Assembly: GCA_947364235.1 (NCBI GenBank)
Contig: CANARY010000007.1
Coordinates: 62,001 to 126,000 of the forward strand
Length of the DNA: 64,000 bases
Source of the DNA: an uncultured Candidatus Melainabacteria bacterium
Lineage (GTDB): Bacteria > Cyanobacteriota > Vampirovibrionia > Gastranaerophilales > Gastranaerophilaceae
Direction of reading: 5' to 3'
Shown here: positions 1-64,000 of the stretch, piece after piece
How positions within the stretch are numbered: the first letter of the stretch is position 1
How the letters are laid out: each line of letters starts with the position of its first letter
Made by a program: the position numbers and the translations under genes
The notes under the pieces: generated by a model
What the model was told of the DNA's origin: nothing
Databases searched by the model: none
What the model saw: only the letters and a program-made list of their open reading frames with translations

Positions 1-99
1 ATTACTGTTTTTCCTTATCATACATTAAAACCATTTTTCATGCTGAAATCATTATACATTATGATAAGATAGTAATATATAAATAAACAGGATTTAAAT

Positions 100-813
100 T
101 TGAATAACGGTTTTTACAAAGATTTAGATACAAATTTTGAGCAGGCTTGTTCTTTATGCGAACAGGATTTTTCGCATTCAGAGCTTATTAATATGCTTAA
201 CTCAGGTAATATTCCACAAAAACAAATTGCAGCTTTGATGTTTGATAAAGCAGAAACAGAAGAAGATGCGAAAACTCTTGTTAGTAACTTAACAGGCTGC
301 GACGGTAAGATTAGAGAAGCTGTTGCGCTGAAAATTTACAAGCTTATTAATGAAGACATAAGTTCTCGTCACTTATTTTCAAAGCTGCCGGCTTCAATTT
401 TTGCGGATGCAACGATTGATATTAATGCAAATATCTGCAGGCTTATTGTTGATAGTGTAAAAATTCTAAAAACTCATGCAGATTTTGCTCATAAATATAC
501 TGAAAATATTCTTAAATATGCCCTGCAAGCGCTCGATGAACTGGATAAGTTTATTTTCCGGGATAAAAAATATGTGATTAATAAACAGCTTTTTAAGCTG
601 TATTGGTGTCTTGAAGCTCTCAAGTATTTTCATGAAATGGTTGATGAAAATGTTATGTTTGAAGTTTTAAAACGTTCAGCTGAGCAAAATGAATACACTG
701 TTAGAGAAAAAACAGCAGAAATCGCTGTTCTTTCAGATAAATATAAGCCGATTCAAGACATGCTCAAAGATGATACAAACTATTATGTCAGAGCTGTTTT
801 TCTAAATCATTAA
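100..813 (+). CDS. Hypothetical alpha-helical protein
   Basis: I do not recognise a family. The 237-aa product is rich in helix-forming residues, with HEAT-like helical pairs suggested around residues 40-110 and 180-237, and has no signal peptide or membrane segment. The start is a TTG preceded by a short purine-rich site (cagga), so the start is uncertain. Its 3' end overlaps by 12 bp the end of the convergent gene on the other strand. A structural or scaffolding role is only a guess. Confidence 0.6.
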   Translation: MNNGFYKDLDTNFEQACSLCEQDFSHSELINMLNSGNIPQKQIAALMFDKAETEEDAKTLVSNLTGCDGKIREAVALKIYKLINEDISSRHLFSKLPASIFADATIDINANICRLIVDSVKILKTHADFAHKYTENILKYALQALDELDKFIFRDKKYVINKQLFKLYWCLEALKYFHEMVDENVMFEVLKRSAEQNEYTVREKTAEIAVLSDKYKPIQDMLKDDTNYYVRAVFLNH

Positions 814-1710
814 AGCGTCTTTAAGCAAGTCTGTGTGTCCGTCAAGAAGAAACTCTGCAAACTTTTTTGTGTCAACCTGAGCTGCGACAATTGAAAGTAA
901 ATCGTCAGGCAGTATTGAAACCATTTCAATTAAAGTTTCTTTTTCCAGAAATATCATCGGTTTAATCATTTCAGGCTTCATTAAAGTTGCCAGCATATTA
1001 ACATAGCTTTCATTTTCAAAAAGAGTTAAGTATTTAGGTTTTTCTTTTGTAAGCTGGAATGTAAGCTGCCTTTGAACATCAGGATCAATTGCAGACATAA
1101 AGTCTCTATACTGGTCTATAGGCAAATTTTCAATACTTTTGATAAGCTCCATTGGATTTGTTTCTTCAGAAGGTCTTCCAGTTACGCCTTCAACAAATTT
1201 TTGCATAACTTCAGGAGGCATACATTTTAGCTGATCAATAACATCATATTTCTCAAGCTTTTCATTTTGGAAAAACATTGCTAAATCTTCTTCTGAAAAC
1301 ATCATAACGATTTCTTCAAGAGCAAATGCATTTATAATAACTCTTACAAGTTCTTCTATATCAACTTCCATAAGCATTTCGAGAAGTTTTTCCTGAGTAA
1401 AGAAATATAACCCCATTACTAAATCATCCTGTTCAAGCAATGGAAGTACTTTTAACCTCGTTCTGTCATCCATATTGTGAAGTATTACAAATTTGTTTTC
1501 TATATCAGTTAGTCTAAAAAGTTTGATAAGCTTTGCAGGTGAATTATATACTTCTTTTGCGTAATTAATCGCCTGCGTGTTTCCCTGTGCAGCTTCTGCT
1601 TCAATGATTTCATCAACAGTTTTAAGTCCGTAATCACGAATCATTCTAGAAGATGTGATGTTCATCCTGTCTGCAAATAATTTCATATTTGTATCTAAAA
1701 CTATTGACAT
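802..1710 (-). CDS. Hypothetical helical protein with FliG/MgtE-N-like repeats
   Basis: The 302-aa acidic, all-helical protein has no signal peptide or membrane segment. Recurrent blocks of the type LPLLEQDDL, FSEEDLAMFF and ILPDDLL resemble the superhelical repeats of FliG and MgtE N-domains, but I see no flagellar or magnesium-transporter neighbours, so the resemblance may be only structural. The ATG at 1710 has a good site (aaggaat) about 4 bases upstream. Upstream lies a TGTAACA inverted repeat shared with other unknown genes in this window, which suggests co-regulation. Confidence 0.7.
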   Translation of the reverse strand: MSIVLDTNMKLFADRMNITSSRMIRDYGLKTVDEIIEAEAAQGNTQAINYAKEVYNSPAKLIKLFRLTDIENKFVILHNMDDRTRLKVLPLLEQDDLVMGLYFFTQEKLLEMLMEVDIEELVRVIINAFALEEIVMMFSEEDLAMFFQNEKLEKYDVIDQLKCMPPEVMQKFVEGVTGRPSEETNPMELIKSIENLPIDQYRDFMSAIDPDVQRQLTFQLTKEKPKYLTLFENESYVNMLATLMKPEMIKPMIFLEKETLIEMVSILPDDLLSIVAAQVDTKKFAEFLLDGHTDLLKDALMI

Positions 1711-1737
1711 AATATTCCTTATGATTTCTCTCTTATA

Positions 1738-1790
1738 TATATAAAGTATATTTTATTTCAATAATTGCGTGATTGTAACAAATTGTTACA
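1738..1790 (-). promoter_or_regulatory. Shared promoter/operator: ATACTTTATATA plus TGTAACA inverted repeat
   Basis: Reading on the minus strand, an inverted repeat TGTAACA-N3-TGTTACA (1774-1790) is followed 24 bp later by ATACTTTATATA (1738-1749) and then by the ATG at 1710. The same two elements with the same 24-bp spacing occur upstream of the gene starting at 5047. The A/T-rich element is a plausible -10 region and the palindrome would overlap -35, fitting a repressor or activator site. Function is inferred. Confidence 0.55.
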
Positions 1791-1809
1791 TGTGTTATAA
1801 TTAAACTGT

Positions 1810-2583
1810 ATGAAAAAGCTTATTCTTATTTTAACATTGTTTTTACTTATATTAAACCCGTGTTTTTCTGCATCAGGAGTTGTGAAAAAGGATTTGACAG
1901 TGCCTTCTTCAGATGGATTTACAATAAAAGCTGAGCTTGAGTATCCAAAAATTAAAGGCAAGAAAGAGTTTTCAACAGTTGTTCTCTTGCATTCATTAGG
2001 TTATTCTTCAAGCTGGTGGGAAACTTTGCCGGGCGAGCTTATTCAAGAGGGTTTTGCCGTTTTAAAAATTGATTTGCGCGGACATGGAAGAAGTGTTTAT
2101 AATAAAAGGCTGGTTAAAATGTCCTGGAAGGGTATGACTAATAATGCTTATGCGAAATATCCGGATGATGTTGTAAAAGTTATTGAGTATGTTAAGTCTG
2201 AAAACAACAAAACAGTTTTCTTTGATGACTGGGCTTTTATAGGGTCAGATATCGGAGCAAGTACAGCTGTTCTTGCTGCGAATAAGATTTCTTATAAGCC
2301 GAAAACAATAGTAATGTTATCTCCGGGAATAAGCATAAGAGGGCTTTATGTTCCGGTTCAGCTTGCAAATTTGGACAAAGTTGATATTTTTTCTATATCA
2401 GGTACAAATGATTTTGCTGGAAAAGAAGCAGAGCAGTACCTTCAAAGATTTGCTCAGGATGCTTTTGTGAGATACACTTCTAAAGCTAATGCAAACGGAA
2501 TGATTATGCTTAAAAATGATGCTTCGCTCTCTAAAGTTATAATTTCTTGGATAAAACAGTATTTACAAACTAGCGCTTCCTGA
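1810..2583 (+). CDS. Exported alpha/beta hydrolase
   Basis: The 257-aa protein starts with a clear signal peptide (KK, then a hydrophobic run to about residue 20, cleavage likely near CFSA). The alpha/beta hydrolase fold is shown by the oxyanion segment VVLLHSLGYSSS (about residues 57-68) and DLRGHGRS (about 92-99). The nucleophile elbow reads GSDIGA (about 147-152), which puts Asp where most esterases have Ser, as in haloalkane dehalogenases and epoxide hydrolases. A late His expected for the triad is not obvious. The substrate is unknown. It is divergent from the gene at 802-1710 and convergent with the next gene, overlapping it by 21 bp. Confidence 0.75.
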   Translation: MKKLILILTLFLLILNPCFSASGVVKKDLTVPSSDGFTIKAELEYPKIKGKKEFSTVVLLHSLGYSSSWWETLPGELIQEGFAVLKIDLRGHGRSVYNKRLVKMSWKGMTNNAYAKYPDDVVKVIEYVKSENNKTVFFDDWAFIGSDIGASTAVLAANKISYKPKTIVMLSPGISIRGLYVPVQLANLDKVDIFSISGTNDFAGKEAEQYLQRFAQDAFVRYTSKANANGMIMLKNDASLSKVIISWIKQYLQTSAS

Positions 2584-3258
2584 TGTTTTCATTTTTTCTA
2601 AAGCTTGTTTTGTGCCTTCATAGCTGCGGCAAAGTTTTATCACAAATTCTATTGCTGCTTTATCTTGTTTTATGGCGTCTTTTAGCTTATAAATATCAGC
2701 AAGCTGAAGTGATTTTGTATCACTAGAGTCGTAAAGATATTTTTTCAAAAGTTCCTGTGCTTCTGTGTCTAAGCCGGAGATATTGTTTTTAAAAGCAAAC
2801 CAGTTATAAAAATGGTAAATAAAGTAGTATTTATTAATTTTGCCTTTAGAAAGTACAAACATTTCGGGTGTTTTTAGTGTAAATTTTTGCAGTACTCCAG
2901 CGCCTAAATAAAGCGCTTTACTTCCTCTGGCAGGATAAATGAAGCCTTCATTTTCTCCTATCGGGTTTAATATTTTGGAAGCATTGTCTAAGTAAACAAC
3001 TTTTGTACCTTGCGTATTAACATATTCAAGGATTTCTTCCGGTGAGCAGCTGCATTTTTTTAGTATAAGAATTATTTCATCTTCAAGCTTTTGTTTTTCA
3101 TTTTCAGCAAGCGTGCTTAAATCAACAGTACATCCGTTAAAATAATGGCGTTTCTTTTTAGATGTGTTTTTTGCACCGATTGTTTTAGCAAGTTGATATT
3201 TCAAAAATTTTTCTTGTATTTTTAAAATGTTATATATAATGCTTTTAAACAATTGCAT
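2563..3258 (-). CDS. Hypothetical protein
   Basis: This 231-aa basic protein matches no family I recognise. The N-terminus is lysine-rich and amphipathic; the middle (about residues 60-130) looks mixed alpha/beta with VVYLDNASKIL and IYPARGSKALYLGAG; the C-terminus is helical. It lies directly downstream of the 600-aa gene and overlaps its end by 14 bp, so the two are probably one operon and may act together. Confidence 0.6.
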   Translation of the reverse strand: MQLFKSIIYNILKIQEKFLKYQLAKTIGAKNTSKKKRHYFNGCTVDLSTLAENEKQKLEDEIILILKKCSCSPEEILEYVNTQGTKVVYLDNASKILNPIGENEGFIYPARGSKALYLGAGVLQKFTLKTPEMFVLSKGKINKYYFIYHFYNWFAFKNNISGLDTEAQELLKKYLYDSSDTKSLQLADIYKLKDAIKQDKAAIEFVIKLCRSYEGTKQALEKMKTSGSASL

Positions 3259-5047
3259 CTTCGCCTCTTAAATTTTTAATTTGTTCTTTTGCAGAGTAGC
3301 ATAATCCTTTAGTTTTTTCTCTAAAATCTATTAACTTGCTTCTATTCTCATCGTTTATAAGAGTGCATATATATACGAAAGAACTGTCAGAACATTTTAA
3401 AGCTATTTCTTGTAATGTATTTAAATCATAAGATTTGATAACACCTTTAAGCTGTGGTCTTAAATGTACAAGGCTATTGTCTTCTAGTATTGCAACAACA
3501 GCTTTATGACCGTATTCTTGTATTGCTTCATTAAAATTTTTCACTGGTTTTTCTTCAGTATTCTGCTTTTTGAATTCTTGCGGAATTGTAGCGTGTCCGG
3601 TGCTTTTTCTTTGCACAGGGCTTGTTGCTGCAGGGTTTGCAGGAATAGTTGGTTTTAATCTGGAATAAGCATTCTGATTAGGTTTTTGTTCGCTTTTCTT
3701 CGCTGTATTGACTGTATTTGAGCTGGCTGCAGCGGAGTTTTCTTTTTTATTTTGCTCTTTTTCTTTAATTTCTTCTTTGATTTCTTTATATTCAGGCTTT
3801 TCGCTTACTGCTTTTTTAACGTCTTGAGTTACTTCTTTGTAATCGTTATAGCATTTTGCATCAGCTTCCCATTTGTTAATAAACTCGGCTTTTTCGCTAG
3901 TGCTCATGTTAACGTTATTTAAAGCACCTTCTCCAATACCTCTGGCAGCTGCTGTGTAGTATTCATTGTTCATTATGCTTAAAAGTTCTTGTTCTTCTGC
4001 TGTTAAAGCTTCGCCGTTATCAAGCTTCTGTACAGCAGTTTCAAACATATCTCTGTCAGATTTATAATTTGCCTGATATTCATAAGCAGCTTCGCTTGAT
4101 TTGGCAGCCATATAAGTAGAAGTGTATTCCTTTAAGCTTTCAGCTTTAGGTGTATCTCCAATTTCACAATAAGTTTTTAGTAATTTTTTCGTATGGTTAT
4201 AATCTGCGTAATCAGCAATGCGCTTTCTTTCTTCTTCATTTTTTCTTGTTTTAAGTAAAGTTTTTGCACCATAAGACATATCATCAGAATGTAATAAAAT
4301 AACAGCGTTAGCAGATGTTTTGTAATCTTTTTTAATTATTATTTTGAAAAATTGTTCACGTTCTATGAAACGACGCTTTCTGCGTATTCTTGCTTCTTCT
4401 GCTTTTCTTTCTTTTTCAGGCAGATTTTTTGTGTTTTCAATTTCTGCTTTTATTTTGTTATTTTGTTTTATACGGCATTGTTTTAATGATTTTTGCTTCT
4501 CTTCATCTGTTCGTGTGTCAAAGTCGCTTCCTAAGTCTTCTGCAATATCACCAACTTCATTTCTAAATTCTTTTATATCCTTAAAATCACCTTGACGAAG
4601 AGCTTCGTAAATGTTTTTAGCTCTTTCTAATACCATTATATCTGGCATTATTCCGTAGGATTCTTTGGAATCTGAAGCAACATATTTTATAGCTTCGATA
4701 ATTGCATTTTTTTCTTTTGGAGACAATTTATCAAAATCGTTTTCGCTTAATCCTGTAATATATTCAAGCGATTTAGGCTGCAACATGTTGTTAAGATTAA
4801 TGTTGCTAGAAGGAATTTTTGCAATTGTTTCTTTCATTGCACCTAAACTCATTCCTGTATTTTGAATATTTTGCTGAGTTGTTGTATCAGCTTTTTTCTC
4901 AAACTTGTCTTCAGGAGCTTCAGTTTTGCATTCGATAATAGGAATTACAGGTTTTTTAACAGCACTTTTTTCTTTGGCAGCTGTAGTTTCTTCAATACCT
5001 ATGACTTCTGTTTTTATGAAATTTTGAATTTCTGTAAAAAAGCCCAT
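3245..5047 (-). CDS. Large hypothetical protein, related to the 605-aa neighbour
   Basis: A 600-aa hydrophilic, Lys/Glu-rich protein with no signal peptide or membrane segment. Residues about 185-235 and 415-445 are highly charged and probably coiled coil. Residues about 430-500 are a low-complexity Ser/Asn/Pro linker, followed by a helical domain to the end. Segments such as LSENDFDKLSPKEKNAIIEA and the tail (VAILEDNSLVHLRPQLKGVI) have counterparts in the 605-aa gene upstream, so they look like diverged paralogues. The transcription unit is preceded by the shared TGTAACA inverted repeat. Function unknown. Confidence 0.7.
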   Translation of the reverse strand: MGFFTEIQNFIKTEVIGIEETTAAKEKSAVKKPVIPIIECKTEAPEDKFEKKADTTTQQNIQNTGMSLGAMKETIAKIPSSNINLNNMLQPKSLEYITGLSENDFDKLSPKEKNAIIEAIKYVASDSKESYGIMPDIMVLERAKNIYEALRQGDFKDIKEFRNEVGDIAEDLGSDFDTRTDEEKQKSLKQCRIKQNNKIKAEIENTKNLPEKERKAEEARIRRKRRFIEREQFFKIIIKKDYKTSANAVILLHSDDMSYGAKTLLKTRKNEEERKRIADYADYNHTKKLLKTYCEIGDTPKAESLKEYTSTYMAAKSSEAAYEYQANYKSDRDMFETAVQKLDNGEALTAEEQELLSIMNNEYYTAAARGIGEGALNNVNMSTSEKAEFINKWEADAKCYNDYKEVTQDVKKAVSEKPEYKEIKEEIKEKEQNKKENSAAASSNTVNTAKKSEQKPNQNAYSRLKPTIPANPAATSPVQRKSTGHATIPQEFKKQNTEEKPVKNFNEAIQEYGHKAVVAILEDNSLVHLRPQLKGVIKSYDLNTLQEIALKCSDSSFVYICTLINDENRSKLIDFREKTKGLCYSAKEQIKNLRGEDAIV

Positions 5048-5073
5048 GATGTAATCCTTGTATTTATATATTA

Positions 5074-5127
5074 TATATAAAGTATTTATTTTTTCGATAA
5101 TTGCGTGATTGTAACAAAATTGTTACA
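5074..5127 (-). promoter_or_regulatory. Shared promoter/operator upstream of the 600-aa gene
   Basis: On the minus strand TGTAACA-N4-TGTTACA (5110-5127) is followed after 24 bp by ATACTTTATATA (5074-5085) and then the start codon at 5047. The block TTGCGTGATTG next to the palindrome is also identical to that near 1764-1774. Conservation of sequence and spacing between two unrelated genes suggests one regulator controls both. Confidence 0.55.
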
Positions 5128-5132
5128 AAAGT

Positions 5133-5174
5133 TAAAAAAAAGGGGCTGTGATTCAATCACAGCCCCTTTTTTTA
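5133..5174. terminator. Bidirectional intrinsic terminator
   Basis: An 11-bp perfect stem (GGGGCTGTGAT / ATCACAGCCCC, 5142-5152 and 5156-5166) with a 3-nt loop is flanked by an A-tract on the left and a T-tract on the right. It overlaps the stop codon of the 605-aa gene on the minus strand, so it ends that transcript, and it lies just upstream of the operator of the next gene. Confidence 0.9.
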
Positions 5175-6989
5175 TTTTGATAATGATAATACTGCTTTGT
5201 TTTGGTCGAAAGAAAGGTTTAGTTTTGTTACATCTGCTTCATCGATTTTGCCAAGAGCAAAAAGGTCTTTTGCCAGATCAGCTCTTATGCTGCTTGGTAA
5301 ATAATTTAAAACAATTATAGGTGTAGATGACAATCTAACGAAAGTTTCGATTGCGCTTTTGAAAGCAGCGTTTGTTTCATAAAGTCTTTGAACAACAGTG
5401 GATTTTTCGCAATCAGGAGCGTTGTTTATAATGTCTTTAAAATTTTTATTAGTTTTTATTATTTCAGATTCTGAAGTTGTTTTTTCAACTCTGAATTGTG
5501 TCTTTTCTTCTGTTTTGTTTATTTTTTGTTTTAAATTTGCTAAATTTGATGTGTTAACATTTTCTCTGCTTCTAAAACCGAGGTCAGGAGTGTTGTCAGC
5601 ATTTTCTGTGTTTTTTGCAGCAGGAGCTTTTAATTCTTCGCTGCTTCCGTTTGCAACTCTGTTATAATTCTTGTCTGTAGCTTTGTTTAAAATTTCTTCA
5701 ACTTTTGCAACAGGCATAGAGAATTCATTTTCATGCATTTTTACGTAATTATTAACGTTTTGTAAAATGTCTTTGTATGCAGGAGTTTCATAAGCGTCTG
5801 CGTTTAAAGCAGCTAAATGTGATTTTTTGAATTCTTCTGAAAATTCACCGTTAATTGTACCAAGAAATTCTCCGGCAGATACTCCGTTGATGAAGTTTTT
5901 CTGTTCAGTTAAAACTTGTTTTTCAGCTTCTGTGAACTCAGCCTCAACTCCTTCAGCTTCAGCTTTTGCGATTTTCTGCTGAATTGATTCAAGAGTTTGT
6001 TTATTGTTTTTGAACCATTCAAGGCGTGCTGTATTATATGCTTCGTGGCCTTCTGCTCTGTCTTCTTCAGTTTGATTTTGGAAGATGCATTTTGCAAGAG
6101 CAATAGTTTCATCCTGGCTCATTGCTTCTTCAATAATGACTCCGTTTTCATCGCATAACGGCTGTGAAGTAATCTTTTTGAGATATTCTGGTTCACCTGC
6201 ATGTTTTGCAACAGCTTTTTTGATTTTTGGGCAGCAGCTTGCAATAGTTGTTTCTACTGCTTTAAATCTGTTTTTGCTGTATAAGAATTCAACTACTTCT
6301 AACAGCATTTCTTTTTCATCATCAGGTGAATTAATGACGTATGTACCAAATGTTTTTAATTGTTCTTGTATTTCTTTTTGTTTTGGGTTGTGTTTTACTT
6401 GTCTGAATAATTTTCTGCAATTTCTTTTTATAGCTATTTTAATTTGTTTTTCAGATGTATTTTCTTTTGTAGAACCTTCTGGCAAATAACCATCTTTAAC
6501 AAGCTTTTCAAATAAGGAATTGCATTCGTTTTTTGAATTCCATTCTTTGTATTCTTCTATTTTCCATCCGGTTTCTACTGCAACAAAATAATCGTTGCTA
6601 AGTTTATTAGCTTTTTCAATGTCAATCCTGCCGTCTTTGTTAATAGAATCTTTTAATGCTGCTTCAAGGCATTGAACGTATGTATTTATTACTTTTATTT
6701 TTTCTTCTTTACTTGCTTTAGCAGCAACATTTGCCGGAATTTGACTTGCTTTCTGAATCATAGGATTTCTTTTTAAGTCTTCTATTGTAATTCCGTATTT
6801 TTTAAATTTTTCGCAAATTTTTTCTAAGATTTTATCTAACTCAGATTCAACAGTTTGTGCAGTTTCTTCTGAATTTTGAGATTTTACTTCATTATATACA
6901 GAATTAGGTGCAGAAACCTTTCCAGCGTTCTGTACTATTTGTTTTTTATAATCATATTCTGTTGTAACATTGTTATTAACCGAAACCAT
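5172..6989 (-). CDS. Large hypothetical helical protein
   Basis: A 605-aa, Lys/Glu/Asn-rich helical protein with no signal peptide or membrane segment. The N-terminus carries a short amphipathic region (KILEKICEKFKKYGI, about residues 52-66), the middle is predicted coiled coil (about residues 330-370), and residues about 445-520 are a low-complexity linker. The C-terminal domain has VRLSSTPIIVLNYLPSSIRA (about 554-573). It resembles the 600-aa neighbour in layout and in parts of sequence. It has its own terminator directly after the stop codon and a partial TGTAACA repeat 81 bp upstream of its start. No function can be assigned. Confidence 0.7.
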   Translation of the reverse strand: MVSVNNNVTTEYDYKKQIVQNAGKVSAPNSVYNEVKSQNSEETAQTVESELDKILEKICEKFKKYGITIEDLKRNPMIQKASQIPANVAAKASKEEKIKVINTYVQCLEAALKDSINKDGRIDIEKANKLSNDYFVAVETGWKIEEYKEWNSKNECNSLFEKLVKDGYLPEGSTKENTSEKQIKIAIKRNCRKLFRQVKHNPKQKEIQEQLKTFGTYVINSPDDEKEMLLEVVEFLYSKNRFKAVETTIASCCPKIKKAVAKHAGEPEYLKKITSQPLCDENGVIIEEAMSQDETIALAKCIFQNQTEEDRAEGHEAYNTARLEWFKNNKQTLESIQQKIAKAEAEGVEAEFTEAEKQVLTEQKNFINGVSAGEFLGTINGEFSEEFKKSHLAALNADAYETPAYKDILQNVNNYVKMHENEFSMPVAKVEEILNKATDKNYNRVANGSSEELKAPAAKNTENADNTPDLGFRSRENVNTSNLANLKQKINKTEEKTQFRVEKTTSESEIIKTNKNFKDIINNAPDCEKSTVVQRLYETNAAFKSAIETFVRLSSTPIIVLNYLPSSIRADLAKDLFALGKIDEADVTKLNLSFDQNKAVLSLSK

Positions 6990-7070
6990 CTTGATACCTC
7001 TTGTATATAAATAAGTATATAAAGTTTGCTTAATTTCATTCTTTTAGATTTTCTTTACAAAACGAAACAT

Positions 7071-7087
7071 TGTAACAAATTGTAAAA
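7071..7087 (-). promoter_or_regulatory. Degenerate TGTAACA repeat upstream of the 605-aa gene
   Basis: TGTAACA-AAT-TGTAAAA keeps one full arm of the inverted repeat seen at 1774-1790 and 5110-5127. AAACTTTATATA lies at 7016-7027, nearer the gene. Spacing between the two elements (43 bp) is longer than in the other copies, so this is a weaker candidate. Confidence 0.35.
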
Positions 7088-7166
7088 GTTTGAATAAAAA
7101 TCCTAAAGTTTTTGAAAAAAATGCCGATATACAATATGTAAGGTTAAAGCATAAGGAGTAAACGAT

Positions 7167-7295
7167 ATGTACCAAATGTGGCCTGGATGTTATAGTTTCA
7201 GAGATGAAATAAGAATGTTTGCATTGTGGTTTAAGGAACAAACAGAAGCTCTGATATTAAAGATTTATGAATTAGACCGTATGTTAAACGGTTGA
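7167..7295 (+). CDS. Small protein, 42 aa
   Basis: An ATG at 7167 follows an AAGGAG ribosome site by 8 bases, and the frame runs 42 codons to TGA at 7293-7295. The peptide begins MYQMWPGCYSF and ends with an amphipathic helix-like stretch (ALILKIYELDRMLNG). A clear intrinsic terminator follows at 7337-7367. A strong ribosome site plus a private terminator argue for a real small gene. I recognise no homologue and see no membrane segment. Confidence 0.6.
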   Translation: MYQMWPGCYSFRDEIRMFALWFKEQTEALILKIYELDRMLNG

Positions 7296-7336
7296 TAAAA
7301 AATATAATTCTCTCTTTCTCTCGTAAAACCAATTTT

Positions 7337-7367
7337 AGCTTGCAATATTTATTGCAGGCTTTTTGTT
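7337..7367 (+). terminator. Intrinsic terminator after the 42-aa gene
   Basis: A 10-bp stem AGCTTGCAAT / ATTGCAGGCT (one T-G pair) with loop ATTT is followed by TTTTTGTT. It separates the small gene from the amidase gene that follows. Confidence 0.8.
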
Positions 7368-7450
7368 ATGCTTCTTTTTTCACAGTTTACTTTTGCTATT
7401 TATTGGGATAAAATTGTATTATAGATTTTGGGGGCGAGAACCTTTTCGTA

Positions 7451-9352
7451 ATGAAAAGAATATTGTTTTATATAACACTGTTTATAATGTTTTTACTGGG
7501 GACTGTTTCCGCTTTTGCAGAGCCTTCTAAGGTTATGTCTTTGAATTATGATGATACATCTGCTCTTGTTTATATAAATATAATGGAATCTTCAGAAGGT
7601 TTATCAAGCGAGTTAAAATTTTCCAGGTTGGAAAACCCTAATCGTATTTATTTTGATATAGACAATTCTGTTCTGATTGGCGGTAAGCAGCAGCTTGTAT
7701 TTGAAAAATCTGTGATAAAAGAGATTAAGATTTCGCAGTTTACAACTGCTCCTGATGTTGTTAGGGCTGTTATTACTTTTGAAGAAGGTTTTGATTCTTC
7801 AAAGGTAAAGCTTATTAATATTAACGGTAATATTATTGTAAAATGTACAAATCCATCTATTTCGAATGATTATTTCAATCCTATTTATGATGAAAGTTCT
7901 GTGAACACTGCATATTCAAGTATAACAGTTAATTCTCAGGTTATTCAGAAAGTTGCAATTCCTCAAGGAACTGCAGAAAGACCGGTAAATTCTGTTATGG
8001 CTGATATTCAGCAGGCTTTTGAAAATTCTACGCTTAGTAATTCAGATGGGAAAACTTATGATTCTGTTGTATCTATAGATTTATCTTCGGATTTAAAGCT
8101 GCGTACCAAGTATTTTATCAACGGATATTACACTCAAAATGGGGGGCTGCTTGTCAGCGGTTTGGGACAAATAACAGCTTCAAAAATGTTTTATCTGGAT
8201 AGTCCTAAGAGAGTTGTAATAGATTTACCAAATACTTTTGTAGATAAAAAGATTAGAAATAAAGAATTAAATGTCTGCCCTGATGGTTCTTGTAAGGATA
8301 CTGCTAAAATCGGGCAGTTTGAATATAACAGAGCAAGGCTGGTTGTAACTACTGATAAACCGGAAAAATACATTCCTGTCTTTTCTGCTGATCAGCAGTC
8401 GCTTTTGTTTGTTAACGCAGATAAGCTCAAGCATACATCTTTAACGAATTGTGTTTCTAATCTGGGTAAAGTATATGTACGAAAAGTTGATAACAGGACT
8501 AATGAAATTATCATGTCATTTACAAATCCTGTAGTACATTCGATTTTGAGAGATGATAATTCTTTGAATATGTATCTTTTTAATGTGAAAAGTTATAATG
8601 AGCTGGAGTTGATAAAAACTCTGAAAAATACTTATTATAAAGATTTAACACTTTCTCTGCTGCCTCAAATAGGTGTTAGAGCGTCTATGGGCTTAAATAA
8701 AGACGATATTGTTCAAATTGAGCAGAGTGTCGATGGTAAAGCTGTAAAGCTTACGATTATTCGCGGACAGGTTAAAGAGCCGGCTGCAGTGCCGTCTGTT
8801 AAGAAGCATTCTGTAAAAGGTAAAGTTGTTCTTGATGCAGGACACGGAGGAAGTGATTACGGTGCAATAAGAGAAGGTATAAATGAGAAAGATATTGCGC
8901 TTGATGTGACTAGAAGAGTTGCTTCTATTCTGAAATCAAAAGGGTACAAAGCTGCTTTGACAAGAGCTGATGACACTTTCGTATCTTTGCAGGACAGAGT
9001 TGAGTTTTCTGAAAATGAAGCTCCGGAAATATTTGTAAGTATTCACGTGAACTCTGCTGTTGCGACAGAACCAAAAGGAATAGAAACGCATTATTATCAT
9101 GAATACAGCAAAGAGCTTGCAAGTGTTGTACACGCACGAATGATAAAAGCAATAGATACAAAAGACAGAGGATTGTTTAAGTCTAAATTTTATGTTATAA
9201 ATCATACGACAGTTCCGGCAATTCTTGTAGAGATGGGATTTTTATCTAATGAAGAAGAGCGCAAAGAACTTGTAACGGATTCAAGAAAACAGAAGACTGC
9301 AAAAGCAATAGCTGAGGGTATAATTGAGTACATTAAATCACAATCTAAATAA
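7451..9352 (+). CDS. N-acetylmuramoyl-L-alanine amidase with AMIN domains
   Basis: The 633-aa exported enzyme cleaves the amide bond between MurNAc and the stem peptide. An N-terminal signal peptide (about residues 1-23) is followed by beta-rich AMIN-type regions (about 25-130 and 200-330) that target it to peptidoglycan or the division site. The C-terminal Amidase_3 domain (about 455-630) shows the zinc ligands in DAGHGG, NEKD and SIHVNS, and the catalytic Glu in VEMGFLSN. The arrangement is like AmiC proteins of cyanobacterial relatives. It overlaps murI by 29 bp, so both are translated from one message. Confidence 0.92.
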   Translation: MKRILFYITLFIMFLLGTVSAFAEPSKVMSLNYDDTSALVYINIMESSEGLSSELKFSRLENPNRIYFDIDNSVLIGGKQQLVFEKSVIKEIKISQFTTAPDVVRAVITFEEGFDSSKVKLININGNIIVKCTNPSISNDYFNPIYDESSVNTAYSSITVNSQVIQKVAIPQGTAERPVNSVMADIQQAFENSTLSNSDGKTYDSVVSIDLSSDLKLRTKYFINGYYTQNGGLLVSGLGQITASKMFYLDSPKRVVIDLPNTFVDKKIRNKELNVCPDGSCKDTAKIGQFEYNRARLVVTTDKPEKYIPVFSADQQSLLFVNADKLKHTSLTNCVSNLGKVYVRKVDNRTNEIIMSFTNPVVHSILRDDNSLNMYLFNVKSYNELELIKTLKNTYYKDLTLSLLPQIGVRASMGLNKDDIVQIEQSVDGKAVKLTIIRGQVKEPAAVPSVKKHSVKGKVVLDAGHGGSDYGAIREGINEKDIALDVTRRVASILKSKGYKAALTRADDTFVSLQDRVEFSENEAPEIFVSIHVNSAVATEPKGIETHYYHEYSKELASVVHARMIKAIDTKDRGLFKSKFYVINHTTVPAILVEMGFLSNEEERKELVTDSRKQKTAKAIAEGIIEYIKSQSK

Positions 9353-10145
9353 TAAGCCGGTAGGTTTTTTTGATTCGGGGGTTGGCGGACTTTCTGTTTA
9401 CGCGCGTTTTAAAAAGCTTTTACCGTTTGAAAATACGCTTTATTTCGGTGATTTAGCTAATATGCCTTATGGAAATAAGACAAAAGAAGAACTTATAAGT
9501 TATGCAAGAAATATTCTTGATTTTTATAAAACGAAAAATGTTAAAGCTGTTGTAATTGCTTGCAACACTTCTTCTGCCCAAGCCTATGATGTCGTAAAGG
9601 ATGAGTATGATTTTAAAATATATCCGATAATTCAGTCTTGTGCCAAAGTTATTGCTTCTTCAAATCTGCAAAGAATTGGGGTTTTTGCAACAGAGGCGAC
9701 TGTAAAATCGGGCGTTTACACGAGTGAGCTGCAAAAATATAATCCTGATTTGCAGGTTAAGGAGATTGCTTGTCCTAACTGGGTTCCGTTTGTGGAAAGC
9801 AGCGATTATCAAAATGCTGTCGATGATGTAAGTGTTCAGCTTAATAAGATGAAGCTTTTTGCTCCTGAAAAAATAATTCTCGGATGTACGCATTATCCTT
9901 ATTTGAAATCAGTTTTAACACGTTTTGCTCCAGAAAATTTGTTTATTGATCCTGCTGAAATATTTGTGAATTTTATTAAAAATGATATGGTTTTGAACAA
10001 TTCTCAGATGACAGGAAGCGAAGAAATTTTTGTCAGCGCAAATCCTGAAAGCTTTATGCAGCATTCAAAGATTTTTTATAATGTAAAGAAACTGCCGTTT
10101 CTGGTATTGATGAATACTATGCCCGAGAAAATACTTCTACATTAA
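9324..10145 (+). CDS. murI: Glutamate racemase
   Basis: Converts L-glutamate to D-glutamate for peptidoglycan. The N-terminal motif FFDSGVGGLSV, the first catalytic Cys in ACNTSSA, the second in LGCTHYPYL, and Asp/Ser near the start are all present; length (273 aa) is normal. The start is TTG at 9324, inside the end of the amidase gene, with GAGGG just upstream. The coupling of an amidase and murI places both in wall metabolism. The gene ends 29 bp inside the convergent tsaD gene. Confidence 0.93.
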   Translation: MSTLNHNLNNKPVGFFDSGVGGLSVYARFKKLLPFENTLYFGDLANMPYGNKTKEELISYARNILDFYKTKNVKAVVIACNTSSAQAYDVVKDEYDFKIYPIIQSCAKVIASSNLQRIGVFATEATVKSGVYTSELQKYNPDLQVKEIACPNWVPFVESSDYQNAVDDVSVQLNKMKLFAPEKIILGCTHYPYLKSVLTRFAPENLFIDPAEIFVNFIKNDMVLNNSQMTGSEEIFVSANPESFMQHSKIFYNVKKLPFLVLMNTMPEKILLH

Positions 10146-11145
10146 TATCGTCAAATGTGTTATCAAATAAGAGTGCGGAAGATGCAACCATTGAAGCGTT
10201 ATCTGTGCAGTATTTCATAATTGGTGCGTAAACTTCGTATCCTTCTTCTTTTAAATTAAAAACCTTTCTTCTAATTTCCGAGTTGGCTGCAACTCCTCCG
10301 GCAAGAACAACTTGCTTATATCCGGTTTCTTCAAGAGCTTTTTTAACTTTTTTTAGAAGGGTTGATGAAACACATTCTTGAAAACTTGCACAAATATCTT
10401 TTACCGGCATTTCTTGCCCGTCAAAACTTTTTACTAAACGAAGTACTGCTGTTTTTAGACCGCTGAAACTGAAATCATATCTGCCGACTTTTGCTTCTGG
10501 AAGCTTAAATGCGTGCGGATTTCCTTCTTGGGCGAGCTTATCCAGCTTTGGACCGCCCGGATATGGAAGTCCGATTAAGCGTGCAACTTTATCGTAAGCT
10601 TCACCTACAGCATCATCAATTGTTTCGCCAATTATTTCCATTTCTGAGTAAGAGCTTACTTTAATGATTTGGGTGTGGCCTCCGCTTACCAGAAGAGCAA
10701 TGAATGGCGGCTTGAGTTCAGTATCAATGAAGTTTGCAGCTATATGTGCGTTCAGGTGGTTAACTCCTATAAACGGTTTGTCATAAGCAAGTGCAAGAGT
10801 TTTTCCTGCGTTCATTCCTACTAAAAGGCATCCTACAAGTCCAGGTCCTACTGTGCTTGCAAATGCTGTTATATCTTCGCCTTTTAAACCTGATTGTTTG
10901 AAAGTTTCTTCAATAACCACGTTTATGGCTTCCAAGTGTTCTCTTGCTGCAATTTCGGGGATGACTCCTCCGAATTCTTCATGAATTTTTATTTGTGATG
11001 CAACTACGTTTGCGATTACTTCGCGTCCGCCTTTAACAATTGCGCAGGCTGTTTCGTCGCAGCTTGATTCTATTGCCATTATAAGTGAGTTTTCATCTAA
11101 TGTAACAGGTTTGTTACTGAATAATGTATTTTTTATCTTGTTCAT
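10117..11145 (-). CDS. tsaD: tRNA N6-adenosine threonylcarbamoyltransferase
   Basis: Transfers the threonylcarbamoyl group to A37 of ANN-decoding tRNAs in the t6A pathway. Hallmarks in order: ESSCDETA near the N-terminus, the metal-binding NHLNAH (about residue 125), LVSGGHTQI, SFSGLKTA, GGVAANSEIR, and CTDNASM at the C-terminus. Length 342 aa matches the family. It is a single gene on the minus strand between murI and obgE, so it has its own promoter in the 11146-11282 gap. Confidence 0.96.
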   Translation of the reverse strand: MNKIKNTLFSNKPVTLDENSLIMAIESSCDETACAIVKGGREVIANVVASQIKIHEEFGGVIPEIAAREHLEAINVVIEETFKQSGLKGEDITAFASTVGPGLVGCLLVGMNAGKTLALAYDKPFIGVNHLNAHIAANFIDTELKPPFIALLVSGGHTQIIKVSSYSEMEIIGETIDDAVGEAYDKVARLIGLPYPGGPKLDKLAQEGNPHAFKLPEAKVGRYDFSFSGLKTAVLRLVKSFDGQEMPVKDICASFQECVSSTLLKKVKKALEETGYKQVVLAGGVAANSEIRRKVFNLKEEGYEVYAPIMKYCTDNASMVASSALLFDNTFDDINVEVFSRA

Positions 11146-11282
11146 AGTAGCATTATACTATAAAAAGAAGCGTATATAATACTCGCGCTCGATAAATTAG
11201 TATTTTGTTCCAAAAGAGCACTTGGAATAACAAAATAGATTAGTAGTAGTATGGAATGTGCTCCGCTCAAATGGTATAAAAA

Positions 11283-12569
11283 ATGAAATTTTTAGATAAG
11301 GCAAAAATAAGAGTAATATCAGGTCACGGCGGCAACGGGATGGTTGCGTGGAGGCGTGAAAAATATGTGGATAAAGGCGGGCCGGCAGGCGGTGACGGCG
11401 GCAGAGGCGGAGATATTTATTTCGTAGCAACAGATGACATGTCTACTCTTCTTGATTTTAAACTCAAATCTGTATTTAAAGCTCCTTCTGGAGAAAATGG
11501 CGGAATTAAAGGAATGCACGGAGCTTGTGCAAAAGATTTATATATAAAAGTTCCTTTAGGAACGGTTGTTAGAGATACAAAAACCGGAAAAATTATCGCA
11601 GATTTGACTCAGGATGAACAGCAGGTATTGATTGCAAAAGGCGGCAGAGGCGGACGCGGTAACGCAAGATTTGCTACTGCACAAAAAAGAGCACCGCAGT
11701 TCTGCGAGCCGGGTGAACCGGGAATAGAAAGAGTTCTTGAACTGGAACTTAAGCTTATTGCTGATATCGGGCTTTTAGGGATGCCGAATGCTGGTAAATC
11801 TACATTTATAAGTGCTGTAAGTTCTGCAAGACCAAAGATTGCAGATTATCCGTTTACTACGCTTGTTCCTCATCTCGGGGTTGTTAAGAAAGCTGACGGC
11901 GGTTCGTATGTTATTGCTGATATTCCAGGGTTGATTGAAGGGGCGTCTGATGGAGTCGGGTTAGGACATGAGTTTTTAAGGCATGTTGAAAGATGCAGAT
12001 TTTTGATTCATGTAGTTGATTTAACAGCAGAAAATCCTGTAGAAAATTATAAAATTATTAATAATGAGCTTAAAAAGCATTCTGAAGAACTTGCAAATCT
12101 TTATCAGATACTTGTTCTAAATAAAATTGATTCGGTTTTACCTGAAGAGCTGGAAAAATTGCAAGAAGAATTTAAACCGCTTGCAAAAGATGTTTTTGCG
12201 ATTTCTGCTGTAACAAAACAAGGTTTGGATGAGCTCTTGTATTTTGTTTCGGAAAAAGTTGATGAAATACCTAAGCCTGAATTTAATATTGATGTTGAAG
12301 AGGATTTAGGTGCATTTGACAATGATGACAGCGCGTTTGAAATTACAAAACTTGATAAAGAGACTTTTTTAATATCAGGAGGCAAAATTAACAGGCTTGC
12401 AAAAGTAACTGATGCGAGAAATACTGAACAAGTTGTGCGCTTGCAAAATATTTTGAAAAGTATGGGAGTTTTTGAAAAACTTCAAAAATATGGGCTTAAA
12501 AATGGTGACACAGTTATTCTTGGTCATCTTGAGCTGGGGTATTATGATGATGAGATCTGGGGCGAATAG
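11283..12569 (+). CDS. obgE: Obg GTPase
   Basis: Ribosome-assembly and stress-linked GTPase. The glycine-rich Obg fold (residues about 1-157, with GGDGGRGGD) is followed by the G domain with G1 GMPNAGKST, G3 DIPG, G4 NKID, and a C-terminal OCT domain (about 345-428). Length 428 aa is normal. It heads a run of co-directional genes at 11283-14899 with gaps of 12 bp or less or overlaps, probably one operon. Confidence 0.96.
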   Translation: MKFLDKAKIRVISGHGGNGMVAWRREKYVDKGGPAGGDGGRGGDIYFVATDDMSTLLDFKLKSVFKAPSGENGGIKGMHGACAKDLYIKVPLGTVVRDTKTGKIIADLTQDEQQVLIAKGGRGGRGNARFATAQKRAPQFCEPGEPGIERVLELELKLIADIGLLGMPNAGKSTFISAVSSARPKIADYPFTTLVPHLGVVKKADGGSYVIADIPGLIEGASDGVGLGHEFLRHVERCRFLIHVVDLTAENPVENYKIINNELKKHSEELANLYQILVLNKIDSVLPEELEKLQEEFKPLAKDVFAISAVTKQGLDELLYFVSEKVDEIPKPEFNIDVEEDLGAFDNDDSAFEITKLDKETFLISGGKINRLAKVTDARNTEQVVRLQNILKSMGVFEKLQKYGLKNGDTVILGHLELGYYDDEIWGE

Positions 12570-12581
12570 AAAGGATTTGTT

Positions 12582-13040
12582 ATGAAAATTGGTTTAAAAA
12601 CATGTATGCCGTTAATTGCTGCTAGTACAATACTTTCAAACTCTTGTAAGCATTCTTATGCTTCTACTCTTGCAGATCACCATGATGAGCCGGCTCCAGC
12701 TAGTATTATCCAGGCAAAGCTTGATTCGATGGCTTATAGAAATATTTTTAATTCGACTTTTGCAGCGAAAGATTCTGTGTTTGTAGAGGAGTTCAATACA
12801 ATCGCTAATGATATGAAAAGTTCGTATAATGAAATCGATATGATACTTTCAGATAATGGAATAACTCCTGAAGAATATACTGTCCAGCCTTTGATGAATG
12901 ATACGACTGACAGTGATCCGCGTTATCAATTTTTTGCGGATAAATGGATGTTTAAAAAGTTCTTTGAAAAAATCGGTATAATGAATGATAGTGTTCAAAA
13001 ACGATTTGAAGAAGTTTCAAAACAGATTGATCCAAATTAG
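12582..13040 (+). CDS. Hypothetical protein, possibly exported
   Basis: A 152-aa protein with an N-terminal KIGLKTC stretch and a weakly hydrophobic segment ending in LSNSCK, which could be a poor lipoprotein signal but does not fit the lipobox well. The rest is helical and acidic. The start at 12582 follows AAAGGATTTGTT. It lies 12 bp after obgE and 8 bp before tadA in the same direction. No family recognised. Confidence 0.6.
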   Translation: MKIGLKTCMPLIAASTILSNSCKHSYASTLADHHDEPAPASIIQAKLDSMAYRNIFNSTFAAKDSVFVEEFNTIANDMKSSYNEIDMILSDNGITPEEYTVQPLMNDTTDSDPRYQFFADKWMFKKFFEKIGIMNDSVQKRFEEVSKQIDPN

Positions 13041-13048
13041 GTTAAAAT

Positions 13049-13462
13049 ATGCAAGATGCTGTGTTGGAAGCAAAAAGATGTAAAGAAGATGTGCCTATAG
13101 GCTGTGTCATTAAAAAAGATGGTAAAATTATTGCGAAATCGCATAACAGGCGCGAATTAGATAATGATGTAACAGCTCACGCAGAGATGCTTGCAATAAA
13201 AGAAGCGCAAAAAGTTTTAGGCAGTTCCAGGCTTAATGATTGTGAGATGTATGTAACACTTGAACCGTGTCCAATGTGCGGGTGGGCGATAATTCAAGCA
13301 GGAGTTAAGATTCTGTATTTTGGAGCGTACAATGAACAGTATGGGGCGTTTTCAAGTTTAAAATTGCATCAAATAGCAAACTCAAAAATAAAAGTATTTG
13401 GTGGAATTGAAGAAGAAGAATGTAGTAGTATGTTGGGAGAGTTTTTTAACAAAATAAGATGA
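13049..13462 (+). CDS. tadA: tRNA-specific adenosine deaminase
   Basis: Deaminates A34 to inosine in tRNA-Arg(ACG). The zinc/catalytic motifs HAEM (about residues 47-50) and PCPMCGWAI (about 74-82) are present. Length 137 aa is slightly short at the N-terminus for TadA; the usual MREAL helix is represented by MQDAVLEAKRC. Guanine deaminase-like relatives are the main alternative. Its stop overlaps the next gene by 4 bp, showing translational coupling. Confidence 0.85.
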   Translation: MQDAVLEAKRCKEDVPIGCVIKKDGKIIAKSHNRRELDNDVTAHAEMLAIKEAQKVLGSSRLNDCEMYVTLEPCPMCGWAIIQAGVKILYFGAYNEQYGAFSSLKLHQIANSKIKVFGGIEEEECSSMLGEFFNKIR

Positions 13463-14223
13463 TTACAAAACAGGAACTTGATTTATTAGTAGAAAAATAT
13501 GAAACTAGAGAATTTATTAAAGATGATCCTATCCAGTTTATTCACTGCTGGAAAACTAAACAAGACGCTGAGCTTGCTGGCTTTATTGCTTCTCTTTTTG
13601 CTTATGGCAACCGGAAAATGTTCATTAAAAAGCTTGATGAACTTTTTAAAAGAGCAGATAACGACATCACCGGTTATGTTAATAACGGTGATTTTGGCAA
13701 TCTTAAAGGCTTTGAATATAGATTCGCGAAAGATTACGATATTATCCCGATTTTTGAAATTCTTCACACTCTTTATGCGGAAAGCAAAGGGTTAGAAGAA
13801 CTGTTCGAGTATGCTTTTAAGCAAGCTGATTTTTTGCAGACAGCAGTAGATTATTTTTATTCCCGAGCACCTCAAACAGCCGGGCAAGGATTCTATCACA
13901 TGATTCCAAATCCTGCAAACGGAGGAGCAATGAAGAGGATGAACATGTTTTTGCGCTGGATGGTAAGAAAACCGCCGGTCGATCTTGGAATTTGGACGTT
14001 TATGAAGCCAAAAGATTTGTTAATTCCTCTTGATGTTCATGTCGCAAGAGTGTCAAGAAATATGGGACTTTTAAGTCGTAAAAGCAATGATTTTAAAGCA
14101 GTTCTGGAGCTTACAGATAAGCTTCGTGGGTTTTGCCCTGAAGATCCTGTAAAATATGATTTTGCAATGTTTGCTTTTGGTGTAGAATTGAATATGGAAA
14201 AAAGGAGTGGAAAAAATGAATAA
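13459..14223 (+). CDS. TIGR02757 family protein
   Basis: The 254-aa protein matches the conserved TIGR02757 (DUF2400) family by the block IPLDVHVARVSRNMGLLSRK (about residues 193-212) and DPVKYDFAMFAFG near the end; the fold is related to helix-hairpin-helix DNA glycosylases, but the function is not established. It overlaps tadA by 4 bp and the following TPR gene by 17 bp. Confidence 0.85.
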   Translation: MITKQELDLLVEKYETREFIKDDPIQFIHCWKTKQDAELAGFIASLFAYGNRKMFIKKLDELFKRADNDITGYVNNGDFGNLKGFEYRFAKDYDIIPIFEILHTLYAESKGLEELFEYAFKQADFLQTAVDYFYSRAPQTAGQGFYHMIPNPANGGAMKRMNMFLRWMVRKPPVDLGIWTFMKPKDLLIPLDVHVARVSRNMGLLSRKSNDFKAVLELTDKLRGFCPEDPVKYDFAMFAFGVELNMEKRSGKNE

Positions 14224-14899
14224 TTTTGATTTTGAATCTAAAAAAATTAATATTATAATCTTTTTAATATTTATAGGTTTTGCTCTTGTAATAATTAAAG
14301 CGTTTGATTACCTGCCGGATGCTGATAATAACATGCAAAATACGAGAAATGCTGATATAAATAAAGTTATGGATATGCGCGGCAGGCAAAACCAAGAAGA
14401 AGTTCAGCCGCAGCAGCCGGAAGAACAGCAGGAAGCTCAGAGCCAAGCTAATGATTTTAATGTAGATTTATCGAAAGACGTTACTCCTGAACCGGCAGAA
14501 GTAAAGCCTGCGGAACCGATGGAGCCTATTGAAGAAGTTTCTGCTCCAATACAAGGAGCTTCTGATGTTTCTGAAATAGATATGAAGTTTATGAATGCTC
14601 AAAAACTTAAAGAAGAAAAACAGTATGTTAAAGCAATAGAAGAGTATAAATCTATTCTTGAACAAAACAGCGAGCCTCAAGTAACTTCAAGATGCTGTGA
14701 AGAAATTGCAAATATTTACGGTATTATGAAACGCTACGGAACAGCTCTTTCTTATGCTCAAAAAGCTTATAATACTTATCCTACATCTTCAAGAGAAATG
14801 CTTTTAGCAAGACTTTATTATAAAACTGGAGATTTAGATAAAGCAACTAAAAGAATGAATAATGTTTTGCAGCGAGATTTTGCAAGTGATAGAAATTAG
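14207..14899 (+). CDS. Membrane-anchored TPR protein
   Basis: A 230-aa protein with one N-terminal membrane segment (about residues 14-32), a Pro/Gln/Glu-rich linker (about 55-120), and a C-terminal TPR-like helical domain (about 130-228, AQKLKEEKQYVKAIEEYKSI and following pairs). The layout suggests an inner-membrane anchor presenting a peptide-binding domain to the cell exterior. The start overlaps the previous gene; ATG at 14207 or 14216 are both possible. Partners are unknown. Confidence 0.8.
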   Translation: MEKMNNFDFESKKINIIIFLIFIGFALVIIKAFDYLPDADNNMQNTRNADINKVMDMRGRQNQEEVQPQQPEEQQEAQSQANDFNVDLSKDVTPEPAEVKPAEPMEPIEEVSAPIQGASDVSEIDMKFMNAQKLKEEKQYVKAIEEYKSILEQNSEPQVTSRCCEEIANIYGIMKRYGTALSYAQKAYNTYPTSSREMLLARLYYKTGDLDKATKRMNNVLQRDFASDRN

Positions 14900-14961
14900 G
14901 AGTAAATGTAAGGGGCTGATAAGTCTGCTTACAAGCTTGTCAGTATTGTAAAAGGAGGATT

Positions 14962-15831
14962 ATGACACCTGAATTATTAGACGCATCAAAAATTAGAAAG
15001 CTTTTGTTCTTAGGTCCGAAAGGCTCTTACAGTGATTTTGCTAAAAATTCGTTTATAAAATCTTTTAACTTGAACTGTGTAAGTACTAATTTGAAGTCTA
15101 TTTCAAGTATTATAAAAGCTCTGAAAGATGAGAATTCTGTCCAAATGGCAGCTGTTATTCCTATTGAAAATTCTATAGAAGGAATTGTTCGAGAAACTCT
15201 TGATAATTTGTCTTCTCTAAAAAAAGAAGGTTTTAAAATTGTTGCAGAGACTACAATGAATGTAGAACACGCTCTTGTCGGATATGCAGAGAAGAAGTCT
15301 GAAATTAAAGTTATTCGTTCTCACCCGCAGGCTCTTGCTCAATGTAAAAAATTTTTACAGGAGAACTTTCCAGATTCTTTAATTGAAGAAGCAACTCTTT
15401 CCACTTCTGCAGCAGTGCGCTCGCTTTCTGCAAATGATCCTTCTATTGCAGCAATAGGAAGCGTTGAATGTGCAAAAATGTACAAAGTACCTATTATTGA
15501 AGAAGAAATTAATGATGAAGTTAATAATTGTACAAGGTTTATTCTTTTAAGCAAATTTCTAGCGCCTCAAAGCGGAAAAGATAAAACAAGCATAACGTTC
15601 TCAACTGAAAATAAAGCGGGGGCGCTTAATAAAATATTGACAATCTTAGAGAAAAACGATATCAATATGTCTTATATAGATTCCCGCCCTTCTAAAAAAG
15701 AATTGGGTGAATATGTTTTCTATGTTGATTTTGAAGGACATGTTGATGATGAAAAAGTTCAACAGGCTTTTGAAGAAATTAAACCTTTTGTTAAGATGTT
15801 TTACGTAATTGGTTCTTACCATACAGTTTAA
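14962..15831 (+). CDS. pheA: Prephenate dehydratase
   Basis: Makes phenylpyruvate in phenylalanine synthesis. The catalytic domain (about residues 12-195) has FLGPKGSYS, PIENSIEG, SHPQALAQC and the NNCTRF motif with the catalytic Thr. A C-terminal ACT domain (about 210-289) carries the phenylalanine-binding sequence as IDSRPSK, so feedback inhibition is likely. There is no chorismate mutase domain at the N-terminus. A strong AAAGGAGG site precedes the ATG. Confidence 0.94.
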   Translation: MTPELLDASKIRKLLFLGPKGSYSDFAKNSFIKSFNLNCVSTNLKSISSIIKALKDENSVQMAAVIPIENSIEGIVRETLDNLSSLKKEGFKIVAETTMNVEHALVGYAEKKSEIKVIRSHPQALAQCKKFLQENFPDSLIEEATLSTSAAVRSLSANDPSIAAIGSVECAKMYKVPIIEEEINDEVNNCTRFILLSKFLAPQSGKDKTSITFSTENKAGALNKILTILEKNDINMSYIDSRPSKKELGEYVFYVDFEGHVDDEKVQQAFEEIKPFVKMFYVIGSYHTV

Positions 15832-15849
15832 GCTTGCATACAGAATGTT

Positions 15850-15990
15850 TTTATATTACGATATTTCTCGTGGTTACACGTGCCCGGTGAGGGCAGGGCT
15901 AAAAGAGTAAATGACTCGGTTGGAATTGTTTATTGCTGGTTTAGCAAAGCCCATTGCCTTACTAAGGTGCAAATAGAAAAGGAAGAAAAA
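15850..15990 (+). ncRNA. Candidate rpsO leader (S15 autoregulation)
   Basis: The 140-nt gap before rpsO is GC-richer than its surroundings and contains complementary segments (for example GTGCCCGGTGAGGGCAGGGC and GCAAAGCCCATTGCC) that could fold near the ribosome site AGGAAG. Ribosomal protein S15 represses its own mRNA through leader structures in many bacteria. I have not matched a specific known leader family. Confidence 0.35.
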
Positions 15991-16254
15991 ATGAACTTAA
16001 AGAACAAACAAGAAATTATTGAAAAATTTGGTGCTAATGCAAAAGATACAGGTTCTGCAGAAGTACAAATCGCTATGTTGACTAAAAAGATTTCTGAACT
16101 TACTGAACACATGAAAGCTAACAAAAAAGACTTTGCTACAAAACGCGGTCTTTTGATGATGGTTGGTAAGAGAAAAAGATTACTTTCATTCTTGAAAGAA
16201 AAGAATCTTGAAGGTTACAGAAGCTTGATTAAGGAACTTGGTATTAGAGGTTAA
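15991..16254 (+). CDS. rpsO: 30S ribosomal protein S15
   Basis: An 87-aa protein with the S15 signature from [16 protein letters not shown] through [19 protein letters not shown] to [13 protein letters not shown]. It binds the central domain of 16S rRNA. An open frame extends upstream to 15880, but the ATG at 15991 has the ribosome site and gives the normal S15 length, so I chose it. A strong terminator follows. Confidence 0.96.
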
Positions 16255-16312
16255 TGGTAAATATAGGGTTAAATAAGATAAATCTTGTGATTACCTAACT
16301 TAATAAAGACTT

Positions 16313-16341
16313 AAAAATCCGCCTGCAAGGCGGATTTTTTT
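16313..16341. terminator. Bidirectional terminator after rpsO
   Basis: An 11-bp stem AAAAATCCGCC / GGCGGATTTTT with loop TGCAA has A- and T-tracts on either side. It serves rpsO on the plus strand and the convergent gene on the minus strand, whose stop it touches. Confidence 0.92.
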
Positions 16342-16732
16342 ATGATAACAATTTTTCAACTTCTTCTTTATATTTTGGATAGTATTTTGAAATAGTTGGA
16401 TTGTTTGGGTCTGCTTCGTAAGCTTCTTTTAAGGCTTTTGCGGTGTCTTTGTTTTTATTTTGTACAAATGCGTGCATAGCGTCACTAAAATTTCCTACTT
16501 TATTTTGTGTTTCTGCTGCATCATAGTTTTCTGTATTAACATCCGGACCAACGACATCTCCATCAGGTTTTGGGTTGCCAGCAAAAGAAGTTGCCATGGA
16601 GAAAATATTCATTGTATTACTTGATAGAATTGCTCCAAGCATACTATGGTTGGTTACACCGTTCATTCTATTGTATAACGCGGTGTCTTTTGCTGCATAT
16701 TGGCTGCTGCTTAATTCTGTATAATAACCCAT
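16340..16732 (-). CDS. Hypothetical protein
   Basis: A 130-aa protein of unknown family. The N-terminus is rich in Ser/Asn/Met with a weak hydrophobic patch (about residues 28-50). The C-terminal 60 residues are helical with an ALKEAYEADPNNPTI segment that looks like one TPR-type pair. It is 30 bp downstream of the 283-aa gene and probably in its operon. Confidence 0.6.
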   Translation of the reverse strand: MGYYTELSSSQYAAKDTALYNRMNGVTNHSMLGAILSSNTMNIFSMATSFAGNPKPDGDVVGPDVNTENYDAAETQNKVGNFSDAMHAFVQNKNKDTAKALKEAYEADPNNPTISKYYPKYKEEVEKLLS

Positions 16733-16762
16733 TTTAAACTCTCGTTTCTTCTTGTGTTGTTC

Positions 16763-17611
16763 TTACGGATTTGCTTTTAACCATTTTTGTACGATTTCAT
16801 AACCTCTTTTATTAGAGCTGTTTGCGTTTTCAAGCTGTAAGTTTGAATCATACATTTCGATTATTTTTTTAGCGTATGTACGTTTGTCAGTAATATTTTT
16901 TGCTTTATTGAACTCGAAGAAAGCTCTTGATAATTGTCTTTCGGTAGCAGGATTTTGTTCGTTGTATTTTTGTTCTAAACAATCTTTGCCAGCTCTTTGT
17001 AAAGCTCCTCTGTCTGCTTTATCAAGAATCTTTTTATTAATTTCTGCTTGATATCTCTCTCTTTCAGCTTCAAGTGCTTTTATTTCACTGTTAAGTTTTT
17101 CTATTTGTTCATTCTTTGCTTTAATTTGAGCATTTATTTCTCTTTCTGCTTTTTGTTTTGCATCTTTATATTCTTTTTCAAGTTCAGCTTTGTTTTCTTC
17201 AGCAGCATTTTGCCAAGCTTCATATTTTTCTTTAACATCATGATGCTCATTGATATTTGTCAAAGAACTTTGCAATTCATTTATTTCATTTGTTAGCTCA
17301 AGTTTTGTGTCTGTTTTAGTTTTAATTTCTTTATTTATATTATAAATTTCTTGAGTGTAATTAATTTCCGGTTCTTTATTTGCTTGATGAGCTGCGTAAG
17401 CCTGACCAGCAACTCCGATTATAGCGTTTGCAACACCATATCCTGCAGCTGCATCGTAGTTTATTTCTCCATAGCAGTTTGTAAAGATGCTTGGTCCGCC
17501 AAATCCTGTAAGACCGCCAAAGCCCATAGAGTTGCCGCTAAACATTCCAAGCCCTTGCGAGAATAGATTACCATTCATATTCAAATTGTACAAATTAAAT
17601 CCAGGTGCCAT
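16763..17611 (-). CDS. Hypothetical coiled-coil protein
   Basis: About 282 aa from the ATG at 17611; a longer frame to a TTG at 17647 is less likely. The N-terminal 75 residues are Gly/Asn/Phe-rich (MNGNLF, GFGGLTGFGG), residues about 85-190 are a long charged coiled coil, and the rest is helical. Low complexity and coiled coil suggest a structural protein. A TGTTACA half-site and an ATAC..TATA element lie upstream, as for the other unknown proteins in this region. Confidence 0.65.
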   Translation of the reverse strand: MAPGFNLYNLNMNGNLFSQGLGMFSGNSMGFGGLTGFGGPSIFTNCYGEINYDAAAGYGVANAIIGVAGQAYAAHQANKEPEINYTQEIYNINKEIKTKTDTKLELTNEINELQSSLTNINEHHDVKEKYEAWQNAAEENKAELEKEYKDAKQKAEREINAQIKAKNEQIEKLNSEIKALEAERERYQAEINKKILDKADRGALQRAGKDCLEQKYNEQNPATERQLSRAFFEFNKAKNITDKRTYAKKIIEMYDSNLQLENANSSNKRGYEIVQKWLKANP

Positions 17612-17649
17612 TTTTCGCGTCCCATCTTTAGTCTTACATTTATACAAAG

Positions 17650-17693
17650 TATATAAAAAGTATCTAATTTCGGTGTTTTAAAAATTTGTTACA
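17650..17693 (-). promoter_or_regulatory. Half-site of the shared TGTAACA operator with A/T-rich promoter
   Basis: One arm (TGTTACA, 17687-17693) and a TATATAAAAAGTAT element (17650-17663) lie 23 bp apart, close to the 24-bp spacing at 1.75 kb and 5.1 kb. The second arm is not recognisable. It precedes the 282-aa coiled-coil gene. Confidence 0.35.
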
Positions 17694-17726
17694 AAACTTA
17701 ATGTTTAATTTCGTCAAAAATATAAT

Positions 17727-17757
17727 AAAAGACAGGATAATTTTATCCTGTCTTTTA
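17727..17757 (-). terminator. Stranded tRNA-Leu terminator at the prophage left end
   Basis: A perfect 10-bp stem GACAGGATAA / TTATCCTGTC (17731-17752) is followed on the minus strand by TTTTATT. If the prophage is removed at the TGGGCAT core, this hairpin lies 8 nt downstream of the tRNA-Leu 3' end, so it was most likely that gene's terminator before integration. Confidence 0.75.
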
Positions 17758-17760
17758 AAC

Positions 17761-17767
17761 TGGGCAT
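17761..17767. other. attL core TGGGCAT
   Basis: TGGGCAT here is repeated at 62451-62457, the 3' end of tRNA-Leu. The similarity extends as TGGGCATRAAGMGAC (13 of 15 identical). Base composition and codon style change from host-like to phage-like just to the right. Large serine recombinases need only a short shared core, so the 7-bp identity is compatible. Confidence 0.65.
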
Positions 17768-18871
17768 AAAGCGACAAAGTTCGAACTTTTTGAAATGTAT
17801 TAAAACCCTTGTGGAAACTGTAAAAGAGGAAGAATCACAAATTTTAATTGAGAAAATTATTTTATTCAAAAATGAAATTCAAGCCGCTTGATTCTTGAAA
17901 GACGAAAATTGTCTTATTTTTTCAAAAAATTTTTATTGAAAAATTCAATAAAATCAATATTTTTTGTAAATTTTAGTAAAGATTGTTTTTATTGCCGAAA
18001 ATTTTTAGATAAAACCTCGAAATTCAATAAAATCAAAAGACAAAGGAAGAAGCATTGCCGAAAAAAATCGCAAAAGCGAAAAAACGGGGGACTAAAAAAG
18101 ACTCGGCGGGCGGGACAACAACCCCCGTCGTTTTTCAAGTCCCCCACAGTACCTAAAAGCCCAAAAGTGCCTTGTGTAGTGTGTTTCGGCGTGTGTTGTT
18201 TTGTTGACGGCTTCGAACCTGCAGGGGCTTCGGATTCGGTTCATACCCCGACGACCGAAACAAAAATTTTATTGCCGAAATTCAAGAAAAATATTTTCTC
18301 GGCTTCGAAATATTTTTCTTTTGCATGCTGATTTATTTTATAAAATAGTTATTTCTTGTTCCCTTGGGTCATACTATCCCCAACAAACGACCGAACGCCC
18401 GTAAATACAAACAATATTCCTTCCCCTCTTCCTACAAACGCCACCTCCCCAACGCAACAAAAAAGCCGACTCCGTGAATACGAAGTCGGCTTTTAAAATT
18501 TATTTTTTATTGAGAGCGATTTTAACGCCCTTAAAATTCATTTTTATATACATCACATCATTTTTTATAATTTAACCCATTTATTTTTTATCCTGTCCCC
18601 CTCAAAATGAATTTTTTATTAAGTTCAAACCCCCGATTTTTAACGGAATATTTTTGAGGAATATTTTCATCTTGAAAAATAATTCTAAAATTGACATAAA
18701 AAAAGGAAGTCCCAACGAATTAAGACTTCCACACGGGAACGAGTTTCGGCTCACGCTTGCACTCCCGTTCCCACCTTGAAAACAGAATCTCCCCAATTTC
18801 TCCGATTCTTCAAAGAAAAAGGAAGGGGCTTTCCCATACCCCTCCCCCGTTTAAGAAGAGAGAGCATAATT
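17768..18871. other. Prophage left arm without convincing gene
   Basis: About 1.1 kb of phage-like composition. Open frames here lack ribosome sites and are low complexity. It holds a 13-bp inverted repeat (18284-18296 with 18308-18320), a bidirectional terminator at 18461-18494, a GGAAGTC/GACTTCC hairpin near 18705-18730, and a CGGGAACGAGT-type hairpin at 18734-18772. It is the 3' untranslated end of the leftward lytic transcript plus attP-flanking DNA. Confidence 0.6.
18461..18494. terminator. Bidirectional terminator ending the leftward transcript
   Basis: An 11-bp stem AAAAGCCGACT / AGTCGGCTTTT separated by 12 nt, with further A and T residues outside. It lies downstream of the endolysin and would stop late transcription before the host genes. 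Confidence 0.8.
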
Positions 18872-19402
18872 TTAAATCAAACCTTTTGATTTGAATTTTT
18901 TTATTGATTCCCAAATTGCTTCGGCGAAAACCTCGGGCGATTCAACGAGAAGTTTCAAATCGTTCGGGTTTGAGATGAACGCCGTTTCAATCAGTATCGC
19001 AGGGGCTTTTGTTCGATTAAGAACGGTTAAATCTTCTCGAGCCTTGACCCCTCTGTCTGTTAAACCTGTCGCCGAAACAATTTCTTTTTGGACGATTTGA
19101 GCGAGTTCAAGCCCCTTTTTTGAATCCTTGCAATAACAAACTTCAACGCCGTTCGCTTCTTCTTTTGTGAAAGAATTACAATGAATCGAAATAAAACAGG
19201 TTGCCCCCGATTGATTTTCTTTCGGGCTGATTTCGAAATGACTTTCTTTTTGCTGAAAGTATTCTGCAAAATAGCCGTTCAATTTAAGGCGATTCAATAA
19301 CATTAAACCGATAATTGAAGCGATGTCGCTTTCTTTAATTTTTTGTTTTGAACACGCACCGGGGTCGGTTCCCCCGTGTCCTGCGTTTATGAAAATCTTC
19401 AT
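18872..19402 (-). CDS. Endolysin, N-acetylmuramoyl-L-alanine amidase
   Basis: A 176-aa single-domain Amidase_3 protein. Zinc ligands are seen in NAGHGG (start), KESD and SIHCNS, and the catalytic Glu in LIETAFISN. No signal peptide, so it should rely on the small membrane protein encoded just upstream for release. It is the last gene of the late region and overlaps the preceding gene by 4 bp. Confidence 0.9.
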   Translation of the reverse strand: MKIFINAGHGGTDPGACSKQKIKESDIASIIGLMLLNRLKLNGYFAEYFQQKESHFEISPKENQSGATCFISIHCNSFTKEEANGVEVCYCKDSKKGLELAQIVQKEIVSATGLTDRGVKAREDLTVLNRTKAPAILIETAFISNPNDLKLLVESPEVFAEAIWESIKKFKSKGLI

Positions 19403-19686
19403 TTTGTACCTCTTTTCATTAAAAAATTTTTTATATCGTCAATTCCTTTTGTAAGTTCTTCGAAATGTTTTTCTCCGTCGTCAAGCCGCTTATGTGCTGA
19501 TTTAATACTTGCTTCATTTTTGACCGTTCTTTCAATAACATTGTTATGCTTATCTTGTTTCTTTTCGAGATTGTTCAATTTCTCTTCGAACTTTCCCATT
19601 TTATAAGCAATATAAAGGGCTTGACCGACAACCGTTAAAAGAACGCCCGCCAAAGCTATAAGAATCGCCAAGAGTTCATAATTCAT
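19399..19686 (-). CDS. Putative holin/lysis membrane protein
   Basis: A 95-aa protein from the ATG at 19686 (site GGAGGGCG). One membrane segment (about residues 4-24) is followed by a charged coiled coil. The topology is like DUF2730 or XhlA-type phage lysis proteins. It sits between a DUF1353 gene and the endolysin with overlapping codons, the usual place for a holin. Identity as holin or spanin-like is inferred from context. Confidence 0.6.
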   Translation of the reverse strand: MNYELLAILIALAGVLLTVVGQALYIAYKMGKFEEKLNNLEKKQDKHNNVIERTVKNEASIKSAHKRLDDGEKHFEELTKGIDDIKNFLMKRGTK

Positions 19687-19688
19687 CG

Positions 19689-20159
19689 TTACGCCCTCCA
19701 ACCTTGAGTTTTTTGAAAATTATCGACAGTATGGAACATCGCCCAACGCTTAACGGCAGGAACGCCCGAAACATAAAGCAATCTTTCAAAAACTTTGTCG
19801 GCGAAATAACGGTCATTTCCGACGAATTCGTGATTTTCACAAAGTAAATCGTGAACCAACGACGGAACAAGGAAGCGAGGGTCGGTTTTTGCCCCGATAA
19901 TTTTCCAAGCAATCCAAGGAATCGAAGCCCCGTCCCAAATATAACCCTCTTTTGCTCTGAAACAGTAACGGCGATTTCTTCTCAAATCAAAAAGAACGAT
20001 TGTGAGTTCTTCTTTATTTAAAAACGGTCTGTTTGCTATGTCCTTTTTTTCTTCCTTTGACATATTGGGTTCGATAACCCTAAAATCGACATCGGGCGTT
20101 CTTGAGAAATAAATCGCCATATCTTCGTCGGCGTACCATTTACAAAGTGAATTTTCCAT
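19689..20159 (-). CDS. DUF1353 phage protein
   Basis: A 156-aa protein with the DUF1353 core IWDGASIPWIAWKIIG (about residues 81-96) and the following FLVPSLVHDLLC (about 103-114). The family is common in tailed phages near lysis genes; its role is not established. Its last codons overlap the ribosome site of the membrane protein gene. Confidence 0.8.
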   Translation of the reverse strand: MENSLCKWYADEDMAIYFSRTPDVDFRVIEPNMSKEEKKDIANRPFLNKEELTIVLFDLRRNRRYCFRAKEGYIWDGASIPWIAWKIIGAKTDPRFLVPSLVHDLLCENHEFVGNDRYFADKVFERLLYVSGVPAVKRWAMFHTVDNFQKTQGWRA

Positions 20160-20506
20160 TATTCTTCCTCCAAGGCTTCGCCTGTTAAGTCCGAATATTT
20201 TTCTTCGGCTTGGGTGATTGCCGCCACATAGTTCGGAATTACTTCATTCAAAACTTGATTGATTTTTTCAAAGAACCCCAAACCTAAACGGCAACATAAA
20301 ATCCGTTTTTTAAGTTTCTTGGGGTCGGTAGTTTCAACGGCTTTGTTCAAAGCATTTTCGAAAGATTCAAGAGCGTTTTTGAAACGATTGTATAATTTTT
20401 CGTAAAGACACTTTGAAAGCGTTGAAATTGCCGATTTGATGATTTTTGTTACATAGGGAACGACATATCGAACACACAATTTCGCCCCGATTCCTTTTAA
20501 ATCCAT
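20159..20506 (-). CDS. Hypothetical helical phage protein
   Basis: A 115-aa protein starting at the ATG at 20506, which has AGGAGG 8 bases upstream; a longer frame to 20596 lacks such a site. It is all helical, with a partly hydrophobic N-terminal half (LCVRYVVPYVTKII) and an acidic tail. It does not resemble the Avd accessory protein of DGRs in sequence, although size and helicity are similar. It may belong to the lysis set. Confidence 0.55.
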   Translation of the reverse strand: MDLKGIGAKLCVRYVVPYVTKIIKSAISTLSKCLYEKLYNRFKNALESFENALNKAVETTDPKKLKKRILCCRLGLGFFEKINQVLNEVIPNYVAAITQAEEKYSDLTGEALEEE

Positions 20507-20608
20507 AATTATTCCTCCTTTTTCTTGTTTGGCGACGATAAACGGGTTACGGATTGCTTGCGTAAGTGGGAGTGTTGCCGTAAGGCTCAAACTCATTCCG
20601 CAATCCTT

Positions 20609-20968
20609 TCACCCTCTGTCGCCAAGCCGCAATTTTTCTTCGAAATATTTTATTTTGTTTTCGTTGTATTTAATTTCGGCTTTTGCGTTTTCAATTCCAC
20701 GACGGCATGCGTTGATGTCGTCCTCGAATAAAACAAATTCACATCCACAATCAAGACACTTCATTTGAAAAAATACTCGCTCGGAATCGCCTTCGGCTGA
20801 TTCTACAACTTGAATTGTGTCCCCTTTGCATAACGGGCAATAAACAACCTCGCTCAATCTCGGTTCTTGTCGTTCTTCGCCCGATAGCAATAAATCAACC
20901 AAGCCTTCGTCTTGGCGTTCTATAACCTCCCGAATTTCTTCGGCTTTTGATTTTTCTTCGTACATCAT
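20609..20968 (-). CDS. Zinc-ribbon phage protein
   Basis: A 119-aa protein with two CxxC pairs, CPLCKGD (about residue 44) and CLDCGCEF (about 74), spaced as a zinc ribbon, followed by a C-terminal coiled coil (about 85-119). No known family. It could bind nucleic acid or another phage protein. Confidence 0.65.
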   Translation of the reverse strand: MMYEEKSKAEEIREVIERQDEGLVDLLLSGEERQEPRLSEVVYCPLCKGDTIQVVESAEGDSERVFFQMKCLDCGCEFVLFEDDINACRRGIENAKAEIKYNENKIKYFEEKLRLGDRG

Positions 20969-20992
20969 TAAATCTCCTCTTCTTTTTTTGAT

Positions 20993-21014
20993 AGGGGGGG
21001 GTTCCCCCCCCCCC
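20993..21014. repeat. G8/C11 homopolymer hairpin between genes
   Basis: G8 (20994-21001), TT, then C11 (21004-21014) can fold as a G/C hairpin between two minus-strand genes. Such runs are unstable in replication, so tract length may vary. It is intergenic and would affect spacing or mRNA structure, not frame. Confidence 0.7.
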
Positions 21015-21050
21015 GAAAATCGTTTTTAATTTGCCAAAACTCTGCAGGTT

Positions 21051-21575
21051 TTAACCGTTTGTTCCGTCGAAATCAAGTTCTTGTTGTTTTTCTGCCCATT
21101 CGCCCCGAATGTATTTAACGGCTTCGTTTCTTAAAACATCGAGTTGTTCTTTCATATATTGAGGAACCTCGAAGCCTTGTTCGTTATCAATCATCACATG
21201 CGGCGTATTTAAACATAAAGGCGACGGACAATTTTCAAGTTGTACTTGTCCCGAAATAATAACGCCCCCTTTTTCTGAAAAATTAACGGTTGTAATCAAT
21301 GTTTCATCGACCTTGTCGTCCGAAAATTCGCAAATTTCACAAAACCCTTGAGCCAAATCCTGCATTGCTTTCAAGAATGAATCAAGGGGTTTCCCTCGAC
21401 CTTTTGAAAGTGTTGTATTATCGGCGTTTGATGTGTTTGAATTGAAATCGATTTCGGGAATGTTTGTTTTTGCATCGATTCTGATTTTCTTAATAAATCC
21501 CTCGAAATTGGATTCAAATTTTTGTTTGAATTGAACGACTTTCCCCGTCGTTTTCTTTGGTTTACCTTTTGCCAT
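21051..21575 (-). CDS. Hypothetical phage protein
   Basis: A 174-aa protein from the ATG at 21575 (site AGGAGGAG). The N-terminus is basic (MAKGKPKKTTGKV), the middle mixed alpha/beta, with Cys residues at GFCEICEF and ENCPSPLC. No family recognised. It follows a terminator-like hairpin and may start a separate transcript leading to the lysis genes. Confidence 0.55.
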   Translation of the reverse strand: MAKGKPKKTTGKVVQFKQKFESNFEGFIKKIRIDAKTNIPEIDFNSNTSNADNTTLSKGRGKPLDSFLKAMQDLAQGFCEICEFSDDKVDETLITTVNFSEKGGVIISGQVQLENCPSPLCLNTPHVMIDNEQGFEVPQYMKEQLDVLRNEAVKYIRGEWAEKQQELDFDGTNG

Positions 21576-21614
21576 ATTCTCTCCTCCTTTTTTACTGACA
21601 AAATTTCCCATACT

Positions 21615-21641
21615 AAAAAGAGGGCGATTTTTTCGCCCCCT
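21615..21641 (-). terminator. Terminator-like hairpin after the tail/DGR block
   Basis: On the minus strand GGGGGCGA, a 5-nt A loop, TCGCCCTC and TTTTT form an intrinsic-terminator-like structure between the 185-aa gene and the lysis-side genes. A CGGGAATGAGT-type hairpin lies directly upstream at 21645-21680. Confidence 0.6.
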
Positions 21642-21716
21642 TAACGGGAATGAGTTTATGTCCTTCGGACAACACTCCCGCTCCCGCTTGTTTAAATATT
21701 GAAATTATTTAAAAAA

Positions 21717-22274
21717 TTATTCTTCGCCGTTCTTTTGCTCTTTGGCGAATTTGTATTCGTTGTAAAATTCTTCTTTTTTCTGATAGAGGAACATCCAAAG
21801 TTCAATAATTTCTTGAATATTCATCATAACGGCGTTCGCCGCTTTTCCCGTTACATCAAAAACATTTGTCTTTATAGCCAAAAATGGAGTTATGTCGCCC
21901 CCTGCCAACTTGTAAAGATTGATTTTTGGTTCGAATTCATCAATTATTGAAGAATATAATTTGTGCCAAATCGGCTTATATTTTTTCCCGTTTTTATATT
22001 CAACGCCCGTGCGTAATTTGTTTGAAAACTCGTCGAATTCGGCTGAATTATCTTCATCATTAAATTTCTTATATTCAATCGTGATTTGATATTCTTCCCA
22101 CTCGTTAAACGACATAAACGCTTCTTCATATTCATAAAAGATTGAAATTTCGCCCGAATCGTTTTCTTTTACAACTTCTTTTATATTCCTTCGATAATAA
22201 ACCCCGTTTGGGCTTGAAGTAATATCAATTTCGCTCGGTTTTTGGTTGCTCTGAACCATTTTGAATTCTGCCAT
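21717..22274 (-). CDS. Phage tail-associated protein downstream of DGR
   Basis: A 185-aa acidic protein. The N-terminal part (PSEIDITSSPNGVYYRRNIKEV, then EYEEAFMSFNEWEEY) is like short proteins found after tail-fibre genes in gut phages, and the C-terminal half is helical. It starts inside the RT gene (50-bp overlap) with AGGAGG upstream, so it is translated together with the RT. It could be a tail-fibre chaperone or a DGR accessory factor; I cannot decide. Confidence 0.55.
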   Translation of the reverse strand: MAEFKMVQSNQKPSEIDITSSPNGVYYRRNIKEVVKENDSGEISIFYEYEEAFMSFNEWEEYQITIEYKKFNDEDNSAEFDEFSNKLRTGVEYKNGKKYKPIWHKLYSSIIDEFEPKINLYKLAGGDITPFLAIKTNVFDVTGKAANAVMMNIQEIIELWMFLYQKKEEFYNEYKFAKEQKNGEE

Positions 22275-23382
22275 TTTTCCTCCTGTCGTGATTACTCATT
22301 ATTTTTTTACATAAATCAATAGAAATAAACGGTTCAATGTGGTTTTTATAGGCGTTGTAAGTGTCTGTCGGGCTATACCAACCCATATATGAAATCATTT
22401 GACAAGCATCGAACCAAGTTATTTTTAATTTTTTGTGCAATCTCAAAGCCGTTCTTATTGACCTTAAAAATATTGATTTCCGAATAGTTGTTTTATCCCG
22501 ATAAAATTTGAAGCCCATAAAATCAATCGGTCGTCCGTGTCTTTTGCCGTCTTTGTCGGTGTAATCAAATAAAAAGACTTGCCAATTTCCTTTTATTGTC
22601 AAACCGATTTCTGCAAGATATTTTTCGATTTCTTTGAAATTTTTATGAAGTTCTCGTTTGTTTCGCCCAAAAATAACGATGTCGTCCATATAACGCATAT
22701 AAAAGGCGACTTTTAAAACTTCTTTTACATAATGGTCGAACGGTTGAAGAAACCAATTAGCGAACCATTGTGAAGTATAAAATCCAATCGGAAGCCCTCT
22801 TTTGATAATTGTTCCGTCGGGCATAGTTCCGACATTGGAATCAATAACAAAATATATAAGTTTCAACATCACATCATCTTTAATAATTTTGGCGAAGCGT
22901 TCTTTTAATAAGTCCGTGTTTATACTTTCGTAAAAATGATGAATGTCGAATTTTAAAACATATTTAATCTCTTTGGGATTATTTTTTATAAATTTTTCAA
23001 GATATTTTTTACCGTAATGAACCCCACGACCCGGAATTGAGCCGCAGGAAAATTTATACATCCCCTTCATAAAGATTGGTTGAAGGGTTTTTATAACAAT
23101 ATGTTGAATCCATTGTTCGGGATTAGTAACCGTAAAGAACGGTTGAATTATTATCCGAAGTTTTTGTTTGAATCCGTCATTTATAATTCTTGCTTTATGA
23201 ATAATGGGTTTTAATTTGCAACCCAAAATCAGTTCCCGAAGTTTTACTTTGAGCCAATCTCTATTTTTGATTACCCTTTGAACCTCGGATCTTTCTTTTT
23301 TCTTTTGGGAAGCCGATTCAAGGGCTTCGTCCATTGTTTCATCGCTTAAAGCGATATTGATTAGATTTTTATATGTTCTCAT
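22225..23382 (-). CDS. DGR reverse transcriptase
   Basis: A 385-aa reverse transcriptase of the diversity-generating retroelement type. It shows the SCGSIPGRG motif (112-120), motif A FDIHHFYESI (145-154), the DGR-typical GLPIGFYTSQ (196-205) in place of QGxxxSP, and the catalytic YMDD (231-234). It copies the TR RNA with errors at adenines and feeds the cDNA into VR1. It lies just downstream of the TR in the same direction, as in known DGRs. No classical avd gene is next to it. Length is complete. Confidence 0.95.
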   Translation of the reverse strand: MRTYKNLINIALSDETMDEALESASQKKKERSEVQRVIKNRDWLKVKLRELILGCKLKPIIHKARIINDGFKQKLRIIIQPFFTVTNPEQWIQHIVIKTLQPIFMKGMYKFSCGSIPGRGVHYGKKYLEKFIKNNPKEIKYVLKFDIHHFYESINTDLLKERFAKIIKDDVMLKLIYFVIDSNVGTMPDGTIIKRGLPIGFYTSQWFANWFLQPFDHYVKEVLKVAFYMRYMDDIVIFGRNKRELHKNFKEIEKYLAEIGLTIKGNWQVFLFDYTDKDGKRHGRPIDFMGFKFYRDKTTIRKSIFLRSIRTALRLHKKLKITWFDACQMISYMGWYSPTDTYNAYKNHIEPFISIDLCKKIMSNHDRRKNGRIQNGSEQPKTERN

Positions 23383-23515
23383 AATTTCAAGAGGTTCTCT
23401 TACTAATAGCCTTGCGAGCTTTCAAAACTTTTACTGACACGCACCTCTTGTTCGGCTGATTTTTGCCAAGGGGCAAGGATAAAGACCTGCATTGTAAGAA
23501 AAAATTTTAGTAATC

Positions 23516-23626
23516 GAGCGACACGCCATAGTTCCAATTCGAGTTCGAAACGGCGTTGTTGACATTGAAAGCAAAAGCCCCAACAAGCAAGCCGTTATTC
23601 GGTTGACAACCGAAACGGGCGAAGCC
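23516..23626 (-). repeat. DGR template repeat (TR)
   Basis: 111 bp, aligned without gaps to VR1 and VR2. Read on the minus strand it has eight AAT/AAC codons at exactly the positions that vary in VR1, the pattern expected for a template whose adenines are mutagenised. It lies 133 bp upstream of the RT start. The end GGCGTGTCGCTC is shared with both VRs. An open frame covers it but has no ribosome site; I treat it as non-coding RNA template. Confidence 0.93.
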
Positions 23627-23670
23627 GCAGGTCGATACCCTTTCTATTTTCTTATTAAGTTTTAGTAATT

Positions 23671-23781
23671 GAGCGACACGCCACGGTACCAAGCCGAGTG
23701 CGAAACGGCGTAGTCGACGGTGCAAGCAAAAGCCCCAACTAACAAGCCGTCATGCGGGTTGCAACCGAAAAGGGCGAAGCC
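23671..23781 (-). repeat. Second, orphan variable repeat (VR2)
   Basis: 111 bp aligned to the TR with 19 differences: 11 at TR adenines and 8 elsewhere. The flank after the repeat (AATTACTAA) resembles the TR flank rather than VR1. It is not attached to a full target gene: the open frame through it is 63 codons with no good ribosome site. It is best read as a remnant of an earlier target or a duplicated cassette. Confidence 0.8.
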
Positions 23782-23856
23782 ACAGGTCAAAACCCATTCA
23801 ATAATTTTATTCGGTGTCAAAACCCCCGTCAAGATTCTTTCGGAAGAATTCATCTC

Positions 23857-23876
23857 AACGGGGGAGTTCCCCCGTT
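23857..23876 (-). other. Hairpin next to VR1 (candidate DGR retrohoming hairpin)
   Basis: AACGGGGG-AACT-CCCCCGTT on the minus strand forms an 8-bp stem and 4-nt loop, overlapping the target gene's stop codon and 25 bp after VR1. In the Bordetella phage DGR an 8-bp hairpin/cruciform with a 4-nt loop just after the VR aids retrohoming. It could also act as a terminator, but no T-tract follows. Confidence 0.6.
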
Positions 23877-25536
23877 AGCCCCCCGAAGAGGGTTTGAAAG
23901 AGAGCGACACGCCATAGTACCAACTCGAGTACGAAACGGCGACGTCGACACCGAAAGCAAAAGCCCCAACTAACAAGCCGTCAAACGGTTGACAACCGAA
24001 ACGGGCGAAGCCAACAACAGTCGAATTACTCCACCAACCGTCGCAAAAATAAGTTGATGAAGAACCTCCCGATTCATTGTTAGGAACAAGCCCAATGCCC
24101 GGAACAAGAGTCATTTTCTTTATATATTGCTCCGTAACGGTTCCACTTGCAACAACGCCCGAATCAATATAGCCGTCGCCTGTTGAATTGTAATCTTGAA
24201 CGGTTGAACCGTCGGAAGTTCCTTCGCACATTTTATACAAAAGTTTTCCGTTCTTTTGAATACAACCGTTCGTTATTTTCCAAATATTTCCCCACCAATT
24301 TTCGATGTGGAATACTTTTACGGCTCCGTTTGCGTTGTCGCCATAGAACATTCCCTTTTTGTCGAGAGTTCCCGTGTTTAATTGGTTATTATTGTTTTGC
24401 GAGCCTCCCGAATAACGCCCCGTTCCGAATGTGGTTTGTGTGTCTGTTGATTTACCGATTAAAATTAACAAGTAATTTATTAAACGGCGAAGAGAATATT
24501 CATCAACATTCCAACCCGTGCCGTTTGCTTTGGCGTAAGCGATTTGAGTATCGCCCGCCACATTTTTACAAATTGCTTGACCCGACAATGAACGGATTTT
24601 GTTTGAAATATTGCAACCGTCATATATTGAACGATAAACAAAATCGGAATATGTTCCGTCTTTCTTTTGATGAGTGTAACAATCGGCACCTTCGAACGAT
24701 TCGTTCCCGATTGTAATTTTCATCGCACCACCGTTCAAAACTTCTTCTTTTATCCATATTTGACCAATTTCAACCATTGCGTTAGCAGTTTGGGCTGTGT
24801 TGGCAATATCGGACGGGGTTATTCCGTCGGCTTGGAATGAATAATCGTTTTCATATAAGTAATGTTTAACGGTTCCGTCGGGATTTAACATACACGGACG
24901 GAATAAACTCATAAAGAACGCCTTTTTCCAATCGCCGTAATCAAATTCCCCCGTTGCATAATTCATTTTTGCAGGCTTGTAATTTTCACATTCGCCTTGA
25001 TAAATAACACGGGTCGCAGGGTTTGAATCCGTCGGATTGATTATGAAAGAATACAAACGCATGCCGAATGTATTTTGTGAATCCAAACAAACAACCCCGT
25101 TTAATGAAATTGGAAACGCTTTGAAATAATATTCTTGTTCGCTTTCGGGAAGTGTAATTTCCAAAGGCGTTATATTATAAGCGTTTCGAGTTTTATTTTC
25201 GATTACAATATCGCCGTCGGATTCGTTTTCGGGTACGCTTCCGGCTTTTCCGACAATAACAGTTTTAGCCCAAGAACAAAGAACTTGTCCGTCGATAACG
25301 GTGTCGTCGGGGTCTTTCCATTTTAAATAAACTTTGTTGTTTGCTTTTGTTTTTCTTAACGCCGTACATATTGACGGGGGAATTCCCGAAGCGTTCTTTT
25401 GTTCTAAAATTCCCTTGATTGCAGTATCGATTTTCCTCCAATTATTGTCCAAGTCATAACCGAAGTCGAATAATTCGTCGCCGTCGGTTTCCATATTAAC
25501 CGTTTTTAAATTTATTGTAGGTGTAAAGTTTGGCAT
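23875..25536 (-). CDS. DGR-diversified tail receptor-binding protein
   Basis: A 553-aa protein at the end of the tail gene cluster. Residues 1-50 look like a short attachment region (DFGYDLDNNWRKIDTAIKGI), about 55-160 a fibronectin-like beta domain, and the C-terminal half (about 200-553) a C-type-lectin-like/formylglycine-enzyme fold typical of DGR targets (HIENWWGNIWKITNG, FCDGWWSNS). VR1 encodes residues 509-545, with the variable sites placed as in ligand-binding loops. It should bind the host surface and be retargeted by the RT. Confidence 0.9.
   Translation of the reverse strand: MPNFTPTINLKTVNMETDGDELFDFGYDLDNNWRKIDTAIKGILEQKNASGIPPSICTALRKTKANNKVYLKWKDPDDTVIDGQVLCSWAKTVIVGKAGSVPENESDGDIVIENKTRNAYNITPLEITLPESEQEYYFKAFPISLNGVVCLDSQNTFGMRLYSFIINPTDSNPATRVIYQGECENYKPAKMNYATGEFDYGDWKKAFFMSLFRPCMLNPDGTVKHYLYENDYSFQADGITPSDIANTAQTANAMVEIGQIWIKEEVLNGGAMKITIGNESFEGADCYTHQKKDGTYSDFVYRSIYDGCNISNKIRSLSGQAICKNVAGDTQIAYAKANGTGWNVDEYSLRRLINYLLILIGKSTDTQTTFGTGRYSGGSQNNNNQLNTGTLDKKGMFYGDNANGAVKVFHIENWWGNIWKITNGCIQKNGKLLYKMCEGTSDGSTVQDYNSTGDGYIDSGVVASGTVTEQYIKKMTLVPGIGLVPNNESGGSSSTYFCDGWWSNSTVVGFARFGCQPFDGLLVGAFAFGVDVAVSYSSWYYGVSLSFKPSSGG
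23902..24012 (-). repeat. DGR variable repeat (VR1)
   Basis: 111 bp at the 3' end of the tail protein gene. Compared with the TR there are 13 differences: 11 fall on TR adenines, covering all eight AAY codons, and the other two are in one leucine codon (TR CTT, VR TTA). Non-adenine positions are otherwise identical, which is the signature of adenine-specific mutagenic retrohoming. Confidence 0.95.
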
Positions 25537-25550
25537 TTTTCCTCCTTTTT

Positions 25551-25677
25551 TCTTGGATTATTCGGGTACGCCGAACACATTCAACGACTTTTAAATTCTT
25601 ACGAATTTAAGCCGTCGTTTTCGTGTTCTATGCTCTTACGGGTTTCGCTCACGCTCCACCCTTCCGAAAATCCGCTA
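25551..25677 (-). ncRNA. Structured intergenic element, copy A
   Basis: Minus strand: starts at the TAG stop of the 224-aa gene and ends AATCCAAGA just before the next ribosome site. Closing stem GGATTTTCGG / CCGAATAATCC (one bulged T); hairpin GGGT..GC-GTGA-GC..ACCC; long hairpin GAACAC / AACGAC / TTAAATTC capped by GTAA. One of five copies in the late operon. Confidence 0.75.
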
Positions 25678-26349
25678 ATGTTCGCTCTCGGTTCTTACAT
25701 CGCAATAACACTTTTTCATCAAAGCCTGCATTTCATTCTTTGTCATAACTTGATGAATTTCTTTTTTTCTCAAATATCGAGGTATATAATAAGCCGTATT
25801 ATGGCTCGGCTTGTTTTTGACAACGGCTTCGACAATATTCAAAAAATCGGATTCATTGTAAAAAGAATCCGATTGAATAATAAATGTATGTTTTTGGTTT
25901 CTGATTTGTACGGGGTCAACCTTTTTCCCGTTGGGGGTAAGAATAAACCCGTTCCCGATTAACCTTTTTCCGTATGTATTATAATTTTTCGGAATGTTTT
26001 CGATAATATGAACGGGGAATCCTTTCTTTTGAAGAATGTTTTCAATTTGTTTGAAAGTTTGACATCCTGCAAAACTCGACCATTGAGATTCGACATTTGC
26101 CGCCCTTTCTTCAAGGGTTTTTCCTTCGATTTCTTTTATATTGAACAATTCTTCGCCGTTGATTATATCGTTTTCATAAACATTCACGGTCGGAAAGTGT
26201 GTGAATTTTAAATCAATAAGCCTTTTTTTAATTTCGGAAAAAGGCGAAGCCACAACATCCAAAAAATCAGACATAAAACCCGTCGGGGTTCTAAACGCTC
26301 GACCTTTTCCCAATAATTTTTTAAAAGCGATTTCAATTACATTTTTCAT
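25675..26349 (-). CDS. Mu gp48-like (DUF2313/YmfQ) tail protein
   Basis: A 224-aa baseplate-periphery protein. The N-terminus LLGKGRAFRTPTGFMSDFLDVVASPF fits the DUF2313 pattern of a GRAWR-like start and helical body, and the middle TLEERAANVESQW fits its conserved segment. It follows baseplate J directly (1-bp overlap), as in Mu-like phages, and precedes the fibre gene. The family match is moderate. Confidence 0.7.
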   Translation of the reverse strand: MKNVIEIAFKKLLGKGRAFRTPTGFMSDFLDVVASPFSEIKKRLIDLKFTHFPTVNVYENDIINGEELFNIKEIEGKTLEERAANVESQWSSFAGCQTFKQIENILQKKGFPVHIIENIPKNYNTYGKRLIGNGFILTPNGKKVDPVQIRNQKHTFIIQSDSFYNESDFLNIVEAVVKNKPSHNTAYYIPRYLRKKEIHQVMTKNEMQALMKKCYCDVRTESEH

Positions 26350-27620
26350 TATTCATTTTCCCCGTCGGTTTCTGTTGTGAGGTCGGAATTCGATTCTTCC
26401 GAATTATTCTCGCTCGTATAATAAACATCGCCGTTTATTGTCAACGATTTCAAATAGAACAAACAACCGATTCCGAGCGTTGCTTCGTTGATTGTCGTTC
26501 CTGCTTCATTTTTCAAAACAAACGATGTAAATGTTTCCCCGTCGATTACGCCCATACAAGCCGCCGTTAGTTCGGGAGTATTTGTTTTCGCCTTTGATTC
26601 GGGATAATCCAAAACTACAATATGAGGGCGTTTTAAATCCAAAACGCTCGACAAAGCGTTTTTAATTGCTTCATTGTATGAAATATCGGACAAACCGTTG
26701 ATTTCTATGTTCAACCCTGTATATTCGGGCGATTTTAATTCAACCGTCGCCATAACGGGGCGGCGATTGTGAACCCCGATTTCCGAACCTGTTATCGATT
26801 GAGCAACCTGCAGGAATTGCCCCGAACCTTCTAACGGTGTAAAATTCCCGTTTACCCAATTCGGGAACGGATTCGGCGTAATTGTACCCGACGGGGTTCG
26901 GTCTTTTCCTGTCCCGTTGGCTACAATATAAAGAGTTGTAATTCCTTCTGCCAAAACATACGGGAACGCATCAATTATTCCCGAAACTTCCAACGCCCAA
27001 TTATAATAATCAAGAGGGCTTCCCGATTCGGACTTTTTTCGGAATCCGTAAAGAACCCTTTTTCGATAGGTTTCGACCTCTTCATCTTCTGTCCCCTCGA
27101 TTTTTATTTCCGTAACGGTCGCCGTTGAAGGAATTCCGTCAAGAGGGTTCGCAATATTCAAAACCGTTCCGACGGGAATATTCCCGACTTTGCCCGATAT
27201 GGTACATTCGACCGTTGTTATGATTTTTCCGTTTTCGGCGTTTACTTGAGAAATAGTTTTGTAAATTAAACCCGAATTCAAATCCTTGTAAACCGTACCC
27301 GAAACCAAATAAGAAGCCGCCACATTTTGAAGCGTAACGGTTAAATTTGTCGATTGTCCGTAATTGTAATCAACCCCGATTAAGCCGCCCCAAAATTTCA
27401 AAGCCGGAAGTTCGCAGGTTTGAGGAAATATTTGTTTGTAAATCCAAACGGCTAATTGCCAAATCGTCGCCAAAACCCCTGCGATTGCATAACCGAGCGT
27501 TTTTATAAACGCTTTTTCAAGAAGTGGAGTTGAATCCCCATATTTACTCCTCAAAACTGTATATTTCGCCATAAAAGAATCAAATATTTCTTTTATGGTT
27601 TTTGTTGTAAAATTAGCCAC
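26349..27620 (-). CDS. Baseplate J-like protein
   Basis: A 423-aa wedge protein of the contractile-tail baseplate (Mu gp47/P2 J type). The central part shows VSGTVYKDLNSGLIYKT, GKVGNIPVGTVLNIANPLDGI and the adjacent EDEEVETYRKRVLYGFR (about residue 180), which are typical. The C-terminal tail is acidic and low complexity. It lies between the gp46-like and gp48-like genes, the usual order. Confidence 0.88.
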   Translation of the reverse strand: MANFTTKTIKEIFDSFMAKYTVLRSKYGDSTPLLEKAFIKTLGYAIAGVLATIWQLAVWIYKQIFPQTCELPALKFWGGLIGVDYNYGQSTNLTVTLQNVAASYLVSGTVYKDLNSGLIYKTISQVNAENGKIITTVECTISGKVGNIPVGTVLNIANPLDGIPSTATVTEIKIEGTEDEEVETYRKRVLYGFRKKSESGSPLDYYNWALEVSGIIDAFPYVLAEGITTLYIVANGTGKDRTPSGTITPNPFPNWVNGNFTPLEGSGQFLQVAQSITGSEIGVHNRRPVMATVELKSPEYTGLNIEINGLSDISYNEAIKNALSSVLDLKRPHIVVLDYPESKAKTNTPELTAACMGVIDGETFTSFVLKNEAGTTINEATLGIGCLFYLKSLTINGDVYYTSENNSEESNSDLTTETDGENE

Positions 27621-27662
27621 AATATTTCTCCCCTTAATTTCACTTTGCTTTCAAAACTTTCT

Positions 27663-27818
27663 TCTTGGATTATTGCTTCACAAAAACAAGCCGTTCGCTT
27701 CGCTTACGCTGTCGCTCTCTTTTGTTTTTGCTACTTCGGGACTTCGCTTGCGTGAATGAGCTTATGGCTTACGCCAACGCTCCCGCTCCCGCACGCTTCG
27801 CCCTACGCAAAATCCGCT
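27663..27818 (-). ncRNA. Structured intergenic element, copy B (longest)
   Basis: Closing stem GGATTTTGC / GCAATAATCC with one bulged T, a large nested hairpin GCGTG..GAGC..TGGC-GTAA-GCCA..GCTC..CACGC, and a second arm CAAAAACA / TGTTTTTG holding GC-GTAA-GC. The 3' end of the gp46-like gene runs into this copy because the usual TAG is absent, so the last residues (AKRAGAGALA) are encoded by it. Confidence 0.75.
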
Positions 27819-28194
27819 TTTGATTTTCCCAAACGACGGCATAAGATTGTTCGTTGCCGAACGGTTCCGTGATTGTTATATCAACATTGATTTTGTTTTC
27901 AATATTTCCGTAAGCGAAACTTTTGACATCTTCGGCGATTCCGTTATCAATCATCCATTTCAAGCATTTGTTTGCTTTATTTTCAACCGTTTTCAAATTC
28001 TGTTTTGTAATCGGAAGATTTAACGATTCCTCAAATTCATTGTCGGATTCGTATTCTTCAAAAACATTTGAAAAATTATCACCACCGAACAAAGATAAAT
28101 AAACGGATGTATAAAGTGTCCCGTCGCCTTTGAGGTCGCCTGCTTGAAGAACAACTTCGGCTCCGTCGCCGTTATCCATTAGTAAAATATCCAT
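27769..28194 (-). CDS. Mu gp46-like baseplate protein (gp25 type)
   Basis: A 141-aa protein; the N-terminus MDILLMDNGDGAEVVLQAGDL and the segment LYTSVYLSLFGG match the Mu gp46 family, a baseplate wedge protein related to T4 gp25. It overlaps the spike gene by 1 bp. The last 10-12 residues, basic and Ala/Gly-rich, come from reading into the structured element downstream and are probably not part of the original protein. Confidence 0.8.
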   Translation of the reverse strand: MDILLMDNGDGAEVVLQAGDLKGDGTLYTSVYLSLFGGDNFSNVFEEYESDNEFEESLNLPITKQNLKTVENKANKCLKWMIDNGIAEDVKSFAYGNIENKINVDITITEPFGNEQSYAVVWENQKRILRRAKRAGAGALA

Positions 28195-28733
28195 TATGAA
28201 CCCCCCGTCGCTATACCTTTATTAAATGAAGGCTTGTCAAGAACTCCGTCCATACCGTCGGCGGCTTCAATGTGTGAAGCCGTGAATTTTCCTTCGTGAA
28301 GCCAATCCCCCGAAGATGTTATCGAACCTGCTTCAATATCCAAAACCCCTCCAACGCTCAAATTGGCGTTTCCCAAAACAACGATGTTTAAATCTTTTCC
28401 ACTCGAAATAATAACCGAGCCGTCGTTTTTCAAGTGAATTTCGGCAACGGGAAGAATCTCGCCCGTTTCTTCATCTTTTTTAATTGAATAAATTCTTTTT
28501 TCACCCGGCTCGGCTTTTCTTGTTATATCATCACGCCAAGCCATAATTATTCCGTCTGCAGGGTTGCCCCCGATACATTCGCCCAAACCTTCACATTCTT
28601 TCAAAGGACAATAATCATCGCCCCCCGAATGAAATTGAACGAGTTTTGAAGCCCGTCCCGACATCGAAGTTGTATTGAAAAACCTTGTTTGTAAATTTGT
28701 AAATATTTCTGCGATTTTAATTTTTAAGAACAC
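28194..28733 (-). CDS. Mu gp45-like baseplate spike protein
   Basis: About 179 aa from a GTG at 28733 that has AGGAG 10 bases upstream; a longer frame to 28772 is inside the previous gene. The protein has an OB-like N-terminal part (MSGRASKLVQFHSGG), a Cys-rich insertion (CPLKECEGLGECIGG), and a beta-rich repetitive C-terminus (LKNDGSVIISSGKDLNIVV...) as in spike proteins of the gpV/gp45 class. It forms the tail tip that meets the cell envelope. Confidence 0.8.
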   Translation of the reverse strand: MFLKIKIAEIFTNLQTRFFNTTSMSGRASKLVQFHSGGDDYCPLKECEGLGECIGGNPADGIIMAWRDDITRKAEPGEKRIYSIKKDEETGEILPVAEIHLKNDGSVIISSGKDLNIVVLGNANLSVGGVLDIEAGSITSSGDWLHEGKFTASHIEAADGMDGVLDKPSFNKGIATGGS

Positions 28734-29884
28734 AACGGCAACTCCTCGGGTATTTCGTAAGTATAAGCACACGGAAGCGTTAAGGTTAAATAAGTTGAAT
28801 CGGGGTGTCGTCTTTCAACGGATTCGATAACCCAATCCATTTCTTCATCAATTCCGATTTTAGGATTTTTTACAACGGCGAAATCGCCCGATTTTTGAAG
28901 AAGATTTTCGCCAATTAAAGCGTGCAGTTTGAAATGTTTCCCAATCTCCGAACAAGCCCACCTTTTCGAAACATTCGCCAAATCAAGAGAATTATAATCG
29001 TTTGAATCAGAACGCTTTGTTATAGGAACAGGGAACGGAATTTGTGTTGTTGCCGTATCTGTTGAGGGATATTGTGAATTTACCTCATAATATCGCCCAA
29101 GTCCGACGGTTATAAATTCGCCCCGAATCTCTTTCAATCCCAAACACTCTCCGTCAATTAAATTCAATTTTTCTTGTGTGTCGGCTTTAAAACGCCCGAT
29201 AAAAAGCCCGTCGCCTGTGTCCGTGAGCAATAAACCACGGGAACGACAAACACGCTTCATAAATTCCCAAACTGTTTCTTCTTTTTTAGCCGTGAACGAA
29301 GTTCCGATTTCATTCGTGAAAACCTCGTCCAATTCGGGTTCGGATGAAAAAGAAATCTTTTGATTGTAATATCCTGCGACTTGTTCCAAAACGCCACGGA
29401 TTGAACGGTTTGTGAATTCAAAAGGATTCGGCATAACCGTTTCGGTCAATATTCCTGCATGCGATTTTATTTCAATTTGAGTCCAATTCGCAAAATTTGT
29501 TAAATTCGGTTTGATGTTTGCGATTCTACCTTTTAAAAACAAAGAATTTTCGTCGCACAATGTAATCGAATCATTGAACGAAAAATTATAATCGACATCG
29601 GTTTTGTTGAAAATAAAAACGCCGCCTTTTACGGCTTCCAACCCGTGAAAAAGCGTGAATTCCGAAAAATCGTTGTAATTAACTTCCCCGTGTCGAAGAT
29701 AAACTTCGCCCGTGATTTCAATATCGCTTGAATCCGTTTCGGATTCTTCCAAAACCAAAACATTTCCCGATTCAAGATTGTTGTTCATCTTTGCAATATC
29801 GCCCCCTTTTTCGGGCGTTCCGTAAGCACGGCGAGAAATATCGTCCCAAGTATCGCTTGGCGATTTTGAAAACTCTTTATACAT
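28724..29884 (-). CDS. Mu gp44-like baseplate hub protein
   Basis: A 386-aa protein. Residues about 1-45 resemble a LysM/tail-X segment (SDTWDDISRRAYGTPEKGG), followed by a gpD/gp44-type hub fold with the VEFMKRVCRSRGLLL-like block (about 205) where the second domain begins. It plugs the tail tube and holds the spike. The fusion of a tail-X-like start with the hub is noteworthy. Confidence 0.78.
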   Translation of the reverse strand: MYKEFSKSPSDTWDDISRRAYGTPEKGGDIAKMNNNLESGNVLVLEESETDSSDIEITGEVYLRHGEVNYNDFSEFTLFHGLEAVKGGVFIFNKTDVDYNFSFNDSITLCDENSLFLKGRIANIKPNLTNFANWTQIEIKSHAGILTETVMPNPFEFTNRSIRGVLEQVAGYYNQKISFSSEPELDEVFTNEIGTSFTAKKEETVWEFMKRVCRSRGLLLTDTGDGLFIGRFKADTQEKLNLIDGECLGLKEIRGEFITVGLGRYYEVNSQYPSTDTATTQIPFPVPITKRSDSNDYNSLDLANVSKRWACSEIGKHFKLHALIGENLLQKSGDFAVVKNPKIGIDEEMDWVIESVERRHPDSTYLTLTLPCAYTYEIPEELPLCS

Positions 29885-29910
29885 AAGAACTCCGTTCCCC
29901 TTTTCCGATG

Positions 29911-30026
29911 TCTTGGATTATTGCTTCACAAAAACAAGCCACTCATTTCGCTTTCGCTGACATTCGCTTTTGTTTTTGTTCCTTCGAGTTTCGGGCTTTC
30001 GCCCTCACTCTACGCAAAATCCGCTA
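29911..30026 (-). ncRNA. Structured intergenic element, copy C
   Basis: Starts with the TAG stop of the upstream gene. Closing stem GGATTTTGC / GCAATAATCC; hairpin GAGT..GGGC-GAAA-GCCC..ACTC; second arm CAAAAACA / TGTTTTTG with an inner GC-GAAA-GC. It has the same architecture as the other four copies with different stem sequences. Confidence 0.75.
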
Positions 30027-31406
30027 AATATAAATTTTTACTTCACGACCCCTCGGAATCAAAAAGAACTCGTCGTCCGTGAAATTATTTGTTCGAATTA
30101 AATAATCCAAAGTTGAATCGGGGTTTTCCCGAAAACTTTCATTATAAAATTCATAAGCGAGTTCAATCGGCGTTTTGTCCTCTGATAATGTAATTTTTTG
30201 TTCAACTTTTAATTTGTAAGAACGGTCGAGAATTTCATTCGCCGCCTTAAGAACAACATCCAAAACATTTTCATCACGAATAAACGCATCGCCGAGGTCA
30301 ACAATTCTCGAACTTTCTTCATCGACAAAATCGCTCCAAGAATCGTTTAAATCAACAATACTTTTCGCCGCTTCAACGGCTTCGGCTCTTGTTTCAAAAT
30401 TTGTATTCAACAATGATTCGGCAACCGAAACAATCGCAGACGAAGCGATTGAATCGTTCAATTTCAATTCGTCAACCTGTTCGGGTGTATAATTTGAAGA
30501 AATTGTCGATTTCAACGAATCGGTTTTCAAACTATTAACCAAAGCCTGCCAGCCACCAAATAAAGATGAATAACTTGAAGGCAAGTCGAACGAATTTCCG
30601 ATGTTTTTTGTCTGATTTGTAAGATTCGCCGCCTTTTGGAAAATAACCCCGAGTTGCGATGTTATTGTGAACGAATTTGAAATCAAATCTTGCCCCATAA
30701 TATCCGACATAATTGAATTCAAAGAAACATTTGAAGCCGTGTCGAGAGCATTTGAAACTTTTGTCAAAGCCCCTTGAAATTTGTTCGTAAACGAAGCCAA
30801 TCTTGACGGGCTTTGAATAGATTTCGCCGTTTCTTCAACCGTTGAAGCGAGGTTTTCTTTTGTTTTTGCGACGGTTGATTTGATTTCTTTTTGTTTACTT
30901 TTTTCGCTTTTCGGATAAGTCGAAGGTGATGTTTCGTGCCAATTAACCGTTATAATTGTTGAATTGATTCTTTCAACAAGCGAATTTTTCACTTCAAAAT
31001 TTAAAACATTGACCGTGAATTCTTCACCATAAGCAAGTTGAAGTTTTGATTTTCCGATTTGACAAAGGGCTTTTCGAAAAGCGTTTGATTCTGAATAATG
31101 ATTGTCCCCGATAAAATAACAATCGAGCGTTACATCACGCCCCCCGATTCCCAAATCCGTGAATGTATCGTTCGAATCTCCGACACGCTTTTTCGATGAT
31201 GATGTCGAAACGGACGAAGAGGACGAAGAATTTCCCTTTTTTGCCCCCTTTGTCGATGTTGAATGTGAAACGGAAGTCCTCGGGTTTTCTTTAACTTCCC
31301 CGATGTGCTTTTGCGAATAGCCGCTTGAAAGCGTTTTAATTATAAAGGAAGTCCCGTCGGGAGCCGTCCACATTACATCTTGCATTGAATCTTCAAAAAT
31401 TGCCAT
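30024..31406 (-). CDS. Mu gpN-like DNA circularization/tail protein
   Basis: A 460-aa protein. The N-terminal region (WTAPDGTSFIIKTLSSGYSQKH, then GIGGRDVTLDCYFIGDNHY and FRKALCQIG) matches the Mu gpN/DNA-circularisation N-terminal family, a tail/baseplate component. Residues about 45-75 are a Ser/Lys-rich insertion. The rest is helical. It lies directly after the tape measure gene. Confidence 0.8.
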   Translation of the reverse strand: MAIFEDSMQDVMWTAPDGTSFIIKTLSSGYSQKHIGEVKENPRTSVSHSTSTKGAKKGNSSSSSSVSTSSSKKRVGDSNDTFTDLGIGGRDVTLDCYFIGDNHYSESNAFRKALCQIGKSKLQLAYGEEFTVNVLNFEVKNSLVERINSTIITVNWHETSPSTYPKSEKSKQKEIKSTVAKTKENLASTVEETAKSIQSPSRLASFTNKFQGALTKVSNALDTASNVSLNSIMSDIMGQDLISNSFTITSQLGVIFQKAANLTNQTKNIGNSFDLPSSYSSLFGGWQALVNSLKTDSLKSTISSNYTPEQVDELKLNDSIASSAIVSVAESLLNTNFETRAEAVEAAKSIVDLNDSWSDFVDEESSRIVDLGDAFIRDENVLDVVLKAANEILDRSYKLKVEQKITLSEDKTPIELAYEFYNESFRENPDSTLDYLIRTNNFTDDEFFLIPRGREVKIYI

Positions 31407-31478
31407 AATTTTTCCTTTTGATTTATTTTATTTAATTTAATCAAAATGTTTTTACACATTGTTTTTTATTTTTTTGAA

Positions 31479-33308
31479 TCAAGCAGGTTTTAATTTCAAA
31501 TTGCTCGGGCTTTGAAGCGAAGTGTTTGTTTCGGCGTTGTAACCCGTTCTATTGTCAATCGTTGTTTTTACTTCGATTGACCCGTTTTTATTTCCGTTTA
31601 CTTTCGGGCTTTTGTTTTTGACATCGCCGCCGTCAACCCCTTCAATTTTAATTCCCCCTCCTGCTTTAATTTGTTTAATAATTTGAGGAAGGTTCATCAA
31701 ACTTTTAATAATGAAACCGACCGGACCCAAAGCCATAAGAAGAATATTGATGAAATTATCCTTTATAAAACTTCCAACCTTTGAAAAAACATCTTTACAG
31801 GTCGCCCAAAAACCCGAAAGAAGTTCTTTGGTTGAATTCCACCAACTAACAACGGTCGCCGTTACTTTGTCCCAATTCTTCCAAAGAAGAATTACAACTC
31901 CAATCAACGCCATAATTCCGAGCGTAATTAAACCGACAGGCGACATTAGAAACGCCATTGTTTGAGCGGCGAGAGCCGTAACGGATTTCCAAATCGCCGA
32001 AGTGAACATCCCGATTGATTGAACAAGTTTTGTATTCATCAAAACGGACATCAATCCACCTTCCATTCGAAGCAACGCCATTTTTAAACGCCAAATATCG
32101 AGAGCTGTTTGAACTAATTTACAAGCCGAAGCAACTCCGACAATAGCAATCGGCAACATCAACAATAACGGGAGCCAATTATTTTTTACAAAATTGTAAA
32201 AAGCACTTCCCATATCAAAAACAAATTTGATTGCTTTGAATAAATTATTTATTGAATCAATCACCAATCCCAACGCCGGAACAATTACGGTCGCCAATAC
32301 AGTTTTAAACATCGGCATGCTTGTTTGTACTATCGGCATAAGAATTGAATTGAATGTTTTAAATAATTCTTGGAATTTTACAAGAAGGGGAGAGCATATT
32401 CTCAAACCTTCTTCGAAATTTTTAAATAAAGCCCCGAAACCTTTTTCAATGGTTGGCGAATATTTCGTGATTGTAGCGTTCAAAGATTTCATCACGGCGT
32501 TATATTTCGGAAGCATTATGTTTCCGAGCCGTGTTTCCATTTCTTTTTTGTTTTCTTCAAACATTCTCGCTTGGTTGGCGTAGTTGCCCCCCGTTCTCAA
32601 GAAATCGCCTTGGGAATTTTTTGTCGCTTCCATAACATATTGATAACGAAGCTCGATTTTTTGGGCTTGGGACATATCTTTCAATTTACCCCCAATCCCT
32701 TTCTTTTTGGCGAATTCTTGCAGGTTCGTTTCGGTCATTACAACCCCGAGATTTTTTAACGCTTCGGTTTCACCTGTAAAAATACCCTTCAAAGCATTAG
32801 CAGACAACGCTTGGTCGGTGTTTTTGAATGAAGCAATATCTGCAGAAAGTTGGGTCAATGACATCGCCATTTCGGAAGCCCTTTTGGTTGTCATTCCCAT
32901 TCCTGCTCCCATATCACCATATAAAGCCGCCGTGTCGAGAGCCGTTTGTTGAGCAAGCCCCATTGATTTAATTGAAGTTTTACTCCATTCAATAACGCTT
33001 TGAGAATCCGTCTTAAATGTTTCGTTTGTTTTTCCGAGCGTTTCTTGTAAATCGGAAGCCTTGTCAACCCAAGAGCCGAGCGTTTCTTTTATGGCACTTG
33101 CCGCAATTAAAGCAACAACGCCCGTAATTGCCGATTTCACTCCGTCAAAAGAATTTTTGAGAGTTGCTCCGGCTTGTTGGGATTGGGTTTTCAATTTGTT
33201 TAATTGTCCCCCGAATCCCGAAGCCTTATTTTTCATATTTTGGAAAACTCCCGACATTCCGTCTTTTGCTTTAAATGAAGTAAAAACGCTGAATGATTTT
33301 GAAGCCAT
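31479..33308 (-). CDS. Tail tape measure protein
   Basis: A 609-aa protein with an N-terminal coiled coil (KNKASGFGGQLNKLKTQ), a conserved tape-measure block (about residues 55-260, ETLGKTNETFKTD, FTGETEALKNLGVVM), a hydrophobic middle with several membrane-like segments (about 335-480), and a basic C-terminus. It sets tail length; at about 0.15 nm per residue this suggests a tail of about 90 nm. It follows the frameshifted chaperone gene, as expected. Confidence 0.88.
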   Translation of the reverse strand: MASKSFSVFTSFKAKDGMSGVFQNMKNKASGFGGQLNKLKTQSQQAGATLKNSFDGVKSAITGVVALIAASAIKETLGSWVDKASDLQETLGKTNETFKTDSQSVIEWSKTSIKSMGLAQQTALDTAALYGDMGAGMGMTTKRASEMAMSLTQLSADIASFKNTDQALSANALKGIFTGETEALKNLGVVMTETNLQEFAKKKGIGGKLKDMSQAQKIELRYQYVMEATKNSQGDFLRTGGNYANQARMFEENKKEMETRLGNIMLPKYNAVMKSLNATITKYSPTIEKGFGALFKNFEEGLRICSPLLVKFQELFKTFNSILMPIVQTSMPMFKTVLATVIVPALGLVIDSINNLFKAIKFVFDMGSAFYNFVKNNWLPLLLMLPIAIVGVASACKLVQTALDIWRLKMALLRMEGGLMSVLMNTKLVQSIGMFTSAIWKSVTALAAQTMAFLMSPVGLITLGIMALIGVVILLWKNWDKVTATVVSWWNSTKELLSGFWATCKDVFSKVGSFIKDNFINILLMALGPVGFIIKSLMNLPQIIKQIKAGGGIKIEGVDGGDVKNKSPKVNGNKNGSIEVKTTIDNRTGYNAETNTSLQSPSNLKLKPA

Positions 33309-33310
33309 AA

Positions 33311-33469
33311 TTATTCCTTTTTAAATTGTTCTTTATTCATCGAATAACATCGTTTTCCGTAGAAAACCAAATCCGAAGTTGTGAGTTTAAATAATCCCGT
33401 GATTGTTTCCCAATTACAAGCGAGTAAAATATCGCTATAATAATAAGAAATAATCAACTGAACTATGAG
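33311..33469 (-). CDS. -1 frameshift extension of the tail chaperone (GT)
   Basis: After the slippery heptamer TTTTTTC at the end of the upstream gene, the -1 frame stays open for 52 codons (starting LIVQLIISYYY, containing NWETITGLF, ending QFKKE) and stops 2 bp before the tape measure ATG. This is the G/GT arrangement of lambda and gp41/gp42 of Mu. The fused product would be about 193 aa. The extension has no start site of its own. Confidence 0.85.
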   Translation of the reverse strand, partial: LIVQLIISYYYSDILLACNWETITGLFKLTTSDLVFYGKRCYSMNKEQFKKE

Positions 33470-33891
33470 AAAAAATCAACACAAGCCGAAGCGATTTTTT
33501 GGTCTTGTCCTTGGATTTGTTCAATCAATGGAACAGGGCAAGCCGTAACGGTTGCGATTGCTTCGATTGCGACCCCCATTTCTTTATCTTCTTTAAATCT
33601 TTTCATTTGTCCCAAGGTTAAATGCTTTTGATAATACAACGCTTCACGGTGTAATTCGCCCGCCCTTACGGGATTGATTAAAGTTTGAACAAGACAATTC
33701 TTTTCATCATCCCAAAAAACAAGCCCACACATAACGGCTTGAACAAATTTATTGAAAACCGCTTCGTTTCCACCGATTACACTTGTTTTTTCTTCGCATA
33801 TTGAATCCAAATCGGCTTCGCCAATTTTATTTTTAATGTCCTCGATTACTTGAAGAGCCGCTTCTCGTTCCATAATTTTTTTAATTTCCAT
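33463..33891 (-). CDS. Tail assembly chaperone (G/gp41-like)
   Basis: A 142-aa acidic protein between the tail tube/SSB genes and the tape measure, the standard place of the tail assembly chaperone. It has a gp41-like core (CGLVFWDDEKNCLVQTLINPV, about residues 55-75). Its 3' end contains the slippery sequence TTTTTTC just before the TAG stop, so a minority of ribosomes should make the longer GT form. Confidence 0.82.
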   Translation of the reverse strand: MEIKKIMEREAALQVIEDIKNKIGEADLDSICEEKTSVIGGNEAVFNKFVQAVMCGLVFWDDEKNCLVQTLINPVRAGELHREALYYQKHLTLGQMKRFKEDKEMGVAIEAIATVTACPVPLIEQIQGQDQKIASACVDFFS

Positions 33892-33918
33892 TTTTTAATT
33901 CTCCTTTTCTGTTTTCAA

Positions 33919-34308
33919 TTATTTGTTGTTTACATATTCCCATTCTTCGGTTTCTTCGTTATATCGAACCCTTTTGATGTCAAAAGCAACGATTTTTATT
34001 TGAGAAACCGTCAATGGATTTCCGTTTGAATCGACTTGTCCTTCCAAGTGTTTCGGCGTGTATTTATTTTCGATTAAACGCCCCTTGATTTGAACCCAAT
34101 CGTTTTCTTTGTAATATTCGCCAACTTCTTCGGCAAGATTTCGGGTTTTGGTATTAAAGAAATCAACGAAAAAATTGTTCCATTTTTCGCCCGTTTTAAC
34201 TCCGATGTTGATTGTACAAACACAACCCCCCGTTGTTTCGAAATATTTCATTTCTTTATACTTGCCGAGCCTGCCTAAAAGACTGACCGAATTTGTTAAA
34301 ATTCCCAT
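33919..34308 (-). CDS. ssb: Single-stranded DNA-binding protein
   Basis: A 129-aa OB-fold protein with MGILTNSVSLLGRLG at the start, CTINIGVKTGEKWNNFFVDFFNTKTRNLAE in the middle and WVQIKGRLIENKY after it, matching phage SSBs; the acidic C-terminal tip of cellular SSB is replaced by EETEEWEYVNNK. It lies inside the tail gene block, far from the replication module, which is unusual and may mean late expression. Confidence 0.8.
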   Translation of the reverse strand: MGILTNSVSLLGRLGKYKEMKYFETTGGCVCTINIGVKTGEKWNNFFVDFFNTKTRNLAEEVGEYYKENDWVQIKGRLIENKYTPKHLEGQVDSNGNPLTVSQIKIVAFDIKRVRYNEETEEWEYVNNK

Positions 34309-34345
34309 GCTTGTTCTCCCTTCTGATTTGTTTTTGTTACAAAAA

Positions 34346-34381
34346 CACTCATTCCCTTGTTACATCAACAAGGGACGAGTG
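34346..34381. repeat. CACTC/GAGTG hairpin upstream of ssb
   Basis: CACTC..CCCTTGTT-loop-AACAAGGG..GAGTG forms a strong hairpin. It shares the ACTCATTCCC/GGGA.GAGTG motif with hairpins at 18734, 21645 and 38854 and with the nested arm of element copy B. Confidence 0.6.
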
Positions 34382-34416
34382 TCTTGTCGGGTTTTATCCT
34401 CTCCCGAGAGCCGTTG

Positions 34417-34539
34417 TCTTGAATTATTGCTTCACGCCTTCAAGTGTTCGCTTCATTCCTTAACAGGAATTGTCGCTCACTTTTCGGCGTTACTTCGGGT
34501 TTGAGCCTTACGGCTCATCACCCTACGCAAAATTCGCTA
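34417..34539 (-). ncRNA. Structured intergenic element, copy D
   Basis: Starts with the TAG stop of the tail tube gene. The closing stem is GAATTTTGC / GCAATAATTC, a compensated G-C to A-T change relative to the other copies. Hairpin GGGT..GAGCC-GTAA-GGCTC..ACCC; second arm ACGCC / GGCGT with AGTG / CACT and ATTCCT / AGGAAT inside. Confidence 0.75.
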
Positions 34540-34920
34540 AGATTTGCGAATTCCTGCTCCGTCTGTACAATGAACTTCAAATTCGTTTGTTAGGTTTTTA
34601 GTTGATGAAATTTCAACTTCGCCACCGATAACACTTCCCGTCAATTCGTAAGTTCTTGAAACACATTCCAAAATAATCGGAATATCGGGAGTTGAACAAG
34701 CGTTCGCCCAAGCATCTTCCAAAGAAGCCGGAACTTTAATTTTCAAGCCTGTTATTTTGCCGATTACTCTCGACATATAAGAATCTGCCGTCCCGTCGCC
34801 GTATTCTTGTGTTTCTGTAACTTTCAAACCTCCGTCAATAACATTCGGTTCGGTATCTTTTGGAATAGCGTATTTCGTCCCGTTTAATGTAAGAGAAATC
34901 GCATCGCCACATTTTCCCAT
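34537..34920 (-). CDS. Tail tube protein (Mu gpM-like)
   Basis: A 127-aa protein following the sheath. MGKCGDAISLTLNGTKYAIPKD and the segment SYMSRVIGKITGLKIKV fit the contractile-tail tube family, with beta-rich content. It polymerises inside the sheath. Its TAG stop is the first base triplet of element copy D. Confidence 0.8.
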   Translation of the reverse strand: MGKCGDAISLTLNGTKYAIPKDTEPNVIDGGLKVTETQEYGDGTADSYMSRVIGKITGLKIKVPASLEDAWANACSTPDIPIILECVSRTYELTGSVIGGEVEISSTKNLTNEFEVHCTDGAGIRKS

Positions 34921-35061
34921 ATTTTATTCTCCTTTTTTTATTTGTACGAGCCTACGGGAGTCGGTGCGTTGGTAAAATGTGAATTTTACCAAAAGCACTA
35001 CGCCCGTTTTAAGGGCTATAAAAAGCCCCTCGGCTTGCTTTTATACCTATCTCAAAATAAA

Positions 35062-35079
35062 GAGGGCTTAAAAGCCCTC
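35062..35079 (-). terminator. Intercistronic hairpin after the sheath gene
   Basis: GAGGGCTT / AAGCCCTC with a 2-4-nt loop, then TTTATTTT on the minus strand. It is terminator-like and could lower expression of downstream tail genes or mark an RNA processing point. Further stems (GGTAAAAT / ATTTTACC) lie at 34970-34990. Confidence 0.6.
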
Positions 35080-35114
35080 CTATGGTTTATCGAAAACAAC
35101 GCTATTATTTAGTT

Positions 35115-36659
35115 TTAGCCTTTGAAGTTAAATCCGATAAAGTTTACAATGTCGAAAATTCTTCCAATGCCTGTCAAGTCAAATTTTGGATTGATATTAA
35201 CTCGGTTCGGGTTGCTTGAATCGATTTCGACCTGTGTTTCTTTTTGGGCTTCGGCGTAGTTTGCAATCATACCTGCCAAACCTAATAAAGAAATTCTTGT
35301 ATTAACAGCCGCCTTCACATCGTCCAAAGTACGAGCCGCAGGGTTTGTTGTAATATCGTTTTTCCCGATAAGAATAACGGATTTCCATTCGTCCGAATCT
35401 CTGAAAGTTGCCATAAAATCATAAGCGATGTTTCCGACAACTGTAACATCACGGTCGAATTTGAATAACGGATTTGTTTTTCCGATTGGATGATAGAATG
35501 TTGACAAGTCCATTAAACGATAAGAACCGTCGGATTTTCTCACAATATTTGAAAACCCTGCTTTCAAAAGGCGATTTCTTTCTTGGTAAGATAACGACCT
35601 TAATTTTCCGACATCGCCAACGACTTGAACATTTATCGCATCATCTCTTCGGGCGTTGCCTGTATCGAGTAATGAAGCAACATCCCAAGTCCCTTCAACT
35701 GTTTCGGATTCGGGGGCTTGAATTGCCGTATAACAATTCACATATTGAGCGATTAAACCGTCGCTTCTCCACGCTTCGAATTTTTCTTTTAATTCATCAA
35801 GAACGGTTGAACTTGCAAATTGCGAAATCACCCTTGTTACGCCGAGTTCTTCATCTATTAAACCCAAAACTTTATCGCCCAAAGTTCCAACGCCTGCAGA
35901 TTCGCTTGTTCTTGAAATTTCGAAAGAACATCCGTAAATTGAAGAATCAATTTCACTTCCTTCCTCGTCAACAAGAGCAAAATTGAACACGGAGTCCGAA
36001 CCTTCCCATTTTGCTTTTAATGTTAAGCCCGTAACGGCTGATTCTGTTTTGGCGATTTCAACCGTGAACGGCAATTCCAAATATTCGTCCAAGGTTTCCT
36101 TTAAAGCGTTTGCACAATCTTCAACACTCATTCCCTTTGTGAATGTAAAAGGAATCGGAGTTTTTTCAAACGAATTCAAATCGATTCCCCTAACATCTTG
36201 AGCAGGGTTATTGTGAAAAGCCGTCGCAATTTTCCCGACAATATCGGAAGCCGCTTCAAAGGTTAAATCATCAAGAACAAAATAACCGTTGAATGATTTT
36301 AAAATTCCGTTGGTTGCCGTGATTTTTAAAGTTTTCACTTCGGCAATCGCATTTTTCGGTTTATCAACGGCGATAAAATATGTATCTACCTTCGAACCGT
36401 TTCCGGCTTTTGGAAATAATTTTCTCGCCATTCTATGAAGTGGAGAACCGAAGCCGAAAACCGTTCCGATGTCGTCGGCGTTGCCCGAAGCCAAATATAA
36501 TTCATTCATCGGGGCGTTTGAATTTGTTTGAGGTTGCCCGATACAAACTATTAACTCGGGGCGTAAATTTGCCGAGTTTTGTTGGTTTTTCTGCTTGACC
36601 GTAATGCTTGTCGCTGAAGCGATAGCCGAAACATCAAGTCCCTTTGTTATTGTTGCCAT
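35115..36659 (-). CDS. Contractile tail sheath protein (Mu gpL-like)
   Basis: A 514-aa protein. The C-terminal domain has the sheath signature (RDVTVVGNIAYDFMATFRDSDEW; NDITTNPAARTLDDVKAAVNTRISLLGLAG) and the ending FDIVNFIGFNF. The middle contains TAIQAPESETVEG, typical of the Mu gpL group. It contracts to drive the tube through the envelope and shows the phage is a myovirus. Confidence 0.9.
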   Translation of the reverse strand: MATITKGLDVSAIASATSITVKQKNQQNSANLRPELIVCIGQPQTNSNAPMNELYLASGNADDIGTVFGFGSPLHRMARKLFPKAGNGSKVDTYFIAVDKPKNAIAEVKTLKITATNGILKSFNGYFVLDDLTFEAASDIVGKIATAFHNNPAQDVRGIDLNSFEKTPIPFTFTKGMSVEDCANALKETLDEYLELPFTVEIAKTESAVTGLTLKAKWEGSDSVFNFALVDEEGSEIDSSIYGCSFEISRTSESAGVGTLGDKVLGLIDEELGVTRVISQFASSTVLDELKEKFEAWRSDGLIAQYVNCYTAIQAPESETVEGTWDVASLLDTGNARRDDAINVQVVGDVGKLRSLSYQERNRLLKAGFSNIVRKSDGSYRLMDLSTFYHPIGKTNPLFKFDRDVTVVGNIAYDFMATFRDSDEWKSVILIGKNDITTNPAARTLDDVKAAVNTRISLLGLAGMIANYAEAQKETQVEIDSSNPNRVNINPKFDLTGIGRIFDIVNFIGFNFKG

Positions 36660-36672
36660 ATTTGTTTCTCCT

Positions 36673-37314
36673 TTAATTCAAAATTTCTCTTACAAACGGG
36701 TCGATATTTTCGTCCCGAATTCCCAATTTTGTATAAAATTCTTGAATCTCGGTTGTATTCGTGTAATAAGTCGGTTCGCTGAACTCGACTTCGAACTCGA
36801 ATTTTGCACCAAGAACCGTTCCTGCCGTGTTATCATTTTCGGGTGAAACAACACGCTTCCAAGATTTCAAGCGAAATCCTTTAATAAGCCTGTTAGTCGC
36901 CGTATAAAGATTCGTTTCTTCGGAACATAAAATTTTATATAATTGAGCCGTCAAATAATTCAAACGGTCGTCGGCGTTTGAATCTGCCGTTTTTTCTTCC
37001 GTTTCTTCATTCAATCCGACGGCGTAATATTCAACGACAAGATTTCCGACTGCTTCATTGTTATAAACATCTTGTTCATCTTCGGGGAAATTCATTTCGT
37101 TAAAATACACGAAAACGCAGGGCATATCCTCGACATCGGGAAATCGGAATCTTTTTGGAAAAACAATAAAATTGATTATTTGATTAACCCATTCTTCCGT
37201 CGCCCCCGAATTTATGGCGAGTTGCTTTTGATTATCCCGAACATTTACAAGATGTTGAACAATGGCATCTCGAACAATCGTAAAGTTCATCGGCGTTATA
37301 ATACTTTTAATCAT
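36673..37314 (-). CDS. Putative tail terminator/completion protein
   Basis: A 213-aa protein located between the capsid side and the sheath. Its N-terminal half (TIVRDAIVQHL, then MPCVFVYFNE and AVGNLVVEYYAVG) resembles tail-terminator folds of Mu gp37/lambda U type. The family assignment is by position and a modest match. Confidence 0.6.
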   Translation of the reverse strand: MIKSIITPMNFTIVRDAIVQHLVNVRDNQKQLAINSGATEEWVNQIINFIVFPKRFRFPDVEDMPCVFVYFNEMNFPEDEQDVYNNEAVGNLVVEYYAVGLNEETEEKTADSNADDRLNYLTAQLYKILCSEETNLYTATNRLIKGFRLKSWKRVVSPENDNTAGTVLGAKFEFEVEFSEPTYYTNTTEIQEFYTKLGIRDENIDPFVREILN

Positions 37315-37728
37315 TTACAATCCCCCCGAACTTCGTCTTGTAACCGTTTTCCCTTGCCCGTTGGATGTTGAAGCCGTACATTTTATCAAATACATTCCGA
37401 GCGTTCTGTCGGTCGCCACATTTTCGATTTTGAAATCAACGGGTTTTCCGTTCATTTGTGGAAAATACACAACAATGCCCCAACCTCTCGTCGGAATTAA
37501 ATTTGTTTTCTTTTTAACGGTGTCGATATTGATTGTCAATTCAAAAGAATCTCCAAAATATCCCATTCCCGATTCATCGAATGAAACTCCGATAAAAGAC
37601 GAGAAACCCTTTAAATCGAAACTCAAATTCGAATTGATTGGCTTCAATATACAATCCACGGCGAAACCGTTCCCGTCAACGAGAACGGTTTCTTTATGGA
37701 TTTTAAATAATTCGTGTAAATTATTCAT
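37315..37728 (-). CDS. Putative head-tail connector protein
   Basis: 137 aa from the ATG at 37728 (site AAAGGAAT); the frame extends to 37776 but lacks a site. It is a beta-rich protein with SFDESGMGYFGDSFELTI and IVVYFPQMNGKP. It is next after the capsid gene, where lambda-like phages carry connector proteins such as FII. No firm family. Confidence 0.5.
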   Translation of the reverse strand: MNNLHELFKIHKETVLVDGNGFAVDCILKPINSNLSFDLKGFSSFIGVSFDESGMGYFGDSFELTINIDTVKKKTNLIPTRGWGIVVYFPQMNGKPVDFKIENVATDRTLGMYLIKCTASTSNGQGKTVTRRSSGGL

Positions 37729-37745
37729 TTTTATTCCTTTAAAGA

Positions 37746-38816
37746 TTAAACGATGTTGTGAATTGTTGCGAAACAATCAATATCAACAGGAACCAAAAGA
37801 GGGCGTGATTTTACGCCATATTTTGTCGTTGCCGAACCGTCCTCAAGTACATCGTAAGCATAAGGAAGTTGTTCTTGTTCAACTAATTGTAATTTGTTTC
37901 CACCAATACCCGGAGTAGTTGGAGCGTTTGTGTTGTTTATTGCCCCGTAGTATCTTTTGAAGTTTGGATTCATTGGAACTAACAAAGCACAACCTGCAGG
38001 GATATATCCGAATTGTTCGCCTTCATTAGCGAAGCCGAATCCTTTTGGTACGGTGTACGCTTCGTCATAACTCCAAATATTAACGATGTAGCCGCCGATT
38101 GTTGCTCTACCGTGGAACATTGCACCGGGTGTTGCTTCAACGGGCATATTGATGTCGGTTCTCTTAATACCGTCGTTCCATTTTGAGTTTTTACGGAAGT
38201 TTTCATTTCCTAACAAGGCATCCAAACCTTTACTTTCGAAAATCAAATTCCATTCGGAAACGCCGATTTTACCATCTTTCATACAAAGAGAAATCGCATT
38301 GGAAAGAACTTTGGTTGGGTCGGCGTTTGCCGTGTTCCATTTTGCAGTTGAAACGCTGATTTTATGTGTATCTTTCTTTTTAAAATCAATCTTATTTCCG
38401 CCTGCAAGTGTAATTTTTCCATAAAACAACCCGTCGGAAGCCTGTTTTTCTTCTGACCTTCTTTGTTTGTCGGAAAAGATTTCTTGACCGTCATTGATTG
38501 AATTTAAAATATTTGCCGTTTGGTCGTATTCGGTTTGTCCGAGTTGTGCTTTGAAAACATCTTCTTCGTTTAGAGAAGCGATGTCGTTATATTCGGGAAC
38601 CGTAAAATCTCTTTTATCGTATTCATCAAGCGAATTGTATCTTCCACCCGTTCCGAGTTTTGTATCTACTGAATAATAACCTTCAACAACTCGACCTTGA
38701 ATTTCAACCTTGATTCCTTTTAATTGAACCTTTTTGAAAAGATTCGCAAGGAACATTGACGGTTTTTGTTTCTTATCGAATCCGACTTCCATTGCTTTTC
38801 TGATTACATCTGCCAT
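37746..38816 (-). CDS. Major capsid protein (lambda gpE type)
   Basis: A 356-aa protein of the lambda E/SU10-like family: LFKKVQLKGIKVEIQG near the start, FHGRATIGGYIVNIWSYDEAY (about residues 235-255) and the C-terminal VKSRPLLVPVDIDCFATIH, all typical. It is next to the decoration and protease/scaffold genes, giving the lambda order C-Nu3-D-E. Confidence 0.9.
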   Translation of the reverse strand: MADVIRKAMEVGFDKKQKPSMFLANLFKKVQLKGIKVEIQGRVVEGYYSVDTKLGTGGRYNSLDEYDKRDFTVPEYNDIASLNEEDVFKAQLGQTEYDQTANILNSINDGQEIFSDKQRRSEEKQASDGLFYGKITLAGGNKIDFKKKDTHKISVSTAKWNTANADPTKVLSNAISLCMKDGKIGVSEWNLIFESKGLDALLGNENFRKNSKWNDGIKRTDINMPVEATPGAMFHGRATIGGYIVNIWSYDEAYTVPKGFGFANEGEQFGYIPAGCALLVPMNPNFKRYYGAINNTNAPTTPGIGGNKLQLVEQEQLPYAYDVLEDGSATTKYGVKSRPLLVPVDIDCFATIHNIV

Positions 38817-38853
38817 AATAATTTCTCCTTTATTTTTTTGTAATACTGTTTTT

Positions 38854-38890
38854 CGGGAATGAGTTTATGTCTCAAAGGGCAACACTCCCG
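38854..38890. repeat. CGGGAATGAGT-type hairpin before the capsid gene
   Basis: CGGG..AATGAGT to ACTCCCG forms a hairpin between decoration and capsid genes. It is nearly identical at its ends to 21645-21680 (CGGGAATGAGTTTATGTC ... AACACTCCCG), with a different loop. Confidence 0.6.
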
Positions 38891-38927
38891 TTCTTGCAAA
38901 ATTGATTAAGTGATTGAAAAAATATTT

Positions 38928-39338
38928 CTATCGACCCAAAGATGAAACGCCTGCTTGTTCTTCAACATTTATCAAACGGAAATTGTTTGTTTTTAAAGCG
39001 TCAAGAACTGTAACATCGCTCGCATCGGCTTTTTTAATGAAAATCAAGCCGCTTTTGTCAACAATGCCCGAATCAAAAACTTTAATAAGGTCGAAATCTT
39101 CCGAACTTGTTGATTCGTTTACAACATTTTGAGCCAAAATATAAAGAGGTGAAGTTTTGAACGCTTCTGTTGTACTTGTTCCTGCGACATTGTTATCCGT
39201 TGAAAAAGCCACTAATTTTCCGCTTGAATTTCTTCCCAAAACGGTTCCGACTTTCAAGGTTGTTGAAGCGGCAACGGTAAGAGTTACATCGGCGTAAACG
39301 CCTTCGTGAAAGATTTTTGAATTGTCAATGTGTGTCAT
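38928..39338 (-). CDS. Head decoration protein (lambda gpD-like)
   Basis: A 136-aa protein with FHEGVYADVTLTVAASTTLKVGTVLGRN and KLVAF, matching the gpD/stabilisation family that trimerises on the capsid surface. It lies between the protease/scaffold and capsid genes as in lambda. Confidence 0.85.
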   Translation of the reverse strand: MTHIDNSKIFHEGVYADVTLTVAASTTLKVGTVLGRNSSGKLVAFSTDNNVAGTSTTEAFKTSPLYILAQNVVNESTSSEDFDLIKVFDSGIVDKSGLIFIKKADASDVTVLDALKTNNFRLINVEEQAGVSSLGR

Positions 39339-39371
39339 TTTTTATTCTCCTTGTTTTTAATGTGTAATCAA

Positions 39372-39398
39372 TTAAAAGACGGGCTTTTTAGCCCGTCT
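39372..39398 (-). terminator. Intercistronic hairpin between scaffold and decoration genes
   Basis: An 8-bp stem AGACGGGC / GCCCGTCT with a 6-nt A-rich loop, followed by TTTAATT on the minus strand. It is terminator-like and may tune the ratio of scaffold to the capsid proteins. Confidence 0.6.
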
Positions 39399-39430
39399 GC
39401 GTTAAATATAGAGGATTTATAATGAAAAAA

Positions 39431-39829
39431 TTATTTTTCTTCGCCGTACCCCATAGCGTTTATAATTGCGTTAAATTTTTTGTCCTCGGCTTCTTTTTGG
39501 GCTTTTGCTTTTTCTTCCTCGGTTTGTTCGCCGCCTTCTTTTGGTTCGGGAGCGTGTGTTTCTGTTTGAGGGTTTACATCTGCAGGGTTTTCATCTTCCA
39601 TGCCCTTAATTTCCGCCTTGTTTGTTTTTGCCAACAAAATCGATGCTTGGAATTCATCATCGTTCACGCCAACGCCGTCGTTGATTGCTTTGATTACGGC
39701 GTTTTTGTCAACATCAATAAATTTCATTAACGAAGCAACTCTTTTTTGTTCGGCTTTTACCCCTTCGCTTTTTGCTTCGTTGTAAACTGATGCGTTTTGA
39801 GTTTTTAGTTCTTCAAGTGTTTTAGCCAT
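39431..39829 (-). CDS. Nested scaffold protein (Nu3-like)
   Basis: An in-frame ATG at 39829 with AAGGAG 8 bases upstream sits inside the protease gene and would give a 132-aa protein identical to its C-terminal part: MAKTLEELKTQNASVY..., helical and very acidic near the end. Lambda makes scaffold Nu3 from inside gene C in the same way. Confidence 0.75.
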   Translation of the reverse strand: MAKTLEELKTQNASVYNEAKSEGVKAEQKRVASLMKFIDVDKNAVIKAINDGVGVNDDEFQASILLAKTNKAEIKGMEDENPADVNPQTETHAPEPKEGGEQTEEEKAKAQKEAEDKKFNAIINAMGYGEEK

Positions 39830-40585
39830 TTTTATTTCTCCTTTTTCTTCCTGTTGTATTTCGTTTTTAATTTCTTTTGATTGGTTTAACCCGTTTATTT
39901 CAAACGAGCGAGTGGAATTTTGAGCTTGCTCAAATTTTCCCGAGTAAGTGTCGAAAGAAGCTCCGCTTTTTTGCTTCGGGAGTAGAGCGGCGATTTTGTC
40001 GATTTCGTTATCAATCTTCATCGCCTTAATTTTACTTTGGGCTTCGGCGATTCTTTCTCTTGCCCCTGCGATTTTTATTTCTTCGCTTTCGGTTTGATTT
40101 TCGGAATCTTCACCCAAAACAACGCCGAGTTTTTTCAATTTCTCGGCTCCGATGAACCAAGTTTCTTCATCCATAATTGAACGAATTTCGGATTCTTCAA
40201 AAAGCCCTCTTTCAACGAACGCCTTGGCGTATAATTCTGCCAATTCTTCGAGGATTTTGGCTTCTTTTTTCATTTGCCTATAATCGCCAACGGCTAAACT
40301 CCAAGGGTTGTGCAATACAACGATTGAATTCGGTTCGAACTCAACATCCCCGTCGCCTGCCAACATAATATAAGCCGCCATTGAAGAACAATCACCGACA
40401 ACGTGCATGCGACAATTCCCTCGATTATAATTTTTGATTGCGTTATATATTGAAATTCCGTGAAAAACGGAACCACCCGGAGAATCGATTTCAAATTCGA
40501 TGTCGCCCGATAATCTCGAAATTTGTTCGGCGAGGAATTGACCGTTCACATCGGCTCCGATAACGCCTTTAATTTTTATCGCCAT
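39431..40585 (-). CDS. Head maturation protease-scaffold
   Basis: A 384-aa protein. The first 180 residues are a ClpP/S49-like serine protease: DIEFEIDSPGGSVFHG, the nucleophile region GDCSSMAAYIMLAGDG, and the His in VVLHNPW. The rest is the scaffold part, with a strong internal start. It processes the procapsid like lambda gpC. Confidence 0.88.
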   Translation of the reverse strand: MAIKIKGVIGADVNGQFLAEQISRLSGDIEFEIDSPGGSVFHGISIYNAIKNYNRGNCRMHVVGDCSSMAAYIMLAGDGDVEFEPNSIVVLHNPWSLAVGDYRQMKKEAKILEELAELYAKAFVERGLFEESEIRSIMDEETWFIGAEKLKKLGVVLGEDSENQTESEEIKIAGARERIAEAQSKIKAMKIDNEIDKIAALLPKQKSGASFDTYSGKFEQAQNSTRSFEINGLNQSKEIKNEIQQEEKGEIKMAKTLEELKTQNASVYNEAKSEGVKAEQKRVASLMKFIDVDKNAVIKAINDGVGVNDDEFQASILLAKTNKAEIKGMEDENPADVNPQTETHAPEPKEGGEQTEEEKAKAQKEAEDKKFNAIINAMGYGEEK

Positions 40586-40597
40586 TTCAATTCCCCC

Positions 40598-41128
40598 TTA
40601 CTTTTTAAAGCCGCAACCCGTACAAACCCCGTCTACTACTTTAGAGCCGCAAATATGACAAATCCCGTTTACTTTTCTTGGCTCTTCTTTCTTTGGAATT
40701 TTTTCTCCGGGGATTAGTTTTTCGGGTTCTTCCTTTGGTTCTTCTTTTGATTCTTCCTCGGGTTCCTGTGTTTGTTCTTCGGTTGTCGGGATTGGATGAA
40801 TTCCGCCGTCGCCTGCAACAATCACTTCTTCATCGTGTTCGGCGTTTTCTTCTTTTTCGTCAACTTTTTCTTCGGTTGATTCTTCGCCGTTTTCTTCGGT
40901 CGAATTGTTTTCTTGTTCTTTGCCAATTTCTTCGGTTGTTTCTTGGGTGTTTTCGCCTTTTTGTTCTTCGGGTTTAGTTTCTGCCCTTTTTTCGGCGATT
41001 TTTGCTTTTAAAGTGTCAACGCCCCATTTGTTAAAAAAACCATTTAAGCCCACCGAATACGCTTCGGCGATGAGTTCTTTTTGTTCGTTTTCGGGTAAGT
41101 CCGAAACTTTCAATTTTTGTTCTGACAT
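40598..41128 (-). CDS. Acidic protein with C-terminal zinc ribbon
   Basis: A 176-aa protein. Residues 1-50 are a short helical domain (KVSDLPENEQKELIAEAYSVGL), about 50-150 an extreme Glu/Pro/Thr-rich low-complexity linker, and the last 30 residues a zinc ribbon (CHICGSKVVDGVCTGCGFKK). It lies between portal and protease genes. The role is unknown; it could be a head-assembly factor or a host-interaction protein. Confidence 0.65.
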   Translation of the reverse strand: MSEQKLKVSDLPENEQKELIAEAYSVGLNGFFNKWGVDTLKAKIAEKRAETKPEEQKGENTQETTEEIGKEQENNSTEENGEESTEEKVDEKEENAEHDEEVIVAGDGGIHPIPTTEEQTQEPEEESKEEPKEEPEKLIPGEKIPKKEEPRKVNGICHICGSKVVDGVCTGCGFKK

Positions 41129-41140
41129 TTTCTTCTCCTT

Positions 41141-42760
41141 TTACTTTTTCCCGTTGCTGTCCGCTTCTGTGTCGTCGTCATTTGAAGCCCCTCCGTCGGG
41201 GGCGAATAATGTTTCAAAATTCAACCCTGCATTTCTGATTTTTTCTTCTTCAATCTTTCGGCGTTCGATTATCGAATCAAAATCCTGCGTGATTCCCAAA
41301 TCTTCCAAAGATTGTTCGAATGTGGTCAAGCCGCCTTTTAATTTTGAAAGAACGGCGTTTACTTCCTTGACCTCGTCAATATGTGGAATTTTAACCCCGA
41401 CCCATTTCGCCCGTGTGTAAGCGTTATCCAAATAACCGTCGTCGTTTTTTAACTCCAAATATCTCGGGGCGAAAATATTCCCCTTCAAACATTCAAGTTC
41501 AAAAAATCTCTCATAAGTAGGTTGGTAATAGTAGTCAATGATTGAAAATTGTCGGTTATTTTGAAGAATAACTTCAAACATTTTCAAAGCCGCCCTTGAA
41601 GCTGAAAAATTATTCGAAAATTGCATCAAATAAACTTCAAACGGAATTCCAGCCGAAGCCGTAATGTATTTCATCGAACCGTCAACAAACGAAGTATGAT
41701 TTACATTCGGGCGTTTTGTATCGAATGAATTTAATTTTTGTCCCTTCGGCATGTGTATAAACAATCCCGAAGCGATTCTTTTTAAGGAATCTCGGAATCT
41801 TTTTTGTGTAACGCCTTCTTCTTGAGATGTCGTTTCTGCAACATCGACCCCTTGATTTTTTAATATTCGGTCAATACCCGGAATATTTTTCATCGGATTA
41901 ACGCCCGAAGATTCTTTGTCCTGTTCAATCCAAGCGGCGAATTTTGCGTTTGTTTCTGCCGCCATAACTTCGGAGTTAGAATATTGACCGATTTTATTAA
42001 GTTTTTGCATTGTCGCCCCTATAATAGAATAGGAACGAGGGGAATTTAATTTTTTTATGCCACACGGAACAAGCCAAGCAATCAAACGGTCTTTTGAATC
42101 TCTCGCTTTTATATATTGCTCTTTTCCGTCTTTGTCGATTACATAATATCCGATTGGCTTTTCGTTCTCGTCAACTTCTACCCCGTCAACGACCTTGTTT
42201 TTTCTTTCCGAAATAGATTTCGAAGAACGAACCGACATTCCGTTGATTAACTGTTGTACAAGACATCCGTCTTTGATTCTGTTTACAACCAAAATGTCGC
42301 CTGCAATCAAACCGTTGTAATATACGGTTTTCGCCATTTTATGAATCGTTTGGTCTTTTGTAATCGAAACATTTTTGTCTATTTCAAACAAACTCCAAAG
42401 TTCTTGAATATTTTTTGAAAAATCTTCGGGAAGTTTAACATTAAATAAACGCTTCAATAAATTTCTTGAAGGGTTCGGATGTAATCTCAATCCCGTTCCG
42501 ACAACAAATTCGGCTAAACGCACAATCATTGTTCGAGCGTATTCATTTATTGTAACGAGCGTATAAGCCCGAGCCGCCAATTCGTAATAATCAACATCAT
42601 AAACAATCCCCGTATTTAAAGCATACGGTTCTTGCTCGCCGTCAAAATTGATTCCCCAAAATGTCCCTGCAGGATATATTGCTCCTTTGGGTTCGGAATC
42701 CGAATTTCGCCTTTTTCTTGAAAACGGATTATTTATATTTGTAAGAATATTCACAACCAT
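41141..42760 (-). CDS. Portal protein (lambda gpB type)
   Basis: About 539 aa from the ATG at 42760, which overlaps the stop of the W-like gene as TAATG; an upstream frame to 42793 is less likely. The family is shown by YELAARAYTLVTINEYARTMIVRL (N-terminal part), SYSIIGATMQKLNKIGQYSNSEVMAA (about residue 270), and MQFSNNFSASRAALKMFE (about 390). It forms the DNA entry pore at one capsid vertex. Confidence 0.9.
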   Translation of the reverse strand: MVVNILTNINNPFSRKRRNSDSEPKGAIYPAGTFWGINFDGEQEPYALNTGIVYDVDYYELAARAYTLVTINEYARTMIVRLAEFVVGTGLRLHPNPSRNLLKRLFNVKLPEDFSKNIQELWSLFEIDKNVSITKDQTIHKMAKTVYYNGLIAGDILVVNRIKDGCLVQQLINGMSVRSSKSISERKNKVVDGVEVDENEKPIGYYVIDKDGKEQYIKARDSKDRLIAWLVPCGIKKLNSPRSYSIIGATMQKLNKIGQYSNSEVMAAETNAKFAAWIEQDKESSGVNPMKNIPGIDRILKNQGVDVAETTSQEEGVTQKRFRDSLKRIASGLFIHMPKGQKLNSFDTKRPNVNHTSFVDGSMKYITASAGIPFEVYLMQFSNNFSASRAALKMFEVILQNNRQFSIIDYYYQPTYERFFELECLKGNIFAPRYLELKNDDGYLDNAYTRAKWVGVKIPHIDEVKEVNAVLSKLKGGLTTFEQSLEDLGITQDFDSIIERRKIEEEKIRNAGLNFETLFAPDGGASNDDDTEADSNGKK

Positions 42761-43017
42761 TACATCACCCCCGAATCTCGAACGAACATACAATGAGAAC
42801 CCGAACCGTATTCAAGTTCTTCGTTCAATAATTGTCTAAAATAAGCCAATTCGCCCCGAATTGATGTAAGCGATGCTTGTTGAACCGTTGATGAACCTTG
42901 TCCCGAATTGAGCGTGTAAGATGTAACGCCCCCCGATTTAGCGGCTCTCAAATACGCTTCATTTAATGTTTTTATGATTTCTTTTAATTCTGAAACCGTG
43001 TAACCTGTAACGCTCAT
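42760..43017 (-). CDS. gpW-like head-tail joining protein
   Basis: An 85-aa helical protein: YTVSELKEIIKTLNEAYLRAAKSGG then beta-like SYTLNSGQGSSTV and SLTSIRGELAYFRQLLNEE, matching the gpW pattern (lambda gpW is 68 aa). It sits between terminase and portal as in lambda. Confidence 0.78.
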   Translation of the reverse strand: MSVTGYTVSELKEIIKTLNEAYLRAAKSGGVTSYTLNSGQGSSTVQQASLTSIRGELAYFRQLLNEELEYGSGSHCMFVRDSGVM

Positions 43018-43036
43018 TTAATAATTCTCCTTTTTT

Positions 43037-43162
43037 TCTTGGATTATTCGGGTACGCCGAACACTTTCAACGGCTTTAAAATCCTTTTGGATTTTGTCGC
43101 CGTTTTCGTGTTCTCTGCACATACGGGTTTCGCTTACGCTCCACCCTTCCGAAAATCCGCTA
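43037..43162 (-). ncRNA. Structured intergenic element, copy E
   Basis: Starts with the TAG stop of the terminase gene. Closing stem GGATTTTCGG / CCGAATAATCC; hairpin GGGT..GC-GTAA-GC..ACCC; second arm GAACAC / AACGGC / AAATCC capped by AAAA. Compared with copy A the AACGAC/GTCGTT stem is AACGGC/GCCGTT, a compensated change. Confidence 0.75.
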
Positions 43163-45091
43163 AGTTAAATTTCTAATCGCTTTTAAATACTCGAAAACGC
43201 TTCTCGGGTCGGGTTTTTCGAGTTTCAAAATATAAAGAGAAACATTTTTTATGTACAAATCAGCCGCCGCCAAATTATAAACATTCAAGTCGAACGCTTC
43301 ATTTCGCCCGTGTTGCTTCCAACGAATTTTCACACTTCCACCGGGCGTTATTTCTTTTACCCTTTGTTCGGTTGTGAGTTGTCGGAAATATTCGTCCGTG
43401 TATGAATTTGCGTATGTATGCCACCCGTCGGGATAATGATTATCGTCGAATGATTCTTCTTGTGAAAGATAACGAGCCAAAATGTTTTTATACAAATCGA
43501 CATATATTTCAAAAAGCGAAATATATTGATAATCGGGTAAATCCGTAAGTTTGAATTTTTCCTTTGTTCGCTCTGTTATCCCTAAACCCTTTAGGGGAAG
43601 AATTTCTCCTTCGCCGAAAGTTTCGCAAAAATCATATACGGCACTTTGAGTTTCCCCGTCGCCCGAGTCGACAATTTGAATATCTATTCTCCGACCGTCC
43701 GTGAATAATTCGTCTTTTATCGCTTTGAATTGTTGCCAACAAGGGTCGTAAATATCGTTTGTATTGCCATAAAAAACCCTGTGGTCTATTCCCCAACATC
43801 TGAAACGGTCGCCGTAAGCCTTAATTTCGGCTTCAATACGATTCCTTTGAACATCGGCGGCACAAGTCATAAATAATGCTTCTTTCGGAACAACATTCTT
43901 TGGCATCCTATCATCACGCAATCGATGAACTTGTTGATATTCAACGCCCCCCGTTCTTTCTTCAAAAGGAAGTCCCAAATCCAAGTTATAAAAAACTTGT
44001 AATTTTTCGGGGTTCTTTCCTGCTTCAATATATCTTTGAACAATTCTCCACCAAGGACGGGTCAAAGAATAAAGAGCCGAAATATGGTAAGAAACAAAAT
44101 GAGGAACTTTTGAATTCGCCGTCGGCTTCCAAACGCCCTTCTTTTCCATTGACCTTTTATGATGTTCTTTGAAATCCTCGCCGCAATGTTTGCAACGATA
44201 ACAAACGGAAGAATAATTTCCTTCTCGACATTCTTCGGGGTTAAACACAATCCCAAAAGGTTTCTTTTTGATTTTACCGTCAAGAATTGCTTTTTCATCC
44301 GAATATAAGCCACCGTCGGGACTGTACCAAACAAGTTCTTGAAGTTCGCCGCAATGAGGGCAAGGAACAAAGAATTTTCTTTGGTCGCCTTTCAAATATA
44401 AAGCGTAAATTCTTGAACTGTGTTTTTTCAACGGCGTTGAGTTATAACAAAGTTTTCGCCCCAATTCCGAATAAGAATCCGTTCTGCTTACTACAATTTG
44501 AACGGGGTCGCCTTCATCTTTTATCTTTTCAACATAACCGTCAATTTCATCAAGCAAGGCTTTTTTAATATGGGTTGAACGAAGTTCTTTCGGGTTATTC
44601 GCCGAAACGAATTTCAAAAAACCTCCTTTGAATTCCAAAAGAGAAGCCGTGTCGCCTGTTCTTCTTGTATTTCTGTTATCGGTTTCTGCAGTTATTTTTT
44701 CACGAAGTCCCGAATTATCAACCAAGCCGTCAATTTTAATTTTTTTATATTCTTCGGCTTGTTCTTTATTCGGAAAAACAAACATCATCGGGCAAGGGTC
44801 AAAATCTATTGAATACCCGATAACATTTTCGATAACGGAAGTTGTAAGCCCTAATTGAACGCCCTTCATAATGGCGATTTCTTGTGTCGGGTCATTTTTT
44901 GAAAACCTGTCAACAATTTCTCGGCAATATGGAGCGTTATCAAAATCAAACAAACCACAACGCCCCGAAGCCTTTGAATCCAAGTAACGGTTTATTTCTG
45001 CCCATTCGGAAACCAACATCAAGGAATTATTGGGAATCAAAGCCGAAACAACGGCGAAAATTTTATCAATTTGTTTGTTTTTACTATTCAT
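43160..45091 (-). CDS. Terminase large subunit (GpA type)
   Basis: About 643 aa from the ATG at 45091 with GAGGG upstream, overlapping the end of the small subunit gene. The ATPase domain has the GpA-type KGVQLGLTTSVIENVIGY P-loop region and Walker B KALLDEIDGY; the nuclease domain begins at FMTCAADVQRNRIEAEIKAYG. A zinc-like CxxC cluster (CPHCGELQ and CYRCKHCGEDF) lies between. It packages DNA into the procapsid. Confidence 0.9.
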   Translation of the reverse strand: MNSKNKQIDKIFAVVSALIPNNSLMLVSEWAEINRYLDSKASGRCGLFDFDNAPYCREIVDRFSKNDPTQEIAIMKGVQLGLTTSVIENVIGYSIDFDPCPMMFVFPNKEQAEEYKKIKIDGLVDNSGLREKITAETDNRNTRRTGDTASLLEFKGGFLKFVSANNPKELRSTHIKKALLDEIDGYVEKIKDEGDPVQIVVSRTDSYSELGRKLCYNSTPLKKHSSRIYALYLKGDQRKFFVPCPHCGELQELVWYSPDGGLYSDEKAILDGKIKKKPFGIVFNPEECREGNYSSVCYRCKHCGEDFKEHHKRSMEKKGVWKPTANSKVPHFVSYHISALYSLTRPWWRIVQRYIEAGKNPEKLQVFYNLDLGLPFEERTGGVEYQQVHRLRDDRMPKNVVPKEALFMTCAADVQRNRIEAEIKAYGDRFRCWGIDHRVFYGNTNDIYDPCWQQFKAIKDELFTDGRRIDIQIVDSGDGETQSAVYDFCETFGEGEILPLKGLGITERTKEKFKLTDLPDYQYISLFEIYVDLYKNILARYLSQEESFDDNHYPDGWHTYANSYTDEYFRQLTTEQRVKEITPGGSVKIRWKQHGRNEAFDLNVYNLAAADLYIKNVSLYILKLEKPDPRSVFEYLKAIRNLT

Positions 45092-45662
45092 TTTCGCCCT
45101 CATAATATTTTTTCGCCGCTTCTTTGGCTGATTGAAGCCCAAGTTTTAAAGTTTGGGAAATTTTTTGAGTTAAAAATTCGACAATTAACTCTTTCGGTTG
45201 TTCTTCGGCTTGAACCGTTTTGATAATATCTCCGGCGTAAATATTCGGAATCTCTGTCAAGCGTTTAATCATATCGCCGAAGATTTCTTGAATACATCGG
45301 TTTAACACATCCGTTTCAATAACTTCTTTTCTTTCTTTGGCGATTTTAAGCCTTTTGAGTTCGACATTCTGATTCTTTTCTTCAAGGCGAGCGTTCAAAA
45401 TATCGATTTCAAGGGCGAGTTGGTCTGCTGATTTCTGATTCTTTGATTGTTTTGTTTCGTTTCCTTCTTTCTTTTTACTTTTTGTTTGTAATCGTTTGAT
45501 TTTCTCTTCTCGTTTTTGGCAATACGAAGCGTTGAATTCGTCGTTCGTATCGATAAGCCCTTCTTTGTTTAGCCTTATCTTTTTTTCACGAATCAAACGA
45601 CAAATTGCCGATTGAGAATTGAAAGCGTAATGTTTTTCAAACTCTTCTTTTGTCAAAATCAT
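45084..45662 (-). CDS. Terminase small subunit (Nu1-like)
   Basis: A 192-aa protein with a possible N-terminal winged-helix (FEKHYAFNSQSAICRLIREKKI), a Lys-rich linker and a coiled coil (about 80-120), followed by a helical domain that would bind TerL. Position before TerL and overlap support the call; sequence similarity is modest. Confidence 0.7.
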   Translation of the reverse strand: MILTKEEFEKHYAFNSQSAICRLIREKKIRLNKEGLIDTNDEFNASYCQKREEKIKRLQTKSKKKEGNETKQSKNQKSADQLALEIDILNARLEEKNQNVELKRLKIAKERKEVIETDVLNRCIQEIFGDMIKRLTEIPNIYAGDIIKTVQAEEQPKELIVEFLTQKISQTLKLGLQSAKEAAKKYYEGENE

Positions 45663-45716
45663 TTCTTTATAATCCCCGAAGAAACGCCAAAACGGGGATT
45701 GTGTTTTGACATTTCT

Positions 45717-46511
45717 TTAATTGTTCAAATTTTTCGACATTTCTTTTAACAACCTTTTCTCGGCTTCATTCTTGAAAATTTCGCCGCTCTTTGCTGAAAC
45801 TTGTTCCGTTGCAGGCTTCAACATCGGGCGTTTATGTAAATTTTGTCTTTTATCTTTGAAAGAATAAAGAAGTTTTCCCGAGTGTCCTTTTATTTTCTTT
45901 GTTCCGTCTTTTTTCTTTACCGTTCCCGTGTCTTTGAATTGGAAAATCCCGAATTTATGTTTTGAAGTTTCGCCGTCTGGAATAAAATTGATTGTTTTAT
46001 GTGTTGTATGAGCAACGGCGACGGCTTGGCGAAATTGTTTTTCAACATCGCCCTTAACAGGATGTTTCGCAATATCCTCAATTTTTTTCGCATTGGTTCG
46101 GGCGATTAAGTTTTGTTTTGGAACTACTTTTTTATAACTTCCCTCACGGGTTGTCTTTGTTGCTTTTGGCGTATATTTCGTTTTTGAAATAAGCGTTTCG
46201 CCGAATTCTTGTTTTCTTAATTGCTCGGTTTCTTTTCCGTAAAATTCGCTTCGTTGCCCTGTTATAGATTCAAGATTATTGATGTTCTTTTCTGAATAAT
46301 TCGTTTTTTCATAACCGATTGATTTTAAAACGATGTTATTTTTCGGAGTACGAATCGTCAATTTGCTTCGAACATTCTTTTTGTAAATTTGCATTGTTTG
46401 AAACGCTTCGGCGTTCAATGTTCCTCGGATTGTATCGACAAGGGCGTATTTATTAACATCATTCAAATTCTTTTCAAGTTGCTTCATATCCTTATCATCA
46501 ATATTGAACAT
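45717..46511 (-). CDS. Minor tail/head completion protein (gpZ-like)
   Basis: A 264-aa basic protein. The N-terminus DMKQLEKNLNDVNKYALVDTIRGTLNAEAFQ is like lambda gpZ/tail-completion proteins, and the C-terminus (FQFKDTGTVKKKDGTKK, LLYSFKDKRQNLHKRPML) fits too. Its place upstream of the terminase genes is unusual, since lambda Z lies after the capsid genes. Confidence 0.65.
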   Translation of the reverse strand: MFNIDDKDMKQLEKNLNDVNKYALVDTIRGTLNAEAFQTMQIYKKNVRSKLTIRTPKNNIVLKSIGYEKTNYSEKNINNLESITGQRSEFYGKETEQLRKQEFGETLISKTKYTPKATKTTREGSYKKVVPKQNLIARTNAKKIEDIAKHPVKGDVEKQFRQAVAVAHTTHKTINFIPDGETSKHKFGIFQFKDTGTVKKKDGTKKIKGHSGKLLYSFKDKRQNLHKRPMLKPATEQVSAKSGEIFKNEAEKRLLKEMSKNLNN

Positions 46512-46512
46512 A

Positions 46513-47196
46513 TTAAAACTCCCTAAACAATTTCATTTGTGCTTGAGCGTTTTTCAACCGTTCCGAACTTGATTTGAAATATTCTTCGTCTTTTTCAACG
46601 GCGATAAAATCAAGCCCCAAATTATGACAAGCAACGGCAGTCGTTCCCGAACCCGAGAAAAAATCTGCTATTAGTACCCCCCCCGCAACTCCGACATAAT
46701 CTCGCAAAATCATTTCGAAGAGTTTGAGGGGCTTTTGGGTTGGGTGAATTTTTTCGCTCGCCGATGTATTTCCCTCTATATTTCCGAAATATGAAAAATT
46801 GTAATTTCTTGCAGGTTTATCAAAAGAAGTCCAAGCCAACTCCCCGTCGGCGAAATTTTTACAAGGTTGATTTTTATTCCAAAATATAAAACCTTTGCCG
46901 CCATATTTCCAAAGAATCGGGAAATAATTTCCTCCGAAGATTATTTGATTCTTTGAAACTCGAAACATTTCCAAGAAAAAATCATCGCTTGGGGTTGAAT
47001 CGTCCCAATTCGAATTTTTGTATTTATTGGCTTTATATCGTGTCCCGTCTGAAAGTTTATTGGTTCGATTATATTCGCCAAATTTAATTCCATACGGAGG
47101 GTCGGTCAAAATTAAATCAATACATTTGTCGGGAAGTTGCTTCAATATATCGAACGAATCTCCGAGCGTAATTTTATTTTTTAAACTCTCTAACAT
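46513..47196 (-). CDS. DNA methyltransferase M1 (DPPY class)
   Basis: A 227-aa amino-methyltransferase of the beta class: catalytic DLILTDPPYGI (about residues 28-38) precedes the SAM-binding ADFFSGSGTTAVAC (about 187-200), and HPTQKPLKLFEMIL lies between. The specificity is unknown. A run of eight G (46677-46684) codes AGG just before the SAM motif. The nucleotide sequence is very close to M3 at 47866-48558, pointing to recent duplication or conversion. No restriction gene is adjacent. Confidence 0.88.
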   Translation of the reverse strand: MLESLKNKITLGDSFDILKQLPDKCIDLILTDPPYGIKFGEYNRTNKLSDGTRYKANKYKNSNWDDSTPSDDFFLEMFRVSKNQIIFGGNYFPILWKYGGKGFIFWNKNQPCKNFADGELAWTSFDKPARNYNFSYFGNIEGNTSASEKIHPTQKPLKLFEMILRDYVGVAGGVLIADFFSGSGTTAVACHNLGLDFIAVEKDEEYFKSSSERLKNAQAQMKLFREF

Positions 47197-47873
47197 CAAT
47201 AGAACCCTTTGAATAACCTCATTTGTGCTTGAATATCCCGAAGTCTTTGAACCGAATCTTCATAATGTTTCAAATTCTTTTCAACGCTGATGAACGGAAT
47301 TCCCAAATTGTAACAAGCCACGGCAACGCTCCCCGAACCCGAAAAGAAATCGGCGACAATCCCGTTTGAATCTTTGTTATAATAATCCCTTAAAATTTTT
47401 TCTAACAACCCGACGGGCTTTTGGGTCGGATGAATTCGAATTTCTTTGTTTTTCATATCTTGCTGAATCATTCCGTTCCAAATATAAGAATATTTTCGAA
47501 TTGCCGATTTGAAAGAAGTCCAAGCCAATTCACAATCGGCATAATTCCCTGTATTGCATTTGTCCCAAACAATCCAACAAGGGGAATTCTTGTTGATTTG
47601 TTCAACCATAAAATTTCCCCCGAAGATTATTTGATTCTTTGAAACTCGAAACATTTCATCAAAATAAACCTTTTCGGGGGGCTTATCGTCCCAATCGCTT
47701 TTCCCGTAATCTTTGACAATTCCTTTGTTTGAACTTCCGATTCTGCCCCGTTTCGACATTCCTTCGCCATACGGAGGGTCGGTCAATATCAACTCAACCG
47801 ATTTATCGGGAAGTTGCTTCATAATATCCAAACAATCGGCGAATGTAATTTTATTCAAAAACTTGTCAATCAT
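47196..47873 (-). CDS. DNA methyltransferase M2 (DPPY class)
   Basis: A 225-aa beta-class amino-methyltransferase with LILTDPPYGEGM (about 30-41), HPTQKPVGLLEKIL and ADFFSGSGSVAVACYN (about 181-196). It is more diverged than M1 and M3 and lacks the poly-G tract; that region reads NKDSNGIV. It is translationally linked to M1 by TGATG and to M3 by an 8-bp overlap. Confidence 0.88.
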   Translation of the reverse strand: MIDKFLNKITFADCLDIMKQLPDKSVELILTDPPYGEGMSKRGRIGSSNKGIVKDYGKSDWDDKPPEKVYFDEMFRVSKNQIIFGGNFMVEQINKNSPCWIVWDKCNTGNYADCELAWTSFKSAIRKYSYIWNGMIQQDMKNKEIRIHPTQKPVGLLEKILRDYYNKDSNGIVADFFSGSGSVAVACYNLGIPFISVEKNLKHYEDSVQRLRDIQAQMRLFKGFY

Positions 47874-48558
47874 AAGAAAAAAATAACCTCATTTGTGCTT
47901 GAGCGTTCTTCAACCGTTCCGAACTTAATTTGTAAAATTTTTCGTCTTTTTCAACGGCGATGAAATCAAGCCCCAAATTATGACAAGCGACGGCAGTTGT
48001 TCCCGAACCCGAGAAAAAATCTGCTATTAGTACCCCCCCCCCCGCAGGATTGAGTTTTGAAATATAATCCCGAAGAATCATTTCAAACAATTTGAGGGGT
48101 TTTTGGGTTGGGTGAATTTTTTCTCCCGATTTCGTGTTCCCGTCTATATTGCCATAATACGGATGTTTATATCGTTTGGCAGGTTTATTATAAGAAGTCC
48201 AAGCCAATTCCCCGTCGGCGAAACAATCCATAAAAGAATTGGACGGTTGACACTTATCCCAAAATATAAAACCTTTGCCGCCATATTTCCAAAGAATCGG
48301 GAAATAATTTCCTCCGAAAATTATTTGATTCTTTGAAACTCGAAACATTTCCAAGAAAAATTCATCGCTTGGAATTTCCGAATCCCATTCGGACTCCCCA
48401 CGGGGAAGTTTATGTCCGTTCCGTCCGAGTTGCATTGAATTCGCTTTGATTCCGTATGGAGGGTCGGTCAAAATTAAATCAATACATTTGTCGGGGAGCC
48501 GTTTCAATATTTCGAACGAATCCCCGAGCGTAATTTTATTTTTTAGCGTTTCAATCAT
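47866..48558 (-). CDS. DNA methyltransferase M3 (DPPY class), poly-G tract
   Basis: A 230-aa beta-class amino-methyltransferase with DLILTDPPYGIK and ADFFSGSGTTAVAC as in M1. An 11-G run (48033-48043) encodes AGGG just ahead of the SAM motif; a change of one base would shift the frame and truncate the protein before that motif. In the present sequence the frame is open. The gene may therefore be phase variable. Confidence 0.88.
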   Translation of the reverse strand: MIETLKNKITLGDSFEILKRLPDKCIDLILTDPPYGIKANSMQLGRNGHKLPRGESEWDSEIPSDEFFLEMFRVSKNQIIFGGNYFPILWKYGGKGFIFWDKCQPSNSFMDCFADGELAWTSYNKPAKRYKHPYYGNIDGNTKSGEKIHPTQKPLKLFEMILRDYISKLNPAGGGVLIADFFSGSGTTAVACHNLGLDFIAVEKDEKFYKLSSERLKNAQAQMRLFFSYD

Positions 48559-48587
48559 TTAAAGCCTTATGCAACAAGAGAAAATTT

Positions 48588-49169
48588 TCAAATAACGGGA
48601 TAATTACCCCCCCCCGAATAACTCTCTTGTTTTGGTTTTAAGTATTCAAAAATTAAATTTTTCGGGAGAATATCTTTACAAAAATACGCCGAAGCGAAAT
48701 GATTTCCGAATTTTATTTTATCAAGTTCATTTTTAGTATAAAAACAAGCCCTTCGGTCAAAACCCAAATATTCAAGACCATATTTAATAAACATACTTGT
48801 TCGTTTTTCTGATTGCAGGGAATTTTGCGGCAATAATACGGCAAAAGGTTTTCCAATTTCGTAAAGCCGTTTTAAAATTTCATCTTTTTTACTAAATGGA
48901 GGATTTGAAACTATACAATCAAAATCAAGTTTTTTATAATCGATTGTAAAAAAATCACCCCCTGTTTTAATATGAGTATTAACTACTTCAAAGCCATTGT
49001 TTTTTAATACTCGAACATATAATGAATGTTCTAAATCAAACGGACACCATACTTTTTTATAATTTTTTGCTTTTAAATATTTTAAAATAGGTTCTATAAC
49101 ATAGCGAGGGGTTAAGCATTCGTCGCTCCCTTCGTTTCTGCCACTTTTCAAATAGGCGTTATTTTTCAT
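48588..49169 (-). CDS. N6-adenine methyltransferase-like protein (NPPF)
   Basis: About 193 aa from the ATG at 49169 (site GGAGAAA). The motif CIVSNPPFSKKDEIL (about residues 84-98) is the catalytic NPPF of adenine-N6 methyltransferases, and residues about 45-55 (CPFDLEHSLYVRVL) would start the SAM fold. It is close to phage DUF/ParB-linked methyltransferases. A nine-G tract (48607-48615) is at the extreme 3' end, encoding GGG near the C-terminus. Confidence 0.75.
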   Translation of the reverse strand: MKNNAYLKSGRNEGSDECLTPRYVIEPILKYLKAKNYKKVWCPFDLEHSLYVRVLKNNGFEVVNTHIKTGGDFFTIDYKKLDFDCIVSNPPFSKKDEILKRLYEIGKPFAVLLPQNSLQSEKRTSMFIKYGLEYLGFDRRACFYTKNELDKIKFGNHFASAYFCKDILPKNLIFEYLKPKQESYSGGGNYPVI

Positions 49170-49651
49170 CAAAATTTCTCCGATTTTACAGGGCAATTTA
49201 TTTTTAAGCCTGCATCTTCCGATTCATCAATGTAACGGGGTATTTGCGAAAGCCCGTCTTTTGAAGATTTGCCATAAATCCAAGGAAGTTTTTTTGATTG
49301 TTTCCCTTCGGCTTTAGGCTTAAACGGGTCGGGCAGGTCGATTAAATCATAAAATTCGCTTCGACGATTGAATATTTCATCGGCTTTCTTACCACGAACG
49401 ATTTTTGTTTCGTCCCAATCTTGGAAACGCCCCGTTGATTTTGCATAAAACAAAAAACGAATAACCCAATGTCTGCAATTCGGGCAATAACCAACAAGCA
49501 ATAATTCTTTTTTTATTTCTCGTCCATCTGATAATTTTTTCTTGAAAAACTTTTCGCCGGATTTTAATTTAAAACAATCAATGTATTTATAAGTTTTTGT
49601 TCCTGTTTTTATTTCGTACGAACAACAATCTAATATTAAAATAGCCTTCAT
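49169..49651 (-). CDS. Hypothetical phage protein
   Basis: 160 aa from the ATG at 49651, which has AAGGAGCAGAG upstream. It contains YCPNCRHWVIRFLF (about residue 57), a possible half zinc site, and DLPDPFKPKAEG. No family recognised. It is the first gene of the late leftward operon, with a leader that contains a long inverted repeat. Confidence 0.55.
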   Translation of the reverse strand: MKAILILDCCSYEIKTGTKTYKYIDCFKLKSGEKFFKKKLSDGREIKKELLLVGYCPNCRHWVIRFLFYAKSTGRFQDWDETKIVRGKKADEIFNRRSEFYDLIDLPDPFKPKAEGKQSKKLPWIYGKSSKDGLSQIPRYIDESEDAGLKINCPVKSEKF

Positions 49652-49672
49652 CTCTGCTCCTTGTATTCGATA

Positions 49673-49769
49673 GCGATATAATTTGAGGGCGTTTGTCTGT
49701 GTATATAAGGAGTTCAATTTATGAAAAAATCGCAAGTTTACAAGTTTACGCTTCGCCCTCAATTATCGC
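49673..49769. other. Long inverted repeat in the late-operon leader
   Basis: GCGATATAATTTGAGGGCG (49673-49691) and CGCCCTCAATTATCGC (49754-49769) are complementary with two one-base bulges. On the minus strand it lies just upstream of the first late gene and may be a leader structure; a perfect TATAAT (49677-49682) falls in the left arm on the plus strand. Confidence 0.5.
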
Positions 49770-49807
49770 TTACGGAAACAAAGACAAAAACTCCCGTCCC
49801 CGTTTGA
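49721..49807 (+). CDS. Candidate 28-aa peptide on the opposite strand
   Basis: AAGGAG followed 8 bases later by ATG opens 28 codons (MKKSQVYKFTLRPQ...) ending TGA, on the plus strand against the late operon. The ribosome site is strong but the peptide is short and no clear promoter precedes it, so it may be chance. Confidence 0.3.
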   Translation: MKKSQVYKFTLRPQLSLTETKTKTPVPV

Positions 49808-49877
49808 CTCGGTACCGTTCCCGATTGAACTAACCTGTCAACACAAACCACAATAAGGCAATTTTTTTTAAAAAGCA

Positions 49878-50035
49878 GTCGTAATTTGACGACACTTTTC
49901 AAAACATACAAAAAGGCATGCAAAATCTGCTTTTCGCATGCCTGTATATAAAATTTTAATCATTTCATTTTTATTTCTTTTTTGTGTGCTTTAACGCTCG
50001 CCGTCTGCTTTTTTGCATAGTCGTAATTTGACGAC
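49878..50035. promoter_or_regulatory. Paired GTCGTAATTTGACGAC palindromes
   Basis: The 16-bp palindrome-like word GTCGTAATTTGACGAC occurs at 49878-49893 and at 50020-50035, the second inside the 3' end of the HTH gene. Two identical sites beside a regulator gene and ahead of the late operon suggest the regulator's binding sites. An intrinsic terminator lies between them. Confidence 0.55.
49909..49943 (-). terminator. Terminator between the HTH gene and the late operon
   Basis: An 8-bp stem AGGCATGC / GCATGCCT with a 14-nt loop, followed on the minus strand by TTTTTGT. It separates early from late genes, so late genes need their own promoter or antitermination. Confidence 0.75.
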
Positions 50036-50270
50036 CCTCAAGAAGTTTTAAAATTTTTTGAATGTGTTTATGCAATTCAAGAAGTTCGTTTTGTAAATAG
50101 GCACGGGCAATTCCAACCTTTGAATTAACCCCGAATTCGTCCCTTAATTCTTCGAATGTTGTCCGAATTGTAGAAATCGAATAACTTGTTATTTCTGCGA
50201 TTTCATCCGTTGGGACATCTTGTAACATCAATCTAACAATTTTCTCTTTGGCTTCCTTGCTTACGCCCAT
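49971..50270 (-). CDS. HTH regulator, putative late-gene activator
   Basis: 99 aa from the ATG at 50270 (AAAGGGG upstream). A LuxR-like helix-turn-helix (VPTDEIAEITSYSISTIRTTFEELR, about residues 17-41) is followed by a helix and a basic tail. It is the last gene before the terminator and late operon, a place typical of late activators. One GTCGTAATTTGACGAC palindrome lies in its own end. Confidence 0.65.
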   Translation of the reverse strand: MGVSKEAKEKIVRLMLQDVPTDEIAEITSYSISTIRTTFEELRDEFGVNSKVGIARAYLQNELLELHKHIQKILKLLEGRQITTMQKSRRRALKHTKKK

Positions 50271-50598
50271 AAAATACCCCTTTCGGTTCGACTTTGATTT
50301 CGTACATTTCGCCAACCGATTCTGCGTACAATATGGCGTTTTCTTCGTTTTGTTTCCTCAATGTTGAAAACATAATGTTTTTGTCGCCTATAAACAAAAG
50401 CAACATATAATTTTCTTCGGGCTTTATATCGTAATATCGCCCGTCGTCCCTTCTTGAATCCCAACCCGTAAAGTCGGGATATTTCTTCAACAACATTTCG
50501 CCCGAAATATCTTGAATCACCATAACCAAGCGTGCATGCTTTTGATTATGTAATTTCGGATAACGATTGTCGAATCTGATTTTTGCTAATTCTGACAT
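50233..50598 (-). CDS. Hypothetical phage protein
   Basis: A 121-aa protein with an alpha/beta pattern: LVMVIQDISGEML, GWDSRRDDGRYYDI, MLLLFIGDKNIMFSTLR. No family recognised. It overlaps the next gene by 38 bp and the GIY-YIG gene by 13 bp, showing tight packing. Confidence 0.55.
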   Translation of the reverse strand: MSELAKIRFDNRYPKLHNQKHARLVMVIQDISGEMLLKKYPDFTGWDSRRDDGRYYDIKPEENYMLLLFIGDKNIMFSTLRKQNEENAILYAESVGEMYEIKVEPKGVFYGRKQGSQRENC

Positions 50599-51284
50599 TC
50601 TTCCTCCTTTGTTTCCGTTTTTTCATTTCTGTTGTTATATCCATTATTCAAGGAATCATATTTTTCAATATAAAACTGCTCTCGGCTCGATAAGGTTTCC
50701 TTGCTTGTGTTTTTGGGAAATATTTCAAGAATAGAAAATTCAAAGTCCGTAATCGATGTCCCTTCGACACGCTGAATCCAACTTTTGTAATGTTCCCACC
50801 AACGCAAAGTAAAAGCCCTTATTGTTTGACCGATGTAATTTTTATCATTCTTTTTGTCGTGAATTCTATAAATTACGGGGAAATTTTCGTTCCAATCGGA
50901 ACTCATAAAAATTTCGTTTTCTTCTTGGCGTTTTTTAATAACGTGCTGTTCATAGCATGCCCGACAACAATATTCGCCATAATATTCGGTTGTCGCCGGA
51001 GTCCAAATTCTTCCGCAAAATAAACAAGTCCTCGGTTTGAAAAATTCTCGTAAATATTCACGGTTTGGCGTTATTTCCAACACGGAAAGAAGAACATCAT
51101 CGCCCCTTTTTATTTCTCGATTTAAAATGTCTTTTTTTATTATTTCTCGGGCTTGTTTGGAAGATTCGGCTTCGACAATTCCTTTTAAGGTTGCCCTGCC
51201 CCAAAAATCCCCCGAACAATATTCCCCGTCGTGAAACTCTTTAACTTTTAATTGGTAATAAAAATCTTTCATTTTTCCCCTCAA
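50586..51284 (-). CDS. GIY-YIG endonuclease-like protein with zinc cluster
   Basis: A 232-aa protein. About residues 87-115 hold two Cys pairs (CLFCGRIW, CCRACYEQH) as a zinc knuckle, and the C-terminal domain (about 130-225) has the GIY-YIG pattern as VIYRIHDKKNDKNYIGQT, an Arg in TLRWWEHY, and the catalytic Glu in LSSREQFYIEKYDSL. It may be a homing or degradative nuclease. It overlaps the HAD gene by 4 bp. Confidence 0.8.
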   Translation of the reverse strand: MRGKMKDFYYQLKVKEFHDGEYCSGDFWGRATLKGIVEAESSKQAREIIKKDILNREIKRGDDVLLSVLEITPNREYLREFFKPRTCLFCGRIWTPATTEYYGEYCCRACYEQHVIKKRQEENEIFMSSDWNENFPVIYRIHDKKNDKNYIGQTIRAFTLRWWEHYKSWIQRVEGTSITDFEFSILEIFPKNTSKETLSSREQFYIEKYDSLNNGYNNRNEKTETKEEECQN

Positions 51285-51841
51285 TTAACCGAAAGTTCTT
51301 CTTTTACATTGATTAAGTTTCCGATTTGATTTCCGTACTCTTGAACAACTTGAACGGGAAGAAAGCCGATAATCCAACGCAAGAACGGAATCTTTTTCGA
51401 AGCGTACATTTTCAAAACCTCGATTTCATCATCAATCGCCAAGGCAACCTCACGCCCCGAATCGATGAAAGATTGAATCCGAACGGCTTTACTCTCTGCA
51501 GGGCTTGAAACATCATTGTTCGGTCGGAAACTGATTGTAAATTCTTTCCCATAGATTAACCCCGTTTTCTTTTGAATAAAATTGATTGTTTCAACTTCAA
51601 TCAATTCGCTTCGAGCCGTCAAAAAGTGAATTTTAAAACCTCCCGAAGCCTTGAAACATAAATACTTATAAAGAGGGATTTCGATTCGGTTTTTATCGGC
51701 GTTCGCTAAACGATTAAAGATGTCGAATGCTTCATCTCGGGAAACGCCTTGTTGTTTTACAACTTCCCAAATCCACGCCGAATCAATCAAGCATCCGTCA
51801 AGGTCGCAAACAATGTATTTCGGTTTTATTTCGGTTTTCAT
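51281..51841 (-). CDS. HAD-superfamily phosphatase
   Basis: A 186-aa HAD protein: motif I VCDLDGCLID (about residues 11-20), motif II FLTAR (about 75), a Lys in ESKAVRIQ, and motif IV IDDE (about 147). It resembles the phosphatase domain of phage polynucleotide kinases; no P-loop is present, so end-repair or nucleotide phosphatase activity is possible. Confidence 0.8.
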   Translation of the reverse strand: MKTEIKPKYIVCDLDGCLIDSAWIWEVVKQQGVSRDEAFDIFNRLANADKNRIEIPLYKYLCFKASGGFKIHFLTARSELIEVETINFIQKKTGLIYGKEFTISFRPNNDVSSPAESKAVRIQSFIDSGREVALAIDDEIEVLKMYASKKIPFLRWIIGFLPVQVVQEYGNQIGNLINVKEELSVN

Positions 51842-52247
51842 AATACTTTAAAACTCCATAATTAACTTCTTCTCTTAATTTATCCTCGAATATTTCGCAA
51901 AGGTTGTATTTTTGAAAAGAAATTTTTTCACACAATGTTTTTGCAAATTCCCGACGAACACACTCAAAAGAATCTCTCAAAATTCTTATATTCCCTGCAG
52001 GAATACGAATTGCATATCTGTATTTTTCGCCCAAAAACAAAAAACAAAATCGAACTAAATCATTCAATGGGTCGACATCTCTTTTTATTTCATACTTAAT
52101 CACAGGAAACAAATTATTCAAAGTTTTGTTTAAGTCTGCGTTTATATTTTGAACTTGTTCAAGTTCAATTTTTGTTTGTTTTAATTGATTTTGAGTTTCT
52201 TTAAATATTTTTAAGGTTTTACGCTTAAAATCTCGTTGTTTTTTCAT
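51798..52247 (-). CDS. Hypothetical coiled-coil phage protein
   Basis: A 149-aa Lys-rich protein with an N-terminal coiled coil (about residues 5-45) and a mixed C-terminal part (RYAIRIPAGNIRILRDSF). It overlaps the HAD gene by 44 bp. No family recognised. Confidence 0.5.
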   Translation of the reverse strand: MKKQRDFKRKTLKIFKETQNQLKQTKIELEQVQNINADLNKTLNNLFPVIKYEIKRDVDPLNDLVRFCFLFLGEKYRYAIRIPAGNIRILRDSFECVRREFAKTLCEKISFQKYNLCEIFEDKLREEVNYGVLKYYENRNKTEIHCLRP

Positions 52248-52513
52248 TGCTTACCCTCCAAATTTTTAATATTTCTTTGTTTGCACTCCTTGTCGATAAT
52301 TTTTTTAATTCGAAGAAGTTCAACATTGTTTAATTTTTCAATAAAAAGTTTTTCTTTTAGTTTCTCGAGTAATTCCGAAATTTTTAAACTCTGTTCTATA
52401 CTTGGGAAACCTGATGTCATAATACAAACAACATCGCCTTCTCTTTTAACTTTAATTCTTCGTGTTATGTGCATTGAAGAACCTTGACTTAAACCTTTAT
52501 TGTTTTCTGCCAT
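52244..52513 (-). CDS. Small hypothetical phage protein
   Basis: 89 aa from the ATG at 52513 with AGGAGG upstream; the longer frame to 52621 has no site. A beta stretch (HITRRIKVKREGDVVCIM) is followed by helices. Unknown. Confidence 0.5.
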   Translation of the reverse strand: MAENNKGLSQGSSMHITRRIKVKREGDVVCIMTSGFPSIEQSLKISELLEKLKEKLFIEKLNNVELLRIKKIIDKECKQRNIKNLEGKQ

Positions 52514-52514
52514 T

Positions 52515-52958
52515 TTAAACAACCTCCTTTGTTTCAAGTTCACTTTCAAAAAAGCCGTCCTTGTCCAAATCTTTAAGTTTTTTGTACATTCCCCGAATCG
52601 TAGAACAATAATAAAAATCAAAACTATAAATCAAAACCAAATCTTGAAGTTTACGAAGAAATTCATCTTTGTTAAATTCGGGAATCGGATTTCCGTTTTG
52701 ACTATCAAGCCAAACCAACAAGTCGGAATCGGAACAAGAAGCGATTTCATCATTTTTTAATTCTGCCCATTCGTCGGATTCATTGATTTTTTGAATGTCC
52801 TCGATATAAACTCCGTCCGAATTCCAAAAGCCGACATCGACATTTTGTTTTTTAGCCTTGCGGCGATTCATTTCGGCGATTATATACTCAAAAAGCGAAT
52901 TCAACTTTTCGTCGTCCAACGAACGGATGTATGAAGTCAAAGTTTTTTTATTCGGCAT
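52515..52958 (-). CDS. Hypothetical phage protein
   Basis: A 147-aa acidic helical protein (YIRSLDDEKLNSLFEYIIAEMNRRKA at the start). No known family. It overlaps the membrane protein gene upstream by 11 bp and is 1 bp from the next gene. Confidence 0.5.
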   Translation of the reverse strand: MPNKKTLTSYIRSLDDEKLNSLFEYIIAEMNRRKAKKQNVDVGFWNSDGVYIEDIQKINESDEWAELKNDEIASCSDSDLLVWLDSQNGNPIPEFNKDEFLRKLQDLVLIYSFDFYYCSTIRGMYKKLKDLDKDGFFESELETKEVV

Positions 52959-53283
52959 TTCGCACCTCTACATTTTCCGAAATATAAAACTTTAAAGGTC
53001 GTAAGTTGCATATATCTTTGTAAATCGTAACTTTTTTTGAGTTTCCATTTTCGCCAACGCTTGAAACACTCACAAAATGACAAGCCCCCGAATATACTTG
53101 CGAATTATTTACAAATACATTACATTCGCTTTTATCAAGAAAATAGTCAACGGCACCAAAAATCGCAAATACTCCGAACGGAAGTGCAAGCATGACGATT
53201 ACACATAAAGCGATAATAAAAACAATAATAAAACCTGCAATTATACTACAAATTTTTTCAATAAAATCTTCTATAAAAAACAT
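52948..53283 (-). CDS. Small phage membrane protein
   Basis: A 111-aa protein with a long hydrophobic region (about residues 11-48: IIAGFIIVFIIALCVIVMLAL then FGVFAIFGAVDYFL), one or two membrane segments, and a hydrophilic C-terminal half. In the early region, so superinfection exclusion or another host-interaction role is conceivable. Not recognised. Confidence 0.55.
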   Translation of the reverse strand: MFFIEDFIEKICSIIAGFIIVFIIALCVIVMLALPFGVFAIFGAVDYFLDKSECNVFVNNSQVYSGACHFVSVSSVGENGNSKKVTIYKDICNLRPLKFYISENVEVRNAE

Positions 53284-53531
53284 TATATTTCCTCCTCTAA
53301 TACTTCAAGCATGCGTTTCAAAACTGAAATCTTGTCATTTGTTTCGTTTAGTTGCCAACTCGTCAAATCCTCGTAATCGTGCTTATATTGTAATTTGTCG
53401 ATTCGGCGTTGAATTTTTAAACATTCATTTTGAAGAATTTCATTTTCTCTCGATGTGGATTTTATTTTCTTTTCTTCCTGTAAGAAATCGGGAAGAATTT
53501 TTTTACAAAACGGACATCTTTTTATTGACAT
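53283..53531 (-). CDS. Small zinc-binding coiled-coil protein
   Basis: 82 aa from the ATG at 53531 (AAAGGAGG upstream). It starts MSIKRCPFCKKILPDFL, a CxxC pair, followed by a coiled coil to the end. Unknown function. Confidence 0.55.
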   Translation of the reverse strand: MSIKRCPFCKKILPDFLQEEKKIKSTSRENEILQNECLKIQRRIDKLQYKHDYEDLTSWQLNETNDKISVLKRMLEVLEEEI

Positions 53532-53656
53532 TTCTTTTCCTCCTTTGTTTTTATGTGTAACGGGAAATTTTGACATCTGACACATTTTTTGAAAAAATCG
53601 GGGTTTTTAACTGTCGGATTACACGGACGACATTTATAATTTTCTGTCATTCTCAT
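53522..53656 (-). CDS. Small double-CxxC protein, 44 aa
   Basis: An ATG at 53656 with GGAGGT upstream opens 44 codons: MRMTENYKCRPCN..., then KKCVRCQNFPLHIK. Two CxxC pairs 14-16 residues apart make a minimal zinc knuckle. It overlaps the gene on both sides by a few bases, as real phage genes do. Confidence 0.6.
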   Translation of the reverse strand: MRMTENYKCRPCNPTVKNPDFFKKCVRCQNFPLHIKTKEEKKCQ

Positions 53657-54486
53657 TTTTTGACCTCCGTTCCAAGCCCCTTTTTAATAAGTTTCTTGAT
53701 AGTTTTAACACTTCCTCTGGCGTTATCTAAACACGAAAAAGCGGAATATTCGTTCACGACATCCATAATCCTATTAAAACAATTATCTTTATTGATAATG
53801 TCTTGTTGTAATTGATAATTTAATTCGTCTTTTTCTTTTTCGGATTCAAGAAAACATTCTTTACAAACCCAACCCACCCCAAGTTCTTCGTCGCTGATTT
53901 CAATAAAAACATCGTGATTTATTGTTCCGTCTTTTTCCTTACAATACATACAACATTTTTCTTCGGATTCTTTAACCTTTTTGTTTTTATTCAAGTAATC
54001 GTACGAATGCTCAATTTTTTCGGCAAGGTCATTCATCAATTCTTTTACTGTTTTTCCGTAGAATTCGGAATCTTTAAGAGGACATTTTTCGAAAACTTTT
54101 TCTTTGAGGGGAACCGTCGGGCATTGTTCATACAAAGGAATATCGATTTTGATTGTTGCCGCCGTTGATTCTTCGATTTTTTCATTCAACACGCTTAAAA
54201 TGTAAGCCCACAAACGCCCGTTTTTATAACCCCCAAATTCTTCGCCCAAACTTTCCCAAGAAGAAACCCTTAACGCCGCAATAAAAGCGAAAGCCACTTC
54301 ATCAATTCCCAACGGACGAGAAATTTCGGCTTCGGCGTGAAGTTTTTTGATATTTTCATCATTACATAAATGAATAAAACCCTTGGACGGGTCGCCATAG
54401 AATTTCCCTTTTGGGGATTCTGTTTTATTTTTACCGAATCGTTCTTTTAAACTTTCTCTTACATTGCTCATAAAATCATTTTTCAT
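53653..54486 (-). CDS. Hypothetical phage protein with Cys cluster
   Basis: A 277-aa protein. Residues about 55-105 are helical (GIDEVAFAFIAALRVSSWESLG) and about 175-215 hold CCMYCKEK and WVCKECFL, a likely zinc site. No family recognised; the early location suggests DNA metabolism or host takeover. Confidence 0.55.
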   Translation of the reverse strand: MKNDFMSNVRESLKERFGKNKTESPKGKFYGDPSKGFIHLCNDENIKKLHAEAEISRPLGIDEVAFAFIAALRVSSWESLGEEFGGYKNGRLWAYILSVLNEKIEESTAATIKIDIPLYEQCPTVPLKEKVFEKCPLKDSEFYGKTVKELMNDLAEKIEHSYDYLNKNKKVKESEEKCCMYCKEKDGTINHDVFIEISDEELGVGWVCKECFLESEKEKDELNYQLQQDIINKDNCFNRIMDVVNEYSAFSCLDNARGSVKTIKKLIKKGLGTEVKK

Positions 54487-54503
54487 TTTTATTTCTCCTA
54501 TTT

Positions 54504-54893
54504 TTAAACTGTAAACATCGCATAATCTTTAATTTTTAAACCCTTGCTTTCAAGCATTGCTCTTTTATTTGCGAAAGTCGTTTCAAGTTTTTCCGTTGAA
54601 AACCCTTTGGCTTTGTTTCGGGAAATCTTTTTGGCGATGTTTTTAATTTCACAAATCAATCTTTGTTCGCCATTCGTCAATTTTTCTTTAGTTTTCAATT
54701 TCTGTTCTCCTTTTGTTTTTCTGTACTTTCCGAATTTTATTTGTTTTATTTTATTTTTGACTGCCGATATACTTCGGGTCGGAATCATTCCGGCAATTTG
54801 CCGAATCGTTTTACTTGAATAATTTTTGTAAATGATTTCAAGTTCATCGCTCGTCCACTTCTCCCCGTGTTTTCTCTCCTCTTTTCTCTCCAT
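54504..54893 (-). CDS. SANT/Myb-like DNA-binding protein
   Basis: A 129-aa basic protein. About residues 12-50 (KWTSDELEIIYKNYSSKTI and RSISAVKNKIKQI) form the three-helix SANT/Myb-like pattern seen in phage regulators and transposition helpers. The rest is Lys-rich. It lies directly after the C5 methyltransferase. Confidence 0.65.
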   Translation of the reverse strand: MERKEERKHGEKWTSDELEIIYKNYSSKTIRQIAGMIPTRSISAVKNKIKQIKFGKYRKTKGEQKLKTKEKLTNGEQRLICEIKNIAKKISRNKAKGFSTEKLETTFANKRAMLESKGLKIKDYAMFTV

Positions 54894-54895
54894 AA

Positions 54896-55771
54896 TTAAG
54901 CCACCACCTCGCTTTCTTTTATAAAACTAAAAATATGTGCTATAACATCAACCGTCCAACCGTCGCCGATTACCCCTGCGGCGTGGTTTCGATTTAAAAT
55001 TTTCGTGTAACCTTCGGGCAAGGTTTGAAGTCGTTCGAGTTCCGTTTGATTAAGATGTCTGCAGGATAATTCGTTTTTTAAATCCTCAAAAACGAGCATA
55101 AACATTCTCGTTGTTTTGTACCTTCTCAACATCTTTTCTTTATTGCTATACGGACGGGATTCGCTTTCTTTTATACAATGGGCTTTCAACCTGTCGGCGA
55201 AGCCGCTTGTCAAGACATCTTGTAAATAAATCTTTTTGTCCTTTGGTTGTGGAATTGCACAAGTCGGAAATCCGAAAAGATTGTAATTTTTGTCGCCGAT
55301 ATTCGTCCAATAAAAACGATTTCTTAATTGAGCCGAAACAAGTTCGGAATTGATATTCACGGGATAAGTCCCGAGGGCTTGAGAAATTGTTTCAAAATCG
55401 TTCGGCAACATTTCAACATTCTCAAGAAGAAAATATTTCGGGTTCAATTCCTTTTTTGCTCGAACGAACTCCCAAAATAAAGAACTTTTCTCACCTTTTA
55501 AACCAAGCCGTTCGGAATGAGCATGCGACAAATCTTGACAAGGGCTTCCGCCTATTAGCAAATCACACTCCCCGCAAACTTCGGCGAAGTTTATGTTTCG
55601 AACATCGCCGAGTTGAATCGTATCGGGATAATTTGACATCGTAACCTTGAGGGCATCGGGTTTAATTTCGGAAGCGAAATATTGACGAACGGGAATATTC
55701 GCCCGTTCAAGAGCGATTCTTCCACAACTTATGCCGTCAAATAACGAAACTACTTTCAAACCCTTTTCCAT
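54896..55771 (-). CDS. DNA (cytosine-5) methyltransferase
   Basis: A 291-aa enzyme with motif I SLFDGISCGRIAL, motif IV GGSPCQDLS with catalytic Cys, motif VI ENVEML, motif VIII QLRNRFYW, motif IX LNQTELERLQTLPEGYT and motif X GDGWTVDVIAHIF. The short target domain is of the DNMT3-like phage type. No restriction partner is visible, so it probably protects phage DNA. Start TAATG overlaps the small gene upstream. Confidence 0.92.
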   Translation of the reverse strand: MEKGLKVVSLFDGISCGRIALERANIPVRQYFASEIKPDALKVTMSNYPDTIQLGDVRNINFAEVCGECDLLIGGSPCQDLSHAHSERLGLKGEKSSLFWEFVRAKKELNPKYFLLENVEMLPNDFETISQALGTYPVNINSELVSAQLRNRFYWTNIGDKNYNLFGFPTCAIPQPKDKKIYLQDVLTSGFADRLKAHCIKESESRPYSNKEKMLRRYKTTRMFMLVFEDLKNELSCRHLNQTELERLQTLPEGYTKILNRNHAAGVIGDGWTVDVIAHIFSFIKESEVVA

Positions 55772-55917
55772 TATTTCAAATCCTCGAACATTTCTTTTAT
55801 TTGCTCATAACAACAAGAACCGTTGCATTTACCATTTGCACAACACTTTTCACAAAAATCGACATCATCGCCGAAAACTTCTTCGAGTATGTTCCATAAT
55901 TTTTCCATTTCTTCCAT
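55771..55917 (-). CDS. Cysteine-rich small protein, 48 aa
   Basis: An ATG at 55917 next to the preceding stop (TAAATG) with GAGGT upstream opens 48 codons to a TAA that overlaps the methyltransferase start. The middle reads DFCEKCCANGKCNGSCCYEQI, six Cys in 16 residues, which could bind metal. Tight coupling on both sides supports it as a real gene. Confidence 0.6.
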   Translation of the reverse strand: MEEMEKLWNILEEVFGDDVDFCEKCCANGKCNGSCCYEQIKEMFEDLK

Positions 55918-56406
55918 TTATTGAACCTCGCTTGAATCTTTAATTTTTTGACCGTGTAAAGCAATGCCCAAAACATCTTGTTTGAAATCTTTTCCGTTTG
56001 TTGAGCCTGCTCCGAGGTACATTTTACGAACCCCCGAAGATTTCCATTCAACTTCAACGATTCCGAGTTGAATCGGAAAATTTGAAATTGAAAACCAAGC
56101 ATGCGAAATTAAATAAAACTCGCCAAAATCTGTTCTATTTCCCGAATTTAAAGCGTAAGGAAAAAACGGCAATTCTTTTAAATTTTTAAGTTCTTTGTTT
56201 TTGGCGTTTAATTCCGTCTGCAGTTGACGATTTTGTTCAATAACTTCGTTATGATTTAACAAAGACATTTTGATTGAATGTAATCGTTTAATAATTTCTT
56301 CATCTTCTAAAAACTCGGGACACATATTGTCGTCGGGGTTTGAAATTAAATCATAAAGTTTTTGGGCTACATCTGCCGAAATAATTGTTTGCATTGCTTT
56401 TGTCAT
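55918..56406 (-). CDS. Hypothetical phage protein
   Basis: A 162-aa protein with a helical, coiled-coil N-terminal half (about residues 1-78) and a beta-rich C-terminal half (FGEFYLISHAWFSI, QLGIVEVEWKSSGV, YLGAGSTNGKDF). No family recognised. Confidence 0.5.
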   Translation of the reverse strand: MTKAMQTIISADVAQKLYDLISNPDDNMCPEFLEDEEIIKRLHSIKMSLLNHNEVIEQNRQLQTELNAKNKELKNLKELPFFPYALNSGNRTDFGEFYLISHAWFSISNFPIQLGIVEVEWKSSGVRKMYLGAGSTNGKDFKQDVLGIALHGQKIKDSSEVQ

Positions 56407-56414
56407 TGTTCCTC

Positions 56415-57086
56415 CTATCTCTTAACCTTTTTATTTTCTTTTTGAATTTCTCGTTTTTTATTTTTTACAATCGCCCCTTCAACGCATTTAAAATCTGATT
56501 TAGGGATGAAAAATTGTATTCCGTAGCCTTTAAAATGTAAAAATCTTCCATTCTTTACGGCTTTTAATTTTGTTATTGTGTATGTATAGCGTTGTTGATG
56601 TCGGACTTTTCTCTCGATTGTGTGAATCTGAATCAAATCTCCGTCCCTTAAATATTTAAAAATTTCGTATGAAATCCCGAAACACTCGTCCATTTGCCTT
56701 TTATCGTCCTTGTGGAATTCGTGAATTTCTGTATTTACATTCGTTTTTCTTAAAATGATTTGATTTTTGTCTATATCGTAATAAAGAACGCCGATACATT
56801 GTTTCGGGGCGTATTTTGGGGAAGAAAAATAACCACCCGGAACAAGAATTCTTTCAAGAAAGATTGAAGCCGAAAGATGATTCCATTCTTGGGTTAATCT
56901 GAATTCTTCATAATTTTTCTTGCAAATATGGCTCCCCAACTGTTGAGCAGGCGAAAAATAATATTGTTTCCCGTCAATAATTACATCGGGATTAAAGTTC
57001 AAATTTTCTTCCTCATAAGCGTTGACAACCAAATTGTCGAGTTCGGTTATAACCATTTCGTTTCTTTGTTCTTCCGTATAACTCAC
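56415..57086 (-). CDS. Hypothetical phage protein
   Basis: A 223-aa protein, mixed alpha/beta, ending in a Lys-rich tail. Segments such as IVIDGKQYYFSPAQQLGSH-like (about residues 34-54) are not known to me. It overlaps the DnaC-like gene by 4 bp, so it may act in replication. Confidence 0.5.
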   Translation of the reverse strand: MSYTEEQRNEMVITELDNLVVNAYEEENLNFNPDVIIDGKQYYFSPAQQLGSHICKKNYEEFRLTQEWNHLSASIFLERILVPGGYFSSPKYAPKQCIGVLYYDIDKNQIILRKTNVNTEIHEFHKDDKRQMDECFGISYEIFKYLRDGDLIQIHTIERKVRHQQRYTYTITKLKAVKNGRFLHFKGYGIQFFIPKSDFKCVEGAIVKNKKREIQKENKKVKR

Positions 57087-57880
57087 CCTTGAAACCTCCT
57101 GTTTTTATGTGTGAAATTGATAATTTTTGAATTTTGAACCAATCTTGAAATAATCGCTTCGCCGTAATACTTTTCGTCCAATTCCTCGAGGGAATGATTC
57201 GCCGAAATAATCATCGGAAGTTCTTTTTCGGTTCGATAATTAACGACATCGTAAAAAATCTCCCGAACATAATCGCTCGGCTTGATTTTGTCGACATCAT
57301 CTATAAACAAAAATTGTGCATTCTTGTAAGGCGAAACAATATCTTTAACGCTTTTCTCGTTGTTTTTGAACGAATCCGTTATTTGTTGCCATAAATTAAC
57401 GGCGTTTACATACCTGCAAGTAAAAAGATAATTATTCGCCAATTCGTTACATAATATCGACATCAACATTGTTTTTCCCGTCCCATATTTGCCGAGAAAC
57501 AATAAATTCATGCCTGTAAAATAGTTTTGAACGGCTTTTTTGTAATATTCCACCGTTGTTTTAAATCCTTTTTTTTCGGAATCTGATTCGATTTCGTAAT
57601 CTTCAAACCCCATTCCGTCAAATTTTTCGGGAGTTTTAAAAAACGACCCGATGTGTTTTCTTGCTTCTTCAAGCGTATTGTTCATCGATATATAATCATT
57701 CACGCTTCGAACTAAATTGACCCCTTTTTTGAAAAATCGATTTTTCTTTTTTGCTTCTTTGCAGTCGCAATATTCACCCGAAGCCAATTCTTTTCCACAA
57801 AAAGAACACTTTCCGCTATTTGTTCGTTTTCCGATAAAATTCAATGTTTGTTCGTTGTATGTTTCGATTATTTTTTCCAA
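57083..57880 (-). CDS. DnaC-like helicase loader
   Basis: A 265-aa AAA+ protein. The N-terminus has a zinc cluster CSFCGKE..GEYCDCKEA (about residues 21-39), Walker A LGKYGTGKTML (about 127-137) and Walker B FLFIDDVDK (about 185-193), with sensor residues after. It would load the host DnaB helicase at the phage origin. It is next to the initiator gene. Confidence 0.88.
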   Translation of the reverse strand: MEKIIETYNEQTLNFIGKRTNSGKCSFCGKELASGEYCDCKEAKKKNRFFKKGVNLVRSVNDYISMNNTLEEARKHIGSFFKTPEKFDGMGFEDYEIESDSEKKGFKTTVEYYKKAVQNYFTGMNLLFLGKYGTGKTMLMSILCNELANNYLFTCRYVNAVNLWQQITDSFKNNEKSVKDIVSPYKNAQFLFIDDVDKIKPSDYVREIFYDVVNYRTEKELPMIISANHSLEELDEKYYGEAIISRLVQNSKIINFTHKNRRFQG

Positions 57881-57898
57881 AACTTCACCCTCAAATTA

Positions 57899-58750
57899 TT
57901 AGCCGTAACACTTCGAATATTTGCCATTTGATGAACTGCTTTCCGATTCACAACTCGGCTCGTCCTCGATTTCTTGACTGTTAAAATTCCCTTCATAAAC
58001 CTTTAAAGCATTTTTATCGTTGTCGATAACCCAATCTAAACAAAAGAAACTGCTCTTTTTTCTAATAAAAACCGATTTTTCGGCGTTTCGGAAAACAACT
58101 TCCCAAAAATCTTTTGAGGGGTTCTCTTTCAAACGCTTCTCAATCTTGGCTTTTCTTGAATCTGTAATTTTCTTCGGTTGGGGAAAATGAATACAAATTG
58201 TTTTATACAAATTCAATAAATCTTCACCCGTAAAAACGGAAGAATCCGTTTTTACAAGAACTAATTGATTATTAGTAATTGGTTTTAGTATTTCATTATT
58301 AGTATTTATTTGTTCGGGGTTAGCCGTTTCGGTTGCACCGTTTCGGCACAACTGCATCGGGTTAGCCGTTACGGGAAATCCGTTACGGTTCTCGACCCGT
58401 GTCGGGTTTTCCGTTATGGGTTGATTCATATTCGGATTTTCTTCGGGGTTTTCATAAAATGTATAAAATGTTGTAAAAGCCCCTTTTTCGGTTCTTTCCT
58501 TTTCAACTGTAAGAAAGCCGAATTTTTTCAATTCATTCAACGCATTCGTTACACTATCCCGACCGTCGCTTGATAATGTAACAAGCCCTGCGATTGAATA
58601 ATCCCAATTTTCGGGAAGCGATAAACAAAGCGACATTAAGCCCTTCGATTTAAGCGATAAATATTTCGCTCTCAAGTGAATGTTGCTCATGTGTGTATAA
58701 TTTTTATTTTTTACAACTCGGCATTGTTTCCCGTTACCTTTTTCTCTCAT
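57899..58750 (-). CDS. Replication initiator (DnaD/replisome-organizer-like)
   Basis: A 283-aa protein. Residues about 15-90 form a winged helix (YSIAGLVTLSSDGRDSVTNALNELKKFGFLTVEKE) typical of phage replication initiators, about 105-150 is an Asn/Pro/Thr-rich linker, and the C-terminal part (about 190-260) is DnaD-like. The linker is encoded by iteron-like repeats that could be the origin, as in lambda O. Confidence 0.78.
   Translation of the reverse strand: MREKGNGKQCRVVKNKNYTHMSNIHLRAKYLSLKSKGLMSLCLSLPENWDYSIAGLVTLSSDGRDSVTNALNELKKFGFLTVEKERTEKGAFTTFYTFYENPEENPNMNQPITENPTRVENRNGFPVTANPMQLCRNGATETANPEQINTNNEILKPITNNQLVLVKTDSSVFTGEDLLNLYKTICIHFPQPKKITDSRKAKIEKRLKENPSKDFWEVVFRNAEKSVFIRKKSSFFCLDWVIDNDKNALKVYEGNFNSQEIEDEPSCESESSSSNGKYSKCYG
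58324..58419. other. Iteron-like repeats, candidate phage origin
   Basis: Five copies of CCGTTWYGG-type words start at 58324, 58338, 58366, 58380 and 58411 (CCGTTTCGG twice, CCGTTACGG twice, CCGTTATGG once), with 14-, 28-, 14- and 31-bp steps. They lie within the initiator gene, as lambda origin iterons lie in gene O. Confidence 0.6.
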
Positions 58751-58770
58751 CTTAAACCCCTATATTGTTT

Positions 58771-59163
58771 TTATTTTTTGCTTTTTAGATTTTTGATTAT
58801 TTGTTTAATTCGGGCGTTGTAACATCTTTCAATATGTTTTCGACCGAACTTTTCCTCAACGGTTTTAATTGCCGCTTCTGCTTTTGACATCGCTTCGGAA
58901 TCAACCGTCCAACCGTTCAAATAAAAGAATTCGGGAATGTCGATGATTTTTAATAAATGGCGTTTTTCTAAAATTTGTTTTAAATAAACCTTGTAACATT
59001 CATTTTTCAAAAATTCACATTTGATTTTGTAATCGTGTTCTTTGTATTCCTTAATTCTTTTGAAAAATTGAAAAATCTTTTCACATGCCGCAACAAAGGG
59101 AATCAACGCTTTTTCTTTTTTTTGTTGTTGCATTTTGTTTGGGAAATTTAATACATTTTGCAC
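58771..59163 (-). CDS. Hypothetical early phage protein
   Basis: 130 aa from a GTG at 59163 with AGGAG 8 bases upstream; the longer frame to 59226 lies inside the upstream small gene. It is basic and helical (KHIERCYNARIKQIIKNLKSKK at the end). No family recognised; the position suggests a role at replication start. Confidence 0.55.
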   Translation of the reverse strand: MQNVLNFPNKMQQQKKEKALIPFVAACEKIFQFFKRIKEYKEHDYKIKCEFLKNECYKVYLKQILEKRHLLKIIDIPEFFYLNGWTVDSEAMSKAEAAIKTVEEKFGRKHIERCYNARIKQIIKNLKSKK

Positions 59164-59297
59164 TTCTGTTCTCCTTTTTTTTGGTTCTCGGCGGCTTCCA
59201 CTAAAAGCATAATGAAACGCCCCCAAAGTAAATCTCTCTCTTTGTCGGAATATTCCACATCGTCAAAATCAATAATTAGTCCGATGTCTTTTTTCAT
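59148..59297 (-). CDS. Small early protein, 49 aa
   Basis: Start ATG at 59297 overlaps the Cro-like gene stop (TAATG). The 49-aa peptide is acidic then basic (MKKDIGLIIDFDDVEYSDKE...). Its end overlaps the GTG of the next gene. Overlaps on both sides support coding; function unknown. Confidence 0.55.
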   Translation of the reverse strand: MKKDIGLIIDFDDVEYSDKERDLLWGRFIMLLVEAAENQKKGEQKCKMY

Positions 59298-59512
59298 TAA
59301 GCCTTTTCCTCGATTGCGAAAAGGTATTCAAGTTTTAATTCGGGATTTATTAAATCTCGAATCTTTCTGATTTCTCCGTAAGTGAATTCGGTTTTTCCTA
59401 ATATTTTTTTGGATAATGTTTCGGGACGAACGCCGATTTTTTCTGCAAGCTCTTTTTGTGTCATTTCCAAGCGTGTCATTTCAACTAATAAATTTTTAAA
59501 TTTCACTTTCAA
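59297..59512 (-). CDS. Cro-like XRE regulator
   Basis: A 71-aa helix-turn-helix protein (EMTQKELAEKIGVRPETLSKKILG, about residues 16-39). It is the first leftward gene, divergent from the repressor across a shared operator region, the arrangement of a Cro/early regulator. Confidence 0.82.
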   Translation of the reverse strand: MKVKFKNLLVEMTRLEMTQKELAEKIGVRPETLSKKILGKTEFTYGEIRKIRDLINPELKLEYLFAIEEKA

Positions 59513-59746
59513 CCTCTTTCGTGTTTTTTAATACATCCATACGCTTATTAAAAATTTACAATGAGTTAAATAACTCGTCTTTGTATGTTTTAAATATTAT
59601 GTCGATTAGTTTTTTTTGTCAAGCATGTATTAAAAAACACATATTCCGTATGATTAAAAAACCCGTACGCATACAAAATAGCCTATTCAAGCGTTGAAAA
59701 ATAAACTTAATATGTTTTAATATTTGTAAAGAAATGGAGTAAAATT
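59513..59746. promoter_or_regulatory. Divergent immunity control region with operators
   Basis: Between the Cro-like and repressor genes. GTGTTTTTTAATACAT (59521-59536) recurs as its exact reverse complement at 59625-59640, and related A/T words (TGTATGTTTTAAAT near 59582, ATATGTTTTAATAT near 59710) lie between and beyond. These are probable repressor/Cro operators over the two divergent promoters. Confidence 0.75.
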
Positions 59747-60121
59747 ATGAAAAATGAAAATGAACTCTCAATGAAAGTCATCTATTACAAGAAAAAATTA
59801 AAAATGACTAACCAAAAACTCGCCGATATGACAGGGCTTCCCGTTGGAACAATAAGCCGAATCGCTTCGGGCGAAACAAAAGAACCAACTTTAAAAACAT
59901 TGCGTTTGATTGCGAAAGCGTTTGATTGTTCGATTGATGATTTACAAAGTGGAGGAACGATTGAACCTTATTATTTGAATGAAGAAACGGCGAAAATGGC
60001 ACAAGATATATACGAAAACCCCGATTTAAGAATTTTATTCGATGCGAGCAAAAAATTATCCCCCGAAGATATAAAAGCCGTAATTGAAGTCGCCAAAGTT
60101 ATACAATCAACAAAAAAATAA
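59747..60121 (+). CDS. Phage repressor (XRE HTH)
   Basis: A 124-aa protein with an XRE helix-turn-helix (MTNQKLADMTGLPVGTISRIASG, about residues 20-42) and a C-terminal helical dimerisation region. There is no peptidase domain, so LexA-like self-cleavage is not expected; induction may go through the small HELEH protein next door. First gene of the rightward lysogeny module. Confidence 0.85.
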   Translation: MKNENELSMKVIYYKKKLKMTNQKLADMTGLPVGTISRIASGETKEPTLKTLRLIAKAFDCSIDDLQSGGTIEPYYLNEETAKMAQDIYENPDLRILFDASKKLSPEDIKAVIEVAKVIQSTKK

Positions 60122-60151
60122 AAATATCCCCCAATCAATAAAGGAAATGGA

Positions 60152-60373
60152 ATGATGATTGACAATTACATAATGATTTATAAAAACCTGCCCTTCAAGA
60201 TTAACGGTTTTATAATGTACGATGCCGAAGATAATTATTACACAATAGTTTTAAATAGCCGATTAAGTTTTTCTGAAAACAAAAAAACTTTTGAACACGA
60301 ACTCGAACACATATTAAACGGCGATTTTCTAAAAATTAAAAATGTTGGAATAATGGAAGCAAGCATGCGTTAA
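60152..60373 (+). CDS. Small ImmA/IrrE-like metallopeptidase
   Basis: A 73-aa protein containing FEHELEHIL (about residues 49-57), an HExxH zinc motif. ImmA/IrrE peptidases cleave XRE repressors in ICEBs1 and Deinococcus. The length is about half the family norm, so it may be a minimal or reduced form. It is directly after the repressor. Confidence 0.65.
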   Translation: MMIDNYIMIYKNLPFKINGFIMYDAEDNYYTIVLNSRLSFSENKKTFEHELEHILNGDFLKIKNVGIMEASMR

Positions 60374-60382
60374 GGAGGTTTT

Positions 60383-60973
60383 ATGGGTTTCTTTTTACGA
60401 AAAACAAAAAAATTCGGATTATTTAATTTGAATCTTTCAAAAAATGGACTTGGCTTTTCTTTTGGAATAAAAGGCTTGAGAATAAGTGCCGGAAATAGAG
60501 GACTTCAACTCAACGCAAGCCATAACGGGCTATATTTTAGAAAATCATTGAATAAAAAACAAGCAAAAGAAAAGGCGATTCCCGAAGAAATAATCGTTCA
60601 AGAATCGCCCGAAGAAATTATTGAAGAACAACCAAAGGCATGCTTAAAAAGAATTGCAAAATCACCCGAACAAGAAAACTTTGAATTTATTTTGTCATTG
60701 TTTACTGCAGGTTTTTTAATTGCTTTTGTCGGTTTATTTTTTAAATTTTGGCTCGCATGCGTTTTTGGAATATTTGTATTCGTTACAAGAAATATTTTAA
60801 TAAACAAAAACCCCGAAAAATTCGAGGTTTACAAACTGAATCCCGAGCCGCAGTTGTATTATCTCGGAAAAACAAAGAAACAAATTGAAGAACTTCGAAT
60901 TCAAGCCGAAGAAAACAACTCCCAATTTGACGAACAACAAAGAAAACAGAATCAAGAAAAAAGATACAAATAA
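60383..60973 (+). CDS. DUF4236 membrane protein
   Basis: A 196-aa protein. The N-terminal 55 residues (MGFFLRKTKKFG, NLSKNGLGFSFGIKGLRIS) match DUF4236, found in many bacteria and phages, function unknown. A hydrophobic region (about residues 105-138) gives two membrane segments. The C-terminus is charged. It lies between repressor and recombinase, so it is expressed in the lysogen. Confidence 0.75.
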   Translation: MGFFLRKTKKFGLFNLNLSKNGLGFSFGIKGLRISAGNRGLQLNASHNGLYFRKSLNKKQAKEKAIPEEIIVQESPEEIIEEQPKACLKRIAKSPEQENFEFILSLFTAGFLIAFVGLFFKFWLACVFGIFVFVTRNILINKNPEKFEVYKLNPEPQLYYLGKTKKQIEELRIQAEENNSQFDEQQRKQNQEKRYK

Positions 60974-60985
60974 AAGAGGTTAGAT

Positions 60986-62497
60986 ATGAATAATAACGAA
61001 GCCATTCTTTACACAAGGGTTTCGTCTGACGAACAAAAAAAGAAGGGGTATTCTCTCGACTATCAACGGAAAAAAGGGGAAGAATACGCCCGTTTGAAAA
61101 ATCTTAATATTGTCAAAACATATAGTGAACACTTTTCGGGAAAGAAACCGGGTCGTCCATTGTTCAATGAAATGCTTGAATTATGTAAAAAGAAAAAAAT
61201 TCAAAACCTTATTTTCTTAATACATCACAGGGCTTCAAGAAACGGCGTTGATTCGGCTCAACTTGTTTATATGGCTGAATATTTAGGATTTAACATTCAC
61301 TTAATCGAGGACGGCTTGATTCTCAACAAACAATCAAAACCGACCGATTATTTAATATTTGAAGTTTCGAATTGTATGGCGAATTTTTATCCCCGAAATC
61401 TTTCTTGTGATGTTCGAGGAAAACTTCGAGAAAAAGCCGAGCAGGGGTATTATCCCGAACGACCTCCCGTTGGGTATATGAGGAAGCCGAATTGCAAAAA
61501 GGCTTATTTGCAAATAAACCCCGAAAAGGCTCCATATATCAAAAAAGCGTTTGAATTATATTCAACGGGAAATTATTCTTATAAAACCTTAGCGAAGCAA
61601 CTTCGTGAGGACGGGTTTTGGATTTCAAACGCCGTAAAATGTGGAAAATCCAACATTGAAGATATTTTAAATAATCCTGTTTATATGGGCGATTTTGTTT
61701 TCAAAGGACGAAGATATTTCAACGCCAAGCACGAGCCGATTGTTTCTCGTGAATTATATATCGCATGCCAAAGAATCATCGAATCAAGAACAACGGGGAA
61801 ATTGTCGAAACACGATTTCGCTTTTTCAAATTTAATAAAATGTTCAAAATGTGGTTGTTTCTTGGTTGGCGAAATTAAAAAAGGAAAATATGTTTATTAT
61901 CATTGTACAGGAAACAGGGGCGGCAACTGCAAAAAAGAAAGTTATATCCGAGAAGAAAAAATCGAAGAAAAGATTCTTCAAACTTTATCGGCGTTTCGAA
62001 TGTCCGACGATGTTTTTGAATTAGCAAAAAGATGTTTCCGAGATGAAATAAAATCCCGAAATCAATATGACGAAGAAAAATTGAAAAATCTCGATATTCA
62101 AATCGAAAAAATGAAAGAGCGTTCAAATAAATTATTCGATTTATACTTGGACGGAAAAGTCGAAGATGAATTGTATTCTAAAAAATCAAAAGAAATTGAA
62201 GCGAATTTGAATGATTTAATTTCTTCAAGGTCTGCAGTCGCCAAAAACGGAATTGAATTATTGAGATATAGCGAATTATTGTTCGAACTCTTTAAAATGT
62301 CCTCCACGATTTATTCTCGGCTGAATAACTCCGAAAAGCGAGAATTATTAAAAATGTTGTGTTCGAACTTTTCTTATGACGGCGAAAATCTAAGAATAAC
62401 AATAAAAAAAGCGTTTCAACCTTTAGTTGAAATCGCTAATTTAGAAAAAATGGGCATGAAGAGACTCGAACTCCCACGCGTTAGCACTAGTTCCTAA
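60986..62497 (+). CDS. Large serine recombinase (integrase)
   Basis: A 503-aa serine integrase. The resolvase domain has the catalytic Ser in YTRVSSDEQ (about residue 11-19) and HHRASRN; a recombinase domain (about 160-260) and a zinc ribbon CSKCGCFLVGEIKKGKY..HCTG..NCKKES follow, then a coiled coil (about 360-440). It integrates and, with a directionality factor, excises the phage. The last 15 codons run into the antisense of tRNA-Leu, so integration has changed the C-terminus. Confidence 0.93.
   Translation: MNNNEAILYTRVSSDEQKKKGYSLDYQRKKGEEYARLKNLNIVKTYSEHFSGKKPGRPLFNEMLELCKKKKIQNLIFLIHHRASRNGVDSAQLVYMAEYLGFNIHLIEDGLILNKQSKPTDYLIFEVSNCMANFYPRNLSCDVRGKLREKAEQGYYPERPPVGYMRKPNCKKAYLQINPEKAPYIKKAFELYSTGNYSYKTLAKQLREDGFWISNAVKCGKSNIEDILNNPVYMGDFVFKGRRYFNAKHEPIVSRELYIACQRIIESRTTGKLSKHDFAFSNLIKCSKCGCFLVGEIKKGKYVYYHCTGNRGGNCKKESYIREEKIEEKILQTLSAFRMSDDVFELAKRCFRDEIKSRNQYDEEKLKNLDIQIEKMKERSNKLFDLYLDGKVEDELYSKKSKEIEANLNDLISSRSAVAKNGIELLRYSELLFELFKMSSTIYSRLNNSEKRELLKMLCSNFSYDGENLRITIKKAFQPLVEIANLEKMGMKRLELPRVSTSS
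62451..62457. other. attR core TGGGCAT
   Basis: The core overlaps the 3' end of tRNA-Leu (acceptor stem and discriminator). The same word is at 17761-17767. The intact tRNA lies to the right and phage DNA to the left. Confidence 0.65.
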
Positions 62498-62529
62498 GAC
62501 TAGCGTGTCTACCATTCCACCACATGCCC
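62451..62529 (-). tRNA. tRNA-Leu(UAG)
   Basis: 79 nt. Acceptor arms GGGCATG and CATGCCC with discriminator A pair perfectly; the anticodon stem CTAGT/ACTAG holds loop CTTAGGA with anticodon TAG, reading CUA leucine codons; the T-loop is TTCGAGT with a long variable arm as in class II tRNAs. CCA is not encoded. A consensus promoter precedes it. After integration its 3' side is followed by phage TTTTTT instead of its terminator. Confidence 0.95.
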
Positions 62530-62571
62530 ATCTATTAGTTTTTAGTGGTTAAATTTTAAAGGTATGAATTT

Positions 62572-62600
62572 AATATACCAAGAGCATAATTTATTGTCAA
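62572..62600 (-). promoter_or_regulatory. Promoter of tRNA-Leu
   Basis: On the minus strand TTGACA (62595-62600) and TATATT (62572-62577) with a 17-bp spacer form a consensus sigma70-type promoter, with the tRNA 5' end about 43 bp after the -10 hexamer. Confidence 0.85.
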
Positions 62601-62674
62601 ATAAATCTTGTAATATTTCTACAAATTTTATATAATACTTACATTGGTCGCATCAAAAAAAATAGGAGAGAGTT

Positions 62675-64000
62675 ATGTTAAAAAAACAATCAATGTTAAA
62701 ATCATTGTTTGCGTCCTTATTTGCAATGATTTTAACAGCACCGGCATTTGCTGGAGAAGCTTCTCTTATAGTTCCGGATATCAAAGCAGAAAATCCTTTT
62801 AGTTACAATCTTTTAATGATTGGGCTTATAGTTTCTGTAATTGGTGTGATTTTTGGAATTATAGAGTTTTTTAAAGTTAAAAAAATTGAAGTTCATGAAG
62901 CGATGAACGCAGTTGGCAACACAATTTTTGAAACTTGCAAAACTTATCTTGTTCAGCAAGGTAAGTTTCTTATTGCATTAGAAGCCTTAATTGGTTTATG
63001 TATTGCATTTTATTTTTGGTATTTGCAAGGAATGGAGCTGAGCTCTGTTCTTATTATTCTCGGCTGGTCTATTCTTGGCATACTTGGTTCTTATCTTGTT
63101 GCTTGGTTTGGTATCAGAATGAATACTTTGGCAAACTCAAGAACTGCATTTACCGCTCTTAAAGGTAATCCTTTACAGATTTTAAACATTCCGCTTCAAG
63201 CAGGTATGAGTATTGGTGTTTTACTTGTGTCAATTGAGTTAATTATGATGCTTGTAATTCTTCTTTTTGTTCCTGGAGAACTTGCTGGTGCTTGTTTTAT
63301 TGGGTTTGCTATTGGTGAATCATTAGGTGCATCAGCTCTTCGTGTGGCTGGAGGTATTTTTACAAAAATTGCTGATATTGGTTCAGATTTAATGAAAATT
63401 CAATTTGGTATCAAAGAAGACGATCCGCGTAATCCTGGTGTAATTGCTGATTGTACTGGAGACAATGCTGGTGATTCTATCGGACCTACTGCTGACGGAT
63501 TTGAAACTTATGGTGTAACAGGTGTTGCTCTAGTGAGCTTTATTCTGTTGGGTGTATTCAAAGATTTTCAAGTGCAGCTGCTTGCATGGATATTTACAAT
63601 GAGATTTTTGATGATTATAACATCAGTTGCTGCTTATTGGATTAACAATGCTTTCACAAAAGCGTTTACTGCTAAAGCAAAACATTTTGACTTTGAAGCT
63701 CCATTAACAAGTTTAGTATGGATTACTTCTATTTTGTCAATTGTTATGACATTTGCTGTAAGTAATTTCTTATTGAAAGATATGGGTGAAAACTTATGGC
63801 TTGTGCTTTCAATCATCATTTCTTGCGGTACTCTTGGGGCAGCTTTGATTCCTGAAGCTACAAAAGTGTTTACAAGTCCGAAAGCAAAACATACGCATGA
63901 GGTTGTTGTGGCATCAAAAGAAGGCGGAGCATCTCTTACAATTCTTTCAGGTATTGTGTCTGGTAATTTCTCCGGATTCTGGATTGGTGCAATTGTAGTT
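62675..64000 (+). CDS. hppA: Membrane pyrophosphatase, 5' part
   Basis: The gene runs off the window. The ATG at 62675 has AGGAGA 5 bases upstream. The N-terminus has a signal-like hydrophobic stretch, then repeated membrane segments. Family motifs are GESLGASALRVAGGIFTKIADIGSDL and the pyrophosphate-binding DDPRNPGVIADCTGDNAGD, followed by GPTADGFETYG. It couples pyrophosphate hydrolysis to H+ or Na+ export. The residues that fix ion and potassium dependence are outside the window. Confidence 0.92.
   Translation, partial: MLKKQSMLKSLFASLFAMILTAPAFAGEASLIVPDIKAENPFSYNLLMIGLIVSVIGVIFGIIEFFKVKKIEVHEAMNAVGNTIFETCKTYLVQQGKFLIALEALIGLCIAFYFWYLQGMELSSVLIILGWSILGILGSYLVAWFGIRMNTLANSRTAFTALKGNPLQILNIPLQAGMSIGVLLVSIELIMMLVILLFVPGELAGACFIGFAIGESLGASALRVAGGIFTKIADIGSDLMKIQFGIKEDDPRNPGVIADCTGDNAGDSIGPTADGFETYGVTGVALVSFILLGVFKDFQVQLLAWIFTMRFLMIITSVAAYWINNAFTKAFTAKAKHFDFEAPLTSLVWITSILSIVMTFAVSNFLLKDMGENLWLVLSIIISCGTLGAALIPEATKVFTSPKAKHTHEVVVASKEGGASLTILSGIVSGNFSGFWIGAIVV

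Follow-up and report, generated by a model that had tools for sequence, protein, structure and literature searches.

A prophage of a gut bacterium carries, at its tail region, a complete diversity-generating retroelement (DGR) in which two tandem template units precede a shared RT-18 RNA and reverse transcriptase (RT). At a rough probability of 80%, we read the sequence as that of a complete, probably active DGR whose templates turn over. The 64,000-nt stretch analysed (the window) holds the RT, a template repeat (TR) and, closing a tail-protein gene, the corresponding variable repeat (VR). The DGR as such is ordinary and the template array is its interesting, less usual feature: the window has two template units rather than the single-template layout of one TR per RT. 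The preliminary description of this DNA listed one template repeat and overlooked the second. In our reading, the array belongs to a variant DGR whose templates would turn over by duplication, rewriting, replacement and switching.

The RT is a 385-aa protein encoded at 22225..23382 on the minus strand, on which all features described here lie. Its open reading frame contains the motifs previously ascribed to it, SCGSIPGRG, GLPIGFYTSQ and YMDD. It matches PF00078 (E = 9.6e-20) and the phrog_1423 reverse transcriptase (E = 1.5e-90). DGR RTs typically carry the motif [I/V/L]GxxxSQ, and GLPIGFYTSQ assigns the window RT to this type at the level of the motif. Defence RTs matched it only more weakly in a PADLOC scan, and all NCBIfam matches were far under their cut-offs. 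We infer that this enzyme synthesizes cDNA with mutations at adenines. Between the RT and the TR lies a single copy of the RT-18 structured RNA (RF03021; 23399..23475), which scored 54.0 bits against a gathering score of 41.3 with the covariance model. The window has one RT-18 RNA, and so does each of the 16 further loci searched.

The VR fits the RT-proximal template unit (23502..23656, core 23516-23626), which is the working TR. The eight AAY codons of this TR are all altered in the VR, a 111-nt core located 3′-terminally in the target gene (23902..24012). As the preliminary description stated, the two repeats align without gaps and 11 of their 13 differences fall at adenines (105 bases compared, 19 of them A in the TR; hypergeometric P = 2.0e-8). 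The pattern supports well the adenine mutagenesis that had been claimed. Both non-adenine changes sit in codon 13, which is CTT in the TR and TTA in the VR. Since TTA is common to the VR and the RT-distal unit but is not found in the TR, the VR is an imperfect product of the present TR. The VR may be a mosaic of both templates; codon 13 alone speaks for this, and TTG in the intact relatives L004 and L040 permits a change in the TR instead.

The target gene (23875..25536) encodes a 553-aa tail protein of phrog_5302, and the placement of the DGR within a prophage tail module is supported. When the full-length target was modelled, its C-terminus came out poorly, with pLDDT block means of 24-33 across roughly the final 60 residues. 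The usable structure is a model of the C-terminal 250 aa from a 48-sequence alignment (the window and 47 of 48 listed references, L049 being omitted). This region is modelled as the C-type lectin fold of DGR variable proteins, as the earlier assignment of a C-lectin-like target had suggested. Its closest solved fold is Thermus aquaticus TaqVP (PDB 5vf4; Z = 20.9, rmsd 2.6, 219 aligned, 14% identity), from which the window target differs in being a phage tail protein. The TaqVP profile matches the target at E = 7.3e-4, while the full-length target alignment gave 0 hits against PDB sequences. Variation of this domain might enable the phage to retarget its host, as was proposed earlier.

An inverted repeat (23857..23876; 8-bp stem, 4-nt loop) lies 25 nt downstream of the VR and overlaps the target stop codon, so the window has the post-VR inverted repeat of phage DGRs. 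It is a candidate target-recognition hairpin by analogy with Bordetella phage BPP-1, in which the hairpin downstream of the VR is required for efficient homing, according to passages of PMC3240598. Further likenesses to BPP-1 are the location of TR, VR and RT on one strand, the adenine-directed change and the C-type lectin tail target (Z = 11.4-11.9 between Mtd and the C-terminal model). The BPP-1 DGR has been reconstituted in an E. coli laboratory reporter (PMC12875486). Unlike BPP-1, the window has two template units, an RT-18 RNA between TR and RT and a hairpin loop that is not GRNA. An accessory protein Avd as in BPP-1 was not found among the neighbouring window ORFs scanned; 21717-22274 and 21051-21611 gave no Pfam match.

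The RT-distal template unit (23657..23811, core 23671-23781) is in tandem with the proximal one at a 155-nt period and 81% identity. It has template-type flanks on both sides, lies inside no gene and is depleted of adenines. Eleven of its 19 differences from the TR are at TR adenines (P = 1.2e-5) and all eight AAY codons are altered. At positions unanimous in three intact TRs, 10 of 18 adenines are changed versus 4 of 72 other bases, or 56% versus 6% (P = 5.2e-6). Writing by the DGR onto the distal unit would leave such a pattern. Extra template copies of related loci can be adenine-biased as well: 13/18 adenines versus 6/72 other bases are changed in L040, 12/18 versus 10/66 and 14/18 versus 13/66 in L041, and 7/18 versus 0/75 in L070 copy -708; both extra copies in L004 are hardly mutated. 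Broad, weakly biased change resembling plain or nearly plain drift, as a dead duplicate under ordinary mutational decay would accumulate, is seen in L002 copy -366 (6/18 versus 16/66, P = 0.31), L018 copy -422 (8/18 versus 18/75, P = 0.077) and L070 copy -427 (9/18 versus 16/75, P = 0.018). For the window's distal unit, however, the gap between 56% and 6% and the alteration of every AAY codon make such decay a very unlikely explanation.

The VR-like adenine changes and a frame open through the core could also be expected of a second VR serving a second target gene. This is highly improbable, as the core is preceded by only 33 open codons and soon followed by an in-frame TAA, and the unit has flanks of the template type and no hairpin. 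The short upstream frame and the flanks led us to reject such a second target. In genome G000, a search for more targets found TR matches (n = 6) confined to its two RT-18-type DGR loci.

Another alternative is that the distal unit is an archived former VR, copied in by gene conversion or unequal crossing-over with no direct writing by the DGR. Recombination between VR and TR does occur, because in L070 the VR core and 173 nt of downstream spacer are exactly duplicated into a template position and L047 has a target-template fusion that lacks a VR of its own. The TTA in codon 13 common to the window VR and distal unit is in line with such copying. The template flanks on both sides of the distal unit, on the other hand, would require a double exchange. 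Moreover, of the four changes at unanimous non-adenine positions, three would change the encoded residue (CGT>CTT, TTC>TGC and the T>C in TAT>CGT), unlike a selected coding copy, though later drift could produce them. We regard an archived VR as unlikely.

To place the array among its relatives, 201 RT loci were reduced to 96 distinct ones, 58 of which had an RT identity of at least 41%; 47 of these 58 have one or more TRs in addition to a VR. By a hand tally from the listing, 12 of the 47 carry two to four stacked template copies ahead of one RT. The 11 of the 58 outside this set of 47 (L050, L014, L021, L101, L047, L160, L048, L061, L026, L202 and L172) have fewer than two copies, in some cases because of a contig end. 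Multi-copy loci make up 10 of 17 at an RT identity of at least 55% (after rounding) versus 2 of 30 below it (Fisher P = 1.7e-4). Because the repeat model derives from this family, it may miss worn copies in distant relatives. For the first 51 loci, a repeat scan that used no model gave largely the same picture. On a tree made by a quick method (45 rows, 3 short rows dropped), the multi-copy label needs 7 changes, or at least 6 by starred branches. The cases are partly dependent, as L043 and L044 are sisters and L009 and L042 have an orthologous array.

Related phages support DGR activity. The near-identical L010, L012 and L045 show 0 differences in RT sequence (1050 nt) and target-gene sequence (955 nt), and their VRs differ pairwise at 14, 10 and 10 positions, 34 of 34 being at TR adenines. 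No second strain of the window phage was found, its best viral-contig relative having 72% RT identity. A working template can be worn too. Between the proximal TRs of L042 and L009 there are 14 differences; L009 has an adenine at 10 of them and L042 at none, and relative to this orthologue the L042 TR has lost half its adenines. The L042 VR follows this worn TR, with 8 of 8 mismatches at A.

In three loci of two lineages, the VR matches the RT-distal template. Mismatches to the distal versus the proximal template number 4 (0 non-A) versus 29 (25 non-A) in L043, 10 (1 non-A) versus 34 (25 non-A) in L044 and 5 (1 non-A) versus 29 (24 non-A) in L046. L043 and L044 have 0/243 differences over both TRs and the linker and 2.2-2.8% around them, and their VRs differ at 13 positions, 12 of them distal-TR adenines. 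The distal templates used in these three loci are of another backbone (about 25 non-A differences). The proximal TRs that these loci leave unused are similar to the single TRs of the sister loci L010 and L008 (12 and 7 differences) and retain 6-7 AAY codons. The L011 VR does not fit the one TR of its locus (16 non-A mismatches), which is suggestive of template replacement. Arrays might thus be cassette banks, in which templates hold different binding-domain backbones and the phage switches backbone by its choice of template. We consider this possible but doubtful: the VR fits the RT-proximal copy in the window, in seven other multi-copy loci and in L070, many of the unused copies have few adenines and would yield little diversity, and the RT would have to get past the proximal copy to reach the distal one.

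Under template turnover, our preferred reading, RNA of the array would be reverse transcribed with adenine errors, starting within the shared RT-18/spacer region, and the cDNA would replace the VR beside the hairpin and so vary the binding face of the tail protein. Now and then the same cDNA, or the VR by recombination, may enter a template copy and use up its adenines. Since the hairpin is missing after both template units and is needed for efficient homing in BPP-1, such writing would take a weak route or proceed by recombination from the VR. Fresh copies would come from tandem duplication, with spares held in arrays, and the role of working template may in certain relatives have passed to a distal copy of another backbone. 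More tentatively, and at somewhat less than even odds, we propose that DGR templates in this clade are consumables, which are self-written, lose adenines irreversibly and are renewed by duplication, spares and switching with backbone swap.

DGRs with more than one TR have been reported by MetaCSST, with two in Stenotrophomonas sp. SKA14 and six, termed atypical, in Pseudomonas costantinii; head-to-tail arrays before one RT and one target, distal use and adenine wear are not described for them in passages of PMC6642488. Searches of open-access PMC papers turned up no description of tandem template arrays, distal template use or template wear, though such cases may exist in print. The related RTs of Butyrivibrio phage Arawn (46.1% identity), Faecalibacterium phage FP_Epona (38.1%), crAssphage LMMB (33.0%) and Psychrobacillus phage Perkons (29.1%) have a VR-TR pair upstream of the RT as in the window, but each has a single repeat pair without an extra template copy.

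DGR templates are regarded as protected and stable, and change as passing from them to the target. Should templates be rewritten and renewed, the lifetime of a DGR would be finite and set by its adenines, and arrays would be a form of repair. Worn non-coding copies would then, if templates are indeed consumed, preserve DGR mutations like fossils, unfiltered by selection at the protein level. If backbone swapping is true, these phages would alter their receptor-binding domain in its backbone and not only in its side chains.

The diversity-generating retroelement (DGR) of the window (locus L001) lies on the minus strand. It runs from the gene for a 553-aa tail protein (25536-23875), which ends in the variable repeat (VR, 24012-23902), through an inverted repeat (23876-23857), a distal template-like unit (23811-23657), a second, RT-proximal template unit (23656-23502) and the structured RNA RT-18 (RF03021, 23475-23399) to the reverse transcriptase (RT) gene (23382-22225). 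The VR and both template units form a gap-free three-way alignment. The RT matches PF00078 and the phage reverse transcriptase family phrog_1423, and the surroundings are those of a temperate phage with a contractile-tail type baseplate: genes for baseplate J-like, GP46-like and hub proteins, tape measure, portal, GpA terminase, major head protein and replication, with a phrog_95 integrase on the plus strand. The genome (G000; 1.93 Mb, 12 contigs) carries a second RT-18-type DGR (L002, C1:352846-353943), whose two template copies include a diverged distal one. A third DGR (L003, C1:307313-308320) has a distant RT (32% identity) and its own template repeat (TR)/VR pair in another target gene; RT-18 was not found there at gathering score.

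The RT motifs and the eight AAY codons claimed in the preliminary description were all present, and its adenine bias was reproduced: 11 of the 13 mismatches in 105 bases between the VR and the RT-proximal TR fall at the 19 TR adenines (P = 2.0e-8). Its C-lectin reading of the target is also right, since the structure predicted for the last 250 aa (48 sequences, mean pLDDT 92.3) matches TaqVP (Z 20.9, rmsd 2.6, 219 residues), Mtd variants (Z 11.4-11.9) and Treponema denticola variable protein 1 (Z 10.5). The VR variation at TR adenines that it expected was seen in a related single-template phage (L010, L012 and L045), not in the window's own. These three loci are identical over 1050 nt of RT and over the 955 nt of target gene preceding the VR, but their VRs differ pairwise at 14, 10 and 10 positions, 34/34 at TR adenines.

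The distal unit of the window has 5' and 3' flanks of the TR type (...GACCTGY GGCTTC; ...CTC RAT TAC TAA...), not the VR type. Of 105 bases compared with the TR, 19 are different, 11 of them at TR adenines (P = 1.2e-5). Changes were also counted at the 90 positions conserved among three intact TRs, those of the window, L004 and L040. Here the distal unit was changed at 10/18 adenines versus 4/72 other positions (P = 5.2e-6), so a copy that lies in no gene bears the mark of the DGR; the window VR was changed at 11/18 and 0/72, respectively. Codon 13 is TTA in both the VR (23902-24012) and the distal unit (23671-23781), CTT in the TR and TTG in intact relatives.

Similar adenine-biased change was found in the unused copy of L040 (13/18 adenines versus 6/72 other positions), in those of L041 (12/18 versus 10/66; 14/18 versus 13/66) and in the L070 copy at -708 relative to the RT (7/18 versus 0/75). 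The bias was weak in L018 -422 and L070 -427 and was not found in L002 -366 (6/18 versus 16/66), and the extra copies of L004 are almost unchanged. Between intact TRs of different loci, differences at adenines of the first, reference member are rare (1/11, 1/12 and 0/13; 3/12 for L040/L001). Wear can also reach a template in use: the proximal TR of L042 has 10 adenines and its L009 orthologue 20, and of the 14 sites that separate them, 10 are adenines in L009 and none is an adenine in L042. The L042 VR agrees with the worn TR.

Two to four template-like copies precede the RT in 12 of 47 distinct related loci (RT identity at least 41%, VR and TR both present; hand tally), namely the window, L002, L004, L009, L018, L040, L041, L042, L043, L044, L046 and L070. 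L004 has three copies, L041 four and L070 three, including the VR duplicate at -708, which consists of a VR core and the VR's downstream spacer. Arrays are concentrated near the window's RT (10/17 versus 2/30 loci, P = 1.7e-4) and the multi-copy label requires at least six changes on the tree, so arrays are gained and lost. RT-18 was found once per locus, immediately ahead of the RT, both in the window and in each of 16 loci searched. A self-repeat scan covering up to 1.5 kb ahead of the RT in five annotated phages whose RTs are related (29-46% identity) found no extra template copy; four had a single VR-TR pair, and LBR48, whose record has only 821 nt before the RT, gave no repeat pair. L063, from a genome in the same family as the window's, duplicates L041. 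L040, a close relative (70% RT identity to the window), is on a 4-kb contig binned to Clostridia, in a record titled uncultured Clostridia, and may be mis-binned. The RT relative L076 (genome G369) has 12 in-frame TGA codons, which suggests a phage in which TGA encodes an amino acid.

In 8 of the 12 array loci (L001, L002, L004, L009, L018, L040, L041, L042) and also in L070, the RT-proximal TR is the one that fits the VR (0-2 non-adenine mismatches). In L043, L044 and L046 the distal TR fits instead, with 0, 1 and 1 non-adenine mismatches against 25, 25 and 24 for the proximal TR; VRs fitting distal units represent two lineages. Between L043 and L044, divergence is 2.2-2.8% in the target gene, spacer, sp and RT and zero of 243 positions across both TRs and their linker (P = 0.002 for no difference at the flanking rate). 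Their VRs differ at 13 positions, 12 of them distal-TR adenines. Barring VR exchange with other phages, the distal template acted here once the array existed. The sole TR of L008, the sister of L046, resembles the proximal TR of L046 (7 differences), so the VR backbone changed along the L046 branch. In L011, the VR has 16 non-adenine mismatches to its sole TR, none of them before codon 12, which would fit a replaced template.

Recombination between repeats is visible in two loci. In L070 (-989 to -427 relative to the RT), the VR core and, as an identical copy, its 173-nt downstream spacer were duplicated into a template position; the adenines at which the cores depart from the TR are not the same in the two. 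In L047 (about 5770-6000), the target gene ends directly in an adenine-rich template-like repeat followed by spacer and RT; a separate VR is absent, as though a deletion had fused VR and TR.

At the sequence level, these loci display tandem units, a single RNA/RT module and adenine-directed difference in non-coding units. The cDNA of an array would normally be delivered to the VR, with the hairpin as the mark; in BPP-1, the hairpin is required for efficient homing and a weak hairpin-independent route has been suggested (PMC3240598). A template copy would lose adenines if cDNA leaked into it or if the VR recombined into it, and the sequences fit direct writing and VR capture alike. DGRs with multiple TRs as such have been reported earlier (PMC6642488). 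The window DGR is a member of a familiar kind, and the tandem template array, together with distal use and wear, represents, as far as open-access searches go, an undescribed variant.

Follow-up and report, generated by a model that had tools for sequence, protein, structure and literature searches.

Small palindromic repeats are common in bacteria, and their movement is mostly unexplained. REP repeats are defined as palindromes of 20 to 40 bp with an unpaired GTAG or CGTC tag at one end (PMC3733652), and they are known targets of other mobile elements (PMC1525189). Rickettsia palindromic elements are known as in-frame coding inserts, and QMITE2 of Coxiella burnetii is a repeat located mainly in 3' untranslated regions (PMC10969869). 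Here, we analyze a structured element that occurs five times in a 64-kb stretch of Gastranaerophilales DNA containing a prophage (referred to as the window). In our preferred reading, to which we give a probability of roughly three in four, the five copies arose by independent insertion of a small (~110 to 155 bp), nonautonomous mobile repeat that is endemic to the host's Gastranaerophilales family.

Five folded copies in a prophage

An earlier note on this DNA placed five copies of a shared fold in the window, and we recovered all of them within ~2 nt of the positions it gave, on the minus strand.

25551 to 25675, minus strand: copy A, CGG subtype; the TA at 25676-25677 and the element's first G make the TAG stop of a 224-aa gene (25675-26349)
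27640 to 27663, minus strand: AAGAAAGTTTTGAAAGCAAAGTGA (KKVLKAK-stop), the 3' end cut off from the baseplate gene by copy B, contiguous with the gene in relatives
27663 to 27817, minus strand: copy B, GCG subtype with a longer first arm, within the baseplate wedge gene 27769-28194 (PHROG 180)
29911 to 30024, minus strand: copy C, GCG subtype; its first G is the end of the TAG stop of the baseplate hub gene 30024-31406
34417 to 34537, minus strand: copy D, GCG subtype with a GAATT/AATTC closing stem; its first G is the end of the TAG stop of gene 34537-34920
43037 to 43160, minus strand: copy E, CGG subtype; its first G is the end of the TAG stop of the terminase large subunit gene 43160-45142

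Read directly and folded, the copies are 113 to 155 nt long, and all five lie in sense orientation. In four of the five (A, C, D, and E), the preceding TA and the first G of the element form the stop codon of the upstream gene; the insertion point of copy B is ~8 codons upstream of the natural stop of the baseplate wedge gene. The element begins with (TA)GCGR and ends with (C/T)CAAGA, which take the form GCG(G/A)ATTTT and AATAAT(C/T)CAAGA in the window. Every copy folds as the earlier note described, with a closing stem carrying a bulged T, then a hairpin with a GNRA-type loop, and then a second long arm. The variants of the closing stem were also found on folding as it had listed them: GGATT-TTGC..GCAA-T-AATCC in B and C, GGATT-TTCGG..CCGAA-T-AATCC in A and E, and GAATT..AATTC in D.

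A covariance model built from 36 relatives of another subtype (R1), from which the window copies were left out, found exactly these five copies in the 64-kb window (E values of 3.9e-13 to 1.9e-6; next match, 0.13). A simple rule (a GCGRA head, a TYCAAGA tail, and a closing stem of at least 8 bp with no more than one bulge) returned the same five and nothing else in the window, with no match in the reversed window; applied to 1.0 Mb of analyzed loci, it gave 188 matches, versus 1 in the reversed control. Both the model and the rule thus recover the copies far beyond chance. The description of the fold as unknown holds up: with the covariance model built and Rfam searched, no Rfam family matched at the copies at the gathering level, and for the stretch with copies A to C, lowering the threshold to an E value of ≤5 gave chance matches only, far under the gathering scores. 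Phage GenBank records yielded no match to 25 to 45 kb of the window, and we found no description of this repeat in the literature.

The window also contains a diversity-generating retroelement at 22225-24042 (minus strand), with the following parts.

22225 to 23382, minus strand: reverse transcriptase of the retroelement
23399 to 23475, minus strand: RT-18 RNA
23502 to 23656, minus strand: first 155-nt repeat, template-like
23657 to 23811, minus strand: second 155-nt repeat
23888 to 24042, minus strand: third 155-nt repeat, at the end of the tail gene 23875-25536

The second and third repeats differ from the first mostly at positions where the first has an A. At 60986-62530 lies the gene for a large serine recombinase; its end overlaps with a tRNA-Leu gene of the opposite strand, and this is possibly the attachment end of the prophage.

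Empty sites and spread through the host family

The earlier note had proposed looking for variable presence between related phages, and the element is indeed missing at comparable sites of relatives. At site E, six relatives pass from the terminase gene directly into the next gene (..AACTTA/ATAGGAG.. in L205; here and below, the slash marks the junction). Site B is uninterrupted in relatives (ENQKKILKAK-stop in L209 and L210, ENQKKVLKAL-stop in L222); in the window, ENQ is separated by the element from the preserved AAGAAAGTTTTGAAAGCAAAGTGA, so the baseplate protein now ends inside copy B. The genes flanking site C overlap or abut in related phages, and the element is absent. At site D, relatives have a spacer after the same C-terminus without the element, and at site A, the neighboring genes are more diverged in relatives and the comparison is not clean. 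Host palindromic repeats are likewise found in both empty and occupied forms, namely, CAGGAGA/GGGGTGGGG (L197), GAACT/TGTTTCAGG (L120), and GAGGGA/GTCCGC (L176 and L175). The pairs at L197, L120, L176, and window site B give a target duplication of 0 to 2 nt, base-exact empty sites being few and the right end of the element variable (CCAAG, CCAAGA, or CCAAGACA). Copies are also nested inside REP-like hairpins and arranged in head-to-tail arrays, mostly with 1 to 2 nt from AAGA to the next GCG. By these sequence comparisons, the element is an insertion, and a nonautonomous, structure-dependent mobile DNA repeat is the best-supported mechanism.

Intron-like or self-splicing removal was considered because copy B leaves the tail of its gene intact and some copies sit at GTTCGA/AATCC. 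Joining the flanks gave no tRNA gene, and the sites look like duplicated tRNA 3' ends, so we rejected this possibility.

Several host loci have their own architecture. At L165 to L182 and L195 to L199, other dispersed palindromic families (GTCATCCTGAACTTGTTTCAGGATC; GTCATTGCGAG..GCAATCC; CCCTCTCC..GGAGAGGG) are insertion targets. At L116 (7410-7685, minus strand), further hairpins are nested within the arms of the element, which is about doubled in length. At L193 (genome G154, contig C8), two inverted pairs of identical copies frame a 4-kb region, which holds the gene for a 1,094-aa PMP-repeat protein and not a transposase.

A search for the two ends over 84,980 species genomes returned at least 115 stretches, with record titles that nearly always named Candidatus Gastranaerophilales or uncultured gut bacteria. 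Sequences from Prevotella, Dyadobacter, Maribacter, and Pirellulales records are missing the paired arms of true copies and were discarded as chance matches. The strict pattern occurs in 110 of 286 genomes of the window's own order, nearly all of them from one family (control, 0), and the covariance model finds copies in 37 of 39 genomes of the host genus, with up to 17 per genome. Near-identical copies lie at unrelated sites within single genomes (G169, G133, G252, and G274), a sign of recent movement. The element belongs to one Gastranaerophilales (Melainabacteria) family, as a repeat dispersed through its genomes, and is not a phage feature. The earlier view that it is dispersed through the late operon was thus correct in that the copies lie between different tail and head genes but not in assigning them to the phage, since the host-family repeat is also found at chromosomal genes.

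The window's own genome has nine matches, comprising the five in the window, one in a second prophage, and three that are weaker or shorter. That six of the nine fall within two prophages (p of ~1e-6, with the prophage share of the genome estimated at ~5%) suggests that phages may be vehicles, and viral contigs are among the carriers of the element. The second prophage, at ~353 to 375 kb of contig C1 (L223, L221), is related to the first and has its own reverse transcriptase gene; its copy of the element is inserted in the loop of a terminator-like hairpin.

Constraint on the fold and placement at stop codons

The earlier note read the covarying closing stem as a conserved RNA fold. The covariation itself was upheld in larger alignments, with 122 double-change cells versus 35 ± 6 after shuffling in a first test and 99 versus 33 ± 4 in a second; the signal was lost when partners were slid (at most 21 and 10 cells, respectively). 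The RNA part of the claim was not supported. In a structured RNA, G.U pairs are expected to be far better tolerated than A.C mismatches. The helices of the element, over 1,315 pair cells, have no such excess (13 G.T and 13 A.C), despite the use of a structure program that favors G.U. By comparison, 41 tRNAs from the same loci have 46 G.T versus 2 A.C in their acceptor and T stems (Fisher's exact test, 7e-6), a control that includes some fixed G.U sites and tRNAs found by a program that accepts G.U. The helices, and with them the fold, thus look as though they are kept as Watson-Crick DNA rather than as RNA.

The loops are biased as well. On the sense strand, 88 of 181 tri- and tetraloops are of the form G..A and only 4 are T..C. 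GNRA loops, which the earlier note had pointed out, are present (39 of 109 tetraloops) but are not exclusive, as GNYA accounts for another 17. Loops of the types cGNAg and cGNNAg form extra-stable DNA hairpins. Together, pairing that is restricted to Watson-Crick combinations and strand-biased G..A loops suggest that one DNA strand folds.

These data bear directly on the possibility that the element is a cis-acting RNA placed between cistrons, with a selected RNA fold that controls processing, stability, or translation. Such a role would fit the sense orientation of all five phage copies between late genes, the host copies at the stops of highly expressed operon genes, the GNRA loops, and the finding that two genomes with a copy at the same site match better within the copy than in its flanks. 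We nevertheless consider it decidedly unlikely: besides the equal numbers of G.T and A.C, which differ so clearly from the tRNAs, many copies are antisense, lie between convergent genes, or are nested in repeats, the same sites are empty in related phages, and one copy truncates a baseplate gene. With the repeat present host-wide and G.T equal to A.C, we rejected a phage-specific regulatory RNA as the main reading. In two other phages (L009 and L065), the element is positioned in frame with the beginning of a tail gene, and in L039 and L161, it supplies a Shine-Dalgarno-like sequence and the start codon of the next gene; the greater likeness of same-site copies than of flanks in such pairs leaves room for function.

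Covariation restricted to Watson-Crick pairs, with G.T no more frequent than A.C, could also arise by mutation, if replication switches template from one arm to the other, so that an arm is rewritten to complement its partner (quasipalindrome correction). Differences between the arms of copies do come in blocks, as this process would produce. However, neither the conserved bulged T nor the strand-biased loops would be expected from it, and it accounts for the fold but not for dispersal; we regard it as possible, although not likely.

Within the preferred reading of a mobile DNA repeat, the position of the copies relative to genes is a striking property. Among sense genes with a stop codon within -150 to +20 of the element's first G (n = 41), 20 copies begin exactly at the stop of the same-strand gene (TA/G), and every other position has 0 to 2; antisense genes facing the other end of the element give no positional spike. 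Besides those at the phage copies in the window, the genes with a copy on their stop encode GroEL, EF-Tu, S11 (twice, with different subtypes), L2, L3, L6, MnmE, MscL, a phage capsid protein, and baseplate J. Insertion after TA supplies a G, so that a TAG stop is kept. Selection alone should allow any position shortly past the stop equally, and thus the data call for either some targeting of the stop or selection for a function at this one position. At highly expressed genes, the exact placement could reflect selection for function at that point. Alternatively, insertion may be coupled to translation termination, with entry between the second and third bases of the stop (TA/R) in sense orientation and a preference for highly translated genes. 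We think this coupling unlikely; if it were true, the target would be recognized on the ribosome or in mRNA and not in plain duplex DNA, for example, at an A-site-cleaved mRNA end or where a transcription-translation complex exposes single-stranded DNA. We found no description of a stop-codon landing mechanism in the literature.

When distinct sites are counted, 33 end in TA, ~15 are preceded by another element, 13 end in GTTCG(A), 7 lie behind a terminator-like T run, and 11 lie within REP-like or CTCTCC palindromes. The GTTCG(A) sites look like duplicated tRNA 3' ends. At L034, L092, L058, L018, L024, and other loci, repeated units of the form GATGAGAACC-hairpin-GGTTCGA(element)AATC..CCA duplicate tRNA 3' ends, with several per genome, and from their sequence these units resemble tRNA-gene attachment sites of small cassettes. 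At the groEL stop of other genomes, the same ends occur with other closing stems (GAAATTCC/GGAATTTC, GAAATTAC/GTAATTTC, and GAAATTGCC/GGCAATTTC), indicating that both the ends and the site are common to a wider superfamily. Across the groEL 3' ends of one genus (L263 to L282), a structured repeat comes after most of the listed groEL stops; its family varies, and several often stand in tandem.

Candidate mobilizers and comparison with known repeats

We infer that the mobile form would be a single DNA strand folded into a three-way junction, with G..A loops and a T bulging out close to the foot; an enzyme supplied in trans would cut and join this strand at the unpaired ends GCG.. and ..AAGA. Stop codons would be tolerated and favored as landing sites because a copy entering behind TA leaves the reading frame with an intact end (TA + G = TAG). 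The phage copies would be mostly neutral passengers, possibly carried between hosts by phages, and any effect on late mRNA would be secondary.

No mobilizing enzyme was found. The IS110 (DEDD) transposase was detected in 0 of 13 active genomes, and a reverse transcriptase was found in 7 of 13 and not found in the other six. The element does not appear to depend on IS110, Y1 transposase, reverse transcriptase, or integron integrase, although metagenome-assembled genomes may miss genes, so these absences are arguments and not proofs. No gene-carrying parent element with the same ends was found among the flanks and unpaired ends searched.

Two known routes for folded single strands were weighed in this light. 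One is the REP/RAYT system, in which a Y1 (HUH) transposase moves a repeat via a single-stranded hairpin. Hairpin DNA, a single folding strand, and the lack of a clear target duplication are consistent with it, and Y1 genes and copies are weakly associated (34 of 64 genomes with Y1 have the element versus 75 of 200 without; p of 0.03). However, several active genomes (G169, G133, G219, G274, and G252) gave no Y1 match and fall outside the Y1-positive set, the element is near 0 of 30 Y1 loci, and its ends are missing the GTAG or CGTC tag, which makes this route improbable. The other is an attC-like site, a folded single strand with an extrahelical base and variable arms that is moved by a tyrosine recombinase. 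The bulged T near the foot, the variable arms, the tandem arrays, the unclear target duplication, and the preference for gene ends would all suit such a site. Against it, an integron integrase above the cutoff was found in 0 of 13 active genomes, which have other tyrosine recombinases only; the ends GCGR..TYCAAGA are not attC boxes; and no gene cassettes were seen between copies. We consider this route very unlikely.

On the mobile-repeat reading, gut Melainabacteria and their phages carry a large family of mobile folded repeats that is apparently undescribed. Clean empty sites and many near-identical copies are available in this family, together with a covariation-proven fold and a test of DNA versus RNA constraint, and its precise landing site at stop codons makes the mechanism directly testable.

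Among known systems, integron attC sites share a folded strand, an extrahelical base, variable arms, and arrays with the element, which differs in being without integrase, cassettes, and attC ends. Rickettsia palindromic elements resemble it in size (~150 bp), hairpin structure, restriction to one lineage, and occurrence inside genes as well. In the element, however, stop codons are preferred and open sense frames run through fewer copies than in shuffles (29 of 131 versus 42 ± 5); an in-frame coding insert of the Rickettsia type is thus not supported overall, the phages L009 and L065 being single cases. QMITE2 shares the 3' untranslated location, but base-exact stop placement and a conserved DNA fold are not reported for it in the sections of the source (PMC10969869) that describe it.

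REP repeats and their RAYT transposases (PMC3733652) are alike in being palindromic, mostly downstream of coding regions, and suspected of single-strand DNA mobility. In contrast, the element is ~4 times longer (113 to 155 nt in the window), has other ends (5' GCGR and 3' CCAAGA), has no linked Y1 gene flanked by the repeat, and inserts into REP-like hairpins, the last of which fits the known role of REPs as targets of mobile elements. Enterobacterial ERIC/RU repeats and bacterial MITEs share with it a size of ~127 bp, intergenic location, an imperfect palindrome, dispersal, and the absence of a gene. It differs from them in that its duplication is only 0 to 2 nt, its closing stem G(G/A)ATT..AAT(C/T)C is inverted while the outer GCG/AAGACA is not, its modular arms covary around a three-way junction, and its sites are placed exactly at stop codons. 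Although it lacks the features by which each of these classes is defined, the element would, by analogy, work like MITE, ERIC, or REP repeats.
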